Shown: positions 1 to 64,000 of the stretch, piece by piece
How the letters are laid out: each line of letters starts with the position of its first letter
Numbering within the stretch: the first letter of the stretch is position 1
Assembly: GCA_964036045.1 (NCBI GenBank)
Contig: OZ038386.1
Location: forward strand, 13,493,613-13,557,612
DNA length: 64,000 nucleotides
Source of the DNA: Eutreptiella sp. 'Long Island Sound 2002'
Taxonomy: Eukaryota; Euglenozoa; Euglenophyceae; Eutreptiales; Eutreptiaceae
Direction: 5' to 3'
Position numbers and translations under genes: made by a program
The notes under the pieces: model-generated
Database searches by the model: none
The model's input: the letters and a program-made list of their open reading frames with translations, nothing else
Told to the model about the DNA's origin: nothing

Positions 1-67
1 CTGCTCAGCGGCTCCTGAAGAGTTCTCTCCGACCGCTTTTGTTTGCGTTCTTGTGGCTCCGCTTTAC

Positions 68-99
<32 letters not shown>

Positions 100-445
100 A
101 TGTGTACCTGGCGTCTTGTAGTCCATGTTGCTGACTGGTTGACGGCCTGACGAGAAGTCCAGACATCCAGTGCACGTGCCCTTGCCTGTGCTCTTCGGCT
201 TCAGGGCTTGTGTCTTCGCGCGTGTATGTGTACCTGCGTGCGTGCGTGTTTGCGTGTGTTTGCGCATCTTTGTGGGTGTCTATTGTTTCCCCAACGGCGC
301 CCAGCATTGCAATATTTTTGTTGATTGCGGCCTGACGAGGCCAAAACAGAAATACACACTGCTTTGCGTCCGTGTGTGCGCGCGCGTGTGTTTGCGCGCT
401 CGCGGCTTTGTGTGTGTGTTTGTGTGTGGCTGGCATACTGCAGTC
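1..445. repeat. GT-rich microsatellite block with a repeated CGGCCTGACGAG motif
   Basis: A (GT)n tract lies at about 67-112 and more interrupted GT/GCGT repeats at 230-430. The motif CGGCCTGACGAG occurs at 143-154 and 328-339, and again with the same T-rich lead-in near 25860-25885. This points to a dispersed repeat that itself carries microsatellites. Long open frames on both strands here come from the dinucleotide repeat and are not genes. Confidence 0.8.
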
Positions 446-1088
446 GATGTTGAGGAAAAGGGTACGCTACAGCTCGAATCCCACTGTGTTCCAAGGGGCG
501 CTAGCCAAAGCAGCACTGAGGCATCACCCCTCGCTTAGACACCTCCGGCACCGGATGTGTATATTCTCTGCCTGACCTGCTTGAGATGCCTTTTCGATAT
601 CAGGCATTTCTGGCGTTTCCATGAAAGCATTAGAGCGCTGTAGAGCGCAGTACACTCCATCACCCCAACCTCCTCAGGGGTTGCCCAATGGGTGCATTGG
701 GGACAACTGTAAAAAGAATGCCCCCTCAAAGAAGGCCTGGCAGCCATGTGCAAAGGCAGTACTGCTCAGATGTCGTCCCGGAATCGCAGTTGCCAGAGAG
801 TTGTGGGTCCCCGGCCATTTACGGATCGGCAAGGGATTGTGCAGATTGCGCCATTCATGGGACGGTGGTTCTCCCCACCAGACAGTCTGCTCAGCATATG
901 GGGCTTTGTTTTGCAGGATGCACACGCGGTGTGGTTACGGGTTGTGCCTGCATGTGCAGCGTGCTTTTATCTCTGTGGCATTCAACAAAGGTGAGTATGC
1001 ATTTGTCCACCGTTATGGACTGCAGAGAGCTTTTATGTTGTACACACCAACTCAGTTATGCGAATTAATGAACACTGAGCAACTTAAA

Positions 1089-1590
1089 GGGGGCGTACCG
1101 TGCGCTGTGCGCGCGCTGTGCACGCGCTGTGCGAAAAGTAGGCCATTCTCCACCACCAGTAGGCAGTTTTTTGGGTGTAGGATTGCCGCAGGGTACTATT
1201 GCCATTGTGTATCCGTGTAGCATCAACCCCCCCCTTTCTTGCGTGTATGTACCCTTCGCCGCCGCTTGGCGATCGGGGAAGGAGTCCATCACTCCACTTT
1301 CTGAGTGTCTGTTTTTTTTCGGACTCCTTTCGTTCAATTCATCCGTTCATATATCAACGTGGACTTGGATTCCGAGGCTACGGGTATCAAGGAGTAACAC
1401 CCGCAAGACAATTTTATTGTCTACATTGCATTGTTTTGGACATTGGATAATTCTGAGAACACGACACGTTTGAATTTCGGAGTTTTGAATTGCTCATGCA
1501 TGCTTCTAGAGGTGGCAGGTTTTCAGGGCTGTTTCCGGGGTAAACACCGTAATAACTGGCGCTGTGCGCGCGTTGTGCAAAAACGCCCCC
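1089..1590. mobile_element. Non-autonomous GGGGG-terminated DNA element, TSD AAA
   Basis: The element begins GGGGGCGT and ends ACGCCCCC. It is flanked by AAA at 1086-1088 and 1591-1593, read as a 3-bp target duplication. Just inside the left end are three 11-bp units of the form GCGCTGTGCRC; just inside the right end are about two more in the same orientation. No coding capacity is recognised. The same ends, target size and iterons recur at 33469-34128, so the boundaries are well supported. Superfamily assignment is open. Confidence 0.82.
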
Positions 1591-2744
1591 AAACACGCAT
1601 TTATGCCCGGAAGTGATCCTAGCCACTTGGTGGTGACTACGTGGACGAGAGGCAGAGAGGCATGCCCCTCTTCTATAGCTTCCATTGCCACATTAAGGCA
1701 ACCCTGGATGGCTGATGGAGCTCAGGCAGAGGCCTGCAAGAGGCTTTAGGGAGAAGGGGCCACGCCCGTGTTGGGGCCTGCGAAGAATATGTTAGCTGCT
1801 TTGGTGGGTGTGATTCGAGTGAGGGGCAGACAGACACCGAGGGCTGACTGGTCTTGAACAGTGCACACCGTTGAAAGGGAGCGGCGGTCCCCTGGTGCAG
1901 AAGGACTGCACACTGCAAGTTAGCGACGTCGACTGCAATTGACGCAAAGAATTCCATGCAGTTGCATCCGAAGACAAAGCAAAGGATGCCCACAAACCCC
2001 ACATCATCCCTACGTAAACTAATCCTTATACTTTCCTTGGGGGTAGTGGGGCCTGGTCCGGGGACGTGACCCCCTCCCCTATGTTTTGAGAGATATTTAG
2101 CCTGTGGCCATGGAAGCCTGCAAGAAGAGGGAGCCAAAGGTTCTAAAAAATATTTTCCATGCATGCAAACATGGTGGTGGCACATCACAACGAGAATGCA
2201 GCCATGCCTTTGCTTGTTTACAGAAGTTGCATGGCACAGCAATACATACCTCTGTTTGACAAGCCATGGACATGATGAATCCCACACAACATGGTCCGAC
2301 CATCAGATGGTTGCAAAGATACCCAAACAGTGATAGGCAAGGTGCAATGGGAGACCTTGATGATTAAGCAGTGCATTGGGTGGCCTGCATATTGCTGCAT
2401 TTTACAATTGCAAATGCATTGGAATGGCCGGGTTCTTCGGAGGATTTCTGGTGCTGCACACGTCTTTTGCGGCAAGTACACCTCAAATGTCTTGATTTTT
2501 ACTGCCTCCCGTAATGGCCCCTTGGAGAGCACACCCATCAGCCGCAAAAATGCTAAAGGTGGGGTAGTTCACAGTATGGAGGAGTTCAGAGTATGGAGGT
2601 TGGAGAGGGAAGCACTTTCATTGGCATATGCCACCCAAAGAAGCCAATTTGCCTGTCACCACAAAAGACAATCCAAGCCGATTCTGGGCCTCTGGGCCAA
2701 ATAGCCCCACTGCGCTCACGCCGTGTCAGGTGCTCCCCCCAGAA
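1591..2744. other. Gene-less stretch, nothing recognised
   Basis: I see no gene, repeat array or element ends in this stretch. Open frames exist on both strands but have no recognisable motif. Confidence 0.5.
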
Positions 2745-3015
2745 AAAGGATCAAAAAAGCTACAAACCCCTGGTCGTGTGAGGGTCCCCGGAGTGGGGAG
2801 GAATCAAAAAGGCTACATAACCCCCCTTGCCATCTCGGTCACTAGAGCACGGAAAACTGAAATGGATGCCTAACCCCTACTTGTCTTGGGGAAAACTGAA
2901 ATGGCTGTGTAACCGTATTTGATCTAAAAAGGTCTGAACAAAATCTGAAAAGGCTATGCAACTCTTGCCTCCGCGGGGAAAAGTGAAATGGCTGCATAAC
3001 CCATGATCCCGCAAG
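2745..3015 (-). repeat. Degenerate inverted copies of the 50-60 bp minisatellite
   Basis: Phrases such as AATCAAAAAGGCTACATAAC and the related AAACTGAAATGGCTG recur here. They are the reverse complement of the unit that forms the tandem array at 3427-4865, so this is a diverged, inverted block of the same repeat. Confidence 0.6.
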
Positions 3016-3426
3016 CAAAAATGAAATGGTAGCCGCATACCATTAGCGCACAAAAAAATTGTACGGCTTACAACACACACAATGACAACAATTTGGCTAG
3101 AGGGATGCAAGCCACAAATACAAGTTACAAAGCAAAACTACACAAATGCAAATGCATTTTCGAATTGCATGTGCATCATGTGGTAGGGGACCTGTGAAGC
3201 TAGGGGAAACCACTAGCTTGAGCAGAGCTTTTGTGGCACATACATAGTTGTTCCAACCATGCATTGTATGTCTCAGCTCTACAGCATTTCTATTTCGCTT
3301 CTGTTGTGGTCTTTCCCTTAATAGTTCACATCCTCGTGCATATGGCCTGCCCAAGCATTTGCAATTTGACCATTGTCATGCTCTCTTTCTAGTGCCAATA
3401 CAAGCACTGCCATGGGTCATGAGCTT
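3016..3426. other. Intergenic spacer, nothing recognised
   Basis: Moderately AT-rich single-copy sequence with no supportable gene or repeat. Confidence 0.4.
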
Positions 3427-4865
3427 TTTTTATTCCTCCCCACTCTAGGGAACCCAAGACGGCAGGGGGTATGTTGCCTTTTTGATGCCTCACCACTGGT
3501 GGGACCCCGAACCGGCAGGGGTGATGTGGCCATTTTGATTCCTAAACCCCCCCCCCCCACTTATAACCCCACCCCCACTTATAACCCCCCCCCCCCCCAC
3601 TTATAACCCACCCCCCGGGAGATCCGTGCCACCCAGGGACTTATAACCCCCCTTTTTCAGCGCACAAGCAAAGAACAAGAAGTGCCAGCGGATGGATTGC
3701 CAATAATCGGGAGTCTGTTACTTCTTCCAGAGCTGCATCAATGAGGCCTGTGCCTCTTTCTTGGCAGGGCGCTGCTCATTGGCATTCCCCCACCTCATCA
3801 TCATCAGGAGCTGCAGCACCACCAGGGTCCCCCACAGATAGGTCCAAATCAATTTTCATTACAAAAAGATGAATGACGTCTGAAGGTGCAAATGTGTCTG
3901 GATCCATGCCACCAAGGGACTTATAACCCCCCCCCCCCCACTTATAACCCACCCCCCCGCACCCTCAACCAATCCGCAATACTACTACCCCCGGGGGGGT
4001 TATAAGTGGGGGGGGGGGTTTACCTGCTCGGGGACCCCGAGACGGTCCGGGTTATGTAGCCTTTTTGATTGTTACCCACTTTGGGTCCCTGAGAAGGCAG
4101 AGTCATGTAGCCTTTTTGACTCCTCCCCACTCTCGCCCCTCAGACGGTCGGGTTTATGCAGCCTTTTTCATTCTTTCCGACTCAAGGGACTCAACGATGG
4201 CAGGAGTGTTGTAGCATTTTATATTCTTTCCTGCTTAGGGACCCCAAGACATTAGCGGTTATGTAGCCTTTTTGACTCTTCCCCATTTTGGGGACCTCGA
4301 GACAGCAGGGGTTCTACAGCCTTTTTGATTCTTCCGTGCTCATGGGGATCCAAAGACGGCAAGGGTTATGTAGCTTTTTTGATTCTTCCATGCTTGGGGA
4401 CCCCAAGACTGCAGGGATGATGGAGCCATTTGAATTTTCCCCATTTTGGGGACCGTGAGACGGCGGGCATTATGTTGTGTAGCCCTCTTGACTTTGGGGA
4501 CCCCAAGATGGCACAGGTAGTGACCCTGAGACGGCAGGGGTGATGTAGCACTTTTGCCCTTTCCCCACTCCAAGGACCCTAAGACAGCAAGGGAGATGTA
4601 GCCTTTTTGACAGCTCCCCCTCTGGCAACCACAAGACGGAAGGGTTTATGCAGCTTGTTTGACTCATCTCCACTCCGGGGACCCCGAGACGGCACGGGTC
4701 ATGTGGCCCTTTTGATCCTCTCTGCCCAGTCAACCGGTGACAGCAGGGGGTTGTGCTGCCTGTTTGATTCCTCTCCATTTTGGGGACCCCAAGATGTGAG
4801 GGGTTATGTAGCCTTTTTGATTCTTCCCCTCTTTGGGGTTCCTGGGGTATGTAGCTTTTTTTGAT
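3427..4865 (+). repeat. Minisatellite array, unit about 50-60 bp
   Basis: Over a dozen imperfect units follow the pattern GGGGACCCCGAGACGGCAGG, then GTTATGTAGCCTTTTTGATT and CTTCCCCACTTT. Copies lie at 3427-3542 and 4023-4865; between them sits an inserted poly-C/poly-G-capped element (3543-4022). A 53-bp relative of the unit, three copies, occurs at 16553-16711 inside a transposon. Confidence 0.88.
3543..4022. mobile_element. C12/G11-capped element inserted in the minisatellite
   Basis: The left end reads TAAAC12ACTTATAACC and the right end is its complement, GGTTATAAGTG, a run of 11 G, then TTTA: a terminal inverted repeat of roughly 25 bp. Just inside each end is a direct repeat in the same orientation: GATCCGTGCCACCCAGGGAC at 3621 and GATCCATGCCACCAAGGGAC at 3901, each followed by TTATAACCCCCC. 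There is no coding content. The target duplication is ambiguous because the flanks are low-complexity. The architecture matches other C/G-capped elements here. Confidence 0.72.
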
Positions 4866-5304
4866 TGCATACCCTGTTGTCCAGAGATCTTCACCTTTTA
4901 AAAGCACCGATAATTATTACGCCAAACTTTGATGCTACCTTTGCTCCCTTTGTAACCAGAATTATGTCTGTCAGAGCGCGGTGTGGCCGTCGTGCCGGTA
5001 GTAGCCTCGGATTCCTTGGTTGAGCCCATGGGAATGTCCTTGAGTCGCTGGGGATGGGGGCTGCTCTGTTCACGGAGCCATGATGTGTGTGTTATCGAAT
5101 TTCAGGGTGCCCTTTCTTCAGTCACTCAAGCAGTCTTATTCTTCCGTTACTCCCAAAGTGCGCATGCGTTTCTTTGCAGTTGGCCGCAGGTGAGGGTAGT
5201 CAAAAGCGCAGGGCTGAAAACGAGAATGATAGCTGCAAGCCTCTTTGTCTGGTGACCTGCTGTAACGGGCGTTGCTTGGTAACCTGTACCTCTCAAGATT
5301 CACT

Positions 5305-5530
5305 GCCACCCCTCCCCCAGCCCCCTTACCCATCCTCCAACCATACCCCAACTCTCCCCTACCCCTGCCCTAACCCTCCCCTACCGCTGCCCCAACCCTG
5401 CCCCACCGCTGCGCCACTGCTCCCCCACCGCTCCCCCACCCCTGCCCCACCCTTGCCCCACTGCTCCGCTACCCCTGCCCTACCCCTCCCCTACCCCTGC
5501 CCCACCCCCACCCCCACCCCTGCCGCACCC
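5305..5530 (+). repeat. C-rich low-complexity tract upstream of kinesin
   Basis: Repeated CCCCTACCCCTGCCC-like sequence runs up to a pyrimidine-rich stretch ending in TTATTGCAG immediately before the kinesin start codon. It may be the 3' part of an intron in the kinesin 5' leader. Confidence 0.55.
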
Positions 5531-5582
5531 CTCACACTTTGTGTCTCATCTTCTCATCTTCTCCCTAGCTGCCTTATTGCAG

Positions 5583-6893
5583 ATGCCCAAGCGCTCCGCA
5601 GGAGCGTCTAAGCTGGTGAGCACCACACTGTTTCTCCGAATAAGGCCAATCGATACAAATGGTGCGGCTGCAGGCCACGCGATGGGCGAGGAGATGGCCA
5701 TCAAGCTCGAAGGTTGGAACGAGTCGAGCGTGACGATGACCGACTCGGCGAAAAAGAGACATGTCTTCGACTACGCCACGCGTGTGCTGGTCCCGGAGAC
5801 TGCACAGGAGGAGGCCTATGATGCCATGCTGCCCTCATTGGTGAACGCGTGGCTGAAAGAGTGCAACAACCTCATGGTCCTGGCGTACGGGCAAACGGGC
5901 ACGGGGAAGACACACACAATGTTCGGCCCCAAGGAGAGCTTGGCGTCCGAGTCCGTGCATCCCGAATGGGGCGTGCTTCCGCGTGTCGTGCATGCGTGCC
6001 TACAGCACATCCAGGCGAACTGTGGGCGCACTAGCTGCATTCTGACGGCATCGGCCCTCGAATTTTACATGGGTGCTGCTTACGATTTGTTGAACGAGCA
6101 CACCTTGGTCGAGGTGAATCCCGATGGTGACGCTCAGGGGCATGTTATGCGGGTGTTGGAGAGCATGGCGGATTTCGCCGTCTTTTTGGACGACCTGGAG
6201 AGGAACCGCACCACGGCTGCCACGCTAATGAATTCCTCGTCCAGCCGATCGCATTGCTGCATGCTGCTGACGCTGTTCCAGTTGAATCTAGAGACTCGTG
6301 ACTACGTTGTGACGAAGTTTAATCTCATCGATCTCGCGGGCTCGGAGCGTGCTGCTCGAGTTGGAGGGGGAGACGTGGTGATGGCGGGTCCCGACTTTGT
6401 CAAGTACGTATATATGGCGCTCAGTGGGAACGGCGCGCAAATCCCGATCGTTGCTCAAGGGAAGTTTATTAATTTCGAGCTTCTGGCCTTGACCATGGAG
6501 ATCATGAGGGCCACCGAACAATACAAAAAGGGAACAACGTACAACCCACCAAAATCTTGTTCGACGGCCTTTCAGAGGTACGTAGGAGCAATTATGATGG
6601 GCAAGACGCTTCTCACCACCATTGTCTGCTTGTCGCCGGCGCCACAAAATGGCCTAGAGAACCTCAACAGCTTGAAGTGGGGGGAGGGCATGGCGAAACT
6701 CAAAGCACCGAATGTCACAGAGAAGCCTATGAACATAGAGAAAGCGCACCAAGCAGCCATGGTGTATGCAAAAAAGATGGCCAAAGAGTTTGAGGGCGCG
6801 CCGCCAAACAAGTTCTGGCTGGGTCGTAAATCGCGTGCCGAGCATGCGGCATTGACCCTGAAGCTCATGGAGCGATTGATGCGCGCAGCTTGA
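5583..6893 (+). CDS. Divergent kinesin-like motor protein
   Basis: The 436-residue product is a nearly motor-only kinesin, expected to be a microtubule-dependent ATPase. The P-loop GQTGTGKT is at residues 103-110, switch I NSSSSRSH at 217-224 and switch II DLAGSE at 250-255. These are the three nucleotide-sensing motifs of the family. A final motor strand-like segment, LNSLKWGEGMAKLK, lies near 361-374. The segment after switch II is unusual: about 40 residues, rich in Gly and hydrophobics, replace the usual short loop before the INKSLxALG-like helix, here INFELLALT. Microtubule contact may therefore be altered. The tail is only about 60 residues, with no long coiled coil. I chose the ATG directly after TTATTGCAG, a likely acceptor of a leader intron; an upstream in-frame ATG at 5541 would add 14 residues. 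There are no introns in the coding part. The subfamily is not assignable. Confidence 0.92.
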   Translation: MPKRSAGASKLVSTTLFLRIRPIDTNGAAAGHAMGEEMAIKLEGWNESSVTMTDSAKKRHVFDYATRVLVPETAQEEAYDAMLPSLVNAWLKECNNLMVLAYGQTGTGKTHTMFGPKESLASESVHPEWGVLPRVVHACLQHIQANCGRTSCILTASALEFYMGAAYDLLNEHTLVEVNPDGDAQGHVMRVLESMADFAVFLDDLERNRTTAATLMNSSSSRSHCCMLLTLFQLNLETRDYVVTKFNLIDLAGSERAARVGGGDVVMAGPDFVKYVYMALSGNGAQIPIVAQGKFINFELLALTMEIMRATEQYKKGTTYNPPKSCSTAFQRYVGAIMMGKTLLTTIVCLSPAPQNGLENLNSLKWGEGMAKLKAPNVTEKPMNIEKAHQAAMVYAKKMAKEFEGAPPNKFWLGRKSRAEHAALTLKLMERLMRAA

Positions 6894-7487
6894 ATGCATT
6901 TTGGTGGCGGCCTGGCATTGTACAGGCGTGCCCATGCGGTGCACGCACGGAACAATGAGTGTCAGGCAGCCGTGTTCTTGGGCTAGCAAAGCGATGAGGA
7001 AGGAGGTGCGTCCATTGAATATCCTCTCGGCATATCTTGCTTTCCACTGGTTCATTGACCTCCGGAACTGTCGATCCTTGGCATGCGCGACGGAACAGTT
7101 TCGCTGCCTCTGCACCGGACTCCCCAGCTTGGTCCTTTTTGGAAACAACCCCTGGTCTGCCGCATGCTCCCATTTGTTGCAACTGCAGGGCCAAGCTGGA
7201 GGGCATGGTGCAGAGCAGGGAAGGGGGGGCGAAGCAGAGAATGCAGGGGGAAAAGACTGCAACACATGATGCAAAACAGTTGTGCACATTAAATTCAGGG
7301 TTTTGCACATTGAAATTGGAGTCTTGCACACTGAGTGTTCCTTCGGCTCAGACAAGAACTTCTTCAACAGTTTGGCCGTTGCGAGACGATGGCATGCGAA
7401 ATGGTGTCCCCAACCAAGTCAGGACATCTGCCCCTAAGGCACACAGTCCCCACCTCCTGAGCCCCCCACTTTGCTGCAATGTTCAGC
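6894..7487. other. Kinesin downstream region
   Basis: No gene is recognised between the kinesin stop and the left end of the next transposon. Two similar phrases near 7280-7330 end in TTGCACATT. The transposase of the next element reads toward this gap from the right. Confidence 0.4.
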
Positions 7488-7776
7488 ATATCTCTCGGGG
7501 ACATTCAGAATATGCCAACGCGGAGCAAATTCGTGTATTTTCAGGGTTTTCTCCATTTTTCGTCCAGAGCACCAAAATTTCATTCCGTAGGGGGGGGTAT
7601 GTGTGTACTTTTTGAAATCTGTGAGAAAAGGCCATTTCAGAAATGCATGGGTTAGGGGGGGGTAGCTGACGATATTTTTGAGCATCGAGGCCAAACTTTT
7701 CGGTGTTTGCACGATTTTCGACCCCAGGTTGCTGCAAAGTCGGCACGCAAACATGCACTGAATGTTTCACACTTGC

Positions 7777-9831
7777 TTATTCCGAATCGTCATTTGCGCT
7801 GTCTTTTTCAGGCAGGGCTGGGACCCCATTTGGGCAGACATCACCATGCTTATTGTTAGGAACATATTTTTTCAGCTTTTGCCAATCCTGCAACCTGCGG
7901 CTCTTTACCGGTACCCACCCTGAATTCAGAGGCATTGCCCAGAGACCATCTGTTGTGAGGTCAACATTCCGTTGCTTGGTCAGCCTCACCTTGCGCCACT
8001 CAATGGACTCGCTGTACCCTGCTTTCATCCAGGCAAAACCAGGGTGAGGGGAAAGGCTGCCCTCATCAGGGGTGGTGCCAAAATCCAACCACTTGATTTT
8101 GTGGTCCCGAATCAACACAGGTTTTTTATGCTGGTCCAAATGGTCGGACGACGATGCGTAGGCCCCTGCCAGCCAACGGCTGACGTCCCAGAAATCATTT
8201 CTGGTCAGGATGCGCAGTTTTCTGACGAATCGTTGTTTGTTGCGCACCACATGCTGGATTGTTAGGCCAGCCATATCTGTTAGACCATAATAGTAATCCA
8301 CATTCTGCAGGGCGCGGTCCATGGCACGTGATGCGGCATCGCACAGGTTGTACGAGTGGCCCTTAATGAAAATGCACCACGAAATGCGATGGAACCAGCG
8401 CCACTGCACTAGTTTGTCAAATAGCTTACAAAAATTCCAATTCAGGAACTCAGAACAACAACCGTCAGTATGAATAAAAAGGTGGCCAGCCCCAGTGGAG
8501 CAGCGATACAGCTCCCCAATGAGGGCTGAGGCGGTTTCGTTAAAACCCTTCCCAGCCACGTATTCTGGCCACACCATCACCGTATCAATGCCAACAGTGG
8601 TGCGGTGCACCACCAGGCGGTGGGCCTTCAACTCTGACGTGTACCATTTCTCGCCGACGGGCAGTTTCAAGAGACTCATTGCTTTGCTGTAGTCCAAAAC
8701 GATGTGCTCTGCCCGGTCACTGTGGCGAACCCCCGGGGTGGTATACGTCGTCACTTTCGCTGAACCCCAGGTCTGCATGCTGTACTGACCATGGTACTTG
8801 TTTCGGTCGTATCCCTCGCTGGCCAATCGTAAATGCGTGGCCTGCTGGTGCTGAAGTTTGGCCTGAAAATGGGCAAAAAACAGCGGCACAGACGAAACAA
8901 AAAAAAACGAAAACGAAGGATCGCAGGGGTGGAGCATAACAACCTTCAAAGCAGGTGGGGCTGTCCGGATTTGAAGGTTGTACAGCTCACACTCGGCACA
9001 CGTATCCTTCAGCGGTGCTTGGTATCCCAACTTAAACGTTTTCATTGTTCGCTGTGCCGTTTTCAGTGAAATCTGAGGCTGGAAATCTGCTTTGCCTCGC
9101 TTTGCAAACTGGTCCGGCTCCTCGTTTTGCAGCCAGTGGATCCAAACATTATATGGGGAAGCGCGGCGTCCACCGACTGGGGCCAAATGCACCGTGTCCG
9201 TGTTTGCACGTGCGGCGTCGCTGAAACGGTTCTCAGCTTGCGGCAGGCCCTGCAGAAATTTCTCAAACCTCAATTTGACCGGGGCGGCTCGCCGGGTGTT
9301 GCCCACAGCCTGTTTCTGTGGACTCCTCATGGGACTCAGGGGGGTGGCAACGGCCGCGGCTGCTTTGGCTTTGGCCACAGACTCCACAACGATGCGACTG
9401 ATTTTGAAATAGTGGAGGAACTGGGACTTACAAATTTGTCGCCGCGACCCACGGTACGGTACAAAATACGTTGTCTGGTGCCCCCTCTTCCTGGTGTACT
9501 TCTGGCGACCTGCATGTTTCACATTTTGCTCCAAATTGACGTCGATGCAGGTAGCCAGAAATTCTTGTTGCGAAGCCTTGGTGGGGTGAGTCTTTTTATC
9601 CCAAAACTGGGCTGCAAAAGCGGTGGCCTCAGAAGCGGATAGAATCTGGTGTTCCTCGTGGTCGCATGCAGGTTGCTGTGAACCGGCCGTACGAGGCTTT
9701 TTTGCCCGGCTGCCAGGCTCACGCACCTGCACCCACCTAACACCCCCAGAGCGAGCCCTTTTCCGCACCAAAGGTTGCTGTGGTGCATCGGGGGAGGCAA
9801 CAGCACGTGGCGTGAATTTGTAAGCAGACAT
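7777..9831 (-). CDS. DUF7869-like transposase
   Basis: The open frame has 684 codons and starts at ACCATGTC, a context shared by a relic copy near 41990. A basic, low-complexity N-terminus (residues 1-180) precedes a CxxC pair (C278, C281: KDTCAECELYNLQI). Then come VLDYSKAM (D380), LFIHTDGCCSEFLN (D456) and KGHSYNLCDAASR (491-501). This order, CxxC, hydrophobic-D, H-x-D-x-C..N and GH(T/S)-x-x-x-D, is what I know from DUF7869 proteins encoded by mobile elements. They are likely RNase-H-fold transposases, but that catalytic role is inferred. An in-frame, stop-free 81-nt segment (8863-8943) has GT at its start and a pyrimidine tract ending CATTTTCAG. It is probably an intron, leaving 657 residues. 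The frame is intact, so the element may be young. Confidence 0.82.
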   Translation of the reverse strand: MSAYKFTPRAVASPDAPQQPLVRKRARSGGVRWVQVREPGSRAKKPRTAGSQQPACDHEEHQILSASEATAFAAQFWDKKTHPTKASQQEFLATCIDVNLEQNVKHAGRQKYTRKRGHQTTYFVPYRGSRRQICKSQFLHYFKISRIVVESVAKAKAAAAVATPLSPMRSPQKQAVGNTRRAAPVKLRFEKFLQGLPQAENRFSDAARANTDTVHLAPVGGRRASPYNVWIHWLQNEEPDQFAKRGKADFQPQISLKTAQRTMKTFKLGYQAPLKDTCAECELYNLQIRTAPPALKVVMLHPCDPSFSFFFVSSVPLFFAHFQAKLQHQQATHLRLASEGYDRNKYHGQYSMQTWGSAKVTTYTTPGVRHSDRAEHIVLDYSKAMSLLKLPVGEKWYTSELKAHRLVVHRTTVGIDTVMVWPEYVAGKGFNETASALIGELYRCSTGAGHLFIHTDGCCSEFLNWNFCKLFDKLVQWRWFHRISWCIFIKGHSYNLCDAASRAMDRALQNVDYYYGLTDMAGLTIQHVVRNKQRFVRKLRILTRNDFWDVSRWLAGAYASSSDHLDQHKKPVLIRDHKIKWLDFGTTPDEGSLSPHPGFAWMKAGYSESIEWRKVRLTKQRNVDLTTDGLWAMPLNSGWVPVKSRRLQDWQKLKKYVPNNKHGDVCPNGVPALPEKDSANDDSE
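8863..8943 (-). other. Probable 81-nt in-frame intron in the transposase gene
   Basis: The minus strand reads AAG|GTTGTTATG ... TGCCCATTTTCAG|GCC. The segment is T-rich, encodes a Phe/Val/Ser-rich stretch unlike its surroundings, and interrupts the protein just after the CxxC motif. Its length is a multiple of three and it has no stop, so retention would not break the frame. Confidence 0.6.
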
Positions 9832-10083
9832 GGTGCGTGCCTGTTAACAAAAGGGGGCAACAGGCAGCACACACACGGTACAAAACGGACAAAAATCTCA
9901 AACATACCGTCAGTACAGCATGCAGACCTGGGGTGTTCCAAATAGCCCTTTTCAAGGGCTTTCCGAATATACCCCACATACCCCTACCTTTAGGACACTC
10001 AGTGGTCACAAATGAGGCAACAATGGCTCCGACCCCTGAAAACGCTCCGTGTTGGCATGATTGGCACCGTCCCCGAGAGATAT

Positions 10084-11539
10084 CCTCAGTGCAAAGGTCA
10101 AAAGTACAGGATTCGATCCAGACTAAATTGGGTGCGTTGTACTTGGTGGTTTGATATACAGACCCCCCAACAGCTGCAACCACGTATGCATGCAAGCCCT
10201 GGCAAGCAGTGGCAAGCCCTGGCAAGCCAGCTCTCGGCACTGAGAATGACCAACACGTTGGGTTTGCGACCAGTGAATAATATGAATAATATACTTCATC
10301 GATCATAATAATATTCACCGATAGGGCATCACATCACATTCATTAAGTCGATAAAGTATTCGCCTGGAATAGTGGCCATGTTTCGGATCTCTGTTGTGAG
10401 TGCACCCCCCCACCTCCCTCTGGTGGTGCCCATGGGCCTGTGGAATGGCTGGTTTGAGTTTGCTTTGCATCGATCCCTACCCAGGTCCCGTTCCTTTATT
10501 TATTTTTTTTCATTGTTTACTCCTTAACCAATGGCAGCGGTCCCACATCCTGTCTCTAGGTGCCCCCAACGGGCAACCCTGCTGACCCTGGTCGTACGAT
10601 GCTCACCCATGACTTTGCTCGCTCATGCCAAGCGTGCCCCGTCAAGCTAACAACTCACTCAGACGGACCAATATTCAGATACCTGACCTGCTAAACACAA
10701 CTGCCGGGGGGGGGGGGGGGGGCAAATCCCAAAGGCATCCTAAAATTATTTAGGAGCTACAAAACGTTTGGCAGTTTACTAAGGTGGATGGTGGCCTCAC
10801 TGGGGGGTGCGGTTGGTAATATTGTGACCGTACTACACCTGTAGGATGCAAAAGTGCAGATTGTCCAACCTCTTAATGCGCCCATGCGTAACTGCTGGTC
10901 GTGTACAATCTGCGGCACTTTTGGCTTGAAAACAGCGTCCAACAACCACCCGCTGGCCACATGGCAAAACATTGCTGGTTCCTGGGCCCGGGGGGGGGGG
11001 GGGGGGGGTAGGAATGGCAATCGGATTTGAATGTTTTCCTCAGCACTTGCGCTGACAACAAAAAAAAAAAAAGGTATGTCTTTTTTTTGTGTCACGCAAG
11101 TGCTCACGTCATTGCTGTCAACGCTCACGTGACGCTTACCACTCCGGACGCGGTTGCACTCAGGTCCGCATTTGTTGGCCTTCCAACCTTGCTCAATAGG
11201 TGCAGGCAGGTTTTCGGGTTGCACAAGCACGTGCGTGCATGCGTTGCACCATCTCAAACCTGCAAAGGAAGGGCGGAAAGTTTGTTTACATGAAAATTAT
11301 CAAGTCAAGCATACCCTACCCCCTGACACCATATGTATGTTCACTACCTCCCCTATTCTTTGTACGCCCACTCATCTGTATTTTACACTCCGCTATCTTT
11401 TTCAGCCCACAGTCTTTGCGCCTCATGCACACTGGGGAGCCTACAGGCGTGGCAGCCTCCCACTGCATAACCTGGTTTCAGACTCAGCTAATCATCACTA
11501 CGCGTCAGATCTGCTACCACAGTCATTTGTCGGATCATC
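10084..11539. other. Gene-less stretch with two poly-G runs
   Basis: Runs of about 18 G lie at about 10704-10721 and 10989-11008, in the same orientation. No inverted partner or direct repeats were found beside them. No convincing coding sequence. Confidence 0.4.
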
Positions 11540-11625
11540 GTACAACTAGACAGCTCTTGACCTTGATTCCGAGAGGTTGTCTCGAGTACCACATGGTGAG
11601 CAGGCTATGCCAACTGATCTTGGTC
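11540..11625 (+). repeat. Dispersed ~75-bp repeat, copy 1
   Basis: Contains TTCCGAGAG..TCTCGAGTACC followed by a TGGTRAG..GGCT.TGCCA block. The same order of blocks is found at 18420-18500 and 38215-38290, giving three copies in one orientation. The CTCTCGAGTACC core resembles a tRNA B box, but no matching A box was found. Confidence 0.55.
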
Positions 11626-11776
11626 TGGATAGTTTGTTGTAATAAAGATTAGATACATAGCTGGGTTTCATCACCCCCGCCTTTGTCCACACACTGGCAG
11701 GTGTGCCGCTCCACTTTGCCGCTCATCTGAATTTCTTTGGAGAACTACCCCCCCCCCCCCTTTGAGAAATCCCCAC

Positions 11777-12158
11777 CAGGCTTCGTTTATAAGAGCTATT
11801 TTGCAATGGGGGGGGGGTCTGGGTGGGTGGGTCTTCAGCTGGGTGGGTGGGTCTGAAGCTCTGGACCCCCCCCCCCCTTATAATTCTGAGGGTCTCCTGG
11901 GTTGGGGTCCTGCCACCCCTTCTTTCTTTGCTCACAGGTGCCTTGTCTGGCGGTTTGCTGGTGCCCCCTTCCGCTTTGTTTTGTGCAGGCACCATGCCAA
12001 AATCTTCTTGTGGTTGTGGGGCACTGGTTGGAGCCTCTGAGCACAGAATTATAAGGGGGGGGGGGGTCTGGGTGGGTCCAAAGTCGGGTGGGTGGGTCCA
12101 AAGTTGGGTGGGTGGGTCTTGTCCAAAATACCCCCCACCCTCTTATAAACGAAGCCTG
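11777..12158. mobile_element. Non-autonomous hAT-like element, 8-bp TSD ATCCCCAC
   Basis: The termini are perfect 19-bp inverted repeats, CAGGCTTCGTTTATAAGAG at 11777-11795 and its complement at 12140-12158. Both are flanked by the identical octamer ATCCCCAC (11769-11776 and 12159-12166). An 8-bp duplication with CAGG-type ends is the hallmark of the hAT superfamily. The body is GGGTGGGTGG-rich simple sequence and holds a second element (11866-12066). No transposase is encoded. Confidence 0.88.
11866..12066. mobile_element. C12/G12-capped element nested in the hAT-like element
   Basis: The left end is C12 followed by TTATAATTCTG; the right end is CAGAATTATAA followed by G12. The inverted repeat is exact over about 23 bp. 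It interrupts the GGGTGGGTGG body of the surrounding hAT-like element, so it is the younger insertion. No target duplication can be read because the flanks are repetitive. Confidence 0.75.
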
Positions 12159-12588
12159 ATCCCCACTCGTTCAGTTCCCCCCGGGGCGGGGTTAGGATAG
12201 CATCACTTTGAGTTTTCCAGTTTTAATCAGGTGGGATATTGAGGTTCTCCTGTGTGTCTACTGGTTGGACACGGTAGCATTACTGGTGCATTGCTATGTA
12301 ACTGGAATTTATTGCATGCGAGGCACTATGCTGTACTCTGGGTGATGCCCTTTCCTTTCTCATAGTAAAACACATGGACAAATGAACGCCGAAGGACAGA
12401 ATTTCAGCAGACTGGGCTGCAGTGCACATGTAAATGAGCATAGAATGAACTCTCAGGAGAATCATTCCACTGAGCTCTTATTGCGTGCAATGGGTGGGGA
12501 CGTACAGATTTATCCCCCCCCCCTGCCCAAGAACTGCGTGTGCAAGATCCACCCCCTGGTTCCATGGCACTTTTCCTAACACCACTTT
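12159..12588. other. Spacer between the hAT-like element and the RT remnant
   Basis: No recognisable feature. A short C run lies near 12513. Confidence 0.4.
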
Positions 12589-12874
12589 TTGTTTTGCACA
12601 GAGGGGTTTTGTGGCAGAAGTTCAACATTACGTTGTGTTTGCCCAGCTGGACCTGGTGCATCACATTGCGCTGGGGCTCAACGATTGGCATTTGACTATG
12701 CCTATACTGCAGCTGCGAATTTCGGAGGGGGGATTGGGACAAGCCAGCTTGTCAGTGTATGCACAGTGGGCCCACAGTCACATGTTTGTTAGCTATGTTT
12801 TGCGTCCAGAGCGTTACACTGAGTGGCATACGGGACCCCTTCGACGGTGGGCTTTTGTGCTGGTAATTGATGTA
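12589..12874 (+). pseudogene. Probable non-LTR reverse transcriptase remnant, left part
   Basis: An open frame carries a segment around ILQLRISEGGLGQASLSVY, followed by WAHSHMF. Late reverse-transcriptase regions of LINE-type retrotransposons often carry a P-x-x-x-GGLGL block followed by a tryptophan-rich helix, and this resembles it. The frame runs straight into the C run of an inserted element at 12875 and resumes after it, so the insertion split a coding sequence. No catalytic YADD box or endonuclease is present, hence a fragment. The family call rests on a short motif and is tentative. Confidence 0.45.
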
Positions 12875-13091
12875 CCCCCCCCCCCCGTGTCCAACGAACA
12901 CTACCCGTTCGAACCGTATTTTTTGTGTACCTAATTAATTTGGTACATAATTAGGTACGAGACATCAGAATTGAGGTTTCAGGCCAAAGGTGCGGGGAAA
13001 TGAGGGGCTGTTGCAATGTATGTTGCAGAAAACTCTAAAGCAGGGTGTGGGGAAGTGGTGTCCCTCAACTATAGGACCTCTATTGCCCACT

Positions 13092-13262
13092 ATGACTGAC
13101 TCCCTACTGGCACCTGGCCGTGAGGTGCTGTACAAGCGGTACCACACCGGCGAGCTTGTACCAGCCACAATTCTTGGGCCTTCTGATGACGGTGATGACT
13201 TTGTCCGGCTGAAGTACAGCCGAAATGGGCGCGACTATGAAAACCCATCCGCCCCTCTCTAG
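13092..13262 (+). CDS. Small Tudor-like domain ORF (copy T1)
   Basis: The 56-residue frame contains PGREVLYKRYHTGELVPAT then ILGPSDDGDDFVRLKYSRNG. This is a compact beta-barrel-like pattern: PG-x-x-V-x-Y, then V-x-A-T-(I/V)-(L/V)-G-P-S, then F-x-x-(I/L)-(R/K)-Y. The same pattern recurs at 39941-40387 and 47363-47683. It resembles Tudor/agenet-type modules that bind modified histone tails. That role is inferred and no aromatic-cage residues were verified. The frame stops with TAG, but the next codons in the same frame lead into a WW-like motif, so the stop may be a lesion or lie in an intron. It sits inside the C12/G12 element. Confidence 0.5.
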   Translation: MTDSLLAPGREVLYKRYHTGELVPATILGPSDDGDDFVRLKYSRNGRDYENPSAPL

Positions 13263-13496
13263 TTCCATCTGCGCTCCCCTTCACCGATGTCATCAACTTC
13301 ATCGGAGGAGACCCCGCAGCCCACGTCTCGCGGTCGCCCCACCTCCCCACCATCACACTCTTCGCTTCCACTTGGTTGGGAGCAACGCCGAACCCCCGAT
13401 GGACGTGTGTCCTTTTTATTGGACCACCAAATGGTACGCCATATGCACAAGCATGTGACAAGCCCGGATTCAACGGCACTTTCAAAGGGGAGCTAG
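13263..13496 (+). pseudogene. WW-like continuation of the element's ORF
   Basis: In the same frame as the Tudor-like ORF, past its TAG, a Ser/Pro-rich linker leads to LPLGWEQRRTPDGRVSFLLD. This resembles the first half of a WW domain (L-P-x-G-W-E-x-R...G-R-x-(Y/F)-(Y/F)...H). The second conserved tryptophan is not seen. Another frame, 13376-13594, stays open to KEVAN with a basic GRTRKQG segment. Introns or frameshifts are therefore likely. The segment is part of the transposon cargo. Confidence 0.35.
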
Positions 13497-13594
13497 AGGA
13501 GGAGTATGCCATGTGGGCGGAGGAAAACATCATGGGCCGAACCAGAAAACAGGGCCCGGTACCTCAGCCCTCGCGTAAAGAGGTTGCAAACTAG

Positions 13595-13885
13595 GTTGTG
13601 CGTGCTTTTGCGGCCATTACGGATGATGCCATTCGTGAGGCATGCCGCACCGCGTATTTTCCGAGTGGTTTGAAGTTGTCCCAATTGGAGGACACAGAAT
13701 TTTTCAAGAAGCATGATCCTGAGTCCGACTCTGATGATGGGTCACAAACTGACACGGATGACTCAGGTGACTCCGATGATAGTAGTGGTGTTGATGACTC
13801 TGATAGTGACGATAGTGACACTACCTGTTCGAACCGTATTTTTTGTGTACATAATTATTCGTTGGACACGGGGGGGGGGGGGTAG
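13595..13885 (+). CDS. Acidic C-terminal ORF of the same element
   Basis: This open frame has no ATG at its start; it follows AACTAG, which could be a splice acceptor. It encodes a helical-looking segment (ITDDAIREACRTAYF) and then a long Asp/Ser tail with many DSD and DDS repeats. It runs into the element's right terminal module. Acidic tails beside Tudor-like modules are common in chromatin proteins, but no function can be assigned. It is plausibly the last exon of the gene that includes the Tudor-like and WW-like pieces. Confidence 0.35.
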   Translation, partial: VVRAFAAITDDAIREACRTAYFPSGLKLSQLEDTEFFKKHDPESDSDDGSQTDTDDSGDSDDSSGVDDSDSDDSDTTCSNRIFCVHNYSLDTGGGG

Positions 13886-14480
13886 AGTTTTTGCCTTACC
13901 TACAGCTTGGGCCAGTGCCTTTGCCCGTGCCGTCTTTTCTGCAGGGGTGCTTGAAAGCATACTCCGTGGTCTGAAGGTTTAGGGGGGGGGAATCCCCCCC
14001 CCCCGGCCTGAACACAGGTTGTACCACATGCCGGTTTGGCACAACGCGCGCCTCACTACCGAATTGTTGCCAACCTACCACTGCCCAGCTTTGGTGAAGC
14101 GGGGCGTGCTGTGTTGGGGAGATTTGGTGGACGGGGCCGCTATTCCCCTCCAGTTTTGGGAACTGCTGGCCCCCACTTGGCAGCCGGTGTACTTGAAGAG
14201 GGTGGAGGAGTTGCAGGCTGCCTTCCGGCTGCCGATGTCTTACGGGGGACCGGAATTGGGGCTGCTTTATATGCAGCACAAACGCCACCATGCGGCGCAC
14301 AGCCACCTGAAATGTGGCGTGCTTTTGAGAGGCTGTACCTCCCAAAATGGGACAAAGATTTCATTCGGCAGTGTCTTTGGAACGGTTCTGCTGGTGGGAA
14401 CGAAGATGGAGAGAATGGGGGAGAAGCTATGTCCACTGGACAGTAGGTTAGAAAATCCCGAGCACGTGTTTCAGCAGTGA
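13885..14480 (+). pseudogene. Probable non-LTR reverse transcriptase remnant, right part
   Basis: The frame continues from the left part for about 30 codons to a TGA near 13974, then comes an imperfect G8/C10 inverted pair (about 13982-14004). After it, a second frame from 14019 contains MPVWHNARLTTELLP and WGDLVDGAAIP. A (P-x-x)-W-H-N followed by W-x-D-L is typical of the region after the RT core in L1/RTE-type LINEs. Interrupted frames and missing domains mark it as a relic. The identification is moderate and depends on two short motifs. Confidence 0.45.
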
Positions 14481-15024
14481 TTCTTCAATACGTTCATGGC
14501 AGACACAGTGCGTCGCGCCTTTCGGCTAGTGTCAGGAGACTCATGAAATGTGGAGCCCAGCGTGCTGTTGCGCGACCACCCCCTTCTATCGTTAACCTCC
14601 ACACAGGGGCTAATCCTCTGGGTGGGGTTGAAGGTACAGTGGAGTGGTGGAGTACAGCAGATGAATGTAGGGCCACCGCACAGGGCGGGCGGGCAACAAA
14701 GCAGAGGGGAAGGAAGCACTGTGACTATTTCTCTGCAACCCCGCAGCCAATGGCAGCTTTTGTGGACAGAATATCAGGGCGCTGGGTGGGCACCTTCTTA
14801 CCGAGGCACCAGGGTCATGTAGACTAGAGCAGTAGGCACACATGTAGTGCCCGTGGATTTGCAATGGACATCATCAATGTAATTGCGCTGGCCACCAACT
14901 GCACTAGGCAGTGCGGCACTATTGCTGCAAGAGCACCGACACGCAGCTCACCCGGTGCAGATACGTACGCCCCCACAGGCAAAGCGCCCACAACCAATGG
15001 GGTTCACAACAGGAGACCTAGCCC
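14481..15024. other. Gene-less stretch, nothing recognised
   Basis: Short overlapping open frames on both strands, no motifs, no repeat structure. Confidence 0.4.
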
Positions 15025-15791
15025 GGGGGGGGGGCGACTCCGCGGCTCCTAGGACGCCAACTACCCCCCCCCCCCCCCTAGGGGTCTCCGGCCAACAGTT
15101 AGTTGCCAAAGGTGTTGCCCTCAGGCGTCCATGGGCACCAAAGGCGCCCGACGCTCCATGAACACCAAAGGTGCCCTAAGGAAAATTTTGTCCACTTTGC
15201 ACCCCAACACTATCCTTAAACCCAACCTTGACTCTAACGGCCATCCCCAACCCTCAGCCTACTCGTAACCCTACACCTACACCCAACCCTAACCCTAGCC
15301 CTAACCCTAGCCCTAGCTCCCACCCTAGGCTAGGGGCAAAGTGAGTGTTGGGGTCCAAAATGGAGCAAGGATGTGGCAAAAGCAGCCATGAACAAAATTT
15401 GGGAGATCTTGTTCAGCTCAATCAACATGGCTGGCATGGCCAAACTAGCTGGCTGCAAAGGTTAGGGTTAGGTTTATGGTGATGGTATGGTTAGAGGGAG
15501 GGCAAGGGGAGGTAAGGGGAGCTTGTGCCTCCCCTCCCCCCCCAACACCCCAAATGGCCCCGCTTGGACACCCCCCCCCCCGCCACCCCGAATTGCCCCA
15601 CTTGGACCCCCCCCCCCAACCGACCCTCCTGGAGCCCCCCCCCCCCGCCCCTCCTATCCCCCCCCCCCTTCGCCCTCCCTAAATCCCCCCTCCAATGCCC
15701 CCCCCCCCCCCCAAGGGGCCTCCGACTAGCAGTTAGTTGGGGGGTGGGTAGTTGGCGTCCAGAACCGAGGGGTCGCCCCCCCCCCCCCCCC
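15025..15791. mobile_element. G-run/C-run-capped element containing telomere-like sequence
   Basis: The left end has 10 G then CGACTCC; the right end is the inverted counterpart, GGGGTCG then 16 C. A perfect 15-bp inverted match GGACGCCAACTACCC lies at 15052-15066, with its complement at 15746-15760. A second inverted match, GTTAGTTG, lies beside it. The interior includes degenerate CCCTAA repeats and C-rich spacer. No coding content. Confidence 0.68.
15243..15330. repeat. Degenerate telomere-like CCCTAA repeats
   Basis: Units of CCCTAACCCTAGCC run for about 80 bp within a capped element. This is interstitial, flanked by ordinary sequence on both sides, so it is not a chromosome end. Confidence 0.7.
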
Positions 15792-16271
15792 ATGAGACCA
15801 AGGAGACAGAGGAGGGTCAGCCATGTCACGGCTCACCAACTTCAGGCCAGCAACATGATGACCCGCCTATTCACCGCCCCGCTCCCTTCATAGGAACCTG
15901 TATCAGTGAGGCTGATGTGCTAACTCACAACTTCCGAAGACGTCCATATGCCACATTACAGGCTCCATGTACAAATGCTGCAAGTTGTATAATAGTCCCA
16001 CACCTCCCTAGAAACACCCCCCAACATGATCTAAAATTTGGTGCCCTTTCAAGAAAGCCTTCTCAAGTATTGGCCGTATTTCCACACATTTTGTTTGCGG
16101 TTGGCTGGGGGTTGATGATGGAGCATTGCGTCAACCCATATTTTAGTGTTCGCCAAGTGTACGCCAAGGGGGGGAGCGTTAGCGCGCTGGGCATCTTTTT
16201 TGACCCTTGCCCCACCGGTGACCTTTTTGGGGGGTGCACTAAGCGCATTGCGCGTGCAGTGCAACTATTTG

Positions 16272-17040
16272 GGGGGAGCGTTAGCGCGCCGGGCATCTTT
16301 TTTGACCCGTACCCCACCGGTGACCCTATAGGGGGTGCACTAAGCGCAGTGAGCGCGCAGTACAACTATTTGGACGTCTAGCCGTCCTAGAACCCCATAC
16401 TTTGTCATACTATGGGCATTATTGTTGTTTGACAACGGGTATTTTGATGCTTCTTTCACATTCGGGATATGGTATATTTGGATTCTCACCCGGTTTCACC
16501 AATTTTGTTCCATTTTTTGCTCGTTTCCACCACATCCACTCCTTACTAGGTTGATTTCTCCCCACCATGGGGACCCCAGGAAAGCAGGGGTAATGTAGCC
16601 ATATTGATTTCTCCCCACCATGGGGACCCCGAGAAGGCAGGGGTGATGTAGCCATATTGATTTCTCCCCACCATGGGGACCCCGAGAAGGCAGGGTTGAT
16701 GTAGCGAATACTGAGTTTGCGCTTCGTTCTTGTGACGTGAGGCAGAAACGCCATCCAAACCGCTTGCGGCTTTGGGACTCATTACTATAGCGAAATCTAT
16801 GGGAAAGGTAAAGGCAAAGTACCGTTTGTTAAGTACAATACAAATGACATTTGGAGTTGTTGAATTCACAGCTATTGTCTAATTATGCAACGTGCTTTGT
16901 AGGGAAGGTGCGCAGTCCATCATGGTCCATTTGGGGGGCTTTCTCCATCAAAGGGTAAATCTCGGGCTGAAGTCGGGATAGTTAATAGAAAGGTAGCGCG
17001 CCGAGTGCGCGCCGGGTGCGCGCCGGGCAAACATTCCCCC
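16272..17040. mobile_element. GGGGGA-terminated element, inner copy, TSD TTG
   Basis: This 769-bp copy begins GGGGGAGCGTTAGCGCGC and ends GCGCCGGGCAAACATTCCCCC. It has TTG on both sides (16269-16271 and 17041-17043). The uninterrupted site CTATTTGGACGTC is present in the third copy near 32108 and in the inner copy itself, so this is a self-into-self insertion with a known empty site. It carries a three-unit 53-bp minisatellite (16553-16711). Iteron-like GCGCGCCGAGTGCGCGCC sequence lies next to the right end. Confidence 0.85.
16553..16711 (+). repeat. 53-bp minisatellite, three copies
   Basis: Units start GATTTCTCCCCACCATGGGG at 16553, 16606 and 16659. They are related to the larger array at 3427-4865 (GGGGACCCCGAGAAGGCAGG and TGATGTAGCC are shared). 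Confidence 0.85.
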
Positions 17041-17794
17041 TTGGACGTCTAGCCATCCTAGAACCCCATACTTTGTGATACTATGGTCATTGTGCCATTC
17101 ATTGGAACAAAGAATGGCACTTTGGCAGCCCGCCAACAATCTTACAATGACGTGCACGGGTGGTATAGGGCACATATTGAGCAACTGTTTGCTCGCTTGT
17201 GACATTGGGGCTTGGTTAGGAACATCTGGTGTGGCGGCCCCAGTGAGTTGCACCAGTCAGTCGGTATTTTGTTGCATTTTACGCAATTTTGCATTCGCAA
17301 GCAGGTGCATCGGCCCCCCTATGGACCATGGGAGCATGTCCCGCCTCATGTTTGGACTGACAAAAGCAACTCAGCCAGCAACTCAGATGAGGCAGAGGAT
17401 GAGGCAGAAATGTGTGTGTTGTGTTGTCAGAAGCGTTCCACCATCACAGTTTGTGGTAGCATTATTGTGCTAAATGTATTGACACCCACACTTGTGGGAC
17501 CAATGTTGTTTGTTAAGTACAATACAAATGACATTTGGAGTTGTTGAATTCACAGCTATTGCCTTCTTGCAATGTACTTTGGAGGGAAGGTGTGCAGTCC
17601 AACGTGGTCTACTTGGGGGGCTTCTCCATGAGAGGGTAAATCTAGGGCTAAAGTCGGGATACTTAATAGAAAAGTAGCGCGCCGAGTGCGCGCCGGGCAA
17701 ACACTCCCCCAGGAACCCCTCTGCCCGGCCCATTTTGTGCTTTTGTGTTCCATGCTGATTGTATAATTATGGTCCAAGGCCTAGAAATACCCAC

Positions 17795-18175
17795 GACCGG
17801 GACCTTGCTGGGACACCATTCCAAAATATTGGAAAATATGGGAAAATGGAGGAAAATGGGTGAAAATGTGTCATTTGTGGAAAACTGAGTGGAAAAATGG
17901 TGATAAGCCACCCCCCGAAAGGTGGAAAATGGTGGTTTTTCAGTGCTGATGGGACACAGGGAGTGGGTATACTGGGCGATGGCCGGAGGAAAAATGGGGG
18001 GAAATGGCGAAGAGATTTTCCCCATATCTTTCCCCAATTTTTCCCGAGTCTCCACATTTTTTCCCATTTTCCCCCATTTTACCAACATCTTTTCCCCATT
18101 TCCCCCCATTCCCCCCTTTTCCCATTCCCCCCCGTTCCCCCCATTTTTCCTATTTCCCCATTTTTCGTCAGCCTA
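17795..18175. repeat. GGAAAATGG / CCATTTTCCCC low-complexity block
   Basis: Degenerate GGAAAATGG repeats pass into CCCCATTTTTCCC repeats, making a weak inverted arrangement. A similar block lies at 26790-27045. No gene. Confidence 0.55.
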
Positions 18176-18414
18176 CATGGGCACTTAATGCTGGATTCCA
18201 CAGTCGAAGACATGTGCCCTGTCAGGAATGGGTTATCCAGAAAAGTCTGCCCATGTCAGGGTTTTTGGAGTGTTTATCCTCATGGCCTTGTAGTGAGGGT
18301 TTTTGTTTTTGAAGGCTCACCCAACAACAAATACACCATGCTATTCTGAATTAGCTGATCAACAAAGACCTAGAGATTGGCTTGCACCCTCTTGTTTTTA
18401 CAAAGATTTGACAC

Positions 18415-18505
18415 TAAAATTGGACTGCTCTGATCCCTGTTTCCGAGAGCTCTCTCGAGTACCATCTGGTAAGAGGGCTTTGCCAGCTTACCCAAGTCTG
18501 AACTA
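18415..18505 (+). repeat. Dispersed ~75-bp repeat, copy 2
   Basis: Contains GGACTGCTCTGATCCCTG, TCTCTCGAGTACCATCTGG and AAGAGGGCTTTGCCAGCTT. It is close to the copy at 38215-38290 and more distant from 11540-11625. Confidence 0.65.
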
Positions 18506-18578
18506 AAAAAAAGAGAGTTTGACACTAAAAACTTCGCCACTGCGATCAAACGTGGCATGCCTTGCCTCCACCTTTCAG

Positions 18579-19227
18579 CACGGGAACGCCGGAAGAGACA
18601 TGAGACGTGAGTCCAGCCTCAACATTAGCGAGAGGATTCCAAAGCTGAAGGTTCAGGCATCTCTGCTACTAGCAACTCAAACGCCTAAGCCCCTGACGGG
18701 TAGAGGGGAAGGCAAGAAGAACCCGGACCTCTTTGCCACCAATTACTTCCCAGCTCATCGCCACAACAAGGGTATAACTAAGCCATACGAGCTGCTACGG
18801 CCGGCCAAACAGGCTGCCCCACCGGCACCGGCGAGTGCAGCGAGCAATGCGACGGCGGATGTGCGCCCGGATCATGACTGGACAAGGAGCCTAGAGCAAA
18901 TAGATAACAGTCCCAAAAGGGGCCTTAATCCGGAGTCGTCCCGGCTCCCGCTGAACGAGTCAACATTGCTGTGCCCTAACATGCCAGAGGGTCCAGACAG
19001 TGACACACAAGCCGGCACACCACGGTCGGACTCTTCCTTTGTAGAAGTCTTTTCGTCGTCGGAATCATGGGAGTCCACGCCACAGCGCAGGATGCAACGA
19101 CGTGGGCTCACCTTGGCAAGACGAAGAACTAGTGGTACGCCGGCCAGACGGCCGAGGGAGCGGGCGGATGCCAACTCAGGAACAACGACCCCGGCATTGC
19201 TTCTAAGGGCACCGTATATTCGGATAG
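18579..19227 (+). CDS. Putative host gene X, exon A (Ser/Pro/Arg-rich protein)
   Basis: I model a host gene from four segments whose splice sites and phases agree; this is the first that I can see. The exon starts after CCTCCACCTTTCAG and ends at ATAG|GTCAGC, leaving one base for the next exon. It encodes 216 residues of low-complexity sequence: NPDLFATNYFPAHRHNKG, an Ala/Pro stretch, then SDSSFVEVFSSSESWESTP and a basic run ending ARRPRERA. No family is recognised, and the content suggests a disordered, possibly nuclear or cytoskeletal protein. The start codon is not certain: an in-frame ATG lies 60 nt upstream of the acceptor and another 21 nt inside. Spliced length over the four exons is about 423 residues. 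Confidence 0.5.
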
Positions 19228-20887
19228 GTCAGCATGCTCCACACTCATTTGCGTGGCTCTAGGGGGGAACACCCGTAGTTGGGGAGAGGGGGTGGTACGG
19301 GAGGCGGCGGCAGCCGCAAACGTGGGCGCGAGTTCAACTGGTAGCAGGGTATGTTGCAAGGGATCCTAAGTATCATCCTCTCCATCTCCGGATGTGCATG
19401 TAGGCGACCAGTCGTTCATCGGAGACCATCTCTTAGAGTGCCAACTGGATGTGACTGCTGGCGACCACCGCATGATGTGGGCCACGGGCGATAGGTGGGG
19501 GGGCGAGGGGCCCCGTCTTAGCAACTGTTGAATCCCCTTAGGTGCGCAGTTGTCTCTTGCGACTTGCACACTTCCCTTTGCATGCCCCACATGTTGCCGA
19601 GGCGCCACCGGTACATCCGACGAAAGCGGCGGTGGGCAGGTTGTGCCCCTAGTAGGACTGCATATGTGCCCTGGCATGCGTGCAATACCCGGGGGTACAT
19701 CCCGGCGGGCGGCAGCCAGCGCATGCGTCGGCATGGCAGGGTCTCGTGGCGGTGTCTCAGGCATCGGGATGCATGCTAATCGCACGGGGCATGAGCAGCC
19801 CCGTGCGATACCCAGCCCCAGTGCCTGCCATATGGTGCTTGACCCTGTGACCCTTGGTTTTGGGCCTAGTGACCTCGCTGAATTTGAAGTCCTAGTGGTG
19901 GAGACAGGGATACGCCATGGGGGACTAACCTCGTCGGGGTTATGTGCAGACGACCCGCCTACACGGTGGGTTCGCAGCTGTGTTGAGCTGCCGGGTTATG
20001 CTAGGGGCTGGGTTCCTGAGCCCTCCCCCACGCACTCCACAATGCTATACACTATGATGCAAGTCGACAGGTCTCCGGAGGCCCAGGTGGCTCATGGCCG
20101 AGCGTCCACAGAGCACACATAAATTGCCCTTCGGATGGAGCCTCTTGTCATACAGGGTCCAGCCAGTCTAATTACCTCAATGGCCTGTCGCTGACGTCAG
20201 GTTCGGTGTAGAGATGGTGATGATCCCATGGACTGTTGCTGCTCAAAATGAATTCCTTCCTTGCCTCCATCTTTCAGCTCTGCTTTACGCTCCGGTTAGG
20301 TCTCACCAAAATGATGGATCCGCTACTACCCACGTGCGTGGCGGTGGTCCAAAAGTGGACCATGCGTGGCACAAGTGGCCAAACAGTCCAAAACTGCTTC
20401 TTTACACTGCTATGTTCAGGGGCTTCCAGGCTGCAGTGGATGTTTGCCTGCAAGGTGATACCTTGTGGATATCCACATGTCTGGGTATTTGCATTGCGCA
20501 CTGTGCGTCACGCCCGCGGCACATGTAGTGTACAAGGGACTGTCTTGGAAAATCACACCCTGCATCATAGCTTTTTGCCTGTGAAGAGACACGGGTCTGT
20601 CAAGACGTCAGAGCACATATCTCATGCACACATGGTGAGATTCAAAACCCCGGAGTAGCCACTCGACCAGCGCCGCGAGAAACGCCACCTCCGAAACGGC
20701 TTCCTTTCTAAATACCCTAAGGTCGATGGCTCGTACCCCATATTTGACAGAGAGGGTTGGAAACACGCCAAGTTGCGTCCTAGCGTGTCTGTGAATCGTC
20801 CTCACATATTGGACGCATGCCCTAGAATATCTCGCACCACTGTGGCCTCATATTCTCATCCTTGGCAGCCTCCACTCCTCTGTGCAG
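19228..20887. other. Modelled intron 1 of gene X
   Basis: About 1.7 kb without a recognisable element end. A 190-codon frame at 19550-20122 has no motifs and is not supported as a gene. It contains ordinary sequence and no long homopolymer runs. Confidence 0.4.
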
Positions 20888-21036
20888 CATTTATAATGCC
20901 ACGTCGGACAATTCCTCCCCCGGCGCCAGAAGAATTCCACAGCCAACGCCGCACAGGCTACGCCTACGATGTGCGATACCAAGAGTCATATGACCCACAG
21001 AAGGTTCACACCCGGAGAATGGTAGAGCCCCCGGCG
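20888..21036 (+). CDS. Putative host gene X, exon B
   Basis: A strong acceptor (CCACTCCTCTGTGCAG) precedes the exon, and a strong donor (GCG|GTATGT) follows it. The 149-nt segment needs one base from the previous exon, which exon A supplies. It encodes MPRRTIPPPAPEEFHSQRR and then TGYAYDVRYQESYDPQKVHT, a Pro- and Tyr-rich stretch with protein-like codon use. If exon A is not real, the ATG at 20896 could start the protein. The phase at the end is 0. Confidence 0.55.
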
Positions 21037-21496
21037 GTATGTCGTGCAGGACCAGGGCTGCGGTAGCGTGCGTTCGTTTCCCTGAAAGGGCTTGGTGGTT
21101 GCACCAAAAGGTCAAGGGAGGGGCAGGCAACCAAAGGGGAATCGATGCCCCGCAGCATCATATTGTGGCGGACAATGCTGACTGGCCTCGGGCCATTGCT
21201 CAGTGGCAAAGGGTAAGAGGCCAAATAAAAATTTGTGTACCTAAAATCGGCCTCCAATTCCGGGCCCCTTTAATCAGTTTCATTTTTTTTCCTGAGGAAA
21301 GCCTTTTTGATGTGGGGGGATGGAGGAGGGGGTTCGGCTGGGGGTTGGCCTAGCACTGAATGACCCCACACCCCCTGGGTGGTCCTTACACAATGGTTTG
21401 ACTGGAATCAATTTGCTCAGAGGTCCTGAACTGTCATGCAGTTACATTTCATCTCCATCAAAGGTGTCAGAGGGCGCCACAGGTCTACGTGTGGGT

Positions 21497-21955
21497 ACAT
21501 GCAGGTTACTGTGACCTACTAGTATGAGGCCTTTGGGCTTTCCTGCCCGGCTCGTCCCGACTCACCTGCACCCAGATTACACCTCCAGAGCGTGCTCTTT
21601 TGCGAACCAAAGGTTTCTGTGGTGTATCAGGTGAGGCAACAGCCTGTTGCGTGAATTTGTAGGCAGACGTGGTGGGTGCCTGTTGACAAAAAGGGGTGGC
21701 AGGCAGCACACGCACTGTCCAAAACGGACGAAATTCTCAAATATGTCGCCAGTACAGCATGCAGACCCATGGTGTTCCAAATAGCCCTTTTCAAGGGTTT
21801 CCTGCAGCAGGATCGGAGAAAATTGAAGAAATATGCGCCTGTCCACAAACAGGGCGATGTTTGTCCAAATTGGTGTCCCAGCACTGCCTGAAAAAGGCAA
21901 CGCAAATGATGACGATGATTCAGAATAAACGTGATGGAATGAGGGCGAGAGATAT
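21497..21955. mobile_element. Rearranged relic of the DUF7869-like transposon
   Basis: From 21505 to about 21797 the minus strand matches the transposase N-terminus (SAYKFTQQAVASPDTPQKPL) and its 5' leader. From about 21798 the PLUS strand matches the C-terminus (KLKKYAPVHKQGDVCPN) and the 3' end. Only the right terminus, CGAGAGATAT, survives. The two ends of the gene have therefore been joined in opposite orientation with the middle lost. It lies in modelled intron 2 of gene X and retains an empty site for the insertion seen at 42328. Confidence 0.75.
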
Positions 21956-23090
21956 CAAAGAGTAGCACGTAATGTACAAACGAGGGTCCCACATGGTGAG
22001 TGTGTTCCAGATCCGAACCAGTGGATATCCTCTGTTCACTATAACCTTGCACACCCACTCAAGGAGTGCCACGCCTAATGGCATCATTTATGAAGGCTCA
22101 CTAGTGACTTGTGTGATTCACAGTACATGTTTTTCCTGCTCTGTCTATCTATCTCTGCCGACATACATGACTGGGAGACGCGTCCCCCCACGTCGTGTCC
22201 CACCACCCTCTGGTTGACACCTGCTGCATGGGGCACTATGCATGCGCCCAAACGTTGGCATAGGGGCTGGTCCCAGTGCCAATGGTGCTGACGGTCAGGG
22301 CCATTGGGACGACCAGTGGGGCGAGACTTCCAGCAAATACACCTTTGCCCTGAACAGCTCTAGACAGCACCATAGTTTGTGGTTTGCGTCCGATTGCCTT
22401 CATTCACAGGTGTACGAGGACTGGGAGGCGGCGCATCAGCCAAAGTACTATCAATTCGGTATGCCTGTGAGATCTGTGCTGTGTAAATCTGCACTGTGCC
22501 AGGGCTGCTCCGTGCATGTGATGCCCGGCTGTGCTCTGGGTATCTTTGGGACATGATGGGCCCGTCTGCCGAAAAAACAGTAATGAATCGACCCCCCCGC
22601 CCCCTTTCTGTAAGCAATTGGACCGATTTTTGCACCAAACCCCATGACGCTGTCCGAAAGGTTGGCAGAACATCGCAGACCGTTCCAAACCCTGTCCCCC
22701 ATATTATCAAGCGCTTGATGTCATTTTGACCACAGCTATTTCGCCTTTTGGGGCCAATGTGCGACAAAATGGGGTATGAAAGTATGTGGATCTGCATATT
22801 TGGGGAGCACAGTATTGCCATGCTTGATATTATTTTGGTGCATGAAAAAAAAGGGGGGGGGAGCGATTACCTCTACCTTGACCCTCTGCCTGTGAGACGG
22901 GCCTGGACGGTATCTGTGTGACCCAATGAGACCGGCCGGGGCCTCGGGTTACCGCCGCACGCTGAGTGGCAATGCACAAGCACCGCCAGCATGTGCGAAG
23001 GTGTGCGCCCGTGGAGTGGGGAGCGTGTGAGTGTGGTGCGCCTGGTCTGTGTCCCCCGCAAGAGGCAGTCTCTCCGGACCAGGCTGCTAT
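21956..23090. other. Modelled intron 2 of gene X, first part
   Basis: A 104-codon frame at 22242-22556 (includes GHWDDQWGETSSKYTF) looks mildly protein-like. It has no recognisable motif or splice context and I do not call it a gene. A short G run lies at 22851-22861. Confidence 0.35.
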
Positions 23091-24115
23091 GCGTCCATTT
23101 GCGTCCATTTGTTTTTGTAGAGGCGTCCGCTTGCGTCCGTTTTTAGTCTTGGGGGGCGTCCGGTTGCGTCCGTTTTCACCAAAATATCAATCCCATCTCT
23201 GAGCAGCAACCAATTGGACCGGAACCCTTTAAGTACCGGCCACGTCCAATGATGGTGTCTATTGGTATGGCACCAGAGGAGTGGGGTTTTTTGTCGTCTT
23301 CACCTTCTGTGACCAACAAAAGCTGCTGCACAAAACAAACCAAGAAGCAGGCCCGAGGTTGTTGTTGACCCACACTGCGGAGAGGCAAGCATGCAACACC
23401 AGGTGTATGAATTGTGGCAGCCCACGTGGTATGAAAAGACGGGCAATTGGCGCTATTGCATGGGTGGAAGACAGAAGTTGCCTGGGCCACTAGGTAGTGT
23501 GGTGTGCTTGTCGGAAAGGAGTAGACACTCAGACCTTCAGCTGAAGCATGAATCATGTTGGTAAGCACAAGCCACCAACCGCAGATTTGGATGATCCAGT
23601 TTCGCGGTTATTTGTATGGTTGTATATTCTTCAATTTGCATCCTCTTCGATTTTGAACTATCTGCACTTTTACAATGTTGAGTCAGTGGGTTGTGAAGGC
23701 AACAAAGAACCATCCGGACATTGCAACTAGCAGCGCTACATCTACCAACACCCATGAGGTCACCAACAGCAGTAGCAGCAACAAACAACAACATACAACA
23801 ACAACCCCAACAAAGCACACAACCAACAACACCAACATCCTCCACCTCCCCAAGCTCACAAGCACAAACAGCAACCCCCAGACATGCCCCCACAAACAGT
23901 ACCAAGGCTACCCCACCTTCCAGCACAACGCCAAAGAGGAAGAAGTCCCCAGGAACGACACCAGATTCCCAACTGAAGGGGAAAACGGCAAAGTGGGCAC
24001 AGCACAAAACTTGTAAGTTGCGTCCGTTTGCGTCCGTTTTCAGCTTTGGGGTGCGTCTGTGTGCGTCCGTTTGCAGTTCTGGGGGGCGTCCGTTACCGTC
24101 CGTTAAAACGGACGC
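23091..24115. mobile_element. Candidate element bounded by GCGTCCGTTT arrays
   Basis: Arrays of the decamer GCGTCCGTTT, spaced with TAGTCTTGGGGG- or CAGCTTTGGGG-like text, lie at 23091-23177 and 24019-24115 in the same orientation. The outer right edge folds back (GTTAAAACGGACGC), giving a short inverted match with the left GCGTCC. Direct subterminal arrays at both ends resemble the iteron elements elsewhere in the window. The boundaries and target duplication are uncertain. A small ORF lies between the arrays. Confidence 0.5.
23675..24016 (+). CDS. Uncharacterised ORF inside the GCGTCC-array element
   Basis: Starts MLSQWVVKATKNHPDIATSS, then enters a long Thr/Asn/Pro-rich low-complexity region. 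A different frame over the second half reads TTPKRKKSPGTTPDSQLKG, a basic segment more consistent with a nuclear protein. The original gene may therefore carry a frameshift or small intron near 23750. The family is not recognised. Transposase N-termini are often like this, but that is only a context-based guess. Confidence 0.3.
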   Translation: MLSQWVVKATKNHPDIATSSATSTNTHEVTNSSSSNKQQHTTTTPTKHTTNNTNILHLPKLTSTNSNPQTCPHKQYQGYPTFQHNAKEEEVPRNDTRFPTEGENGKVGTAQNL

Positions 24116-24756
24116 TAGGGCCAAGTATGGTCTTTCTTCACAAGTCCGTTTCCCTATGCCATTTCCTCGTTTTCTTTTTTGCCCGCCGGCGCTGCTGTAA
24201 TACCTGTGTTATGCCTTTGTCCATGAATCCCGACGGCAAACCAGCATGTGCTACAGAAAGCAACAATGCCGGTGGGTGGGGTTCAGGAGTAGGCCACACA
24301 TCAACCCACTGCCCTATCCAGAAGGCCAAGAAATGTTAGTGCGAATGACCCAAATTTGGCGTGCAGGCACTAGGGAACAGGCTCCGGCAACATCGGTGCT
24401 GGATAATCTTTCGCTGTCCCCACATGTGCCACTCAAAATGCACAGAAGTTATGAAGGCAATAGAACGACGAATTGCCCTTGCCACCAGTCACCAGACCAG
24501 ACCTGCGCTTGAATGGAAAAATTGGGAGGAGGGGTCCCAACCCCCCCACCCAACCACACCCCACTCCCCTCTCCCAATCCTCCCCTACCGCGGGTCGGAC
24601 CAAAACTTGTCAACAGTGAAAATCAAAGTTTTTGCAGAGAAGAATTTTGGGACACAGACCGTTGGGTGCTAGACCCCCACTTTCCTGCCCCTCCACCGGC
24701 TCAACCACATGCTCCGGGCTAGTCCTCCCACAACACCCAGCATTTTCATTTAAAAG

Positions 24757-24799
24757 GTGGTTGGACAGGTCAGAATTTCGCCTGTGGGTCCGAGAGGTG
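24757..24799 (+). CDS. Putative host gene X, exon C (43 nt)
   Basis: A small segment lies between TTTAAAAG and GTG|GTAAGG. Its length of 43 nt is exactly what is needed to carry phase from exon B (0) to exon D (needs one base). It encodes about 14 residues, VVGQVRISPVGPRG. An exon this short found by phase-matching is easily a coincidence, so confidence is low. Confidence 0.25.
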
Positions 24800-24991
24800 G
24801 TAAGGACCTCATGGCACTGCCGTACGCCGCCATGCGATTGCCGTGGGGCTTCTGATCACAAATACACCTCATATTTGGTGTTGCCAGAGATGTACGTACC
24901 CGACCACAGATATCTGTTGTGCTGACCTGCCGCCCGGACGGCTCAGCCTGATTACCTGTGCCCCCGTCTATCCCCCTACCTGTGCGTTGGC

Positions 24992-25064
24992 CGGTGCCCC
25001 TGGGGCTCGATCTCGGTACCTTCTGGTCGGGTGTCATGTGATTTGACCGCTGAGCCACGTGCCC
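24992..25064 (-). repeat. tRNA-like sequence, likely SINE head
   Basis: The minus strand begins GGGCACGTGGCTCAGCGGTC. TGGCTCAGCGG is a good match to the RNA polymerase III A box. A weak B box, AGATCGAGCCCC, follows at tRNA-like spacing, and the total is 73 nt. The acceptor stem does not pair (5' GGGCACG against 3' GGGCACC), so this is a tRNA-derived relic and not a working tRNA. It lies just upstream of the last modelled exon of gene X. Confidence 0.5.
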
Positions 25065-25078
25065 TCCATTTCTCACAG

Positions 25079-25509
25079 GCAGGGGAGCCGTGGGTGACAA
25101 CGTGCACAGCACCTTCCACTCACAACTGGAGCCCCAATCGTTGGAGCCGCCCACGCCCAGTCGAAAATCCGGCAGAAAACAGTTTTCGCTGCCTGACCGG
25201 GACATTATTCGTCTGGCGAACTCAGGAGGCGATATCAATACTGAGCCCCTGATGACTACAAGGCGCATGTACCCTGAGAAGGTTTGTTACGACCAGTTGG
25301 AGATGCCAGCCAACCGACCGGTGGAGGGGGCCTCCGTCTACGGAAACGGTATGGACCGTATGGATGGCAGACGGTTGTACAATACGGAGCCCATGTACAC
25401 TGTCACTCCGCCGTGGTGGACGGCAGGGGCGGCTCCCAGTGCTCCGCTCGGTACGACCACCAAGAGACGGGGGCCCAGCAACCGATTCACTGCCCCATCC
25501 CCATTCTAA
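25079..25509 (+). CDS. Putative host gene X, terminal exon D
   Basis: Follows the acceptor TTTCTCACAG and stays open for 142 codons to TAA. It encodes SGRKQFSLPDRDIIRLANSG, then TTRRMYPEKVCYDQLEMPAN, then a Tyr/Met/Pro-rich tail ending NRFTAPSPF. Codon use is even and protein-like. There is no family I recognise. Short YxxE/RRM-type phrases echo exon B, supporting a common gene. The upstream intron contains a tRNA-like SINE. Confidence 0.55.
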
Positions 25510-25549
25510 GGGACTGCTCTATTGGGTGCGCGGGGGAACAGTGCACGGC

Positions 25550-25644
25550 CCGTACGTGCGTAAGGGCGTGCGTGCGTGCGTGTGCGTGTGGTTGATGCTG
25601 GAGCCTTCGGGCCTGCACCGCTTCGTTTCTTGTTCCGTTCGCTG

Positions 25645-25742
<98 letters not shown>

Positions 25743-26115
25743 GGGTCGAAATCAGGCCGAAGGGAGATAGGCCAAAGGGAGGGTTATTCAGCTCTGAACT
25801 GCAGCACGACACCGCACATGCCGTATCCCAGCGGGTACAGGAAGGCGCCTGGTCGCGCTATTTTTGTTGTTTGCGGCCTGACGAGGCAAACTCCACGCTC
25901 AGACAAAGGCTTCGTTGCTCTGTTTGTCTGCTTGTGTGTGTGTGTGTGTGTGTGTGTGTGGTCATGCCTGCTTTTTGACTGTCTGGTCGGCCTGACAAGG
26001 ATATTTGCACGCAACGCCTTCTCAGTGCCTGTTTGTCACGTCCGTTGTGTGTGTGTATGTGTGTGTGGCTGTGCATGGAAGTGTGGGTGTTTGGGTCCGT
26101 GTGGTCCGTGTGACC
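25550..26115. repeat. Microsatellite block: (CTGT)n, (GT)n and CGGCCTGACGAG copies
   Basis: An almost pure (CTGT)n tract of about 100 bp runs at 25643-25743, with (GT)n at 25936-25961 and 26046-26068. TTGCGGCCTGACGAGGC lies at about 25871, like 324-341, and a weaker copy (CGGCCTGACAAGG) at about 25988. This is a second copy of the repeat type at 1-445. Confidence 0.85.
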
Positions 26116-26789
26116 CTTTCTCAATGACGCACTTGCCCCTCAGGCAAGGTACCCTTGACGCTCTCTGGGGCTGGAACCTACGACTTTTCAGTTCAGGGCA
26201 GGACAGCCCATGGTAGGCCCAAACCGCGTGTGTGCACTCAAATGCATCGGTAGCGCAGGCTCAGCCGTTATATCGCAGTTTTATTCTGACCTTTGTCCCG
26301 AACACGACCAGTGGGTGTTCGCCAAACGGCATCCCGGTCCTTATTGCTGTCCCTTGTTGGACGCCCAATACCACGAGGTACTACATGCAGCATCGCGGTG
26401 TGTCGTTCCGTGTGCACAGCCCAAACCGTTGGAGCGGTGGTACACATTTCTCTTCGCCAAGGCAACAGGCTCTGCTGCGGCATCAGAGTGGTCTCAGACA
26501 CGGTGCGCGCTCAGTGCGTACGATGGGGTTGCGCTAAGAGAGGGCAGGAATGATCCAGGGAAAACCCTCCACCAACAACAAGATGGCACACCAAAGTACT
26601 GCAGGAAAACCGCGCAATGTTGGCCGGCCATCTCTGCATTGCAGTGGTGGGCTCTGGAATCTGGTGTCGTTTTGCTTAGTCTGACCCTGCCCACATGCAT
26701 CGTGGCGGTGAGCGTTGTGAGTGGCAACAGTTCCCCTTTTTCTGTTGGGGGGTGCGGTGAGCTGATTTTTACGAAGGGAACTGTGGGGA
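26116..26789. other. Gene-less stretch with one iteron fragment
   Basis: CAGACACGGTGCGCGCTCAG near 26496 is a lone subterminal fragment of the GGGGGAGTATC family, without a recognisable partner end. Overlapping open frames have no motif. Confidence 0.4.
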
Positions 26790-27045
26790 AGATCTTCGAC
26801 CTCTGGAAAAATAGGGAAAATAGGACTGTGAAAAATGGGTATTTCGTCCCATTTTTCTCCCATTTTCTCCCATTTTCTCCCATTTGTGTGGCATTTTTCT
26901 CAGCCACATTCTGCCACAACCCTCCACAACCCACATCCCGTGTGCTATCCCCGCTACTTCCCCATTCCCCCTCAAGTCCCCCGCCCCCCCATTTCCCACT
27001 GTCCCCCCCCCCCGGTTTCCTCCATTTCCCCCATTTCTACATTTT
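26790..27045 (+). repeat. CCCATTTTCTC low-complexity block
   Basis: Repeats of CCCATTTTCTC at about 26845-26885 lead into C-rich spacer. Similar to 17795-18175. Confidence 0.5.
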
Positions 27046-28242
27046 GCAGACTCTAACATTCTGGTTTGGTGAGTTGGTGAGTTTGGTAGTGGTGAGCGCG
27101 GATGCCTGTGCGGGGCGCGCTTGGCAGCAAGAGGAAACCAGCATGCAGCAACCGCCTGGGCAGCCTTACTGCCTGCAGGAGAGAGTACAGTGCACCATCG
27201 CAGTGCGGACGTTGATACACGACGTTCGGTGATGTCCGCGCTACCCACAGGGGTCCCGTATTCAGCAACGCCCCCGCGAAGTCTTGTAGGACAGCAACAG
27301 TCTACTCTTGAAGCCTTCAAGGGACAGGCTCGGCAGGCAGCGGTGTGGATTCTAGTTCAAATACGGTCCGACGTGCGCACGATGTGCACACCGCACGGAC
27401 ACTCCCTCCAAGGCCCGGGACACCCCCCCCCCCCCCCCACGTCCCCTTGGGCCATGCAAATGGCTCTCGGGGGGCATGCAACACATCTGCGTTGCGCAAG
27501 ATTTCCTGGTCCAGCGCAATCGCCTGCGATCCTGGTGCAGCACTGACAAATGTTTTGCTTCCTGAACTCTGGTGTGGTCCGGTCGCCTGTGAGGCTTGTG
27601 AAGGGCCACACAGTTCGAGATGTTCCCAATGCCGTCAAAAGAGCAATATCGTCGGGCGTGCAGGGGAGGCAATGTGGTGCACGCGGGCGTGCGTGGCCGT
27701 GTGCGTTTGCGTGGGCGTTGCTGCTGCTGCAGGCCCTCGCTGCTGCTGCTGCTGCTGATGAAAGCAGATTCATCAGGTCGGCTTCGGCGGAGGGTCAGAG
27801 TAGCTTCTGAGAGAAACGACGGGGGATTTTGATCCGCAGCGCGATGGCAGCCTTCAGCGAGCATCCCATCGCAGCGCGCGATCCTCGAGCCTTGTGGGCC
27901 GCTGCTGTCGAGCTTTGAAGTCCTTTGCTTCTGTCCTCGTCGTTTATTTGCGGTGGTGGTGTGTGCGCGCGTGCGACAAGGCAACAGCACGTGTGCTTCA
28001 GTTGGTCATTCGTGGGTCTCGGGGCGGCAACTGCGTATCATTTATTGGCAGTGGACATTGTACGAGGGATTCCTGCTGTCCACCCGATATAAACCATCGT
28101 ATCCCAGACGAGTAACCGCCACAAAGCGTCGTCGGACCTCACTTGCAGGTTGGGTTCGGAGTGCTTTCAACAGTCCCTGGCGCATTGGTCAGCAAGCTGC
28201 TGAGTGACCTCCAGCAAACAGACAGGTGGTGTGTCACACTGC
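27046..28242. other. Gene-less stretch with C-run and CTG repeats
   Basis: Holds a C run at 27423-27439 and a short CTG/GCTGCT repeat near 27718-27755. No supportable gene. Confidence 0.4.
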
Positions 28243-28595
28243 GGGGGAGTATCAGACGCGGTGCGCACGCAGTGCGTATACTGAAGTTTGTCTGTCTGTT
28301 GTTGCATGGACCTTTTCGGCTACGTGCTGCCGGCGTCTATGCTTTTGCCCAAAACTGTACCTGACACCGCAGAAGGAATTTGGGCAGTGTAGCCACATAC
28401 AAAATCGGGAGTGTTGTGCAATAATTTGTCATTCTTCAGCCTGTTGCTGCAGTGGTTGCATGTGAGCTTGCCCTCACACCCTGCCATAACTCTCCCCCCA
28501 GCAACTTTCACCAAGAGACAGTACAAAGGCTTCAAAGGCAGACCATTTCCTGGAGAAGTTGTTCAAATACCTGACACGGTGCGCGCACGGTGCGT
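28243..28595. mobile_element. GGGGGAGTATC-family element
   Basis: Starts GGGGGAGTATCAGACGCGG and ends ACGGTGCGTTAACTCCCTC. Flanks TGC (28240-28242) and TGT (28596-28598) are a near-match to a 3-bp duplication. TATCAGACGCGGTGCG at the left and TACCTGACACGGTGCG at the right are direct repeats with 11-bp-spaced GTGC iterons. The interior is almost identical to the copy at 30024-30769, which fixes the boundaries. Confidence 0.78.
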
Positions 28596-30023
28596 TAACT
28601 CCCTCTGTGACTGCATGTTCGTGTGCTTCGTCGTGTCGTGGTGGTGCTGTCTTGTGGCATGCCATATCTGAGTGGTGTTGTATGCCGTGGTGTGGGCTTT
28701 TTTGGGGTTGTGTGTAATGTGGTATTCCATTTATTCCATGTTGTGTGGTGCCCCAGTGCTGTCAGCGTTTCACAATGACGAAGCGAATGGTCTGACGCGT
28801 TGCCTCGAGGTTTTGCCCTGATACTGTGGGCCGCCGCCGTCAGTGGCCGGCACTGCCACAAGGTGGCGCACGGCCTGGCAGCCACGCACATGACGCAGTG
28901 ACACAAAACATGAAGGTTTATTCGATCCCGCACATGCTGAGCGACAGAGGCACAGAGGTGAATAGCAATGCATTCCCGTGTTGTGTGTGCTGCATGCTCT
29001 GAACAAGGAGGAGGGAGGAGCTGCCCTGAAATGGTCCTGTCCGCATCCCCAATCATGACTGTCGGCAGAATGCACAAGACAACCGCATGCATTTGCTGCG
29101 TTGGCAGTATGAAGCAGGTCGATTGGAAGAGGAAATGTTTTCGGAATGTGTCATACCCTGCCATCATGCCCTGTTCCCCCCCGCAGTATTCAGCAGATCG
29201 GAAGCCCCTGGCGCTGTGTAAGCACGCCATTTGGTGCTGTATTATGAAACATTGCTTGGATTGAAAATTTTGGCCGGAACCGGCCAAAAAAAAAAAGCAT
29301 GATGACAAAGAGCCACTGGCAAGAGGTTGGCCGGGGTGGATTTTTGTGCTCTCTCTTTGGCCAATTCCAACCAAACGTGGTCCCAGGAGAAGCAGACGGT
29401 ACTCCAGTGGTTGCAACAGACACATGCGGCGTTAGACGATGGAAGGCTTTCCAGATGCCAGGAGTCTCGGCACCCAGCAACAAAGTGCAATGGACAATGA
29501 AGTACCATGAAGCATGAAGTATAGCTGCAACCATCAACAAACACGCAGGTTCTCTGGACTAGTCCAGGCAGTGAGTCACCATGCGACTCCAAAGAACGTA
29601 AAGGACAGAAATTATCGAACGATATTGATCGCAGGCAAAGGGTGAAAGTATGGACCTCGTTGAAACAGAAGACCAAAGTCTACTGTCAAGCAGGCATTGG
29701 GCAGAAAGAATGCATGCCTGATGTCAATTTGGCGCCAAAACAAGGGCTCTGTGCAACATCTTTCACTGACGGGAGGGACAACAGGCTGTCCATTTCCAGC
29801 CAAAGCGCAGATTTCACCGTATTTGTTTGGCCGGAACTGGCCAAACCACTGCTGTTTCTTGCTCATGGATTTGCAGCAATAAGTACCAGAGTGTCACAGC
29901 GAAAAAACTCTCCGCGTTTTTCAGATCAATGGGATGCATGTTATGAACCAAATCTGGTTCACAACACGCCTGACGGTCCCCTGCCAGCAGAGTAGACTAC
30001 CGCTGAGAACCCCTGCACAACAT
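28596..30023. other. Gene-less stretch between two related elements
   Basis: GGCCGGAACTGGCCAAA-like phrases recur near 29272-29290, 29359 and 29830-29846, suggesting diverged short repeats. The long minus-strand frame at 28595-29425 has no motif and I do not call it a gene. Confidence 0.35.
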
Positions 30024-30769
30024 GGGGGAGTATCAGACACGGTGTGCACGCAGTGCACATGCGGAGTTGTTGTGTGGACTGTGTCAGCTAATTTGGAGGC
30101 TACGTGCTGCCGGCGCCGATGCTTTTGCCCAAAACTGTACCTGACACTGCAGAAGGAATTTGGGCAGTGTAGCCACATGCAAAATCCAAAAAAAAATCGG
30201 GAGTGTTGTGCAATAATTTGTCATTCTTCAGCCTGTTGCTGCACTGGTTGCATGTGAGCTTGCCCAAGGGGGCCCTCACACCCTGCCATAACTCTCCCCC
30301 CAGCAACTTTCACCAAGAGACAGCACCCCCTCCTCTTTGTCCTAGCTACGCCCTTGTCCAAGCTACAGTAGGCGTAGGGACCATATTAATTTGGTACCTA
30401 ATTTGATTCGGTATAAATGTAGTGCAGCCACATAATACATGGGTTTGGTGACAAATTCGCCAGTTACATAGAGTCATGGACACATTTGTTGTGAGTGTTT
30501 GCCCAGTTGAACCCACATAGCTCTGATTTTGGGGATATTTGTGCACCATATCCCCGTTTCTTGCATCAGCTCACCATGCCGGTAGTTTTATGTGTCGCGC
30601 GCAAGCTACGCCCTTGTCCAAGCTACAGTTGGCGTAGGGACCGTATTTGGGACTTTTGCGTAGCTAGGACAAAGGGGGGGGGGGGTGCAAGGGCTTCAAA
30701 GGCAGACCATTTCCTGGAGAAGTTGTTTAAATACCTGATGCGGTGCGAGCACACTGTGTGAACTCCCTC
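30024..30769. mobile_element. GGGGGAGTATC-family element, interrupted, TSD CAT
   Basis: Begins GGGGGAGTATCAGACACGG and ends GTGTGAACTCCCTC, with CAT on both sides (30021-30023 and 30770-30772). The interior parallels 28243-28595, but at ACCAAGAGACAG it is broken by a 360-bp C/G-capped element (30326-30685) and then resumes with GGGCTTCAAAGGCAGACC. The intact copy supplies the empty site. Confidence 0.85.
30326..30685. mobile_element. C/G-capped element (family A) nested in a GGGGGAGTATC element
   Basis: The left end is CCCCCTCCTCTTTGTCCTAG then CTACGC; the right end is GCGTAGCTAGGACAAA then G12. The inverted repeat is about 26 bp. Just inside both ends, in direct orientation, is GCTACGCC-CTTGTCCAA-GCTACAGTWGGCGTAGGGACC (30345-30384 and 30604-30642). 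It contains the TTGTCCAA box and a GCTACGCC/GGCGTAG stem. No coding content. The target duplication is unclear, though the empty site is known from 28507-28540. Confidence 0.8.
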
Positions 30770-30789
30770 CATGAAGCATTTTTTTGTAA

Positions 30790-31149
30790 CCCCCCCCCCC
30801 CTTTTCCAAGCAACACCTATCTCCAAGCAACACTAGGCGTTGGTTCCGTCAATTTTTGCACCTTTGATTTTGGCGGTGCGTTTTCTATTCGTTCTAATGT
30901 GTGCCATGTATGCTTTCTGACACCTTGGTTTTGAGAAGCACGAAGTTCATATTTTGTGTCAAGGCAGCTCTGTTGGCCAAGAGGGCATTTGTAGCATGTT
31001 TTACCTCTTGGTTTTCATAATAGTACATCATGTCTACACGTGTATCACACAAGTTGCGGCGCGTAAGCAATACCCTTGTCCAAGCAACACCAGGTGTTGG
31101 TTGCGTCAATTTTTGGTCATTTACTGTTGCTTGGACAAGGGGGGGGGGG
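30790..31149. mobile_element. C12/G11-capped element (family B)
   Basis: Starts with 12 C then TTTTCCAAGCAACA and ends TGTTGCTTGGACAAG then G. A module CTTGTCCAAGCAACACCAGG, TGTTGGTTGCG, TCAATTTTTGG lies at 31073-31117. Its direct counterpart is at 30812-30856 (CTCCAAGCAACACTAGG, CGTTGGTTCCG, TCAATTTTTG). The hairpin stem is CAACACC/GGTGTTG. No coding content. No target duplication is visible. Confidence 0.75.
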
Positions 31150-31615
31150 CTTCATGTTTACCAAGAGAAAGGTACTTTGCGACGACATGCCATGGAACAC
31201 CTGAGACAGAAGTTGTATGCACCTCCTGCTGTGCTTGTGTGCGCCTTCCCATCGCTGACCAAGAACTACCACTGGGAACCTATGGGAATGCCATGCACGC
31301 AGTGCGCACGCAGTGCGAAGTTCTGGATGTCGGCAAATAATCGAACCCTAGTTTCGGCCCCTTTTCACAAGTTTTTGATTCCGTACCAGGTTTTTTTTTT
31401 TAGCTTCCGAAGCATTTAGGATGTGACATATTTGAATTGTCAACCATTTTTGCCCATTTTCAACCATTTCCCCCTATTTCCTCCCCCGCATGGGCGTTAG
31501 CGCACGGGGTGCGCGCCGGGCGTCTTTGAGGGAGCGTTATTTTGGGCCTTCAACCTTCTGGTGCTATTGAGGAAACCGGGCCAATTATCCAATCCACGCT
31601 TTGTTGTGTGGCCAA

Positions 31616-31837
31616 GTGGGCTTTCCCTTGCTGCTGAACAAAGCACTGAAGTGGGGTCAAGAATCATGGATCCGGGGTTTGTACAAGTTGGACTTTGTGG
31701 AAGAAGGGCATGTTCAGAGTGGGCATGTGGGCTTTCCCTTGCCACTGAACAAAGCATTGAAGTGGGGTGAAGAAGCATGGATTTTGGGTTTGTCCCAATT
31801 GGACTTTATGGAAGAAGGACATGTTCAGAGTGGGCAA
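31616..31837 (+). repeat. Two in-frame copies of a 111-bp (37-residue) repeat
   Basis: Two tandem copies, 31616-31726 and 31727-31837, encode NKALKWGQESWIRGLYKLDF and NKALKWGEEAWILGLSQLDF, then EEGHVQSG in each. The frame is open across both and continues to 31918. A unit length divisible by three and protein-like conservation suggest a remnant of a repeat protein. No start codon or splice sites are clear. Confidence 0.6.
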
Positions 31838-32004
31838 CTTGAAGGCAGTTTCGTTGTTCTCATGTGGGCTTTGCTGCTTCGCCGTGCTACTAGACAAGTG
31901 ATAAGTATTCTTGGGTGAGTATCCCAGCCTCTGCGTGCGCCGTATGCACGCAGTGCGCACGCAGTGCAAGAACTTGGCCTATGTCCAAAACGAAAAAGTA
32001 CATT

Positions 32005-33203
32005 GGGGGAGCGTTAGCGCACCGGGCACATGCCGGGCATCTTTTTTGACCCGTGCCCCACCGGTGACCTTTTAGGGGGTGCATTGAGCGCAGTGCGCCC
32101 GCAGTGCAACTATTTGGACGTCTAGCCGTCCTAGAACCCCATACTTTGTGATACTATGGGCATTATTGTTGTTTGAAAAAGGGTATTTTGATGGTTCTTT
32201 CACATTTTCATAGACTCCATGCCCATTAGGTCCATTGGTGGGATATGGAGTGCCGACCTGTGGAATCCTAAGTATGTGTCGCATGTTTATAAGGTGACTG
32301 TTGCCGTTGATATGTTGGCATTATTATATGGATTTGCCCTTTGGGACGTCGGCTGATGTTTTCATTTGGGATGGGTACCCCGTTCATCTCTTTTATGCAC
32401 AATCGCATATCATTAGGCAAAGATGTGCATGTTGGACCCTTCCCTTCCCCCCCCTCCAGTTCCAAAGGGCGGTTCAGCAAGTGATTGGCAGAGTACCTTG
32501 AAACCAAGCTCATTGAGCAACTCATAAAATTCTTGAACCCCCCATGCAATTTCCAGTGTGCTGATGAATTCAATTGAGCTGTACTTTGGTTCGTTCGGGT
32601 TCGTCGCGATGTTGCGCAGAACCGTGGCAAGATATTGTTTGGTGTTGGCGCTTGTCTTGGAATCGTACCGGCTAAGCACCGTGAACAAGTCAGCCACAAC
32701 GCATCCCACATACTTCTGTGAGGATGCATGTGGGCAGTAGAGGTACCAGCAGCAGCAGGGGGCTATGCACTGGGGCAACATCAAGAGGCTTTGCACTGTG
32801 GCACCAGTGGGTGGCTGAGCACTGGTGGTGGCAGTAGGGACCATATATTGGGGCAGCAGCAGTGGCTGGGCATCGGGGCAGCAGCATGGGGTTGTAAACT
32901 AGGGGCCACGGACAAAGTGAATGAGGATCTGATTGTCGAGGGCCTGGGTACATGGTTGTCGGTTTGTTGTTTCATTACGTACAGCCTTGTATGGACCTTC
33001 TTGTACCCGAGGTGATTTCTTTGATTTGGAGTTGTTGAATTCACAGCTATTGCCTTATTATGCAACGTGCTTTGTCGGAAAGGTGTGCAATCCAACGTGG
33101 TCTACTTGGGGGGCTTCTCCATGAGAGGGTAAATCTGGGGTTGAAGTCGGGATACTTAATAGAAAAGTAGCGCGCCGAGTGCGTGCCGGGCAAACATTCC
33201 CCC
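32005..33203. mobile_element. GGGGGA-terminated element, third copy, TSD ATT
   Basis: Begins GGGGGAGCGTTAGCGCACC and ends GCGTGCCGGGCAAACATTCCCCC, with ATT on both sides (32002-32004 and 33204-33206). It shares GGACGTCTAGCCGTCCTAG, the ACTTTGTGATACTATGG block and GAATTCACAGCTATTG with the copies at 16.2-17.7 kb. It is 1199 bp, about 430 bp longer than the 769-bp copies, the extra lying in the middle. It preserves the empty site for the inner insertion at 16272. No coding sequence is recognised. Confidence 0.85.
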
Positions 33204-33206
33204 ATT

Positions 33207-33468
33207 ACAGAAGGCAACGACGAAGCACCGCCTGGACTTTCAAACAATTTTCACCAAATGCAGCTGGTGCCATGAGCACGGCTCTACCATCAGTGAAAGG
33301 TGGTGTCTGCGTTTACCGGCTCCTCCCTAGAGACGGCTTCTACATTCAGAACCATAGGATTTGCTGGAGAAGGCGCCAAGTCATGATGACTTGGCGTTTC
33401 AATGCTCGGGGCGGAGTGTCCTTCCGCTGTGCACTGTTCCCCATCAGCGTATCCTTTTGCATGATAAA
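33207..33468. other. Short spacer between two elements
   Basis: About 260 bp with no recognisable feature. It contains a short inverted repeat CCAAGTCATGATGACTTGG near 33378. Confidence 0.4.
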
Positions 33469-34128
33469 GGGGGCGTATTGCGCGCTGTGCACAAAGTTTG
33501 TACAGGACCACACCCAAGCTGCATAGTGGTGCCTAGTACCAGTAACAATGAGCGTTGTTATGCATTTATATGAGCTGCTTGCATGCTTTGCCCTCATGTT
33601 TTGCATCCTTTCCTATAGTTTTGTGGTATCTACCAAGAATTTGGATTCTGATTACGAACTATGGCTTGCGATGAGGAAGAAATGGAGAGGTTGCGACAAA
33701 CTAAGGTGCGGAAGAAGTGGAAGGAGGCTGAAAAGGTGGCATCACAATCGGCAACAAAGTCCCAAACTCCTAGTGTCTCGGAATTATTGTGGACACTGTG
33801 GTGAGGTTGTTGAGACAGCTGTGAAAAAGGTTCGCGGATATCTCAATATGGTGGTGGACGAGGTTCGAAGGTCTAACCGCTTGAACCATTATAATCATAG
33901 CCCACGTGACCCACTTCACTGACTCTATGCCCATTAGCTCGATGGGTGGTGGCCTTGGGTGGTTTGGAGGGTGGGGGTTGGGTGAAACATGAGGCTATCC
34001 AACATTGTGGGGGTGTAGTATGGTCTGTACAGGCAAGAATATTTCCAACCGTAGCAAAAACCCCCAATTTATTCCTGTCATGTGCGCGTTGTGCCCGCGC
34101 TGTGCGCACGCTGTGCACACACGCCCCC
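33469..34128. mobile_element. GGGGGCGT-family element, TSD AAA
   Basis: Begins GGGGGCGTATTGCGCGCTG and ends GCTGTGCACACACGCCCCC. AAA flanks both ends (33466-33468 and 34129-34131). The right end has three 11-bp iterons (GCGTTGTGCCC, GCGCTGTGCGC, ACGCTGTGCAC) and the left end about one, in the same orientation. It is the same family as 1089-1590. No coding content. Confidence 0.84.
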
Positions 34129-34384
34129 AAATTGGGTTCACGAGGTGTCCTTGGTCGGGCAGTCTGTTCGCATGTCCATCAGTGCTCACACGCAAGGGGA
34201 CAGTTCTTCACCTGATCTGCAGCGTTCTAGCATCAAGCAGACGCAACTCTTCCAGCTGCTTCAGGTGTGAGACATGTCCTGACATACAGTCTGTTGATCC
34301 GACCATTGCACTCCCCATCCGATGGCTTTGCTTGCCCATGTGACCCCCCCACCGCCGTGTGTTCTCCCCCCTTGTGCACTGTGC

Positions 34385-34432
34385 ACTCTTGGTGTGAGTG
34401 TGAGTGTGAGTGTGAGTGTGAGTGTGAGTGTG

Positions 34433-34479
<47 letters not shown>

Positions 34480-34583
34480 AGACCGCGGAGGGCCGGCGGG
34501 CACCATGGGGATGTGCCGCGGGGGCGCCCTACCGGGGGACCGCATCTCCTCCTCCTCCTCCTGTGTGTGAGTGTGTGAGTGTG

Positions 34584-34629
<46 letters not shown>

Positions 34630-34645
34630 GGTGGGTGGGTGTGGG
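34385..34645 (+). repeat. (GAGTGT)n and (GT)n microsatellites
   Basis: (GAGTGT)n then (GT)n lie at 34393-34478, and (GTGAGT)/(GT)/(GGGT) at 34563-34642, separated by GC-rich spacer. Open frames through them are artefacts. Confidence 0.9.
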
Positions 34646-35005
34646 TGACCTGCACACTGTCCTCTGAATGCTCCGCAAGTAGCCTCAAAAGGATGGAGCC
34701 GCAGGCATCAGGGGCGGACACAAGTGAAAACTGGCCACATAAAAGAAGAGCCCTTGCCATCCTGGCGCCTGGCATCAAAATGGCTGCAAATGGAGGAGTG
34801 ATGACCTTTTGGTGATAACAATTATACAATTTCAGTTGCCTCCCCCCCCAAAAAAAAAATCCCCACGAATATTGCCACGACCGGACTACATTCAGGGCCG
34901 AAGGTGACAAGAGCCACTGTCCCCCCTGTGTGAACCACACCACAACTTCCATACATCACACTTCACTCGAAACTTCACTGTCCCAGTATTTTCTTCGTTC
35001 ATACA

Positions 35006-35437
35006 ATGAGCTCAACCCGACCGCCCCCGCCCCCTAAGTCCATGTCTGAGGACGTCCGCCGGGTGCTGTTCCCTCAAAAGAAGCCTGCGCCGCCGACGCG
35101 CAAGCGGCCGCTCGAAGGCAGCGTCCCGGAAGGGTGGTCCTCGACGGACGTGCAGCGGCTAAAGGAGGCACAACGCGCAGTGGACCCACTGGCGCCCAAC
35201 TACTGGAATATCGTGGGCGCCAAAGTCGGCAAATCCAAAGCCGAGTGCCTCGAGTTCATGGAGAGCTCCTTCAGTACCCCCGAAAAGCGACCGCGCCGCC
35301 TGAACGCCAAGGCCGAGTTCTCGAGCTTCGGCCGACTGGTCTTGAAATCGGGGAGTTCGCGACCCAAAGTCATCGCGTCCATGAGCCTCATGGAGCGGCA
35401 AACACACCGCGACGACCCGTTTCAGAGAGCGAAGACG
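35006..35437 (+). CDS. SANT/Myb-like domain protein, exon 1
   Basis: The first 144 residues of a predicted 199-residue protein. After a Pro-rich basic N-terminus (KKPAPPTRKRPLEG), residues 41-90 form a SANT-like helix bundle. W44 in PEGWSSTDVQRLKEA, W67 in NYWNIVGAKVG and C81 in KSKAECLEFM match the W..L..A...NYW..VA..VG..S..EC pattern. That spacing is closest to SANT domains of the M18BP1/KNL2 centromere-licensing type, which is a tentative comparison; a generic chromatin SANT protein is equally possible. GC-rich third positions distinguish it from the surrounding repeats. The exon ends at ACG|GTGGGG in phase 0. Without splicing, the frame would stop after eight more codons. Confidence 0.65.
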
Positions 35438-35792
35438 GTGGGGGTCCCCGCGGCATTTTGAGGCCGCAGAAGTTCTTGTCCAAGTGTCTGGTCTCTCTCG
35501 GATGCGCCGACTGCAGGCGTTCGCGCATCCCCTGCGGATGACGGGCCCGTCTACCGAGTCGGAGCACGCGCGACTTTGTCGGGGCTGGCCCTCGGCGGCT
35601 CCGCGGTCCCATGCGGCACTGTGCACCGCGGGTGGAGTGTGATCCATTCGTGCCCCTGGCAGCGGCCCGACGTGCTGTGCCGCTGTGGCCCCCGCTGCTG
35701 TTACTGTGTGATGTCGCCAGGGGGTGCCATAAGGACGCTCACCCTTTTTTTTTTTTTTACTATGGCATCCACTCTCTGATGTTTGGTGGCTA

Positions 35793-36112
35793 CCCACCAA
35801 CCGCCATCGGTTACACACCAACCGCCATCGATTACACACCAACCGCCATCGGTTACCCACCAACCGCCATCGGTTACCCAGTTACCCACCAACCGCCATC
35901 GGTTACCCACCAACCGCCATCGGTTACCCACCAACCGCCATCGGTTACCCACCAACCGCCATCGGTTACACACCAACCGCCATCGGTTACCCACCAACTG
36001 CCATCAGTCACACACCAATGGCCATCGGTTACCCACCAACCGCCATCGGTTACACACCAACCGCCATCGGTTACCCACCAACCGCCATCGGTTACCCACC
36101 GGCCGCCATCGT
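35793..36112 (+). repeat. 21-bp intronic minisatellite
   Basis: About 14 copies of CCAACCGCCATCGGTTACCC-like units lie inside the intron of the SANT gene. Each unit contains ACCGCCATCGGT, with partial dyad symmetry (ACCG..CGGT). There are no spacers, so it is not CRISPR-like. Confidence 0.92.
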
Positions 36113-36159
36113 AGGGCGTATTGGACACTCCGAGTTTTTTTGTTTTTTTTTCATTACAG

Positions 36160-36327
36160 ACCCCCTGGATGTCGCGTGCCAGCCCGCAGTCTATCCGCAG
36201 TTGTGCTCTGTTCGAGGGAACGCACCGTGGGCGCGCTGTGCAAAGCTCTTTGAAGGGGATTGTCTGCAGCAGCAACAGCAGCAGCAGCACCACCACCACC
36301 ACCACCACCACCACCAACAATGTTTGA
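36160..36327 (+). CDS. SANT/Myb-like domain protein, exon 2
   Basis: Follows a T-rich tract ending TTTTTTTTTCATTACAG and joins exon 1 in phase 0. It encodes TPWMSRASPQSIRSCALFEG and THRGRAVQSSLKGIV, a basic Ser-rich stretch, then a poly-Ser/poly-Thr run from CAG/CAC repeats and a TGA. The acceptor is strong and the phase fits, which supports the model. The alternative frame over the same repeat encodes poly-Gln/poly-His. The function of this tail is unknown. Confidence 0.55.
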   Translation, partial: TPWMSRASPQSIRSCALFEGTHRGRAVQSSLKGIVCSSNSSSSTTTTTTTTTNNV

Positions 36328-37755
36328 CAACAGCAACAACGAAAAATTCAGTGGACTCGCAGCCTTTCTACCCCTTTCACTGCTGTGGGGGGGGTGTTCC
36401 ATACAGGCTGGTGGTTAACCCTCGCTCCAGAAATACGAAATGGGCCCAAACTAAAAACCACTCCCAAAAATATGAATCCCCACCAAGACCGCCACCAGCT
36501 GTAGCAAGTTAAGAACTCGCTCTATAATTTTTTGGGGGGGTGGGGGGTTAGTGCAACCGGTGTCCACTTTGTTTGGCACGTTTTGGTTGCTCAGCTTTGG
36601 GTGTACAAGGGCGCACAACTCTGGCTCAGAATGGAATGCTGGACCCGCTACGCACCATTGCAGAGTACTGTCCCTGTGGCGCCAAGTGCCCTTGGCACCC
36701 GCCGAGGCGTCACATGGAGTCATGGGCCTGGTACTGGAATTCCCATGACTAGAAGTTCGTGGGGTGCTCTTCACCACATTTTATGCCGGAAGTGTGCGAA
36801 AGGGCCCAGCGGATCCGGATCACCAAGAGTCTCCAATCGGGAGTCCGACAACGGTATTTGTGATTCAGAAGCATGCGGGTATCATCGCGGGACATCCAAG
36901 TGCCTTCCCAGCCTGGAGCAGTAGAGCCCTCCAACACTGGTGGTGGCAGGCAGTGAGGGTCCGGGCCGGGAGTTCAGTTGGACCGGATCATTGATGATTC
37001 ATAATAAAAAGTTGGTTGATCTAAAAGCGCCATCATTTTTTCTGAAACTTGGTGTTCAGAGTCACCTCCAGGTCATTGTGGGGGCTTTTGAGGATTCCGG
37101 TCAATGGAGCTCCTTTTTATTTGGAGGGGGGGGGGGGCGTCCCGGCCGGGGGCTCTATCACCCCCACCGCCTCATCCCCTTCCCCCCGCAAGCGACAATC
37201 CAGGGTGCTTTTGGTGAACGTACCATAACGATTCAAAACCCCCCTGCGCTGTGCGCACATCGTCGAACCCCCGCCCTCCAGTCTATCGTCCTTCAGAGTT
37301 TGGCATCAAATTACGTAGCAGTGGGCTGCGTCTCGCATCTTCGTTTGAGCAGCGGGGCCATAGCAGGGGCCTGCACATGCAGAGGCCTGAGATGCAGACA
37401 TGCCTGACCACCTTCATGTACCTGCCCCGCTCCGATGCATCCTTGCTCTGCCCGTAGGGCGATGCTCCCCGCATCCCATGCGGCGCAGTCCTTTGCTTTG
37501 GGCCCCCCATCCCCCCCCAAAGCCCCCTCTCTTCCCCAAGTCCCCACCTGTAGGACAGCCTGGACGGGCTTTGCTGGCAGGATTTTGGGGTCAACGGACG
37601 GCGGGTACCAGTCAACCGAGGGTCCTTGACTGTCAACCAACGGCAAAGTAATTGCCCTAACAATTCTTTTTCGCAGCAGAACGAATTTTGTTGGAGCAAA
37701 GCGTTTTGCAGTTCCCGCTGCATCTTCTGGTTTCAGATTTAGCTCGCCCTACCTA
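36328..37755. other. Region downstream of the SANT gene
   Basis: A frame around 36590-36990, broken by one stop, reads GVLFTTFYAGSVRKGPADPD and later WWWQAVRVRAG. It looks like a decayed coding sequence of unknown type. G runs lie near 36530 and 37125. No gene can be named. Confidence 0.3.
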
Positions 37756-38156
37756 CCCCCCCCCCCCCCCCCTTGCTAACACGGGCTTGTCCAAACACGG
37801 AGACCCCGTGTTTCCGCACTTTTGGTCCTTTTTTTGAACCGTCGTTTTTGCGGTTCTGATCCAATAGAGAACGTGGTTTATAGCTTTGTGCAGGATGCAG
37901 GAAGGGTCAATATGGGTGACAAAGTGTTGCTACAGCTATAATTCCATGTGCTCTTGTACTCTGGGGTGTATGCCGGTCTGTTGGACACTCTTTCATAGTC
38001 ATGAACGATTGGTTGGGCTATGCCTGCAACTTGTGTTCCGCATTACGTGCCGCGCGCTAACACGGGCTTGTCCAAACACGGGGACCCCGTGTTTCTGCAC
38101 TTTTGGTCCTGGAACCAGAACCTGGCCCGTGTTTGCGCAAGGGGGGGGGGGGGGGG
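37756..38156. mobile_element. C17/G16-capped element (family C)
   Basis: Left end: 17 C then TTGCTAACACGGGC. Right end: GCCCGTGTTTGCGCAA then 16 G. Just inside both ends, in direct orientation, is GCTAACACGGGCTTGTCCAA then ACACGGRGACCCCGTGTTTC and YGCACTTTTGGTCC (37775-37829 and 38056-38109). The right copy contains a perfect hairpin, AAACACGGGG-A-CCCCGTGTTT. No coding content, and no clear target duplication. Confidence 0.78.
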
Positions 38157-38214
38157 CACGTGTCATGTCCGCTACCACACTGAGCTGGCCTGAGCTGTGG
38201 GACAATCTTAGCAC

Positions 38215-38295
38215 TGGACTGCTCTGATTCCTGATTCCGAGATCCCTCTCGAGTACCGTCTGGTAAGAGGGCTTTGCCAGCTTGCCAAGGCCCGA
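38215..38295 (+). repeat. Dispersed ~75-bp repeat, copy 3
   Basis: Contains GGACTGCTCTGATTCCTG, CCTCTCGAGTACCGTCTGG and AAGAGGGCTTTGCCAGCTTG, close to the copy at 18415-18505. Confidence 0.65.
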
Positions 38296-38738
38296 ACAGA
38301 AATTTTTTTTTGCTGGAGCAAGGCAGTTTCTCAGGACTTTGTTGAACGCAGGCCTTTATGTCCCAGACCCCATCTCCGCGCCCCCTGCCACTCTGTGAGC
38401 CCTGCCCGGTCTGAGCAGTGCTCCGCCCCTTAAGCCCCCCCAACACTCCGCCCGCAGTGCGCCAGAGCTCTGGGCTCTGGGCTCTCTTGTCTGTGCTGCA
38501 GCGAGGCGCACCTGGGCCGGGTTGCTGAATGAGCGTAGCCTTCGAAGCAAGAGCCTGGGATTTGTCGGTCCCAACATCCATGGGTCTTGCATGGCACATT
38601 GGCTCGCAGCAACGACGGCCCACCCTCTGCCTGGAGCAGGTTGTGGCCCCTGGCATTTGTAGGCCATATGCCACCAAACGTAACTTGCAGCACCTGCTCC
38701 CAGAGGTCTGGGTCATCGCCATTCCAATGCCACCGTTC

Positions 38739-38800
38739 CTCCCTCTCCCTCTTTCTCTCTCTCTCTCTCTCTCCGTCTCTCTCCGTTTCTCTTTGTCTCC
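38739..38800 (+). repeat. (CT)n microsatellite
   Basis: CTCTCTCT-rich tract with CCGTCTCT interruptions. Confidence 0.85.
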
Positions 38801-39850
38801 TGTCAATATTGTCCATATCCGAAGGCAAAATTCAATGCTACGGATTTTGCTTAATTTGCCTGGTGCTCTTGAAGTACTTCTCTCCTCGGAGACGTGGCCG
38901 ATCTCCAACAGCATGCTCTGTGGTATATAAGCGGGAGGGAGCTCTGCTGGTGCTCAGCCTCCTTGGAGTTGTGCTGCAGGATCTTGTGAGAAGTGTAAGA
39001 GGCCTGTGGCGTCTTTCTTCATCCTCGGCCACCTTTTGCTGGACGTGATAAGATGGTGCAGCATCTACTCCCCGGCCCAGTCTGAGTCCTGGGGGAGGGA
39101 GGATGGGATACAACTGCGAACACCCGTTGGCACATGTTCAGTATCTGTGGAGCACACTGCGTGTGATATCACTGCGAGGCCATGAAGAGGTTGGGGTCGG
39201 CGTGCAGCTCAGTTTGACTCCTTGGCTGCGTTAGTGCGACCAAATGTATCCACACTCCATGAGCAATTGGGAGATCTGTTAGATTATGTTGAGCAGTGTG
39301 TCCTGTGTTGTTGGGAGTGGACGCTCAGCTGTGCCTTCGCTTTTGAAACATTTGTAGTGTTCCTGTGACATTCAATGGGGTCCAGGAAAGTCCACCAAGA
39401 AATAACAGCAACCGTCCACTGTTTCTCATGAGCAACTCCTGCCAACACCGTGCAATTGGTTCACTCATTTTTAAGAAATGGCATGGGTTTTGTTGCGCCA
39501 GAATTTGCAGATTCAGATTTTCCTAGACATGGAATACCCCCCCCCCCCCTTGTATGCAATGTACCGTTGCAGTTTGAATGATGATTGTATGCAATGTACA
39601 ATGAATGAGGGCGATGACCATATGCCTGTGTCACGGGGGTATATGCGAGCTCAGTATCCATTGCTCATGGCCCGGTATGCAAACAAAGGTGCTATTCCCA
39701 TGTTCCAAACAAACACATATTCACAGAAGGCGACACTACCGCACAAATATTCAACGCTTAATAATTAATTCCTGGCACAAGATGTTTTTAACTGCTAAAA
39801 CGCAAAAAAATATGAATTTTCAGCTGCATGCCAGTCACAAAAATGACATG
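38801..39850. other. Gene-less stretch
   Basis: No recognisable gene. A TATATAAGCG motif near 38923-38935 resembles a TATA box, but no coding start with support lies downstream. Confidence 0.35.
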
Positions 39851-39940
39851 GGGGGTGTTGCCTGAACCGTGCGCGCACCGTGCGCGCACCGTGCGCGCAC
39901 CGTGCGTCTTTTTGCGTATTCTGTGTCCACCAGATCCACA

Positions 39941-40387
39941 ATGCCTGAATCTGAGCTGCCCTGGCTTGTCGCCGGACTGCCTGTGTACTACCACCGCTCC
40001 AACGGGGATAGGGTGTCGGCCACTGTCGTTGGCCCTTCTCCAAGAGGTGGGCGTCGCGTCTCTATTCGGTACGAATTGGGTGGTGAAGAGGTCTTGTACG
40101 AGCATGCACCCGAGGATGCGCAGCAGGGCACACATGTTAGTTCCTTGCGCTGCATGACTCGCAGCCACCGTTCTTGTATATCCTGTTCTCAGGCCACAAG
40201 ACCCAAGTCAAGACACAAGTCCCGTAACCCAACCAGTGTTATCGCCTGTGTTGTCGCCTGTGCATGGTTTGTTACAGAGGTGCGTGCAAGGTGCAGAAAT
40301 CAGGAGCTTGGAACCTGTGACAAGCATCAGATTCAAAAAAAAAAAATTCCCGGTACGCCAATAGGGGCCGCAAGGTGCAGAAAATAG
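39941..40387 (+). CDS. Tudor-like domain ORF carried by a transposon (copy T2)
   Basis: The 148-codon frame starts MPESELPWLVAGLPVYYH, then VSATVVGPSPRGGRRVSIRY and an acidic VLYEHAPEDA. Alignment with the ORFs at 13092 and 47363 shows a shared core: (P/A)-G-x-x-V-x-Y, V-x-A-T-(V/I)-(V/L)-G-P-S and (I/L)-(R/K)-Y. Such short barrel modules in mobile elements are comparable to Tudor/agenet readers, which is an inference. The second half is Cys/Arg-rich and reads into a tandem repeat, so the natural C-terminus is uncertain. The ATG lies soon after CCACCAG, a possible acceptor. Confidence 0.5.
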   Translation: MPESELPWLVAGLPVYYHRSNGDRVSATVVGPSPRGGRRVSIRYELGGEEVLYEHAPEDAQQGTHVSSLRCMTRSHRSCISCSQATRPKSRHKSRNPTSVIACVVACAWFVTEVRARCRNQELGTCDKHQIQKKKIPGTPIGAARCRK

Positions 40388-40480
40388 GACCCTGGAACCT
40401 GTGACAAGCATCAGACTAAAAATTGAAGAATCCTGGTATGCCAGTATGGACTGCAAGGTGCAGAAATCAGGACCCTGGGT
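40286..40480 (+). repeat. 84-bp tandem repeat, about 2.3 copies
   Basis: Units start GCAAGGTGCAGAAATCAGGA at 40286, 40370 and 40453. A poly-A tract differs in length between the first two. Confidence 0.85.
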
Positions 40481-40730
40481 GTGTTTCTATGGGGGCCATT
40501 CAACGGGGTACAAGTTGGGCAACCATCCCAAAAACATTGAACCGTGCGCGCACCGTGCACGCACCGTGCGCGCACCGTGCGCGCACCGTGCGACAACGCC
40601 CCCATGCGCAAAAAAGAATTGCTAGAAACAGATATTTTTTTGCCCCTGCCCTTCTGACTTGAACACACTTGTGGTGCATGGTGCATCCCTTTTCTTCGTT
40701 GCCTCCTTTGCTTCAATTTTACAGGTTTTA

Positions 40731-41010
40731 AATGTGATGCTCATCATGTCCACTCGCTCTCCGCCAAGATAGTGAGGTGGGCCCTGTCAAGCCACGGTGT
40801 AGCCAAGAGCCGTTGGCGCTTCCTTTGATTAGGATACGAGGGAAGTTCGGATATTGGGAATAAGTGTGATGGAGGAAACCAAAAAAAATTAAGTGTGCTG
40901 CCCATCGAGTCCACCTACTCTCCGCCAAGAGAGTGAGGAGGGACCTACTAAGCCACCGCTTAGCCAAAAGCCGTGGGCGGTTTCATTGATTAGGATACCT
41001 GTCACATGCC
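40731..41010 (+). repeat. Tandem duplication, spacing about 155-160 bp
   Basis: Two diverged copies share CTCTCCGCCAAGA.AGTGAG, then AGCCACGGTGTAGCCAAGAG-like text and TTTGATTAGGATAC, at about 40734-40835 and 40893-41000. Confidence 0.75.
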
Positions 41011-41731
41011 ACTACGGCTCTTAATTACGACGCGCGCAAGGCTGCAACAAGGGGGGTGGGGGTTAGCTCTCCTCATGGATGTAATGTGTGTACTGTATGG
41101 GAAGGCCTGAATCATGCGAAACAGTTGCTTGTTTATGCTTGTGTGTGCTATGGACTGCAATCCCAGTGTCCAACTGATCCACGTTTGTATGCCTGTGTCG
41201 GAATGGACGCAATCCCAGAGTCCAAGGTACCACAGGTCAGTGGCATCAAAATGAATGAAACATAGTGCCCCCCAAAAAGAGAGGCCAAACGGAAAAAAAG
41301 AAAAAGCGCAAAAACCAAAAAACTCAGCCAACCAGAAACAGCTCTGCAAACCTGAATTGAGGGAAAAAATCGCAAAAATGGAATAAGCTTTTCTCATTTT
41401 GCGTGCTGTTGCAAAAGTTTTGCGCAGATACAATGCAAACCACCCAATGCCAAAATTAGTTTTCTGCAAAACATCAAGATTTGTACCGTATTTTCTGTTG
41501 GCATGGTGACCTTGTTGCTGCCCCTCTTCGGGCCTTGGCGCTAATGCTGGTCATATCCATATTGACCCCACCCCCACCCCCCTCCCGATGAATAGTCCCA
41601 CCCTCTTGGCACAGCCCCCCCGGGGGACAGGGGGGGGGGGGGGGGGCTGTCACTTGCCCCAAAAGTCCACACATACCAGAAACGTGAGGCAAAGGGTTGT
41701 GGTTGTCAGGCCTCCATAAAGCAAGGGTGGC
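41011..41731. other. Gene-less stretch with a long G run
   Basis: A C7/G20-like inverted homopolymer pair lies at about 41617-41647. No gene. Confidence 0.4.
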
Positions 41732-41983
41732 ATATCTCTCGGGGACTACGCCGTTTGTGCCAACTTTGTGCGTTTTAGGGGACCGTCCCCCTTGTTGCCT
41801 CATTTGTGCCCTGTGAGTGTCCTGTAGGGCGGGGTATATGGGGTATATTCGGAAAGCCCTTGAAAAGGGCTATTTGGAACACCCTGGGTTTGCATGCTGT
41901 ATTGACAACTTGTTTCAAATTTTCGTCCGTTTCGGACGTTGCTTGTGTTACTTGCTGCCTCTTTTTGTCAACAGGCTGCTACC

Positions 41984-42327
41984 ATGTCTACATACAAATT
42001 CACTCTACGGGCTGTTGCCTCCCCTGATGCACCACAAAAGCCTTTGGTGTGCAAAAGGGCTCGCTCTAGGGGAGCACAGTGGGTGTGGGTGCAACGGCAT
42101 GAGCCTGGTAGCCGGGCAGAAAAAGCCCCGTACCTCCCGCTCACAGCCACCTGCATGCACCTAGAAGGAGCACGACGTTCTGACAACCGCTGAGCGATGG
42201 CCTATGGGCTGTGCCTCTGAACGAAGGTTGGGTGCCAGTGAAAGCACGCAGGTTGCAGGACTGGGAAAAATTGAAGAAATATGTCCCTGTCCACAAACAG
42301 GGGGATGTTTGCCCTAATGGGGTCCCA
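41984..42327 (+). pseudogene. Transposase remnant: N- and C-termini joined
   Basis: ATG in a CCATGTC context, then STYKFTLRAVASPDAPQKPL matches the start of the intact transposase. After about 65 codons the frame ends at TGA. From about 42205 the sequence matches the C-terminus (LKKYVPVHKQGDVCPNGVP) in a different frame. The middle of roughly 560 residues, including all candidate catalytic residues, is gone. A non-functional fossil useful for dating. Confidence 0.8.
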
Positions 42328-42561
42328 GGGGGAGTATCAGACGCGGTGCGCGCGCGGTGCATGCGCGGTGCGGGTACTGGGGTTGTTCCGTAGTCCCTTT
42401 CATCCAGAGCCAATCAGGGGGAATGGTAACGCCTCAGAGCCCACCAGGTACCATTTACAACTCCTCTCCCAGTAGACCATCTCCTAGGGAAGTTGTTCAA
42501 ATACCTGACGCGGTGCGGACGCGGTGCGCGCGCAGTGCACGCGCGGTGCGGATACTCCCCC
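42328..42561. mobile_element. GGGGGAGTATC-family element, TSD CCA, empty site known
   Basis: Begins GGGGGAGTATCAGACGCGG and ends GCGGTGCGGATACTCCCCC, with CCA on both sides (42325-42327 and 42562-42564). The left has about three and the right about four 11-bp iterons (GCGGTGCGCGC type) in the same orientation. The target GTCCCAGCCCTGCC is uninterrupted in the full-length transposon (minus strand, 7811-7825) and nearly so at 21880-21895. This proves the boundaries and the 3-bp duplication. At 234 bp it is the shortest complete member. Confidence 0.92.
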
Positions 42562-42964
42562 CCAGCCCTGCCTGAAAAAGGCAACGCAGATGATGACAAT
42601 AATTCAGAATAAACATGATTCAACGGTGCAGTGCCATGTTTGTGTGCACCGTCCAATGTGTTGCGCTGTGCTGAAAAAAGTGACCACCTGGCCCCCCCCC
42701 CCCCCTGACCCATACATTTCTGAAATGGCCTTTTCTCACAGATTTCAAAAAGTATACACTAACCCCCCCCCCCCTATGTGATGACATGTTTGCGCATGGA
42801 AGCAAAACTTGTAAAAAAAATCCCAAAAAGTGCCAAAACGCACTAAGTTGGCACGTTCTGAATGTCCCTGGGAGATGTCTACATTATCCATTTAATGTGG
42901 TTGTTTTCGCGGGACCGTTGGTGTCTGCTCCTCACCATGCCAAACCCTCAGAGGACCAACTCAC

Positions 42965-43435
42965 ATTCATAGCCACTGTCCCAGCTATCATAATTTCATA
43001 ACCATGGTGGCCCATATCATTATTTAAAATTGCTAACATAGGTGTCATACCCCACCTTCAGCTTTAGCTTCTGCTATCATAACTCTTTGTAGCCACTGTC
43101 ACAACTATCATAATTTGCGTTCATAGCCGCTGTCACAGCTATCACGGCTCATTTTCCAGCCATCATTATTTCATTGCCACTGTCACGGCTATCATAACTC
43201 ACGTTCATTGCCACTGTCACAGGTAGCATAACTCACTTTCAGAGCCACTCTCACAGGTATCCTTATTGTCGCCAGTGTCACAGCCATCACAGCTCACCTT
43301 CATGGCCACTATCATAGCTATCACAACTCATACTCATGGCCTCACAGGTAGCATGGCTCCCCTGGCACCATTGGAGGTGTCAAACCTCATGTCCACAGCT
43401 GCTGTCACAGCTTTCTCAACTCATGTCCACGAAAA
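42965..43435 (+). repeat. Degenerate ~38-40 bp minisatellite
   Basis: Repeats of the type CACTGTCACAGCTATCATAA and CTCACTTTCATAGC follow one another with variation through this interval. Confidence 0.8.
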
Positions 43436-44358
43436 TAATACGACTGTTGCACTTGTGCTTGTGCTTTGCTGCTCTTGGCAATGATCACAATACTCCCAAT
43501 CCCACAATGACAGAAAACAGGGTGAACCGCACACTGATATCACAAAAGATGACCGAGGAATGTCAGATGGTGTTGTTGTGCATGTTGTGCGGAAGGTCAT
43601 GATTTTCATCAGTCTCCGGTATGGATTCTTGTGCCAAATGTGCATGTAGTGCAAAGTAGCCCTCCCGCCTCCCAAAGCCCCACTTCGAATCAACTTCGGC
43701 ACTCGTCAGCGGAGTGCGGGGGCTGTTGTGTGTGCACCCGTTGCCTGGGGAGGGGGGGGGGGGGGGCAGGGCAGACTCATACCCTGCGTGACCACCGCCA
43801 CCCCAGATCTGTACACCCAAAGTGCCCTCCACACGCCCCCAGCCCCGAGCTTGCACCCAGACCAGGGCTCGCCCCTTTCCCTTCCAAACAGCCGCACATT
43901 GCTTTGGGTGGGTGGGGCTGGGGTCTCCGCCACTTTGAGTGCGGACACCGCGGAGGGTGCCAGACACAACCCGCCATGTCCCACGGTGTGCCACGGCTGC
44001 GCCTCCGAGTGAACCGGTTCCTAGAGCTCCTCGTGCACAGTCTTTGTTCGACGAGGGCAGTCTTGCGATGTCTAGACGCTATTCTGTGGCACTACGTGGA
44101 AGTCTTATCGCCAATGTGACACGAGGCGAGGGCTGGCAGCGCGTAGTGAGACAGACATTCCTCGACAGTGAGTAGGGGGGGGGGGGGGGGCAACGCAAAA
44201 GGGTACAACTTCCAACTCATTTTAAAGTCAGGGTCCTACAACTCCGCTGGCTGCCGCCTGCTCATCGTGGCACGTCGTGTTTTTGCAGCACCGCCTAACG
44301 GGCCGATGGACCGCTGCATGCAGTAAGCCTCTTGCGTCAACCGGCTGCCTCCCACGCG
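43436..44358 (+). other. Upstream region and possible 5' noncoding exons of gene Y
   Basis: A donor-like ACA|GTGAGT lies at 44168, then a G run. An acceptor TTTTGCAG ends at 44288, followed by 70 nt to the gene Y ATG. An open frame around 44068-44167 (MSRRYSVALRGSLIANV) would read to TAA soon after the splice. This is therefore more likely a 5' leader with a small upstream ORF than an N-terminal exon. Confidence 0.35.
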
Positions 44359-44625
44359 ATGTCGGAAGCGCGGGACCAATCCCTTCCCCCGCCGCCCTCG
44401 GACGTGCCACAGCCGGCGGACGGGGAAGCCCCCCCGGCCGAGGCGCCCCCCCCCGTCCAGGCCACGGACCCGGCCCACGACGGACCGTCCAGCAAACAGC
44501 AGCTGCTGGATTTGGAGGGGATGGAGATCGACGCCGACAAAGTGTACATTCCGTCGTACTTCCGTCGCAAGCAGACGGCCCTTGACCACGCCGATTTCTC
44601 GGCCATTACGCTGGCGTCGCTGCAG
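44359..44625 (+). CDS. Putative host gene Y, exon 1
   Basis: Eighty-nine codons from ATG to CAG|GTGCGC, phase 0. It encodes MSEARDQSLPPPPSDV, a Pro/Ala-rich acidic stretch, then GMEIDADKVYIPSYFRRKQ and ALDHADFSAITLASLQ. Third positions are strongly G/C, unlike the flanking transposons. The spliced model of three exons gives 181 residues. I do not recognise the family. A short acidic Pro-rich N-terminus followed by helical segments would fit a small structural or regulatory subunit, but this is only inference. Confidence 0.65.
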
Positions 44626-44700
44626 GTGCGCCCCGGGGCCCCTCGTGTCATGATGGCGTTCGCGTCGCCGTCATGTGCCCCTCGTTTCTGCCTCCTCAAT

Positions 44701-45015
44701 GAGGGCGCGCTTGCCACGGTGTGCGCGCGGTGCAAATTTCGGGGGAATCTGGGGACCCTCCTAGTGACAATGGCAATCATCAAGAGGCCACCAGGAAAGA
44801 ACAAACACCACCCACAAGCCTCTGGGATTTCTTGACAACTATTAAAAAAAAAACCATGAAGACAGGTCTTGTGCTTGCAACTAAGTTTTTCTCGGCTTCT
44901 GTGGGCTGTTTGGGTGGGTGCATCTTGGGATGATGCACCGGTGTTTGACCAGTAATAGTTGCCACAGTGCGGACGCGGTGCGTGAGCGGTGTGCGCGCAC
45001 TGCAACAACACCCTC
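44701..45015. mobile_element. GAGGGYG-type element in intron 1 of gene Y, TSD AAT
   Basis: Begins GAGGGCGCGCTTGCCACGG and ends CTGCAACAACACCCTC, with AAT on both sides (44698-44700 and 45016-45018). There are about two iterons at the left (ACGGTGTGCGCGCGGTGC) and four at the right, all in direct orientation. The terminal base pattern is GAGGG instead of GGGGG. No coding content. Confidence 0.82.
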
Positions 45016-45160
45016 AATGCGTGTGCCTCCAAGTGTTGTGTGCGTCGCTCATGCAAGTGCCAAGTGTGCAACTGCCAAGTGTGTCACACGTGCAGATTCC
45101 GCGTGCACCCACGATTGCCGTGTGTGTCACACCTCATTTCCACATTGTGTTCTTTTGCCC

Positions 45161-45968
45161 CCCCCCCCCCCACGTCTGGATGGTGGACCCCCCTCCGCCC
45201 CCATCCACGGACACGGGAACAGCGAGTCACGTGCCCTCGGCCGCCAGAGCGGCGCTGTAGCGACCAGGCACCGAAGCTACCCACAGCGAGTGGAATACGG
45301 TCACGGTAAAGGAGGAGGCAAATCACAGAGACACCCACCCACTTGCACAGGACCGTGCCATGCGCACAGGGACCATAGAGTTCATTGCTTTAATGGGCGC
45401 ATCATGTGAGGCGGACTCCAACACTCCCCAGCAGCTTGCCAAGCCAAGTGTGTTTTCCCTCAGACGAAATGCCTGGAAATGCCGGGCACTACTGATCTGT
45501 AGCACTCGGTGGTGCGGACCCCCCCCCCCCCGGCCCTGTGTTACGTTTCCCGCATCGGTGATGGAGTGTTCCCTCCAAACGTCACCGTCTTCGGAAAGAC
45601 TTTGTGGATCAGTGCTGGCGCCCGCGTGGGAGGGAAGGCAGGGGACTGAAGCAGCGCCTGTGAGGAGAGGGGCTGGCCCATTTTCCCACCGTCTGCGGGC
45701 CGACAATGTCGACGACTTCCCTCTGAGGACCCAAACCAGTGCATCCGGAAGTCCCAACCGTGCGCCTCCTCAGCTTTTATGGCGCCCCCTCCCCCCCCGA
45801 TTGCTGTGCCCTCAGTGTAGAGGACACAACTTGTTGGACTGAAGGCGGAAAGTGCCTGTGGCGGCGGCAATCAGTCAATCAGAACCGATCACTGCACTCT
45901 CTCTCTCTCTCTCTCTCTGTCCAATGCTGTCCCCCCGGTGACCACAAAAAATTGCTAAGGGGGCAAAC
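45161..45968. other. Rest of gene Y intron 1, C runs and (CT)n
   Basis: C runs at 45160-45172 and 45521-45533, and (CT)n at 45897-45918. Nothing else is recognised. Confidence 0.5.
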
Positions 45969-46182
45969 CTCTCAAGTGCGCGGCGTCCGGGTCGTAGGTG
46001 GCGGACAGGAACGCGGCCTCGGAGGGCCGCGGGGGGAACTCCGGCGTCACGGGGGCGGCGGCGAGCGCGCGCATCCGCTCCGCGATTTTCGGATCCAGGA
46101 CGCCGCGGATCCCCCAGAAAGCGGCGGCCGGGGAGGACAGCGCCATGAGCTTGCGCACGGCGCGGTAGACGTAATAGGGCCT
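45969..46182 (-). CDS. Candidate minus-strand exon inside gene Y intron 1
   Basis: On the minus strand, RPYYVYRAVRKLMALSSPAA and FWGIRGVLDPKIAERMRALA continue to FLSATYDPDAAHLR. Third positions are very G/C-rich, like the real exons and unlike the introns around it. Flanking signals are CTAAAAG| and GAG|GTTTGCC, the acceptor being weak. No family is recognised. It could be one exon of a nested or overlapping gene, or an inserted gene fragment. Confidence 0.4.
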
Positions 46183-46476
46183 CTTTTAGGTGTCTGCAAC
46201 CCAGGACGACACGAATGAGCACGATGGGATGTGTGGACCTGCTACCCCCCTCTCTACCATCCCGCAGCAGCGATCCTCGAGGCCCCTCGAATGCTTCTCG
46301 CCAGCGCTTCCCCAAGAGGCATCGGGTGGCCTCTTCGCGTCTCGACTCCAGTTGCTGTGTCATGCAATTCCACGTGCATGTTTGATTTGGTTTCTGTGCT
46401 GGAGGCAGGATGTGTGCGGATGTGCACGCGCGCGCGCGTATGGTCGCCCTCGCGTTGTTTGTTATTGTCCGCGTAG

Positions 46477-46635
46477 GCGAAGCTCAAGGACCTTGTCGCC
46501 CACAGCGGGCACCACGGGCCCACCTTTCTGGAGGTGATCAACCAAAAGTTGCACACGCTGGAGGAACTGGCGCAGGAACTGTCGCAGGATTTCTCCAAGA
46601 TCTCCATCCGCTTCAGAGCCGGAGAGATTCCGCAG
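46477..46635 (+). CDS. Putative host gene Y, exon 2
   Basis: Lies between GTTATTGTCCGCGTAG and CAG|GTACCA and is 53 codons, phase 0 at both ends. It encodes AKLKDLVAHSGHHGPTFLEV, then INQKLHTLEELAQELSQDF and SKISIRFRAGEIPQ. The middle has heptad-like spacing of Leu/Ile and is probably helical or coiled coil. Excellent phase agreement with exons 1 and 3 is the main support. Confidence 0.65.
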
Positions 46636-46746
46636 GTACCAATGGGTGCATAAAGCGCAGTGGAGTTGAAAGGGCTAAACCTGTTGGCAAAGTGGAGTTA
46701 GGTAGGAGGGCTGTGAAGTGGTCGAGAGGGCTGGTTTGGGTGGTGT

Positions 46747-46852
46747 AGTGGAGTGGGAGTGGGAGTGGGAGTGGGAGTGGGAGTGGGAGTGGGAGTGGGA
46801 GTGGGAGTGGGAGTGGGAGTGGGAGTGGGAGTGGGAGTGGGAGTGGGAGTGG
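46747..46852 (+). repeat. (GGGAGT)n hexamer array
   Basis: About 17 nearly perfect copies of GTGGGA in gene Y intron 2. Confidence 0.95.
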
Positions 46853-47362
46853 AGTTGAGTGGAGGCTCCGTGCAGTGCATTAAAGTGGCTTTTTTGAGTG
46901 CTATGTTTTTCTGAAGCGTTTTGCCGCTAACTAGATTTGGCACTGAATCGCATTTCAATGAGATCGGTCTGGGCCGAGATCGGTCACACCTGTCAGCCTG
47001 CTTGTCAGCCTCAGAATTGCCGCCCGCATGAGGCCGAGAGACGAAATCTTGCACGGACTCAGCCCGTATCACGTGTGACGCTGTAGTACCCACCCACCTG
47101 CGTCCGCGGCCTTGTAGGAACCAGTTGCTTCGAGTGGATGGCCTAGTGTGGACTAGTCTCGTCTGATCGTTGCCGGGAGACCGTCACTTCCATGTTTTTC
47201 TAGTTACCATGTATTGTGCTGGTTTGTGTTGCCCATCTGCTTTACACATGGCCTTGCATTGCTTTGCCATTACTTCAAATCAAGCACCTGTGTGTGTGTT
47301 CTGTGATATTCTCTCTCCAAAGGCGTTGTATGGGTGTGTTGTGTTGCTACTTCAGACCCAAG

Positions 47363-47683
47363 ATGTTTTCTCCCGGTGACCATGTACGATACCACTCACG
47401 CACACTTGGTGCACATGTGTTGGCCACTGTTGTGGGGCCTTCGCCAAATGGGCCGCAGTTTTGCCACATTCGGTACATACGCCCTGGTGGGGTCACTCCG
47501 GTGGATCATGAGAGTGCTCAACTCTCAAGGCTAGAGGCTGTGGCGGTTGAATCACCCAAGTCTCCAGATTCACCGGATATTACCCCCATGGCTCCGCAAC
47601 CCCAAACACCGGCACAGCCCACACACGTACCCAGAAGTTCTTTACCGTTCCTTTGGATCCTCAATAACATTTGTGTTGGATGA
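47363..47683 (+). CDS. Tudor-like domain ORF (copy T3) in gene Y intron 2
   Basis: A 106-residue frame: MFSPGDHVRYHSRTLGAHVL, ATVVGPSPNGPQFCHIRYIR, then GGVTPVDHESAQLSRLE and a Ser/Pro-rich tail (PKSPDSPDITPMAPQPQTP). The core is the same as in the transposon-borne ORFs at 13092 and 39941, and is the most complete of the three. Beside it CGGGAGACCGTCACTT occurs at 47176-47191 and again, in the same orientation, at 47796-47811, with C runs. The ORF is therefore probably the cargo of another mobile element whose exact ends I cannot fix. A role in chromatin binding is inferred from the Tudor-like pattern only. Confidence 0.55.
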   Translation: MFSPGDHVRYHSRTLGAHVLATVVGPSPNGPQFCHIRYIRPGGVTPVDHESAQLSRLEAVAVESPKSPDSPDITPMAPQPQTPAQPTHVPRSSLPFLWILNNICVG

Positions 47684-47784
47684 AGCACATTGGCATCAAC
47701 GCGAAAGTCGCTTCACAAGTGTTCTCTTTGCTTGCATCAGTGGAGGGTACCACAGTTTGCCTTGAAATACCCTTGCAATCTCCC

Positions 47785-47865
47785 CCCCCCCCCGGGAGAC
47801 CGTCACTTGGCGACCGTCTCCCCCCCCCCACCCGGGAGACCGTCGCGCGCGAACCCGGGAGTTTG
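47785..47865. repeat. C runs with GGGAGACCGTC repeats
   Basis: Three copies of GGGAGACCGTC or its complement lie between C12 and C9 runs; a fourth lies at 47176. Likely the right terminal region of the element carrying T3. Confidence 0.5.
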
Positions 47866-48109
47866 CAAGAGGGGCGGGGGGTACGGTGACCACGGTGTGT
47901 GGTCATGGTGTCAAGGTCGACGTGCAGAATGGGTTAGAGGGAGGCCCCGCAGAAGCTGCCGTACCCACTCAAACATCAGAAAAAGCAACCGCCGCCCTGC
48001 TGCACTTTATCGTTCCAGTGCCCATCCATCCGCCCCATTTCTGCTCTGCTCTAGTGCACGAGTCACCCGTACACTGCCCTTCGGTGCATTGCGGCCCACC
48101 ACACTGTAG

Positions 48110-48229
48110 GCGCTGGACGACCTGATCGACAAGAAAACGATGGAGCTGGTGAAGCGCGGCCATGCGAAGGAGGAATATGAACATGGCAACGCTGGGAACG
48201 TCATTAGCAGGAGTCGGGATGTATCTTAA
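48110..48229 (+). CDS. Putative host gene Y, terminal exon
   Basis: Follows CCACCACACTGTAG, phase 0. It encodes ALDDLIDKKTMELVKRGHAK, then EEYEHGNAGNVISRSRDVS and TAA. The helical charged start is protein-like; the last 15 residues are less convincing, so a further intron could begin near AAGGAGGAATATG. It converges with the minus-strand candidate exon ending at 48575. Confidence 0.55.
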   Translation, partial: ALDDLIDKKTMELVKRGHAKEEYEHGNAGNVISRSRDVS

Positions 48230-48574
48230 GGCGTGGCAGCCCTGGAGGGGGTTGAGGGTTGACGTTTGAGATGCAGCGGGCACGAGCCCCAGACGGGGGG
48301 GGGGATGGGTTCCAGCATCAACGTGGGATGCAACGAGTCGTTCCTCGGGCAGGGCGCGTACTGACTCTATGGCGCGAACCAGCGCTCGTTACTTTTGTAA
48401 TTAGCGCTGGTTTCAGGCGGGGCGAGGGGCGCGGTGCGGAGGGGCCGTCCATCGTCGGGGGGTGCGCTTGGGGAAGTGGCGGCGGCGGGGGGGGGGGGGG
48501 GGGGGCTTGGTCTGGCGCTGGGTGTCGGTGGAGCAAAGAAGAGGGTGTCCTCTGAAATGCAGCTCCAAAGGGGG

Positions 48575-48648
48575 TCAGCCGGGTCCCCAGCCGCCCTCGT
48601 CGTCACTGTTATCGTCCGACTGAGTGGAGTGGGACTCGGAGGCATGGG
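48575..48648 (-). CDS. Candidate terminal exon of a minus-strand gene
   Basis: On the minus strand a very long pyrimidine tract ends CCCATCCCCGCAG. It is followed by a frame ASESHSTQSDDNSDDEGGW, GPG and TGA. The acidic, Ser/Asp-rich end and the strong acceptor make it a credible last exon. It would need one base from the preceding exon. The upstream exons are not identified; the basic segment at 50033-50391 is one candidate, but the phases do not clearly match. Confidence 0.45.
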
Positions 48649-49198
48649 CTGCGGGGATGGGGAGGGAATGGGCCGGGGGCAGCGAGAGGGGCAGAAGGGG
48701 AGTGGGAGGGTGAGGAGGGCGTAGACAGGGGGAGTGGGGGCCGGAAGGGGCCAGCAAAGTGGATGGGGGGCAAAGGAGTTTGGATGTGGCGATGGATGCA
48801 GGTCTCACACTTCGGAGGTGTCCCTGACCGCCCAGCGGGATCTCACACCACTTTGCGAGTGCCCAATCTGGAAGACGCCCTTGGGAATAGACAGCCCCCC
48901 CCCACCACCCTCACCTTCACCCTCTTACCCCCCCCCCCCCCCCCCTTAGTGCCAGATGGTGCCAGATTGTTCCGTCCCAACCGACTGCTTACCAACCGCT
49001 GTAACCGCCAGATTTTGTCCCCCAACCGTCAGCAACCGCTTTTGCAATCGCTTTTAAGCCCTGCGCATCCACCTGCCGTGGGATGCAAGAACGCTGGTGG
49101 AGTCTCAACATGATTTGCGGCCTGGAGCGTACCTCCCCCCCCCCATCAACAAGCGAACACATACTTACACCCAAGTGGCATACACATCCATCTTTCTG

Positions 49199-49246
<48 letters not shown>
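49199..49246 (+). repeat. (CA)n microsatellite
   Basis: About 23 CA units. Confidence 0.95.
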
Positions 49247-49248
<2 letters not shown>

Positions 49249-50032
49249 CTTGTGTGACATTCCGTCCCGTTGGTATGTCACGGGCCCTGAGGCGAGCCAT
49301 GTGAGGACTTGTTTTCGCTACTCCCAAAACTGTGCCTCCCAGAGCACCTCCACAAAGGCGATGAGTCCACATCCCCCGCACGGTCAGTGCTCACTAACCC
49401 CAATCTTCAAAGAGCACCCCACCCCCACCCCGGTCCATCCCCCCTTCCGGGCCTCAACGGGTCCACCAACACATTGCTCAGGTGGAAAATCAAACTTTGT
49501 GCAAGAACACATTTTGGAGCCATTTTCGGTACACAAACCCTGGGCCCTCAGGCCGCCCCTCCTCCGCTCCACAGTGTCGCTGATTGACCCCTGACCCGAA
49601 CCCGTCAAGACGCACGTGGCCCCGCGATTCCACTCTCACACACTGCTGCACCATCGGACGTAGTTTGGTCATGAGGGTCTCCCAGTTCGGCGTTGTTGTG
49701 GTTGCACCGCGGGGCATCAATCATTGATTGTTGTCCGCCAGCCAACCGATTGTCTGTCTCCCTCTGTCGCCGTGACAGAACACTTGGTGGTCGCATATGA
49801 GCACGGCCCGGTCTGGCATGGGCTTCCCGTCTGACCGTTGCTTCCCCTGACCTGGGCCCAGGCATGCCTAGGCAAGTGAGAGAGGGGCACCGTCCGTTAC
49901 GATGGCCTGCCCCCACCCCACCCCAAAACCGCGTCTGTCTGCTTGCACCGGCCCATCAACCGTTTTGTAGCAGTCAGGTTTGCCCTCCAGCCGCTTTTTC
50001 AACCACAGGGCAACCGCTCTTGACAACCATCT

Positions 50033-50391
50033 TCAGCCGTTTGTCCCCTCAAGTGCACCCCCGCCCGGGCCATGCCTGCACAAGGTGTGGGCAGAGTGGT
50101 AACGGTTTGAGGTCCAATGGTGGCGAGGGACTTGGGGTTTTAAGCCGAGATCGTCGGAGGAAGACTGGGCTTCGTCAGGACGAGGGGCTGCTTCTTGGGC
50201 AGGGTCATCAACCCTTCGGCGTTTCTCAGCTCTTGGTTTTGGGGCTGGCCATGGCCCTGGTTTGGCAGTACGTTTTGCTGCAGGCCTGTCAATCCGTCTC
50301 AGAGGCTCTCCCACTCGCCGTGCCCTCCGTTTGGGTGCTAGTTTTGCGGCAGCACCATTCTCTTTTTCACTGACCTTATCCAAAAAATCCT
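50033..50391 (-). CDS. Candidate minus-strand exon, basic NLS-rich protein
   Basis: After ...GGAGGTAG on the minus strand the frame reads DFLDKVSEKENGAAAKLAPK, then RRARRVGEPLRRIDRPAAKR, PKPRAEKRRRVDDPAQEAAP and an acidic SSSDDLG. Two strong basic clusters resemble nuclear localisation signals. There is no ATG, so it must be an internal or terminal exon. GC-rich third positions support coding. The donor is unclear: CAA|GTCCCT is possible, or the frame may run to its stop. The family is not recognised. Confidence 0.4.
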
Positions 50392-51128
50392 ACCTCCTTT
50401 CTGAGCGCACCGTGCGCCGGTTCCCTCCCTGGACAGGCTTGCCATCAGGCCTCCCATTCTTCTCTAAGATCCTGAGATTCACGCTTTGGGCTGTGCACAG
50501 GCACGTACTTGAAGGGGGGGGGGGGTCCCCCACTCGTTTTTATTCTGCTCCAAGAGCTTCTGTCCGCCCCCAACGGCCCACTGTTCATTTTGTAACCACC
50601 AGACCTGGCCCCCCGACCGCTTTCCACCTGCTAGTAACCGCTTTGGTAACCATTTTCCCCCTTGGCCTCCTGCCCCCTGAAATGCGACCTTGCCTGTGCA
50701 CTATGAGCTCGCAGTATGCGAACATTGAGATGTCAGAGTTGGCATCAGCAGCGCTGTTAGGCCAACAGGTGACGGTAACACCACATAGCATGTTGCCCCG
50801 TGAACTCTCTCACCACCCATTTCCCATGCAGCAGCAAGGGGCTCGCTCAGATGCATGTGCACGCCGAAAGGGCGCACACTTGTGGGAGGTGCTTAGGAGC
50901 TGTTTTCTGGGGATAGCCTTCAATAACCAGAAAAGGTGCAGACCGCATGTGTGTTTGCCTGTGCGCCGTGCACCCATTGCCACTTTGGGGAGTAGCTCTG
51001 GTCAACGTATTGGTGGTGTCATCAGAGACATCACAGTCACAAATGCCCTTGACAACTAGCCCAGTGCCTAACCTATTGCCCGTTCATTGCATGCAGTATT
51101 GACTCTGCGCAATGTATTTCTTAACATC

Positions 51129-51340
51129 GGTGCTCAAAGAGGGCCTGCGGGCGATAGCAGTTCCCAACGGCCCGGGCTCACTAGCCTGAGGGGACGGGGA
51201 GTCCTGCCCAGGCGGCGGCCGGTGCCCAAGGAGGGCCTGCGGGGGATAGCAGTTCCCAACGGCCCGGGCTCACTACCTTGAGGGGACGGGGAGTCCTGCC
51301 CAGGCGGCGGTTGGTGCTCAAGGAGGGCCTTCGGGGGTCA
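51129..51340 (+). repeat. 92-bp tandem repeat, about 2.3 copies
   Basis: Units start GGTGCTCAAAGAGGGCCTGC at 51129, with counterparts at 51221 and 51313. The copies are nearly identical (GTTCCCAACGGCCCGGGCTC in both), so the duplication is recent. Confidence 0.9.
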
Positions 51341-51442
51341 TGTCATGCCTCCACAATTTGCAACAGTCACCATTGCATAGCCAAGGGTGTGGTGCCTATA
51401 TGTTTCATGCATGGTGCATAGTGTGGTGTGGTGTGGTGTGGT

Positions 51443-51862
51443 GTGGTGCGGTGTCCGTGAATGACACTCAGTGCTGGCTCCCATTTGTCCTCCTGTGGAC
51501 CAAATCCTTTCCATCTACAAAGAAAGTACCATTTGTTACGGGCATCCTTCTTGTAGTCAAGGATCCTCTCGAGCTCAAAACTGCTCGTGACCATTTTTCA
51601 GTCGCTGAGGCATTTGCTGGTCCAACACAAGGGCTTGTAGGTGCTTTTGGGACAGGGGATCTCTTTGAGTCGGTCACGATGGACTTCTTGACACTGATTG
51701 GGCTAGATCTGGACCTTGTAAGTGTTTTCGCTCACTTGGTTTTCAGCCTTAAATGGTCCATCCCATAGTGGCAGCAGCTTGTTGCCGCCCATGAAAGTTT
51801 CTGGGCTCCTCTTTAGCCACACTTGTTGCCCTTTTTGAAGGTTGACCCTTGTATTTGTGACA
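51443..51862 (-). pseudogene. Ty3/gypsy-type integrase C-terminus with chromodomain (decayed)
   Basis: Reading the minus strand from 51862: NLQKGQQVWLKRSPETFMGG, then WDGPFKAENQVSENTYKV, is the C-terminal module of Ty3/gypsy integrases (GPF/Y type). After a stop and a DRLKEIP-like block and a second stop comes ELERILDYKKDARNKWYFLC followed by RWKGFGPQEDKWEP. The latter is a classic chromodomain of chromoviral retrotransposons, thought to steer integration to chromatin. The two in-frame stops, and the absence of the catalytic core, RT and LTRs nearby, show a dead fragment. It is a plant/fungal/protist-type retrotransposon relic. Confidence 0.85.
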
Positions 51863-52247
51863 GATTCTTAAGTTCACAATAAATTCATTTCACACGGATG
51901 ACAAATCCGAGCAACGAAATCGCCGTGCTGCTGCTTGTATAGATGAGAATCAGCCGCCGCCAATGGTCAAAATGAATCACGCATCACGATTGACATCTTT
52001 TTTTTCCACCTTTTCCACCTTTTTTTTCTGTCTTTGCCTTTTCCTCCTGGATCTTGGCTTCTTTCCTCTTTTCGGTCCAAAATTGCCTCGGCTGTCTTTG
52101 AAAGGTCGTTGTTTTGAACTGCTCCAATGGTACTCGGCTCTGATCTTGATTACCATTGTTGCTTTTTTTGTGTTGATCGTGATCTTGGAATTTTTCCAAC
52201 CATTGGGGTTTTCATTGTGATTGCCACTGTCACCACTGTGGAACCTT

Positions 52248-52607
52248 TCATTCCTTCTCCAACAACACCCAAATGTTTGGAGCATTCTCATTACCATATT
52301 GGGGCAGAGCAAGCACATTCCCTGCCTCTAACCCATCTGAATCGTAAGCAACAAAATAATTGTTTGCATGGCCATCCCATGTGCGGCGCTTGTTTTTGTT
52401 TCCCCTTACCACTGTGCCTACCAGCCAACCTACTATGGGCCAACACAATATAATTCTCGTGTTTACCAAAGCAATGGCACCCAGTTGTACATCACAAGCT
52501 TCTGGGGGAGCTGCAACTTTGTAGCCATCTGGAACGCAGAAATTAACAAAAGGTGCATCATCCTCGTCTGGGTCATCCTGCTCATCTTGTTGCCTCGCAG
52601 GCCTCAA
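52248..52607 (-). CDS. Tudor/SH3-like ORF, possibly mobile-element derived
   Basis: A 119-residue frame. An acidic start (QQDEQDDPDEDDAPFVNF) leads to LVNTRIILCWPIVGWLVGTV, then RRTWDGHANNYFVAYDSDG and WVLLEKE. The order W-x-x-x-GW-x-x-G-x-V...NY-x-V-x-Y-x-SDG...Y...WVLL is a barrel-like pattern I associate with C-terminal modules of eukaryotic mobile-element proteins; this association is from memory. It is distinct from the T1-T3 Tudor-like ORFs. A Lys/Arg-rich frame follows downstream (51977-52318). It lies next to the integrase relic, but there is no proof they belong together. Confidence 0.4.
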   Translation of the reverse strand: MRPARQQDEQDDPDEDDAPFVNFCVPDGYKVAAPPEACDVQLGAIALVNTRIILCWPIVGWLVGTVVRGNKNKRRTWDGHANNYFVAYDSDGLEAGNVLALPQYGNENAPNIWVLLEKE

Positions 52608-52769
52608 AAATCTTCACTTGGCGCAATTGTTCACTACTTCTTTTGCTTTGAACCTATAAACACAAAGGAGGGTCACCTAGCGCCCATGTGGCCAAGGATG
52701 TGGGATGTTGGAATCATTTGGCATGCAAGATGCAATCTTACTCCAATTTCACAATCAATTGGCCGTTGA

Positions 52770-53410
52770 GGCAAGCTATGCGGGCTACGCCCGCTGTACG
52801 TCCCCTTTGCTTTATGAAGTGCACTACCTGCACTGTGGGTGGGATTTGGCTTGCATTTGGTTTCTAGTTGGCTCGTCAAGCACGCTGTGCACGTTGTAGG
52901 TCTCCTTTGCCTTGTGAAGTGCACTGCGCGCACTGTGGGTGTCATTTGGCTTGCATTTGGCATCCTGTTGGCTAGTGAGGCGCACTACACGCTCTGTGGT
53001 TCTCCTTTGCCTTTTGAACTGCGCTATGCACGCTGTCGGTGTCATTTGGCTTCTGGTTGGCTGGTGAGGGGCGTTGCGCGCACTGCACATCTCCACTGCC
53101 CTTTGAAGTGGACTACGCGCGCTGTGGGTGTCATTTTGCTTGCATTTGGCTTCCGGTTGGCTGATGAGGCGCGCTGCGCGCGCTGTAGGTCTTCTTTGCT
53201 TTGCAAAGTGCGCTACGCGCCCTGTGGGTGTGATTTGGCTTGCATTTGTTTCGCAGTAGGCTGCTGAGGCGCGCTGCGAGTATTGTCGGGCTCCTTTGCT
53301 TTGCTGCACGCACACCATACCACCTGTTGCTTGTTCTCCTTTGTGGGTCTCCGCTGGCTTTTGGCGCGTGCTGTGGCCGCCATTTGGCTGGCAGCAGGTC
53401 TCATTTGGCT
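52770..53410. repeat. ~100-bp minisatellite, about six copies
   Basis: The unit contains GTGGGTGTCATTTGGCTTGC, GGTTGGCTGRTGAGGCGC and CTCCTTTGCCTTGTGAAGTG. Anchors lie at about 52835, 52933, 53036, 53123 and 53224, mostly 98-102 bp apart. Both strands stay open over several units (plus 52839-53267, minus 52824-53600), which I take as a property of the repeat. Confidence 0.88.
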
Positions 53411-53809
53411 TGTGTTTGGGACTTTTGCGCTGGCGGCCTATGAAGGGGGAACATACACATAGGATACACACTGTAGGTCTCATTTGCTTAGCGACACAGA
53501 TTTGATGTCCTTTGTTTGTGGCAGGCACTATGGGGCGAGCATGACACACATGGTTGGAACAAACAGAAGTAACACCACTTTTATTCAATGGTCCATTCAA
53601 AACTGAAATTCACTTCAATGGAAGGCGAAATTCACCATGACAGTAGGCTTTCAAAGGCATAAGCATCAGGCTATACAAAACCTGCCAGCCTACTCATGGA
53701 ATGGGTACCCACCCTGCAATTGTCCCTTTTCAGAGAAAAAAGCGTGTGGGTAGGCCTGCGGAATTCGTAACCCTGTGCATCATGCGGCCACTGAGCGGTA
53801 GCAGCAGCG

Positions 53810-56800
53810 GCAACTGTCAGGAGTAGGTTGAAAGGATTACGGATTTCTTGTGCTGCAGAAATGCTGAAAAAGAAATCCAGGCAGCCAATGCGATTTTCTT
53901 TTTGTTATTGGGTGTGTCCTGCTGTATGAGCGAGTATGCACGAGTATTGTCTAGCAAGCACGCGCATCTACATGCTAACCATGCACACGTGTGGCGGCCC
54001 TCCCCAGGGCAAGAGCATGGAGACACTCGCTGCCTCACTCCACCTACCTGGCTGTATTTTGATTGTTTGTGACTAATCACCTTTATCCCACCGTCGAGGA
54101 AGGATATTTGAATCAACATATTTGTCTAGCTCTTTTATCATAGTGTTTTTTGCTATTTCTTTCACATTGTACATCTGTATGTTTTATTTAGGTTAGAATG
54201 CGATTTAAATGTGTTTGCGTCTTTTTTATTAAAAATCCGTAACATACGTGATTTTGAGTTGAAATTTTGATTTCTTAAAAACGCTTGTTCTGAACAGCGC
54301 CTATCAGCGGGGAATTTCAATTTTGGAAATTTTTGTTCTTGAGTAAAAATTCGACAACAATATGTTTGAGATCAGCATTTTGACAGCTGTTATGTTACTT
54401 TTCTTCCAAAGTTAACATTTGCTTAAAAGTCAATTGAATGTTTAATGGATTATGGCTTGAACTAATCATTATACATTGTACATCATTGTACATTATTTCA
54501 AACATTTTAACAATTTATAGACACCGAAAGACGACCTTCAACATGCCTGTAAGCATCCACAGAGCTGAAAAGCATGTAGGCATCTAAGTCCACATTGCAC
54601 TCTGAATCTTCGCATGTCATGTTGAGAATCAATACCTACCCTAAACAGCGGTTTGAGGAGCAGATGAAAGCGCCGCAGCCTCCGTCATAAGCGAAGACGG
54701 TCGTTGCGATCCATCGTTGGGCCCATGGAGGAGGAATATTCTAATGGGTAAGCTAAAAAATGGAAACACCGTGGTCTGAAGGTTGCGAGACACACCAAGA
54801 TCAGTTCTGCAGCTCAGACTGGTCGAGACGAAGCCATTTTTGTACAAATAGGGCATTTGTTTTCAGAGATTGTGACAGGTTTGCATTTTTCAATTGCATG
54901 GGTGAATTGTTGGGAGATGTCTTGTGATAACCACATTTACACCTTCTTTTATGTCTAAGCACAGCCCGATCACCGGAGGTCGACAAATTTAAAGTGCAAC
55001 ACTAAGACACACTTGAAAATGCACAGTTGAGAGACCTGCCTCTCAACTGCTCTTATAAGGGTTGAGGTAAAAACTGGGTACTAGTCGGTGGTGGTCGGTC
55101 CGTGACCGTGACTTATGTGGACGGACCTATGTGTGCAGTTGAATGTTTTTGCCGCTTCATCTGTGTAGGTTGCTTCCAAAACCCATGGACTGCATAAATT
55201 CATGGTGGTCGTTCGATAAAATTCTAAGTGTTTTTGACAGTCAAGAAAATATCCAAACCCACACAACCTTCAAGAGCGGAATTTTGAATCAACGTACACA
55301 CGAACCAACAGCAATACAAATTGTCTTTCACAAGTGGTGTCTCACCATACCCACAATCAGTAAAGTTTTGCTGATGAGCAGCGATTCACCGGCATCATAT
55401 CTTGAATACATCCGCTACATTTCCATTACTGAATAGTAGGCAGTTGTGAAAACATGCACATGATCGGGTATGCATCAAAGCAAAAGTGTAGAACAAACAG
55501 ACAACCGAATAACGCCAAACTCAAAAATTTTCGCAGCACCCGAACGCGCTTTGTCTTACCTCTATGAGCGAGCGACTGGCAACAGCTTCATTGCAAAAAG
55601 TGGAATAAACAATAGATAAAGCCAGACATCGAACGTTGTGCAGTGCCTCGCGCAAGCACTGGGATGGTGCGACAGCGACAAAGCGTGAGAGACTGACTGC
55701 AACAAGGCAAACAAGGTGATACATATACAAATGTAAGCAATTCAGCAAGTCAAACAAACTAACTAACTAACACATCTATCCTCTGTTCGCAAACCGCCTT
55801 CGTTCCCAAAATGGGAACATTAGGCGTATTCCAACCTTGGCACCAACTACTATCTACAAATCCAGGATATTGATTGGGGTACGACGTGAGTAGTATCTTC
55901 TTCAACTAATCGGCGCCGATATGCCCTATATTGGAATGAAGCGATTTCATCAACTTCAACAAGTATTCCTTATTGTGTTGTACATTTTGTGATGCTGAAG
56001 ATTGTAATCCGATTAGCTCTCTTCATGATGCTTCACAAACAATGATATTTAGTGGAATGTAGGCTGGCAGTTTGGGGTCACATTATTCACACCCCAATGT
56101 GAATTTCTTCAACTTAAAATTTCTTGATTTTCTAGTGCTACAACTCTCGGTAGTTGCTTGTGACCGGTTTTGGCGATTATTAATTTTCAAAAAGGCCCAT
56201 GTTTTAGTTCTTTGCAAAAAACACCATGCTACCCACAACAGAATGGCAGATACTACGCGAAAGCTTCTTTTTGCAATGCACAAACATATGCTACGGCAAT
56301 ACTTATTTTTCCAAGCAACAAATGAAATTAATGGAGTGTCACCAAAATGAATCTTCGGCGTATACATTGCATTCAATTGCTCCAGTTTATTGGTTGAAAT
56401 TGGTTTCCACAACAACTGGTTGTGCTGATTGCTTTGAAAAAAATTTTCGATAATTGCTGATGGCCGGTTTTTCCGATTGATTGCTAAAAACGGTTACGAA
56501 TGTTTCCTTATCTTGCCTCCCTCTCATCACAACAGTGAAAACAGTGAAATGTGTATGTGTGTGTGTCTTTTTATGTGCTATGTTTTCCTGCTTTGCAGGG
56601 ACAACCAATAGCTTGAGCGCACACAAAATTGTGACCTACGCAGGTTGCAACCTTAAGTGGTGCTGAAATGTCTCACTTCACTGAATAAGACCGACAACAA
56701 AAAGAATTTACTGAGGCAAAAAAGTGCAGCAGCATTGGTAAAAAATTTTTCTAATGGAATTTTAGCAAGGACCCCACTGCAACTAGCCTCAAATTCAGCA

Positions 56801-57960
56801 CAGCAAATTTCAGCATCACACACCACACAAAATAGCAAAATAGTAACCCAATACCATGTGCTTAACACCTTGCCAAGTCACCCTCTTGTAAATGAATGCT
56901 CTGATTGTGTCTGTTGCATCCTTTGTGACCCATTCGCCCAAATGGAACCATAGTAAATTGTTGGAAAACTGTAGCTCGGGCCACCACCCCTATAATCCAA
57001 CTGAGCCCCTTCACATGATTTGTTTGCCAAAGACAAATGACCACACAGGGAAGCAAACGGTGAACAACAGAAAGCCGCTGGGAAAACAAGCAACAGCTGA
57101 GGCCAATTGTCAGACAGAATGCCCGGAGAGCAAACAACAGAAGCTACACACCCAAATCACTCAACAGGAACCACAACCCAAAACACTCCAATTGCTCAAC
57201 AATCAATAACACTGATGCTGTGGACAAAGGGCAGAAACATGCAGACACCTTACCGCTGCATGCTGAAAGCATGCTAACCAGAAATAATGACCAGCAATTT
57301 GATCAAGCTGTTGGGATTATACATCGGACTCTCCATTTTCTGTGGTTAGCCCTGGGAACCAGCAAACCATCTGATGTCACTTGCATGACTCATGCTCAAT
57401 GAGATGCCATTTGGTAGCCAAAATGAAGCACATTCACCTTTTATCATGAGTTTGAAGGACAATGGATGGAAAAGCCTGGTAGATCCTGTGTAAACAATGC
57501 AGAACCATATTTGAGCTGCATCCTGAAAAGCTGAAGTGGCAGAGAATTGTTGTACATTTTGTAATGTTGTTGGATGACTGGACTATCTAAAAGGCATGGG
57601 CGAAATTGAAAAAATGCGAGGCAAAAATGTGAGGGGGGTAGTAAGGTGGTGTAGTACACTTGCCTGGACCTGCTCATAGCAAAGTGTGTATGGCCCCAGT
57701 GCAATATAAATGCAGCCTGAAATCCGGCTAATCTTGCAAAGCTGAGTTTAAACTTTGGGGCATGTATGTGTGAGCAGTCCGGCACAGGAGGCACTGTGTA
57801 TCACCAGGCTGCACTGTCAAAAGATGTTGCTGCCACAACACAGCAGGAACATTCAAAGGGTGCGAATGCAATTTGTTTTTGGCTCACCCTGGAAAAATGT
57901 ATCAAAAAGAACAATACCTCTGCTGGAGCAAACCAGGTAAATGTCCCCAGCCAGCTACAA
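53810..57960. other. AT-rich compositional block without recognisable genes
   Basis: From about 53.8 kb the sequence becomes visibly AT-rich, loses the C/G homopolymers and transposon ends that fill the rest of the window, and keeps this character to about 58 kb. The longest frames (about 116 codons) show no motif. Possible explanations are an old insertion from another source, a distinct isochore, or an assembly join. No tRNA, rRNA or organelle gene is recognisable. Confidence 0.6.
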
Positions 57961-58077
57961 AAGAAATAAGAAAAATGCTGGGAAACGGCCAATCAGTGGC
58001 ACCAAATCCAGCTTGACAGTATGGGGAATACTGTCACATCTCCGTGTGCAAAAGAAGCAGACATACCAATCATGAGA

Positions 58078-58590
58078 TTAGGGCAAATGGTGTGTGCCAT
58101 GTTCACAACGGATGCTCCATTGCATGTGTCCATCTAGAGGACCCAGGCCCAGAGGATTAGCAGGAGGGAAACGACTGCCTATGCCACATGCATGCCCACA
58201 CAACACACTGCAAGCTGCTTTGTAGAAATACCTGAGACGCTGATGTAGCACAGGGGACATCTGAAAACATGTGGCAGAGGATGTAACATGCGAAGCACGA
58301 AATGGGTTGCTGTGATCTGTCCTAGCGCAGCTCCTCCTGGGGCGGTTGACATGCCGCGCGCGGATACCACGATGGTAATCGATGCAGTTGGACACATTCC
58401 ATGTGTATGCTGCATCTACACAGCTTCGACCATTCTCATTTGAGAACCCCCAGTTTATGAATAGTCGATACCAAATGCCAACGGCCCTAGCAGGCAGCCG
58501 TGCTAGACCGTTTGGACGCTGCTGTTGATGAGAATAAACCAGGTGGAGTAGTTTGGGAAAGCTTGGTTGACCCCTGACAACTCTGAACAC
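58078..58590 (-). other. 170-codon open frame, unassigned
   Basis: Encodes GQPSFPKLLHLVYSHQQQRP, WYRLFINWGFSNENGRS and a Cys-rich end. It has no match that I can name, no splice context, and average codon use. It could be a decayed mobile-element gene. Listed so the reader knows it exists. Confidence 0.15.
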
Positions 58591-60164
58591 AACTACGACG
58601 GTTACTTGGAAGTGCAGACGGCGGGTTAGGATTGCTATAAAACCGCAGCATCACAAACCACCTACACAACAACACATGCAGAAACGCAACCACACCGTTC
58701 ATAGGCTGGACAAGCAGGCTCATATTGCCAAGCCTGTAATCCCTCGTAACCCTGAATCATTGACGGTACAGAGACCACGCAACACCCCTGTCGACTCGAC
58801 TAGCCCCACTCAGTGCTTACACGGTGAAGAATCGCCCAGCCGGACCTGGCACGATCCAGGATGGGGTGAAGGTAGAAGGGGGGGAGGGGGGGGTTTGGCA
58901 CAAGGCCTCGGTATCTGATTGTTTGCCTTTGGCGGCGCCTATTGGCCTCTCGCCACTGCTCATTCTGACCCTCTGTGGACCCGAACGTGTTTTGGTTGTG
59001 TTGGGGAGGGGGGGGAGGGGGAGGTCACTCGGGACTACCATGGGTAGAGGGGAGATGGAGGGGGGGGTTGCACCCCATGCGGCACCACGCCGCATCTCTT
59101 AGGCTCTTTCGCCAGGAAAGGGCCGCATTTTCCGCATGCACAAACAGCACCCGTGAGGAGCACCCGTGAGGACCTCAACCATCGCTGCTCCCAAGATGGC
59201 ATCACAGGTCGCAGGCGCTTCACACTTCCCAATATGCTCATTCCCCTCCTCCCGGGTGACAGGCACCTAACTGGGTGTGCCCATGCGTCCCATGGGCGAC
59301 ACAAATCAGCGACACGCGCAAATCCCTGCCCACAAGCCTTGAAACCAAGGGCTGCCTCAGGCCCGCCGCGCTTTGCACCACGTCCTGTCCCCTTGGGGAT
59401 CTCACTTCAATGGCCACTCACTCATCGCAGGTGTTTGGGGCACCACTGGAGATGGGGCAGGATCCCCACGGTGGCTGCCTGGCGCTAGCGGAGAGTGCGT
59501 AAGAACCCGGTCCAAGTCGGGTGAGCTGCGTCAACGCCTGCCCATGTGTGTGTGAGAGAGTTCAAGAGGACAAGTGATTTGACTCGTGCATTGACTTTAG
59601 CATCCGCCCCCCGCCCCTTGCGAGGGCAACACTAAAGTTCCAAAATTTGACGGAAACAACACCCAGTGTTGCTCTGACACGGGCGGTGTTTGCGCGCGCC
59701 ATTAGAAGACACAAGCGGTGACCACTTCATTCTGAGCATTTTGAATATACACAAGTGAAATTTGGTTTTACCCCTCACAACAAATGAAAAACGGCACCGT
59801 ATTCCAACAGATGTACCTGTGAATCAGCAAAGGCTTCCCGGCCGGCAGAAGAAGACACGTGGCACGGCATTCCCTAACTCATTGTGAGCATTTTGAATGT
59901 AACCAAGTGGGGGGAAATCAAGTGTGTTGCAAATTTACCAGGCTCAAAAAATTTTCCAGGCGTCGCTGGCGCCCAAATTGTCAGTTCTAAGCAAGTGCTA
60001 ACTAGTATGGGTTGGGGGGTCCAGAGGGGGTGGGGGGTTGGTGTCAGGCCTCACAGGTAAGTCCCCCCCGTGCCCCAACCCCTTCCCTGTCAATACCCAT
60101 TAACCCCCCCCCTCCCCTCCGCATCCCATCCCCCCCATTGGAACCACCAAACTCCGGTACCCCA
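58591..60164. other. GC-rich gene-less stretch
   Basis: Purine-rich G tracts at 58876-58899 and 59003-59075. No supportable gene or element ends. CCCCTTGCGAGGG near 59615 resembles the left end of nearby capped elements but has no partner. Confidence 0.35.
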
Positions 60165-60568
60165 CCCCCCCTTGCGCAAGCTCGGCCAGAGTCGCAAAAG
60201 TCCAGGCAAAACAGCGGATCAACGCCCACCCCGTGCTTAGACAAGCCCATGCTTTGCACGCGACACACGTGACAGCAAGGCACGGTACGTGACAGCCACA
60301 CCGTAAATCGCAATGTTGGCCATGGCCGAAAATCACATCACAACAAACAGCGTTGGGTTGCCATGTATGGTACAGTGTTGTTATGAACATAATGTACACT
60401 CACGGACATGAATGAGCCCCCCGTTCCCTCTACAAATGCGTCACAGACGCCCCATCGGTGCATGCAGGACCACAATAGACAGCGGTCCCCAAAAATCCTT
60501 AAAACAGCGGTTCAACGCCCACTCCGCTGCCTGGACAAACCCATGCCTTGCGCAAAGGGGGGGGGGGG
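60165..60568 (-). mobile_element. C/G-capped element with TTGTCC modules, minus orientation
   Basis: Left: C run then TTGCGCAAGCTCGG. Right: CCTTGCGCAAA then 12 G, an inverted repeat of about 18 bp. On the minus strand, modules TTTGTCCAGGCAGCGGAGTG ... AACCGCTGTTTT ... GGATTTTTGG (near 60540-60495) and CTTGTCTAAGCACGG ... ATCCGCTGTTTTG ... GGACTTTTGCG (near 60245-60190) repeat in the same orientation. A further right-end-like sequence, TTGCGCAAAGGCG then G17, lies at 60835-60863. Confidence 0.55.
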
Positions 60569-61699
60569 TACACCGACGGTCGGACGGGGGCCCAGGCCTA
60601 CGCAAAGCCGCGCTTGTGCGCGCCCCACAGACCGGCGGTTCTGAGGGCGTCGGGGGCCATGGCAACAACATTCATTGAGACACGGCATTGGGTTGCGGTC
60701 TCAAGTGCAAACATTGCCGTGCGCAGACAAAACTCTGCACAGGCCCAACACTTGTCGACTCGCGTGCCGGTCGTCTGACATTCTTGACCCCGCAAAACTG
60801 TGGACAAAAACGCGGCCGTCAGGCAGTGCCGTGCTTGCGCAAAGGCGGGGGGGGGGGGGGGGGCACAGCGGGGGCCTCGCGGGACGCTGCGCTGCACAGG
60901 GGGAGTGTTCATATGGGACACGAATGGCGCAAATGACGCACCTCACCCCCTTCGTTTCAAGGGCGCATCACGACGGCAAATCAATTCAGACGTAGGCCCA
61001 ATGTGAATGAGTCTCAGCAATGCCCTGGGCCCCGTTGTGGCAGCAGAAGGCGGTTACGGCAGTTTATCGGGAGTGCCAGATGACATCTGCGTGTGCTCTG
61101 GGGGCGGGTCTGCCCTGCGCCCGGGCGACAGGCACAATAATAACACGTGCAAAGCAAAAGGTTCCATGGGCCACGGAGCGCGCGCATTTCTTACCGCAAA
61201 TTCGCGAACCCGAGGAATGCAAATCGGAGCACAGACCAATCCCCGACTCTGACACGGAGCAGTACCACAGCTGTCGCCAGCGCACGGGGGGCGCACACGG
61301 CAGGCACGCCGTCGAGGGCCTGGCACTGGTTCCAAGGGACTAAGGGCACCCGGGTGTCATTTCAGGGGCGGGCGTTATGGAACCCGTTGGCACACTCCTC
61401 GACCTGCGTCACGTGATCCGGTCCGTTGGATATATAGCGCAGAGAAGGGGGGGTGTGAGCAAGGGCTTTGAAGGCAGGCAACACCGACGGACCCTCAAGT
61501 CAGACGGGCAATTGGTTTGGTGGGGGGGGGGAGCAGCGGGCAGACGCGGCACAGGCATTCGTGGAGTACTTGGGCCGTGGGCGCGTCGCGCACGCGGTTA
61601 TCCCGGGAACGTCTGGCGTATGCCCCACCACTTCACACTGTCCACGATGCCCTTTCCCACTCCTGCGGGGCTGCCCCCAGGTGCCCGAATGGTCGTGTG

Positions 61700-61835
61700 C
61701 CGCGCGCGCGCGCCGCGTCGGCTGCTCCCCTGTTGGGCATGGGGAGGGCCCCCGACAAAGAAACTCAGTCGATGGTACTTCCCGTGCGCCTCGTACATGA
61801 AGAGGCGTAGCTTACCCCATGGGAGTGTGGGCCCC
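61700..61835 (-). other. Possible minus-strand coding segment
   Basis: The minus strand reads GKLRLFMYEAHGKYHRLSFF then VGGPPHAQ with strongly G/C third positions, as in the accepted exons. No good splice signals flank it and the family is unknown. Confidence 0.2.
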
Positions 61836-62139
61836 GCATCGCATGACCCCCCCCCCCGCCCCGTCGCCTCATCCCTTGGCCGCCGCCGGGAGGAGGCGCA
61901 ACCGGGACGACGCAGAGGACATGGGGCATTGATCGGAGCGCACCTGGGCTCTGGGCTGCGGTGTTGCAGAAATTGGGTTCGGTGGGGGTTTCGCCATAAA
62001 TCGACGATGGTCGTCACCCTCCGGATTCACTCTGGCATTCTCAACCGTATGACACGTATCAACGCGGCAGAGCCGCGGCATCCGTTGGTTCATTGTGTGG
62101 GGGTTTCAGGGGGGGGGGGGGGATGAGGGTTGGGAGGTG

Positions 62140-62367
62140 CTGGCCAACAAAAAGACGGCCACCCGAGAGGTACCCTCTGCCACGCACCGCCCAATCAATG
62201 CGGTGGAATGCAACACTGCACGAGACGGCGACGTCGTCTCAATACAAACTCCAAATATTGGGTGCGTCCTGCGAACAACGACCTTTGCAGAAATGGTGGT
62301 CTGGGGAGTCATGGACCGGGACGGTGCCCGGGCTGGAGGGCGGGCCAAGAAGAGAGCCAAGAATTAA
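62140..62367 (+). other. Possible plus-strand terminal exon
   Basis: After a G run the frame LANKKTATREVPSATHRPIN, then DGDVVSIQTPNIGCVLRTTT and FAEMVVWGVMDRDG ends in a basic GGRAKKRAKN and TAA. It looks protein-like. No confident acceptor or family. Confidence 0.25.
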
Positions 62368-63283
62368 TGGTCGGTTCAGCAGATTTTCAATGAGTTGAGG
62401 TGGTGGCAGTGAGCGGGGGGGGGGGAGGGGTTCTGGGGGCTGGGGAGCGGGGGCGTCTCACGGCTCCACACTTTCAGGGGGGGTTTGGAGGCAAAAGCGG
62501 CCCATAAGAGAGAGGACCGCTGGTCGGTGCCCCGGACATCTGGTACTGAAATGAGGGCGGCGCCCTGGCCTTGGGCTGGACAAGGCTCATCGAGTGAAGC
62601 GACGTGGTTTCGCTGCCGAAATGCAGTAGATTTGGTTTGGGTGCGTAGAAATATTAACTCGGTACCGGAGAATGAAGGCGGAGAATGCCGGACGATGCGG
62701 CCTCGACGCTTCTCGGTCCCATCCACTGCAACCCCCTGCCCTCCCCTACCCCCCGTGGGTGCAGCTGGTGCAGATATTAGGGACTCTCCTCAGTGTCACG
62801 GGGCAGAGGCTGGGGGTTGGGCAACTGGGGGGAGTGGCAGGCCTATGGCTGAGCTTGCGAGGAGCCGTCTGGCACTCCAAATCAGGGATGTGCTTATCCA
62901 CGGGATGGGGGGCGGGGGGGGGGGGGGATCTTCATCTCGCGGACCCCCCGCCCTTCCAGGCCAAACTACGCACCCGCCCAAAATTTTTCCTCGAGGGAAA
63001 AATGAAGTTTTGAATAAAGAGCCAAGAATGAGAGGCCCGTTTTAGGTACACAAACTTTTTTTGGCCCTGATACCCATGCACCCATCCCCCCCACCCCCCG
63101 TCCCGTAGGCCGAACACTAAGCACAACCCTCCTCCAAATGCCGACTTTGGACCTCCATCAACTCACGAGGCCGCACTGCTCCGTGCCCCAGCCCCTGACC
63201 CACTTTCTGGCATGACTTGGCCCCGGTCCAGCGGCAGAGCCCCGGGGCTGCACGATCCGCACCGCCGTCCGGCGCCACGGCCC

Positions 63284-63366
63284 TTATGGACCACACTTGA
63301 TGACGTACACCCGATCCTTTTCGTAGACCGGGACGAAGAACTTGGCCCAGCCGTCGTCCGGAGAGC
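63284..63366 (-). CDS. Candidate terminal exon of a minus-strand gene
   Basis: The minus strand has CGCTCTGCTGGTTCAG| followed by SPDDGWAKFFVPVYEKDRVY and VIKCGP then TAA. The acceptor is reasonable and codon third positions are G/C-rich. The upstream exons would lie to the right (higher coordinates) and may be outside the window. The family is not recognised. Confidence 0.45.
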
Positions 63367-63464
63367 CTGAACCAGCAGAGCGTCAGTGGAAGTACGGCTG
63401 GGTGCCAAGCGGGGGCGGGGGCAGCGCTTTGCCTACGGGTGAGGGCAGAGATGAAGCCCAGGCC

Positions 63465-63945
63465 GCTGCGGCCGGTGCTCCTGCTGGTGTCGTTTCCGCG
63501 TTCGTGGAGCCCAGTGGTTGGTGTGCTGGGGCTGTGCTGGATGTGCCGTTTGCGCGTCAGCGCGCCCAGTAGTTGGCGCACTGGGTTTGTGCTGGTTGTT
63601 GTGGGGGTCGTTTGATTGCTTTTGCTGTCCACACACCTCCGTCCTCAGGCTGTGGCAGGGCTGGGCTGCTGGTGGAGTGCTGAGCACTGGTGTGTGCTTT
63701 GCTTGGGACGGTGTTACAGCCTGTGGCATTGCATTCCGCAGTTCCGTGCAAATACGCCCCCTGTGTGACCTTCCGTCGGGTGGCTGTTTCTTTACGGGGC
63801 CCTGGACAGTCGCCCGTTCTTCCCTTCGCATGTTGCGTCGGGTCGCTGCTTTCTGTCGGCCGCAGCGGTGGTGCTCTTGCTGGTGGCGTTTCCGCGTTCG
63901 CGGAGCCCAGTGGTTGGTGTGCCGGGGCTGTGCTGTGTCCTCCGT
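63465..63945 (+). repeat. Two ~75-bp direct copies about 395 bp apart
   Basis: GCTCCTGCTGGTGTCGTTTC ... GGAGCCCAGTGGTTGGTGTG at 63477-63552 closely matches 63872-63945. Intermediate CGTTTGCGCGTCAGCGCGCC-type text suggests further diverged copies, so this may be a higher-order repeat. Confidence 0.65.
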
Positions 63946-64000
63946 CCATGCCCATAGATTGGGCCTTAGATTGGCAAAATATGATGGAAAGGGCTTGAAG

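What the first reader, a model, noticed from the sequence alone, without database searches (positions are those of the whole stretch)
12875..38156. C12/G12-capped elements with a covarying hairpin module repeated at both ends
Four elements (12875-13881, 30326-30685, 30790-31149, 37756-38156) carry near each end, in direct orientation, the same module: a TTGTCCAA or GTGTCCAA box, a hairpin, then CGYAnTTTTTGG-like text. The stems differ but keep pairing: CGAAC/GTTCG, GCTACGCC/GGCGTAG, CAACACC/GGTGTTG, AAACACGGGG/CCCCGTGTTT. The family-specific stem sequence is echoed in that family's own terminal inverted repeat (TAGCTACGC, GCAACA, AACACGGGC). Compensatory change plus a trailing T-run suggests a functional structure: a folded DNA end, a binding site, or a tiny RNA polymerase III transcript. 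I know of no described family with this layout.
Basis: partly seen in the sequence, partly recalled or inferred. Interest (0 to 1): 0.88.

Follow-up and report, generated by a model that had tools for sequence, protein, structure and literature searches.

The report
Euglena pogo-type transposons with C/G caps
These are short, high-copy jumping-gene derivatives in what looks like the Euglena genome; the matching 'hairpin' arms are most likely repeated docking sites for each family's own transposase rather than a folded structure, which points to a large and apparently unnamed branch of a known transposon superfamily.

Summary
The layout is mostly real. E1, E3 and E4 are capped by C- and G-runs; E2's left cap is decayed. 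Direct repeats of 40-65 bp lie near both ends (80-96% identical), but E1's right module lacks the box and 5' stem arm. The host is probably Euglena (spliced-leader match). E1, E3 and E4 have many copies; E4 copies are 97-99% identical, with TA on both flanks in 13 of 28. Coding relatives of E1 are 2.7-3.0 kb capped elements with a WW domain, a Tc5-like helix-turn-helix and a DDE_1/mariner-like core. Of 18 transposase genes examined in several lineages, 15 are followed within 450 bp by a G-cap plus TA; two lineages carry the right ends of E2 and E4. Stem arms match within lineages (13 of 5040 permutations), but unpaired tips match the internal words at least as well (1 of 5040), and E3 stems mutate one-sidedly. 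I conclude: MITE-like derivatives of TA-inserting, pogo-type transposons, whose modules are family-specific transposase-binding sites. Binding is inferred; a structural or RNA role is not excluded. New variant of a known kind.

The parts
12875..13882 (+). E1: internally deleted, non-autonomous copy of a pogo-type transposon (C12 ... G13, TA on both sides)
   Evidence: coding relatives L077-L080 share its ends and flanking coding pieces
12875..12898 (+). E1 left cap, tip box GTGTCCAA (12887-12894) and start of the family word CGAA: terminal inverted repeat with 13858-13881
   Evidence: 24 nt, 100%
12895..12911 (+). E1 left stem CGAAC (12895-12899) / GTTCG (12907-12911), followed by AACCGTATTTTTT
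   Evidence: read
13092..13813 (+). E1 remnant of the transposase gene: start MTDSLLAPG..., WW remnant (by eye), tail ...PSRKEVAN*VVRAFAAITDDAIREACRTAYFPSG... and acidic stretch, with stop codons
   Evidence: matched to frames of relatives; the E1 pieces alone gave no Pfam transposase hit
13814..13882 (+). E1 right end: deletion junction at 13814-13817, right module without box or 5' arm (GTTCG at 13827-13831), tip TTCGTTGGACAC and G13
30326..30685 (+). E2: MITE-like element of the P0005-type transposase lineage; left cap decayed (CCCCCTCCTC), right cap G12
   Evidence: right module closely similar to the ends behind P0005-type genes L081, L082
30345..30377 (+). E2 left module: GCTACGCC (30345-30352), box TTGTCCAA (30354-30361), GGCGTAG (30371-30377)
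   Evidence: read
30605..30637 (+). E2 right module: GCTACGCC (30605-30612), box (30614-30621), GGCGTAG (30631-30637)
   Evidence: read
30790..31149 (+). E3: MITE-like element (C12 ... G11); coding parent not found
   Evidence: 40 scored matches, itself 100%, the other 39 at 88-94%
30802..30843 (+). E3 left: tip box TTTTCCAA (30802-30809), CAACACC, degenerate box ATCTCCAA (30819-30826), GGCGTTG (30837-30843)
   Evidence: family consensus CAACGCC/GGCGTTG
31076..31099 (+). E3 right module: box TTGTCCAA (31076-31083), CAACACC (31085-31091), GGTGTTG (31093-31099)
   Evidence: read
37756..38156 (+). E4: MITE-like element of a young family (C17 ... G16)
   Evidence: 40 scored matches, itself 100%, the other 39 at 97-99%
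37787..37813 (+). E4 left module: box TTGTCCAA (37787-37794), AAACACGG (37793-37800), CCGTGTTT (37806-37813)
   Evidence: read
38068..38094 (+). E4 right module: box (38068-38075), AAACACGG (38074-38081), CCGTGTTT (38087-38094)
   Evidence: same end, but for one base, behind transposase genes L083, L085
47782..47881 (+). Right end of a further lineage (GGGAGACCGTC ... GACCGTCTCCC, TTTGCAA, interrupted G-cap, then TA)
   Evidence: closely similar text behind transposase genes L088-L090

Best explanation
The elements are non-autonomous, MITE-like derivatives of a large group of pogo-type (Tc1/mariner-related, DDE_1) cut-and-paste transposons in a Euglena-like genome. The transposase has a WW domain, a Tc5/CENP-B-like helix-turn-helix region and a DDD catalytic core. 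Inferred mechanism: the transposase binds repeated 'box + family word X' sites. Each end has two of them in direct repeat, 16-17 bp apart where measured, followed by an inverted half-site X'; in right ends the outer box is a looser GCGCAA-type word (by eye), and there is an extra inverted tip copy. Transposase and X change together between lineages, which makes the X/X' arms covary like a hairpin. After synapsis the DDD core cuts at the outer edge of the C/G caps and inserts at TA, duplicating it. Shown: ends, TA flanks, copy number of three families, linkage of transposase genes to such ends, domain matches. Inferred: binding, dimer recognition, cutting place, and any role of the caps.
Confidence: 0.8

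Rival explanations
1. The hairpin itself is functional: the module extrudes as a DNA cruciform or folds as RNA, and selection keeps pairing, not the sequence.
For: Between lineages the arms pair beyond permutation (46 against a mean of 34.3; 13 of 5040). E4 and L096 carry perfect short-loop palindromes. In E1-lineage copy L095 both arms changed together (TGAAC/GTTCA) while the tip did not, although both are CpG-type changes in a copy with stop codons. In the right E3 stem a consensus A/C mismatch is made good by a single change in 7 of 27 copies.
Against: The same word is kept at tips that are not in the hairpin (1 of 5040). In 27 E3 copies, 15 of 189 left-stem cells are changed, 13 of them broken and none on both sides. 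In E1-lineage L094 and F6-lineage L087 one arm is changed alone. The pairing partner differs: arm upstream of the box in E2/E3, downstream possible in E1/E4.
Confidence: 0.13
2. The modules make tiny RNA polymerase III transcripts that end in the T-run.
For: E1 modules hold a B-box-like word GTTCGAACC followed by T6; most of the lineages have at least T4 in a module.
Against: No B-box in the other module texts tested; longest T-run 2 in E2-lineage L081 and in F5 L091. No Rfam match at gathering score in the window. The B-box-like word of E1 is made up of its own X'. No expression data were on hand.
Confidence: 0.03
3. The caps are not part of the element: insertion prefers existing C- or G-runs, or the runs are assembly noise.
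For: The genome is rich in C12/G12 (907,497 and 924,793 overlapping matches); run lengths vary from 6 (the script's minimum) to 20 in nearly identical E4 copies.
Against: In the copies and ends read here the order is C left, G right with TA outside, in MITE-like copies and behind 15 of 18 transposase genes; a target run would give the same base on both sides.
Confidence: 0.04

Closest known systems
pogo superfamily (IS630-Tc1-mariner group), as described in PMC7386202 (passages read)
   Same: TA duplication, terminal inverted repeats, 2.7-3.0 kb coding copies, Tc5-like HTH (just below cut-off), DDE_1 core, DD35D/DD37D
   Different: WW domain and acidic tail with a conserved C-terminal VWAK...GVWG...F...LYFTRD block, C/G-run caps, two direct box-X sites per end plus inverted half-site; not placed on a tree here; DDE_1 often below cut-off
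Tc1/mariner MITEs such as Stowaway (features recalled; a Stowaway paper stands in the listing)
   Same: short, high copy, TA duplication, inverted repeats, no intact gene
   Different: homopolymer caps and subterminal direct modules
Sleeping Beauty-type IR/DR ends (recalled)
   Same: repeated transposase-binding direct repeats within an end
   Different: here the inner module of the right end has the same orientation as that of the left end instead of being mirrored
TBE elements of ciliates (PMC7325037, passages read)
   Same: Tc1/mariner-group elements with special repetitive tips (telomere-like there); G-rich 3' ends here
   Different: here homopolymer C/G of 6-20; host telomere repeat not determined; TBE's extra genes not looked for

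Membership tests
pogo superfamily (features from PMC7386202) | TA (or TAA/TAAA) target duplication | tested here: met
   E4 copies both sides TA in 13 of 28, left 20 of 29, right 19 of 28; E3 both 3 of 13; coding copies L077, L079, L080 TA on both sides, L078 on the right only
pogo superfamily (features from PMC7386202) | terminal inverted repeats, total length 1.2-5.2 kb | tested here: met
   E1 repeat 24 nt at 100%; L077-L080 cap to cap 3039, 2937, 2851 and 2691 bases
pogo superfamily (features from PMC7386202) | transposase of 300-977 aa | tested here: met
   693-aa open frame in L099 and 634-aa relative P0008; the E1-lineage gene is split, probably by an intron
pogo superfamily (features from PMC7386202) | HTH DNA-binding motif (Tc5, psq, Brk or CENP-B type) | tested here: inconclusive
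   HTH_Tnp_Tc5 19.8 (L078), 22.1 (L079), 21.9 (P0001) and 14.0 bits (L099) against a cut-off of 22.2
pogo superfamily (features from PMC7386202) | DDE_1 catalytic domain | tested here: met
   L100 32.9 bits and relative P0043 47.5 bits, cut-off 22; L078, L099, L101, P0005, P0008, P0009, P0010 below the cut-off (15.1-20.7); none listed in L079, L102, L103, P0001-P0004, P0006, P0007, P0011
pogo superfamily (features from PMC7386202) | triad DD29-56D | tested here: met
   DD35D or DD37D counted in four relatives; first D read from the alignment
pogo superfamily (features from PMC7386202) | falls in the pogo clade of a transposase tree | not tested
   no tree built; profile comparison with five uncapped DDE_1 proteins of the same genome gave probability 54.6%, E 1.2e-4, and 5.0% with a shallower alignment
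MITE | short, no intact gene, high copy, ends shared with a coding element | tested here: met
   E2 and E4 right ends match L081/L082 and L083/L085; high copy shown for E4 and E3; E3 parent not found; E2 copy number not measured
TBE-like telomere-tipped elements | tips made of host telomere-like repeat | tested here: inconclusive
   tips are C/G homopolymer; the host telomere repeat was not looked for

The most novel reading that the evidence does not exclude
The C/G caps are a working part: strand-symmetric G-rich 3' ends that mark or protect the transposon tips (compare the telomere-like tips of ciliate TBE elements), so that this Euglena branch combines homopolymer ends with a swappable docking word X read by a fast-evolving DNA-binding domain. 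If so, an end code of fixed box, variable word and homopolymer cap could be predicted from the transposase sequence.
Probability: 0.12. Interest if true: 0.75.

Novelty: new variant of a known kind. Interest (0 to 1): 0.5.

Why it matters
The 2024 Euglena gracilis assembly paper states that 32.73% remained unclassified within its repeat elements (PMC11252322, passages read); families like these may account for some of that. Transposases and ends paired in several lineages make a natural set for asking how a transposase and its binding site change together. Euglenid nonconventional introns have been proposed to come from MITE-like insertions (PMC4770533, PMC6221363, passages read); here are concrete, partly young, high-copy MITE-like families in a Euglena-like genome against which that idea can be tested. 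I did not test that link.

Tried and rejected
Rejected: E1-E4 as unrelated families (shared box and caps; transposase relatives with the ends of E1, E2 and E4). E1 as a carrier of a host gene: its coding pieces match the transposase gene of longer capped copies. Parent among ordinary DDE_1 genes: 5 loci read (L069-L073) of 150 scored, no capped ends recognised by eye in the 4.8-5.8 kb read. L057 as autonomous E3: the extra DNA encodes an RNase H-like frame (by eye, no family search), so probably a nested insertion. First structure job (P0008, 7 sequences): pLDDT 43, not used. PDB sequence searches gave nothing relevant for the transposase. The rows 'left X2-X'' are not a real stem (my motif was misplaced) and are not counted. 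Of 30 E3 loci, L043, L046 and L052 were dropped as duplicates; L041 and L045 also share flanks, so at most 26 of the 27 rows are independent.

Not answered: genome search with E2, with the E1 tail protein, with the spliced-leader pattern, and with a capped-box pattern. So E2 copy number and a genome-wide count of capped tips are missing.
Full report
Host. The window is G000:C9:13493613-13557612 of a 2.28-Gb, 2205-contig genome. The E. gracilis spliced-leader sequence printed in PMC6242988 (passage read) matches window 1296-1321 with 1 mismatch; 100 shuffles gave none. I therefore take the host to be Euglena gracilis or a close relative; no tool names it.

Observation. E1-E4 exist at the stated places. 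Terminal inverted repeats and direct repeats of 40-65 bp are there. Corrections are listed in the observation check: E2's left cap is decayed, E1's right module is truncated, E3's left inner box is degenerate, and the T-run is not general.

Copies and insertion. E4: 40 of 2123 first-look candidates scored, itself 100%, the others 97-99% identical. E3: 40 of 1718, itself 100%, the others 88-94%. E1: 78 matches, 40 of 1516 candidates scored. E2 could not be searched. In E4 copies without the window's own, TA stands left in 20 of 29, right in 19 of 28, on both sides in 13 of 28; in E3 copies 13 of 23, 6 of 19 and 3 of 13; background before C6+ runs 16 of 160, a set that includes these elements. 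E4 caps run from 6 (the script's minimum) to 18 on the left and to 20 on the right.

Coding relatives. E1 matches pairs of pieces that in other places are separated by up to 1.6 kb. Four such places (L077-L080, 4 of those listed) are capped elements of 2691-3039 bases. L080 has a 295-aa frame with a WW domain (46 bits); L078 has a 510-aa frame with a Tc5-like HTH (19.8 bits, cut-off 22.2) and a weak DDE_1 match (15.1, cut-off 22). The gene seems to be interrupted between the two frames by a stretch of 83-base repeats, which relative P0008 lacks (by eye). E1 in the window has lost the middle of the gene and the first part of the right module.

Hairpin or binding site. With one end per lineage (seven lineages, E3 without a known transposase), stem complementarity within lineages sums to 46; 13 of 5040 permutations reach that. 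Identity between the tip and the internal words sums to 55; only 1 of 5040 (the true one) reaches it. In 27 E3 copies (30 loci less L043, L046 and L052; L041 and L045 are one more likely duplicate pair) the left stem has 15 changed cells of 189: 13 broken, 2 wobble, none changed on both sides. The right upstream stem has 18 changed cells: 7 broken, 11 still pairing, 7 of which make good a consensus A/C mismatch. Old copies drift freely, so this does not by itself exclude structure. Shared words at unpaired tips are what a DNA-binding protein would require.

Orientation. In L080 boxes point right at 14, 30 and 2616, and left at 2678 (element coordinates). Left and right inner modules thus have the same orientation, and the right end has an extra inverted tip. 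The distance from inner box to G-run is 60-64 in E1, E2, E3 and F6, 73 in E4 and L084, 54 in F5. Steps near ten bases would suit helical phasing; this is an inference from few lineages.

Literature. Nine searches were run and passages were read from PMC11252322, PMC12455990, PMC4770533, PMC6221363, PMC6242988, PMC7386202 and PMC7325037. In the listings I recognised no paper on C/G-capped or WW-bearing pogo-type elements, but only titles and starts of abstracts were seen there, and most subscription journals are not held; Repbase was not on hand. [quoted passage not shown]

Verdict. Known kind (TA-inserting DDE transposon and its MITE-like derivatives), new variant. I am confident about the class and less so about the role of the modules and caps.

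Noticed in passing
window 1296-1321: Euglena spliced-leader sequence with one mismatch in genomic DNA, just downstream of an open frame (621-1220); perhaps a retrocopied mRNA or an SL-related repeat.
   Followed up: partly
window 3547-4018: Another C/G-capped element with repeated ACTTATAA boxes between C-runs and inverted ends.
   Followed up: no
window 11866-12066: C12/G12-capped 201-bp element with TTATAATTCTG ends; the flanks share TCTGG, possibly a 5-bp duplication instead of TA.
   Followed up: no
window 7590-7662, 42692-42774, L068 2731-2796: A family whose end carries two C-runs about 57 bases apart with CATTTCTGAAA(T/C)GGCC and AGATTTCAAAAAGTA text.
   Followed up: no
window 59604-59701 and 60165-60863: Further fragments related to E3/E4 and ends with TTGCGCAAGC-type words next to C/G runs.
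   Followed up: no
L051 1879-3075: E2-type element with a P0005-like coding tail, carrying a second capped element (2333-2940) of another lineage nested inside.
   Followed up: partly
G000, listing: About 26 (counted by eye) of 150 scored DDE_1 matches lie in frames of exactly 650 aa with nearly equal scores: probably a young pogo-like lineage; the one read (L069) has no caps.
   Followed up: partly
window 7777-9831 (-) and 5541-6893 (+): 684-aa frame with a DUF7869-like match (24.2 bits, cut-off 26) and an uninterrupted kinesin motor frame.
   Followed up: no
L078 1350-1560: 83-base unit (CCAGAATTCAGCAACCTGGGTGTCGTGGGATGC...) present about 2.5 times at the probable intron of the E1-lineage transposase gene.
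   Followed up: no
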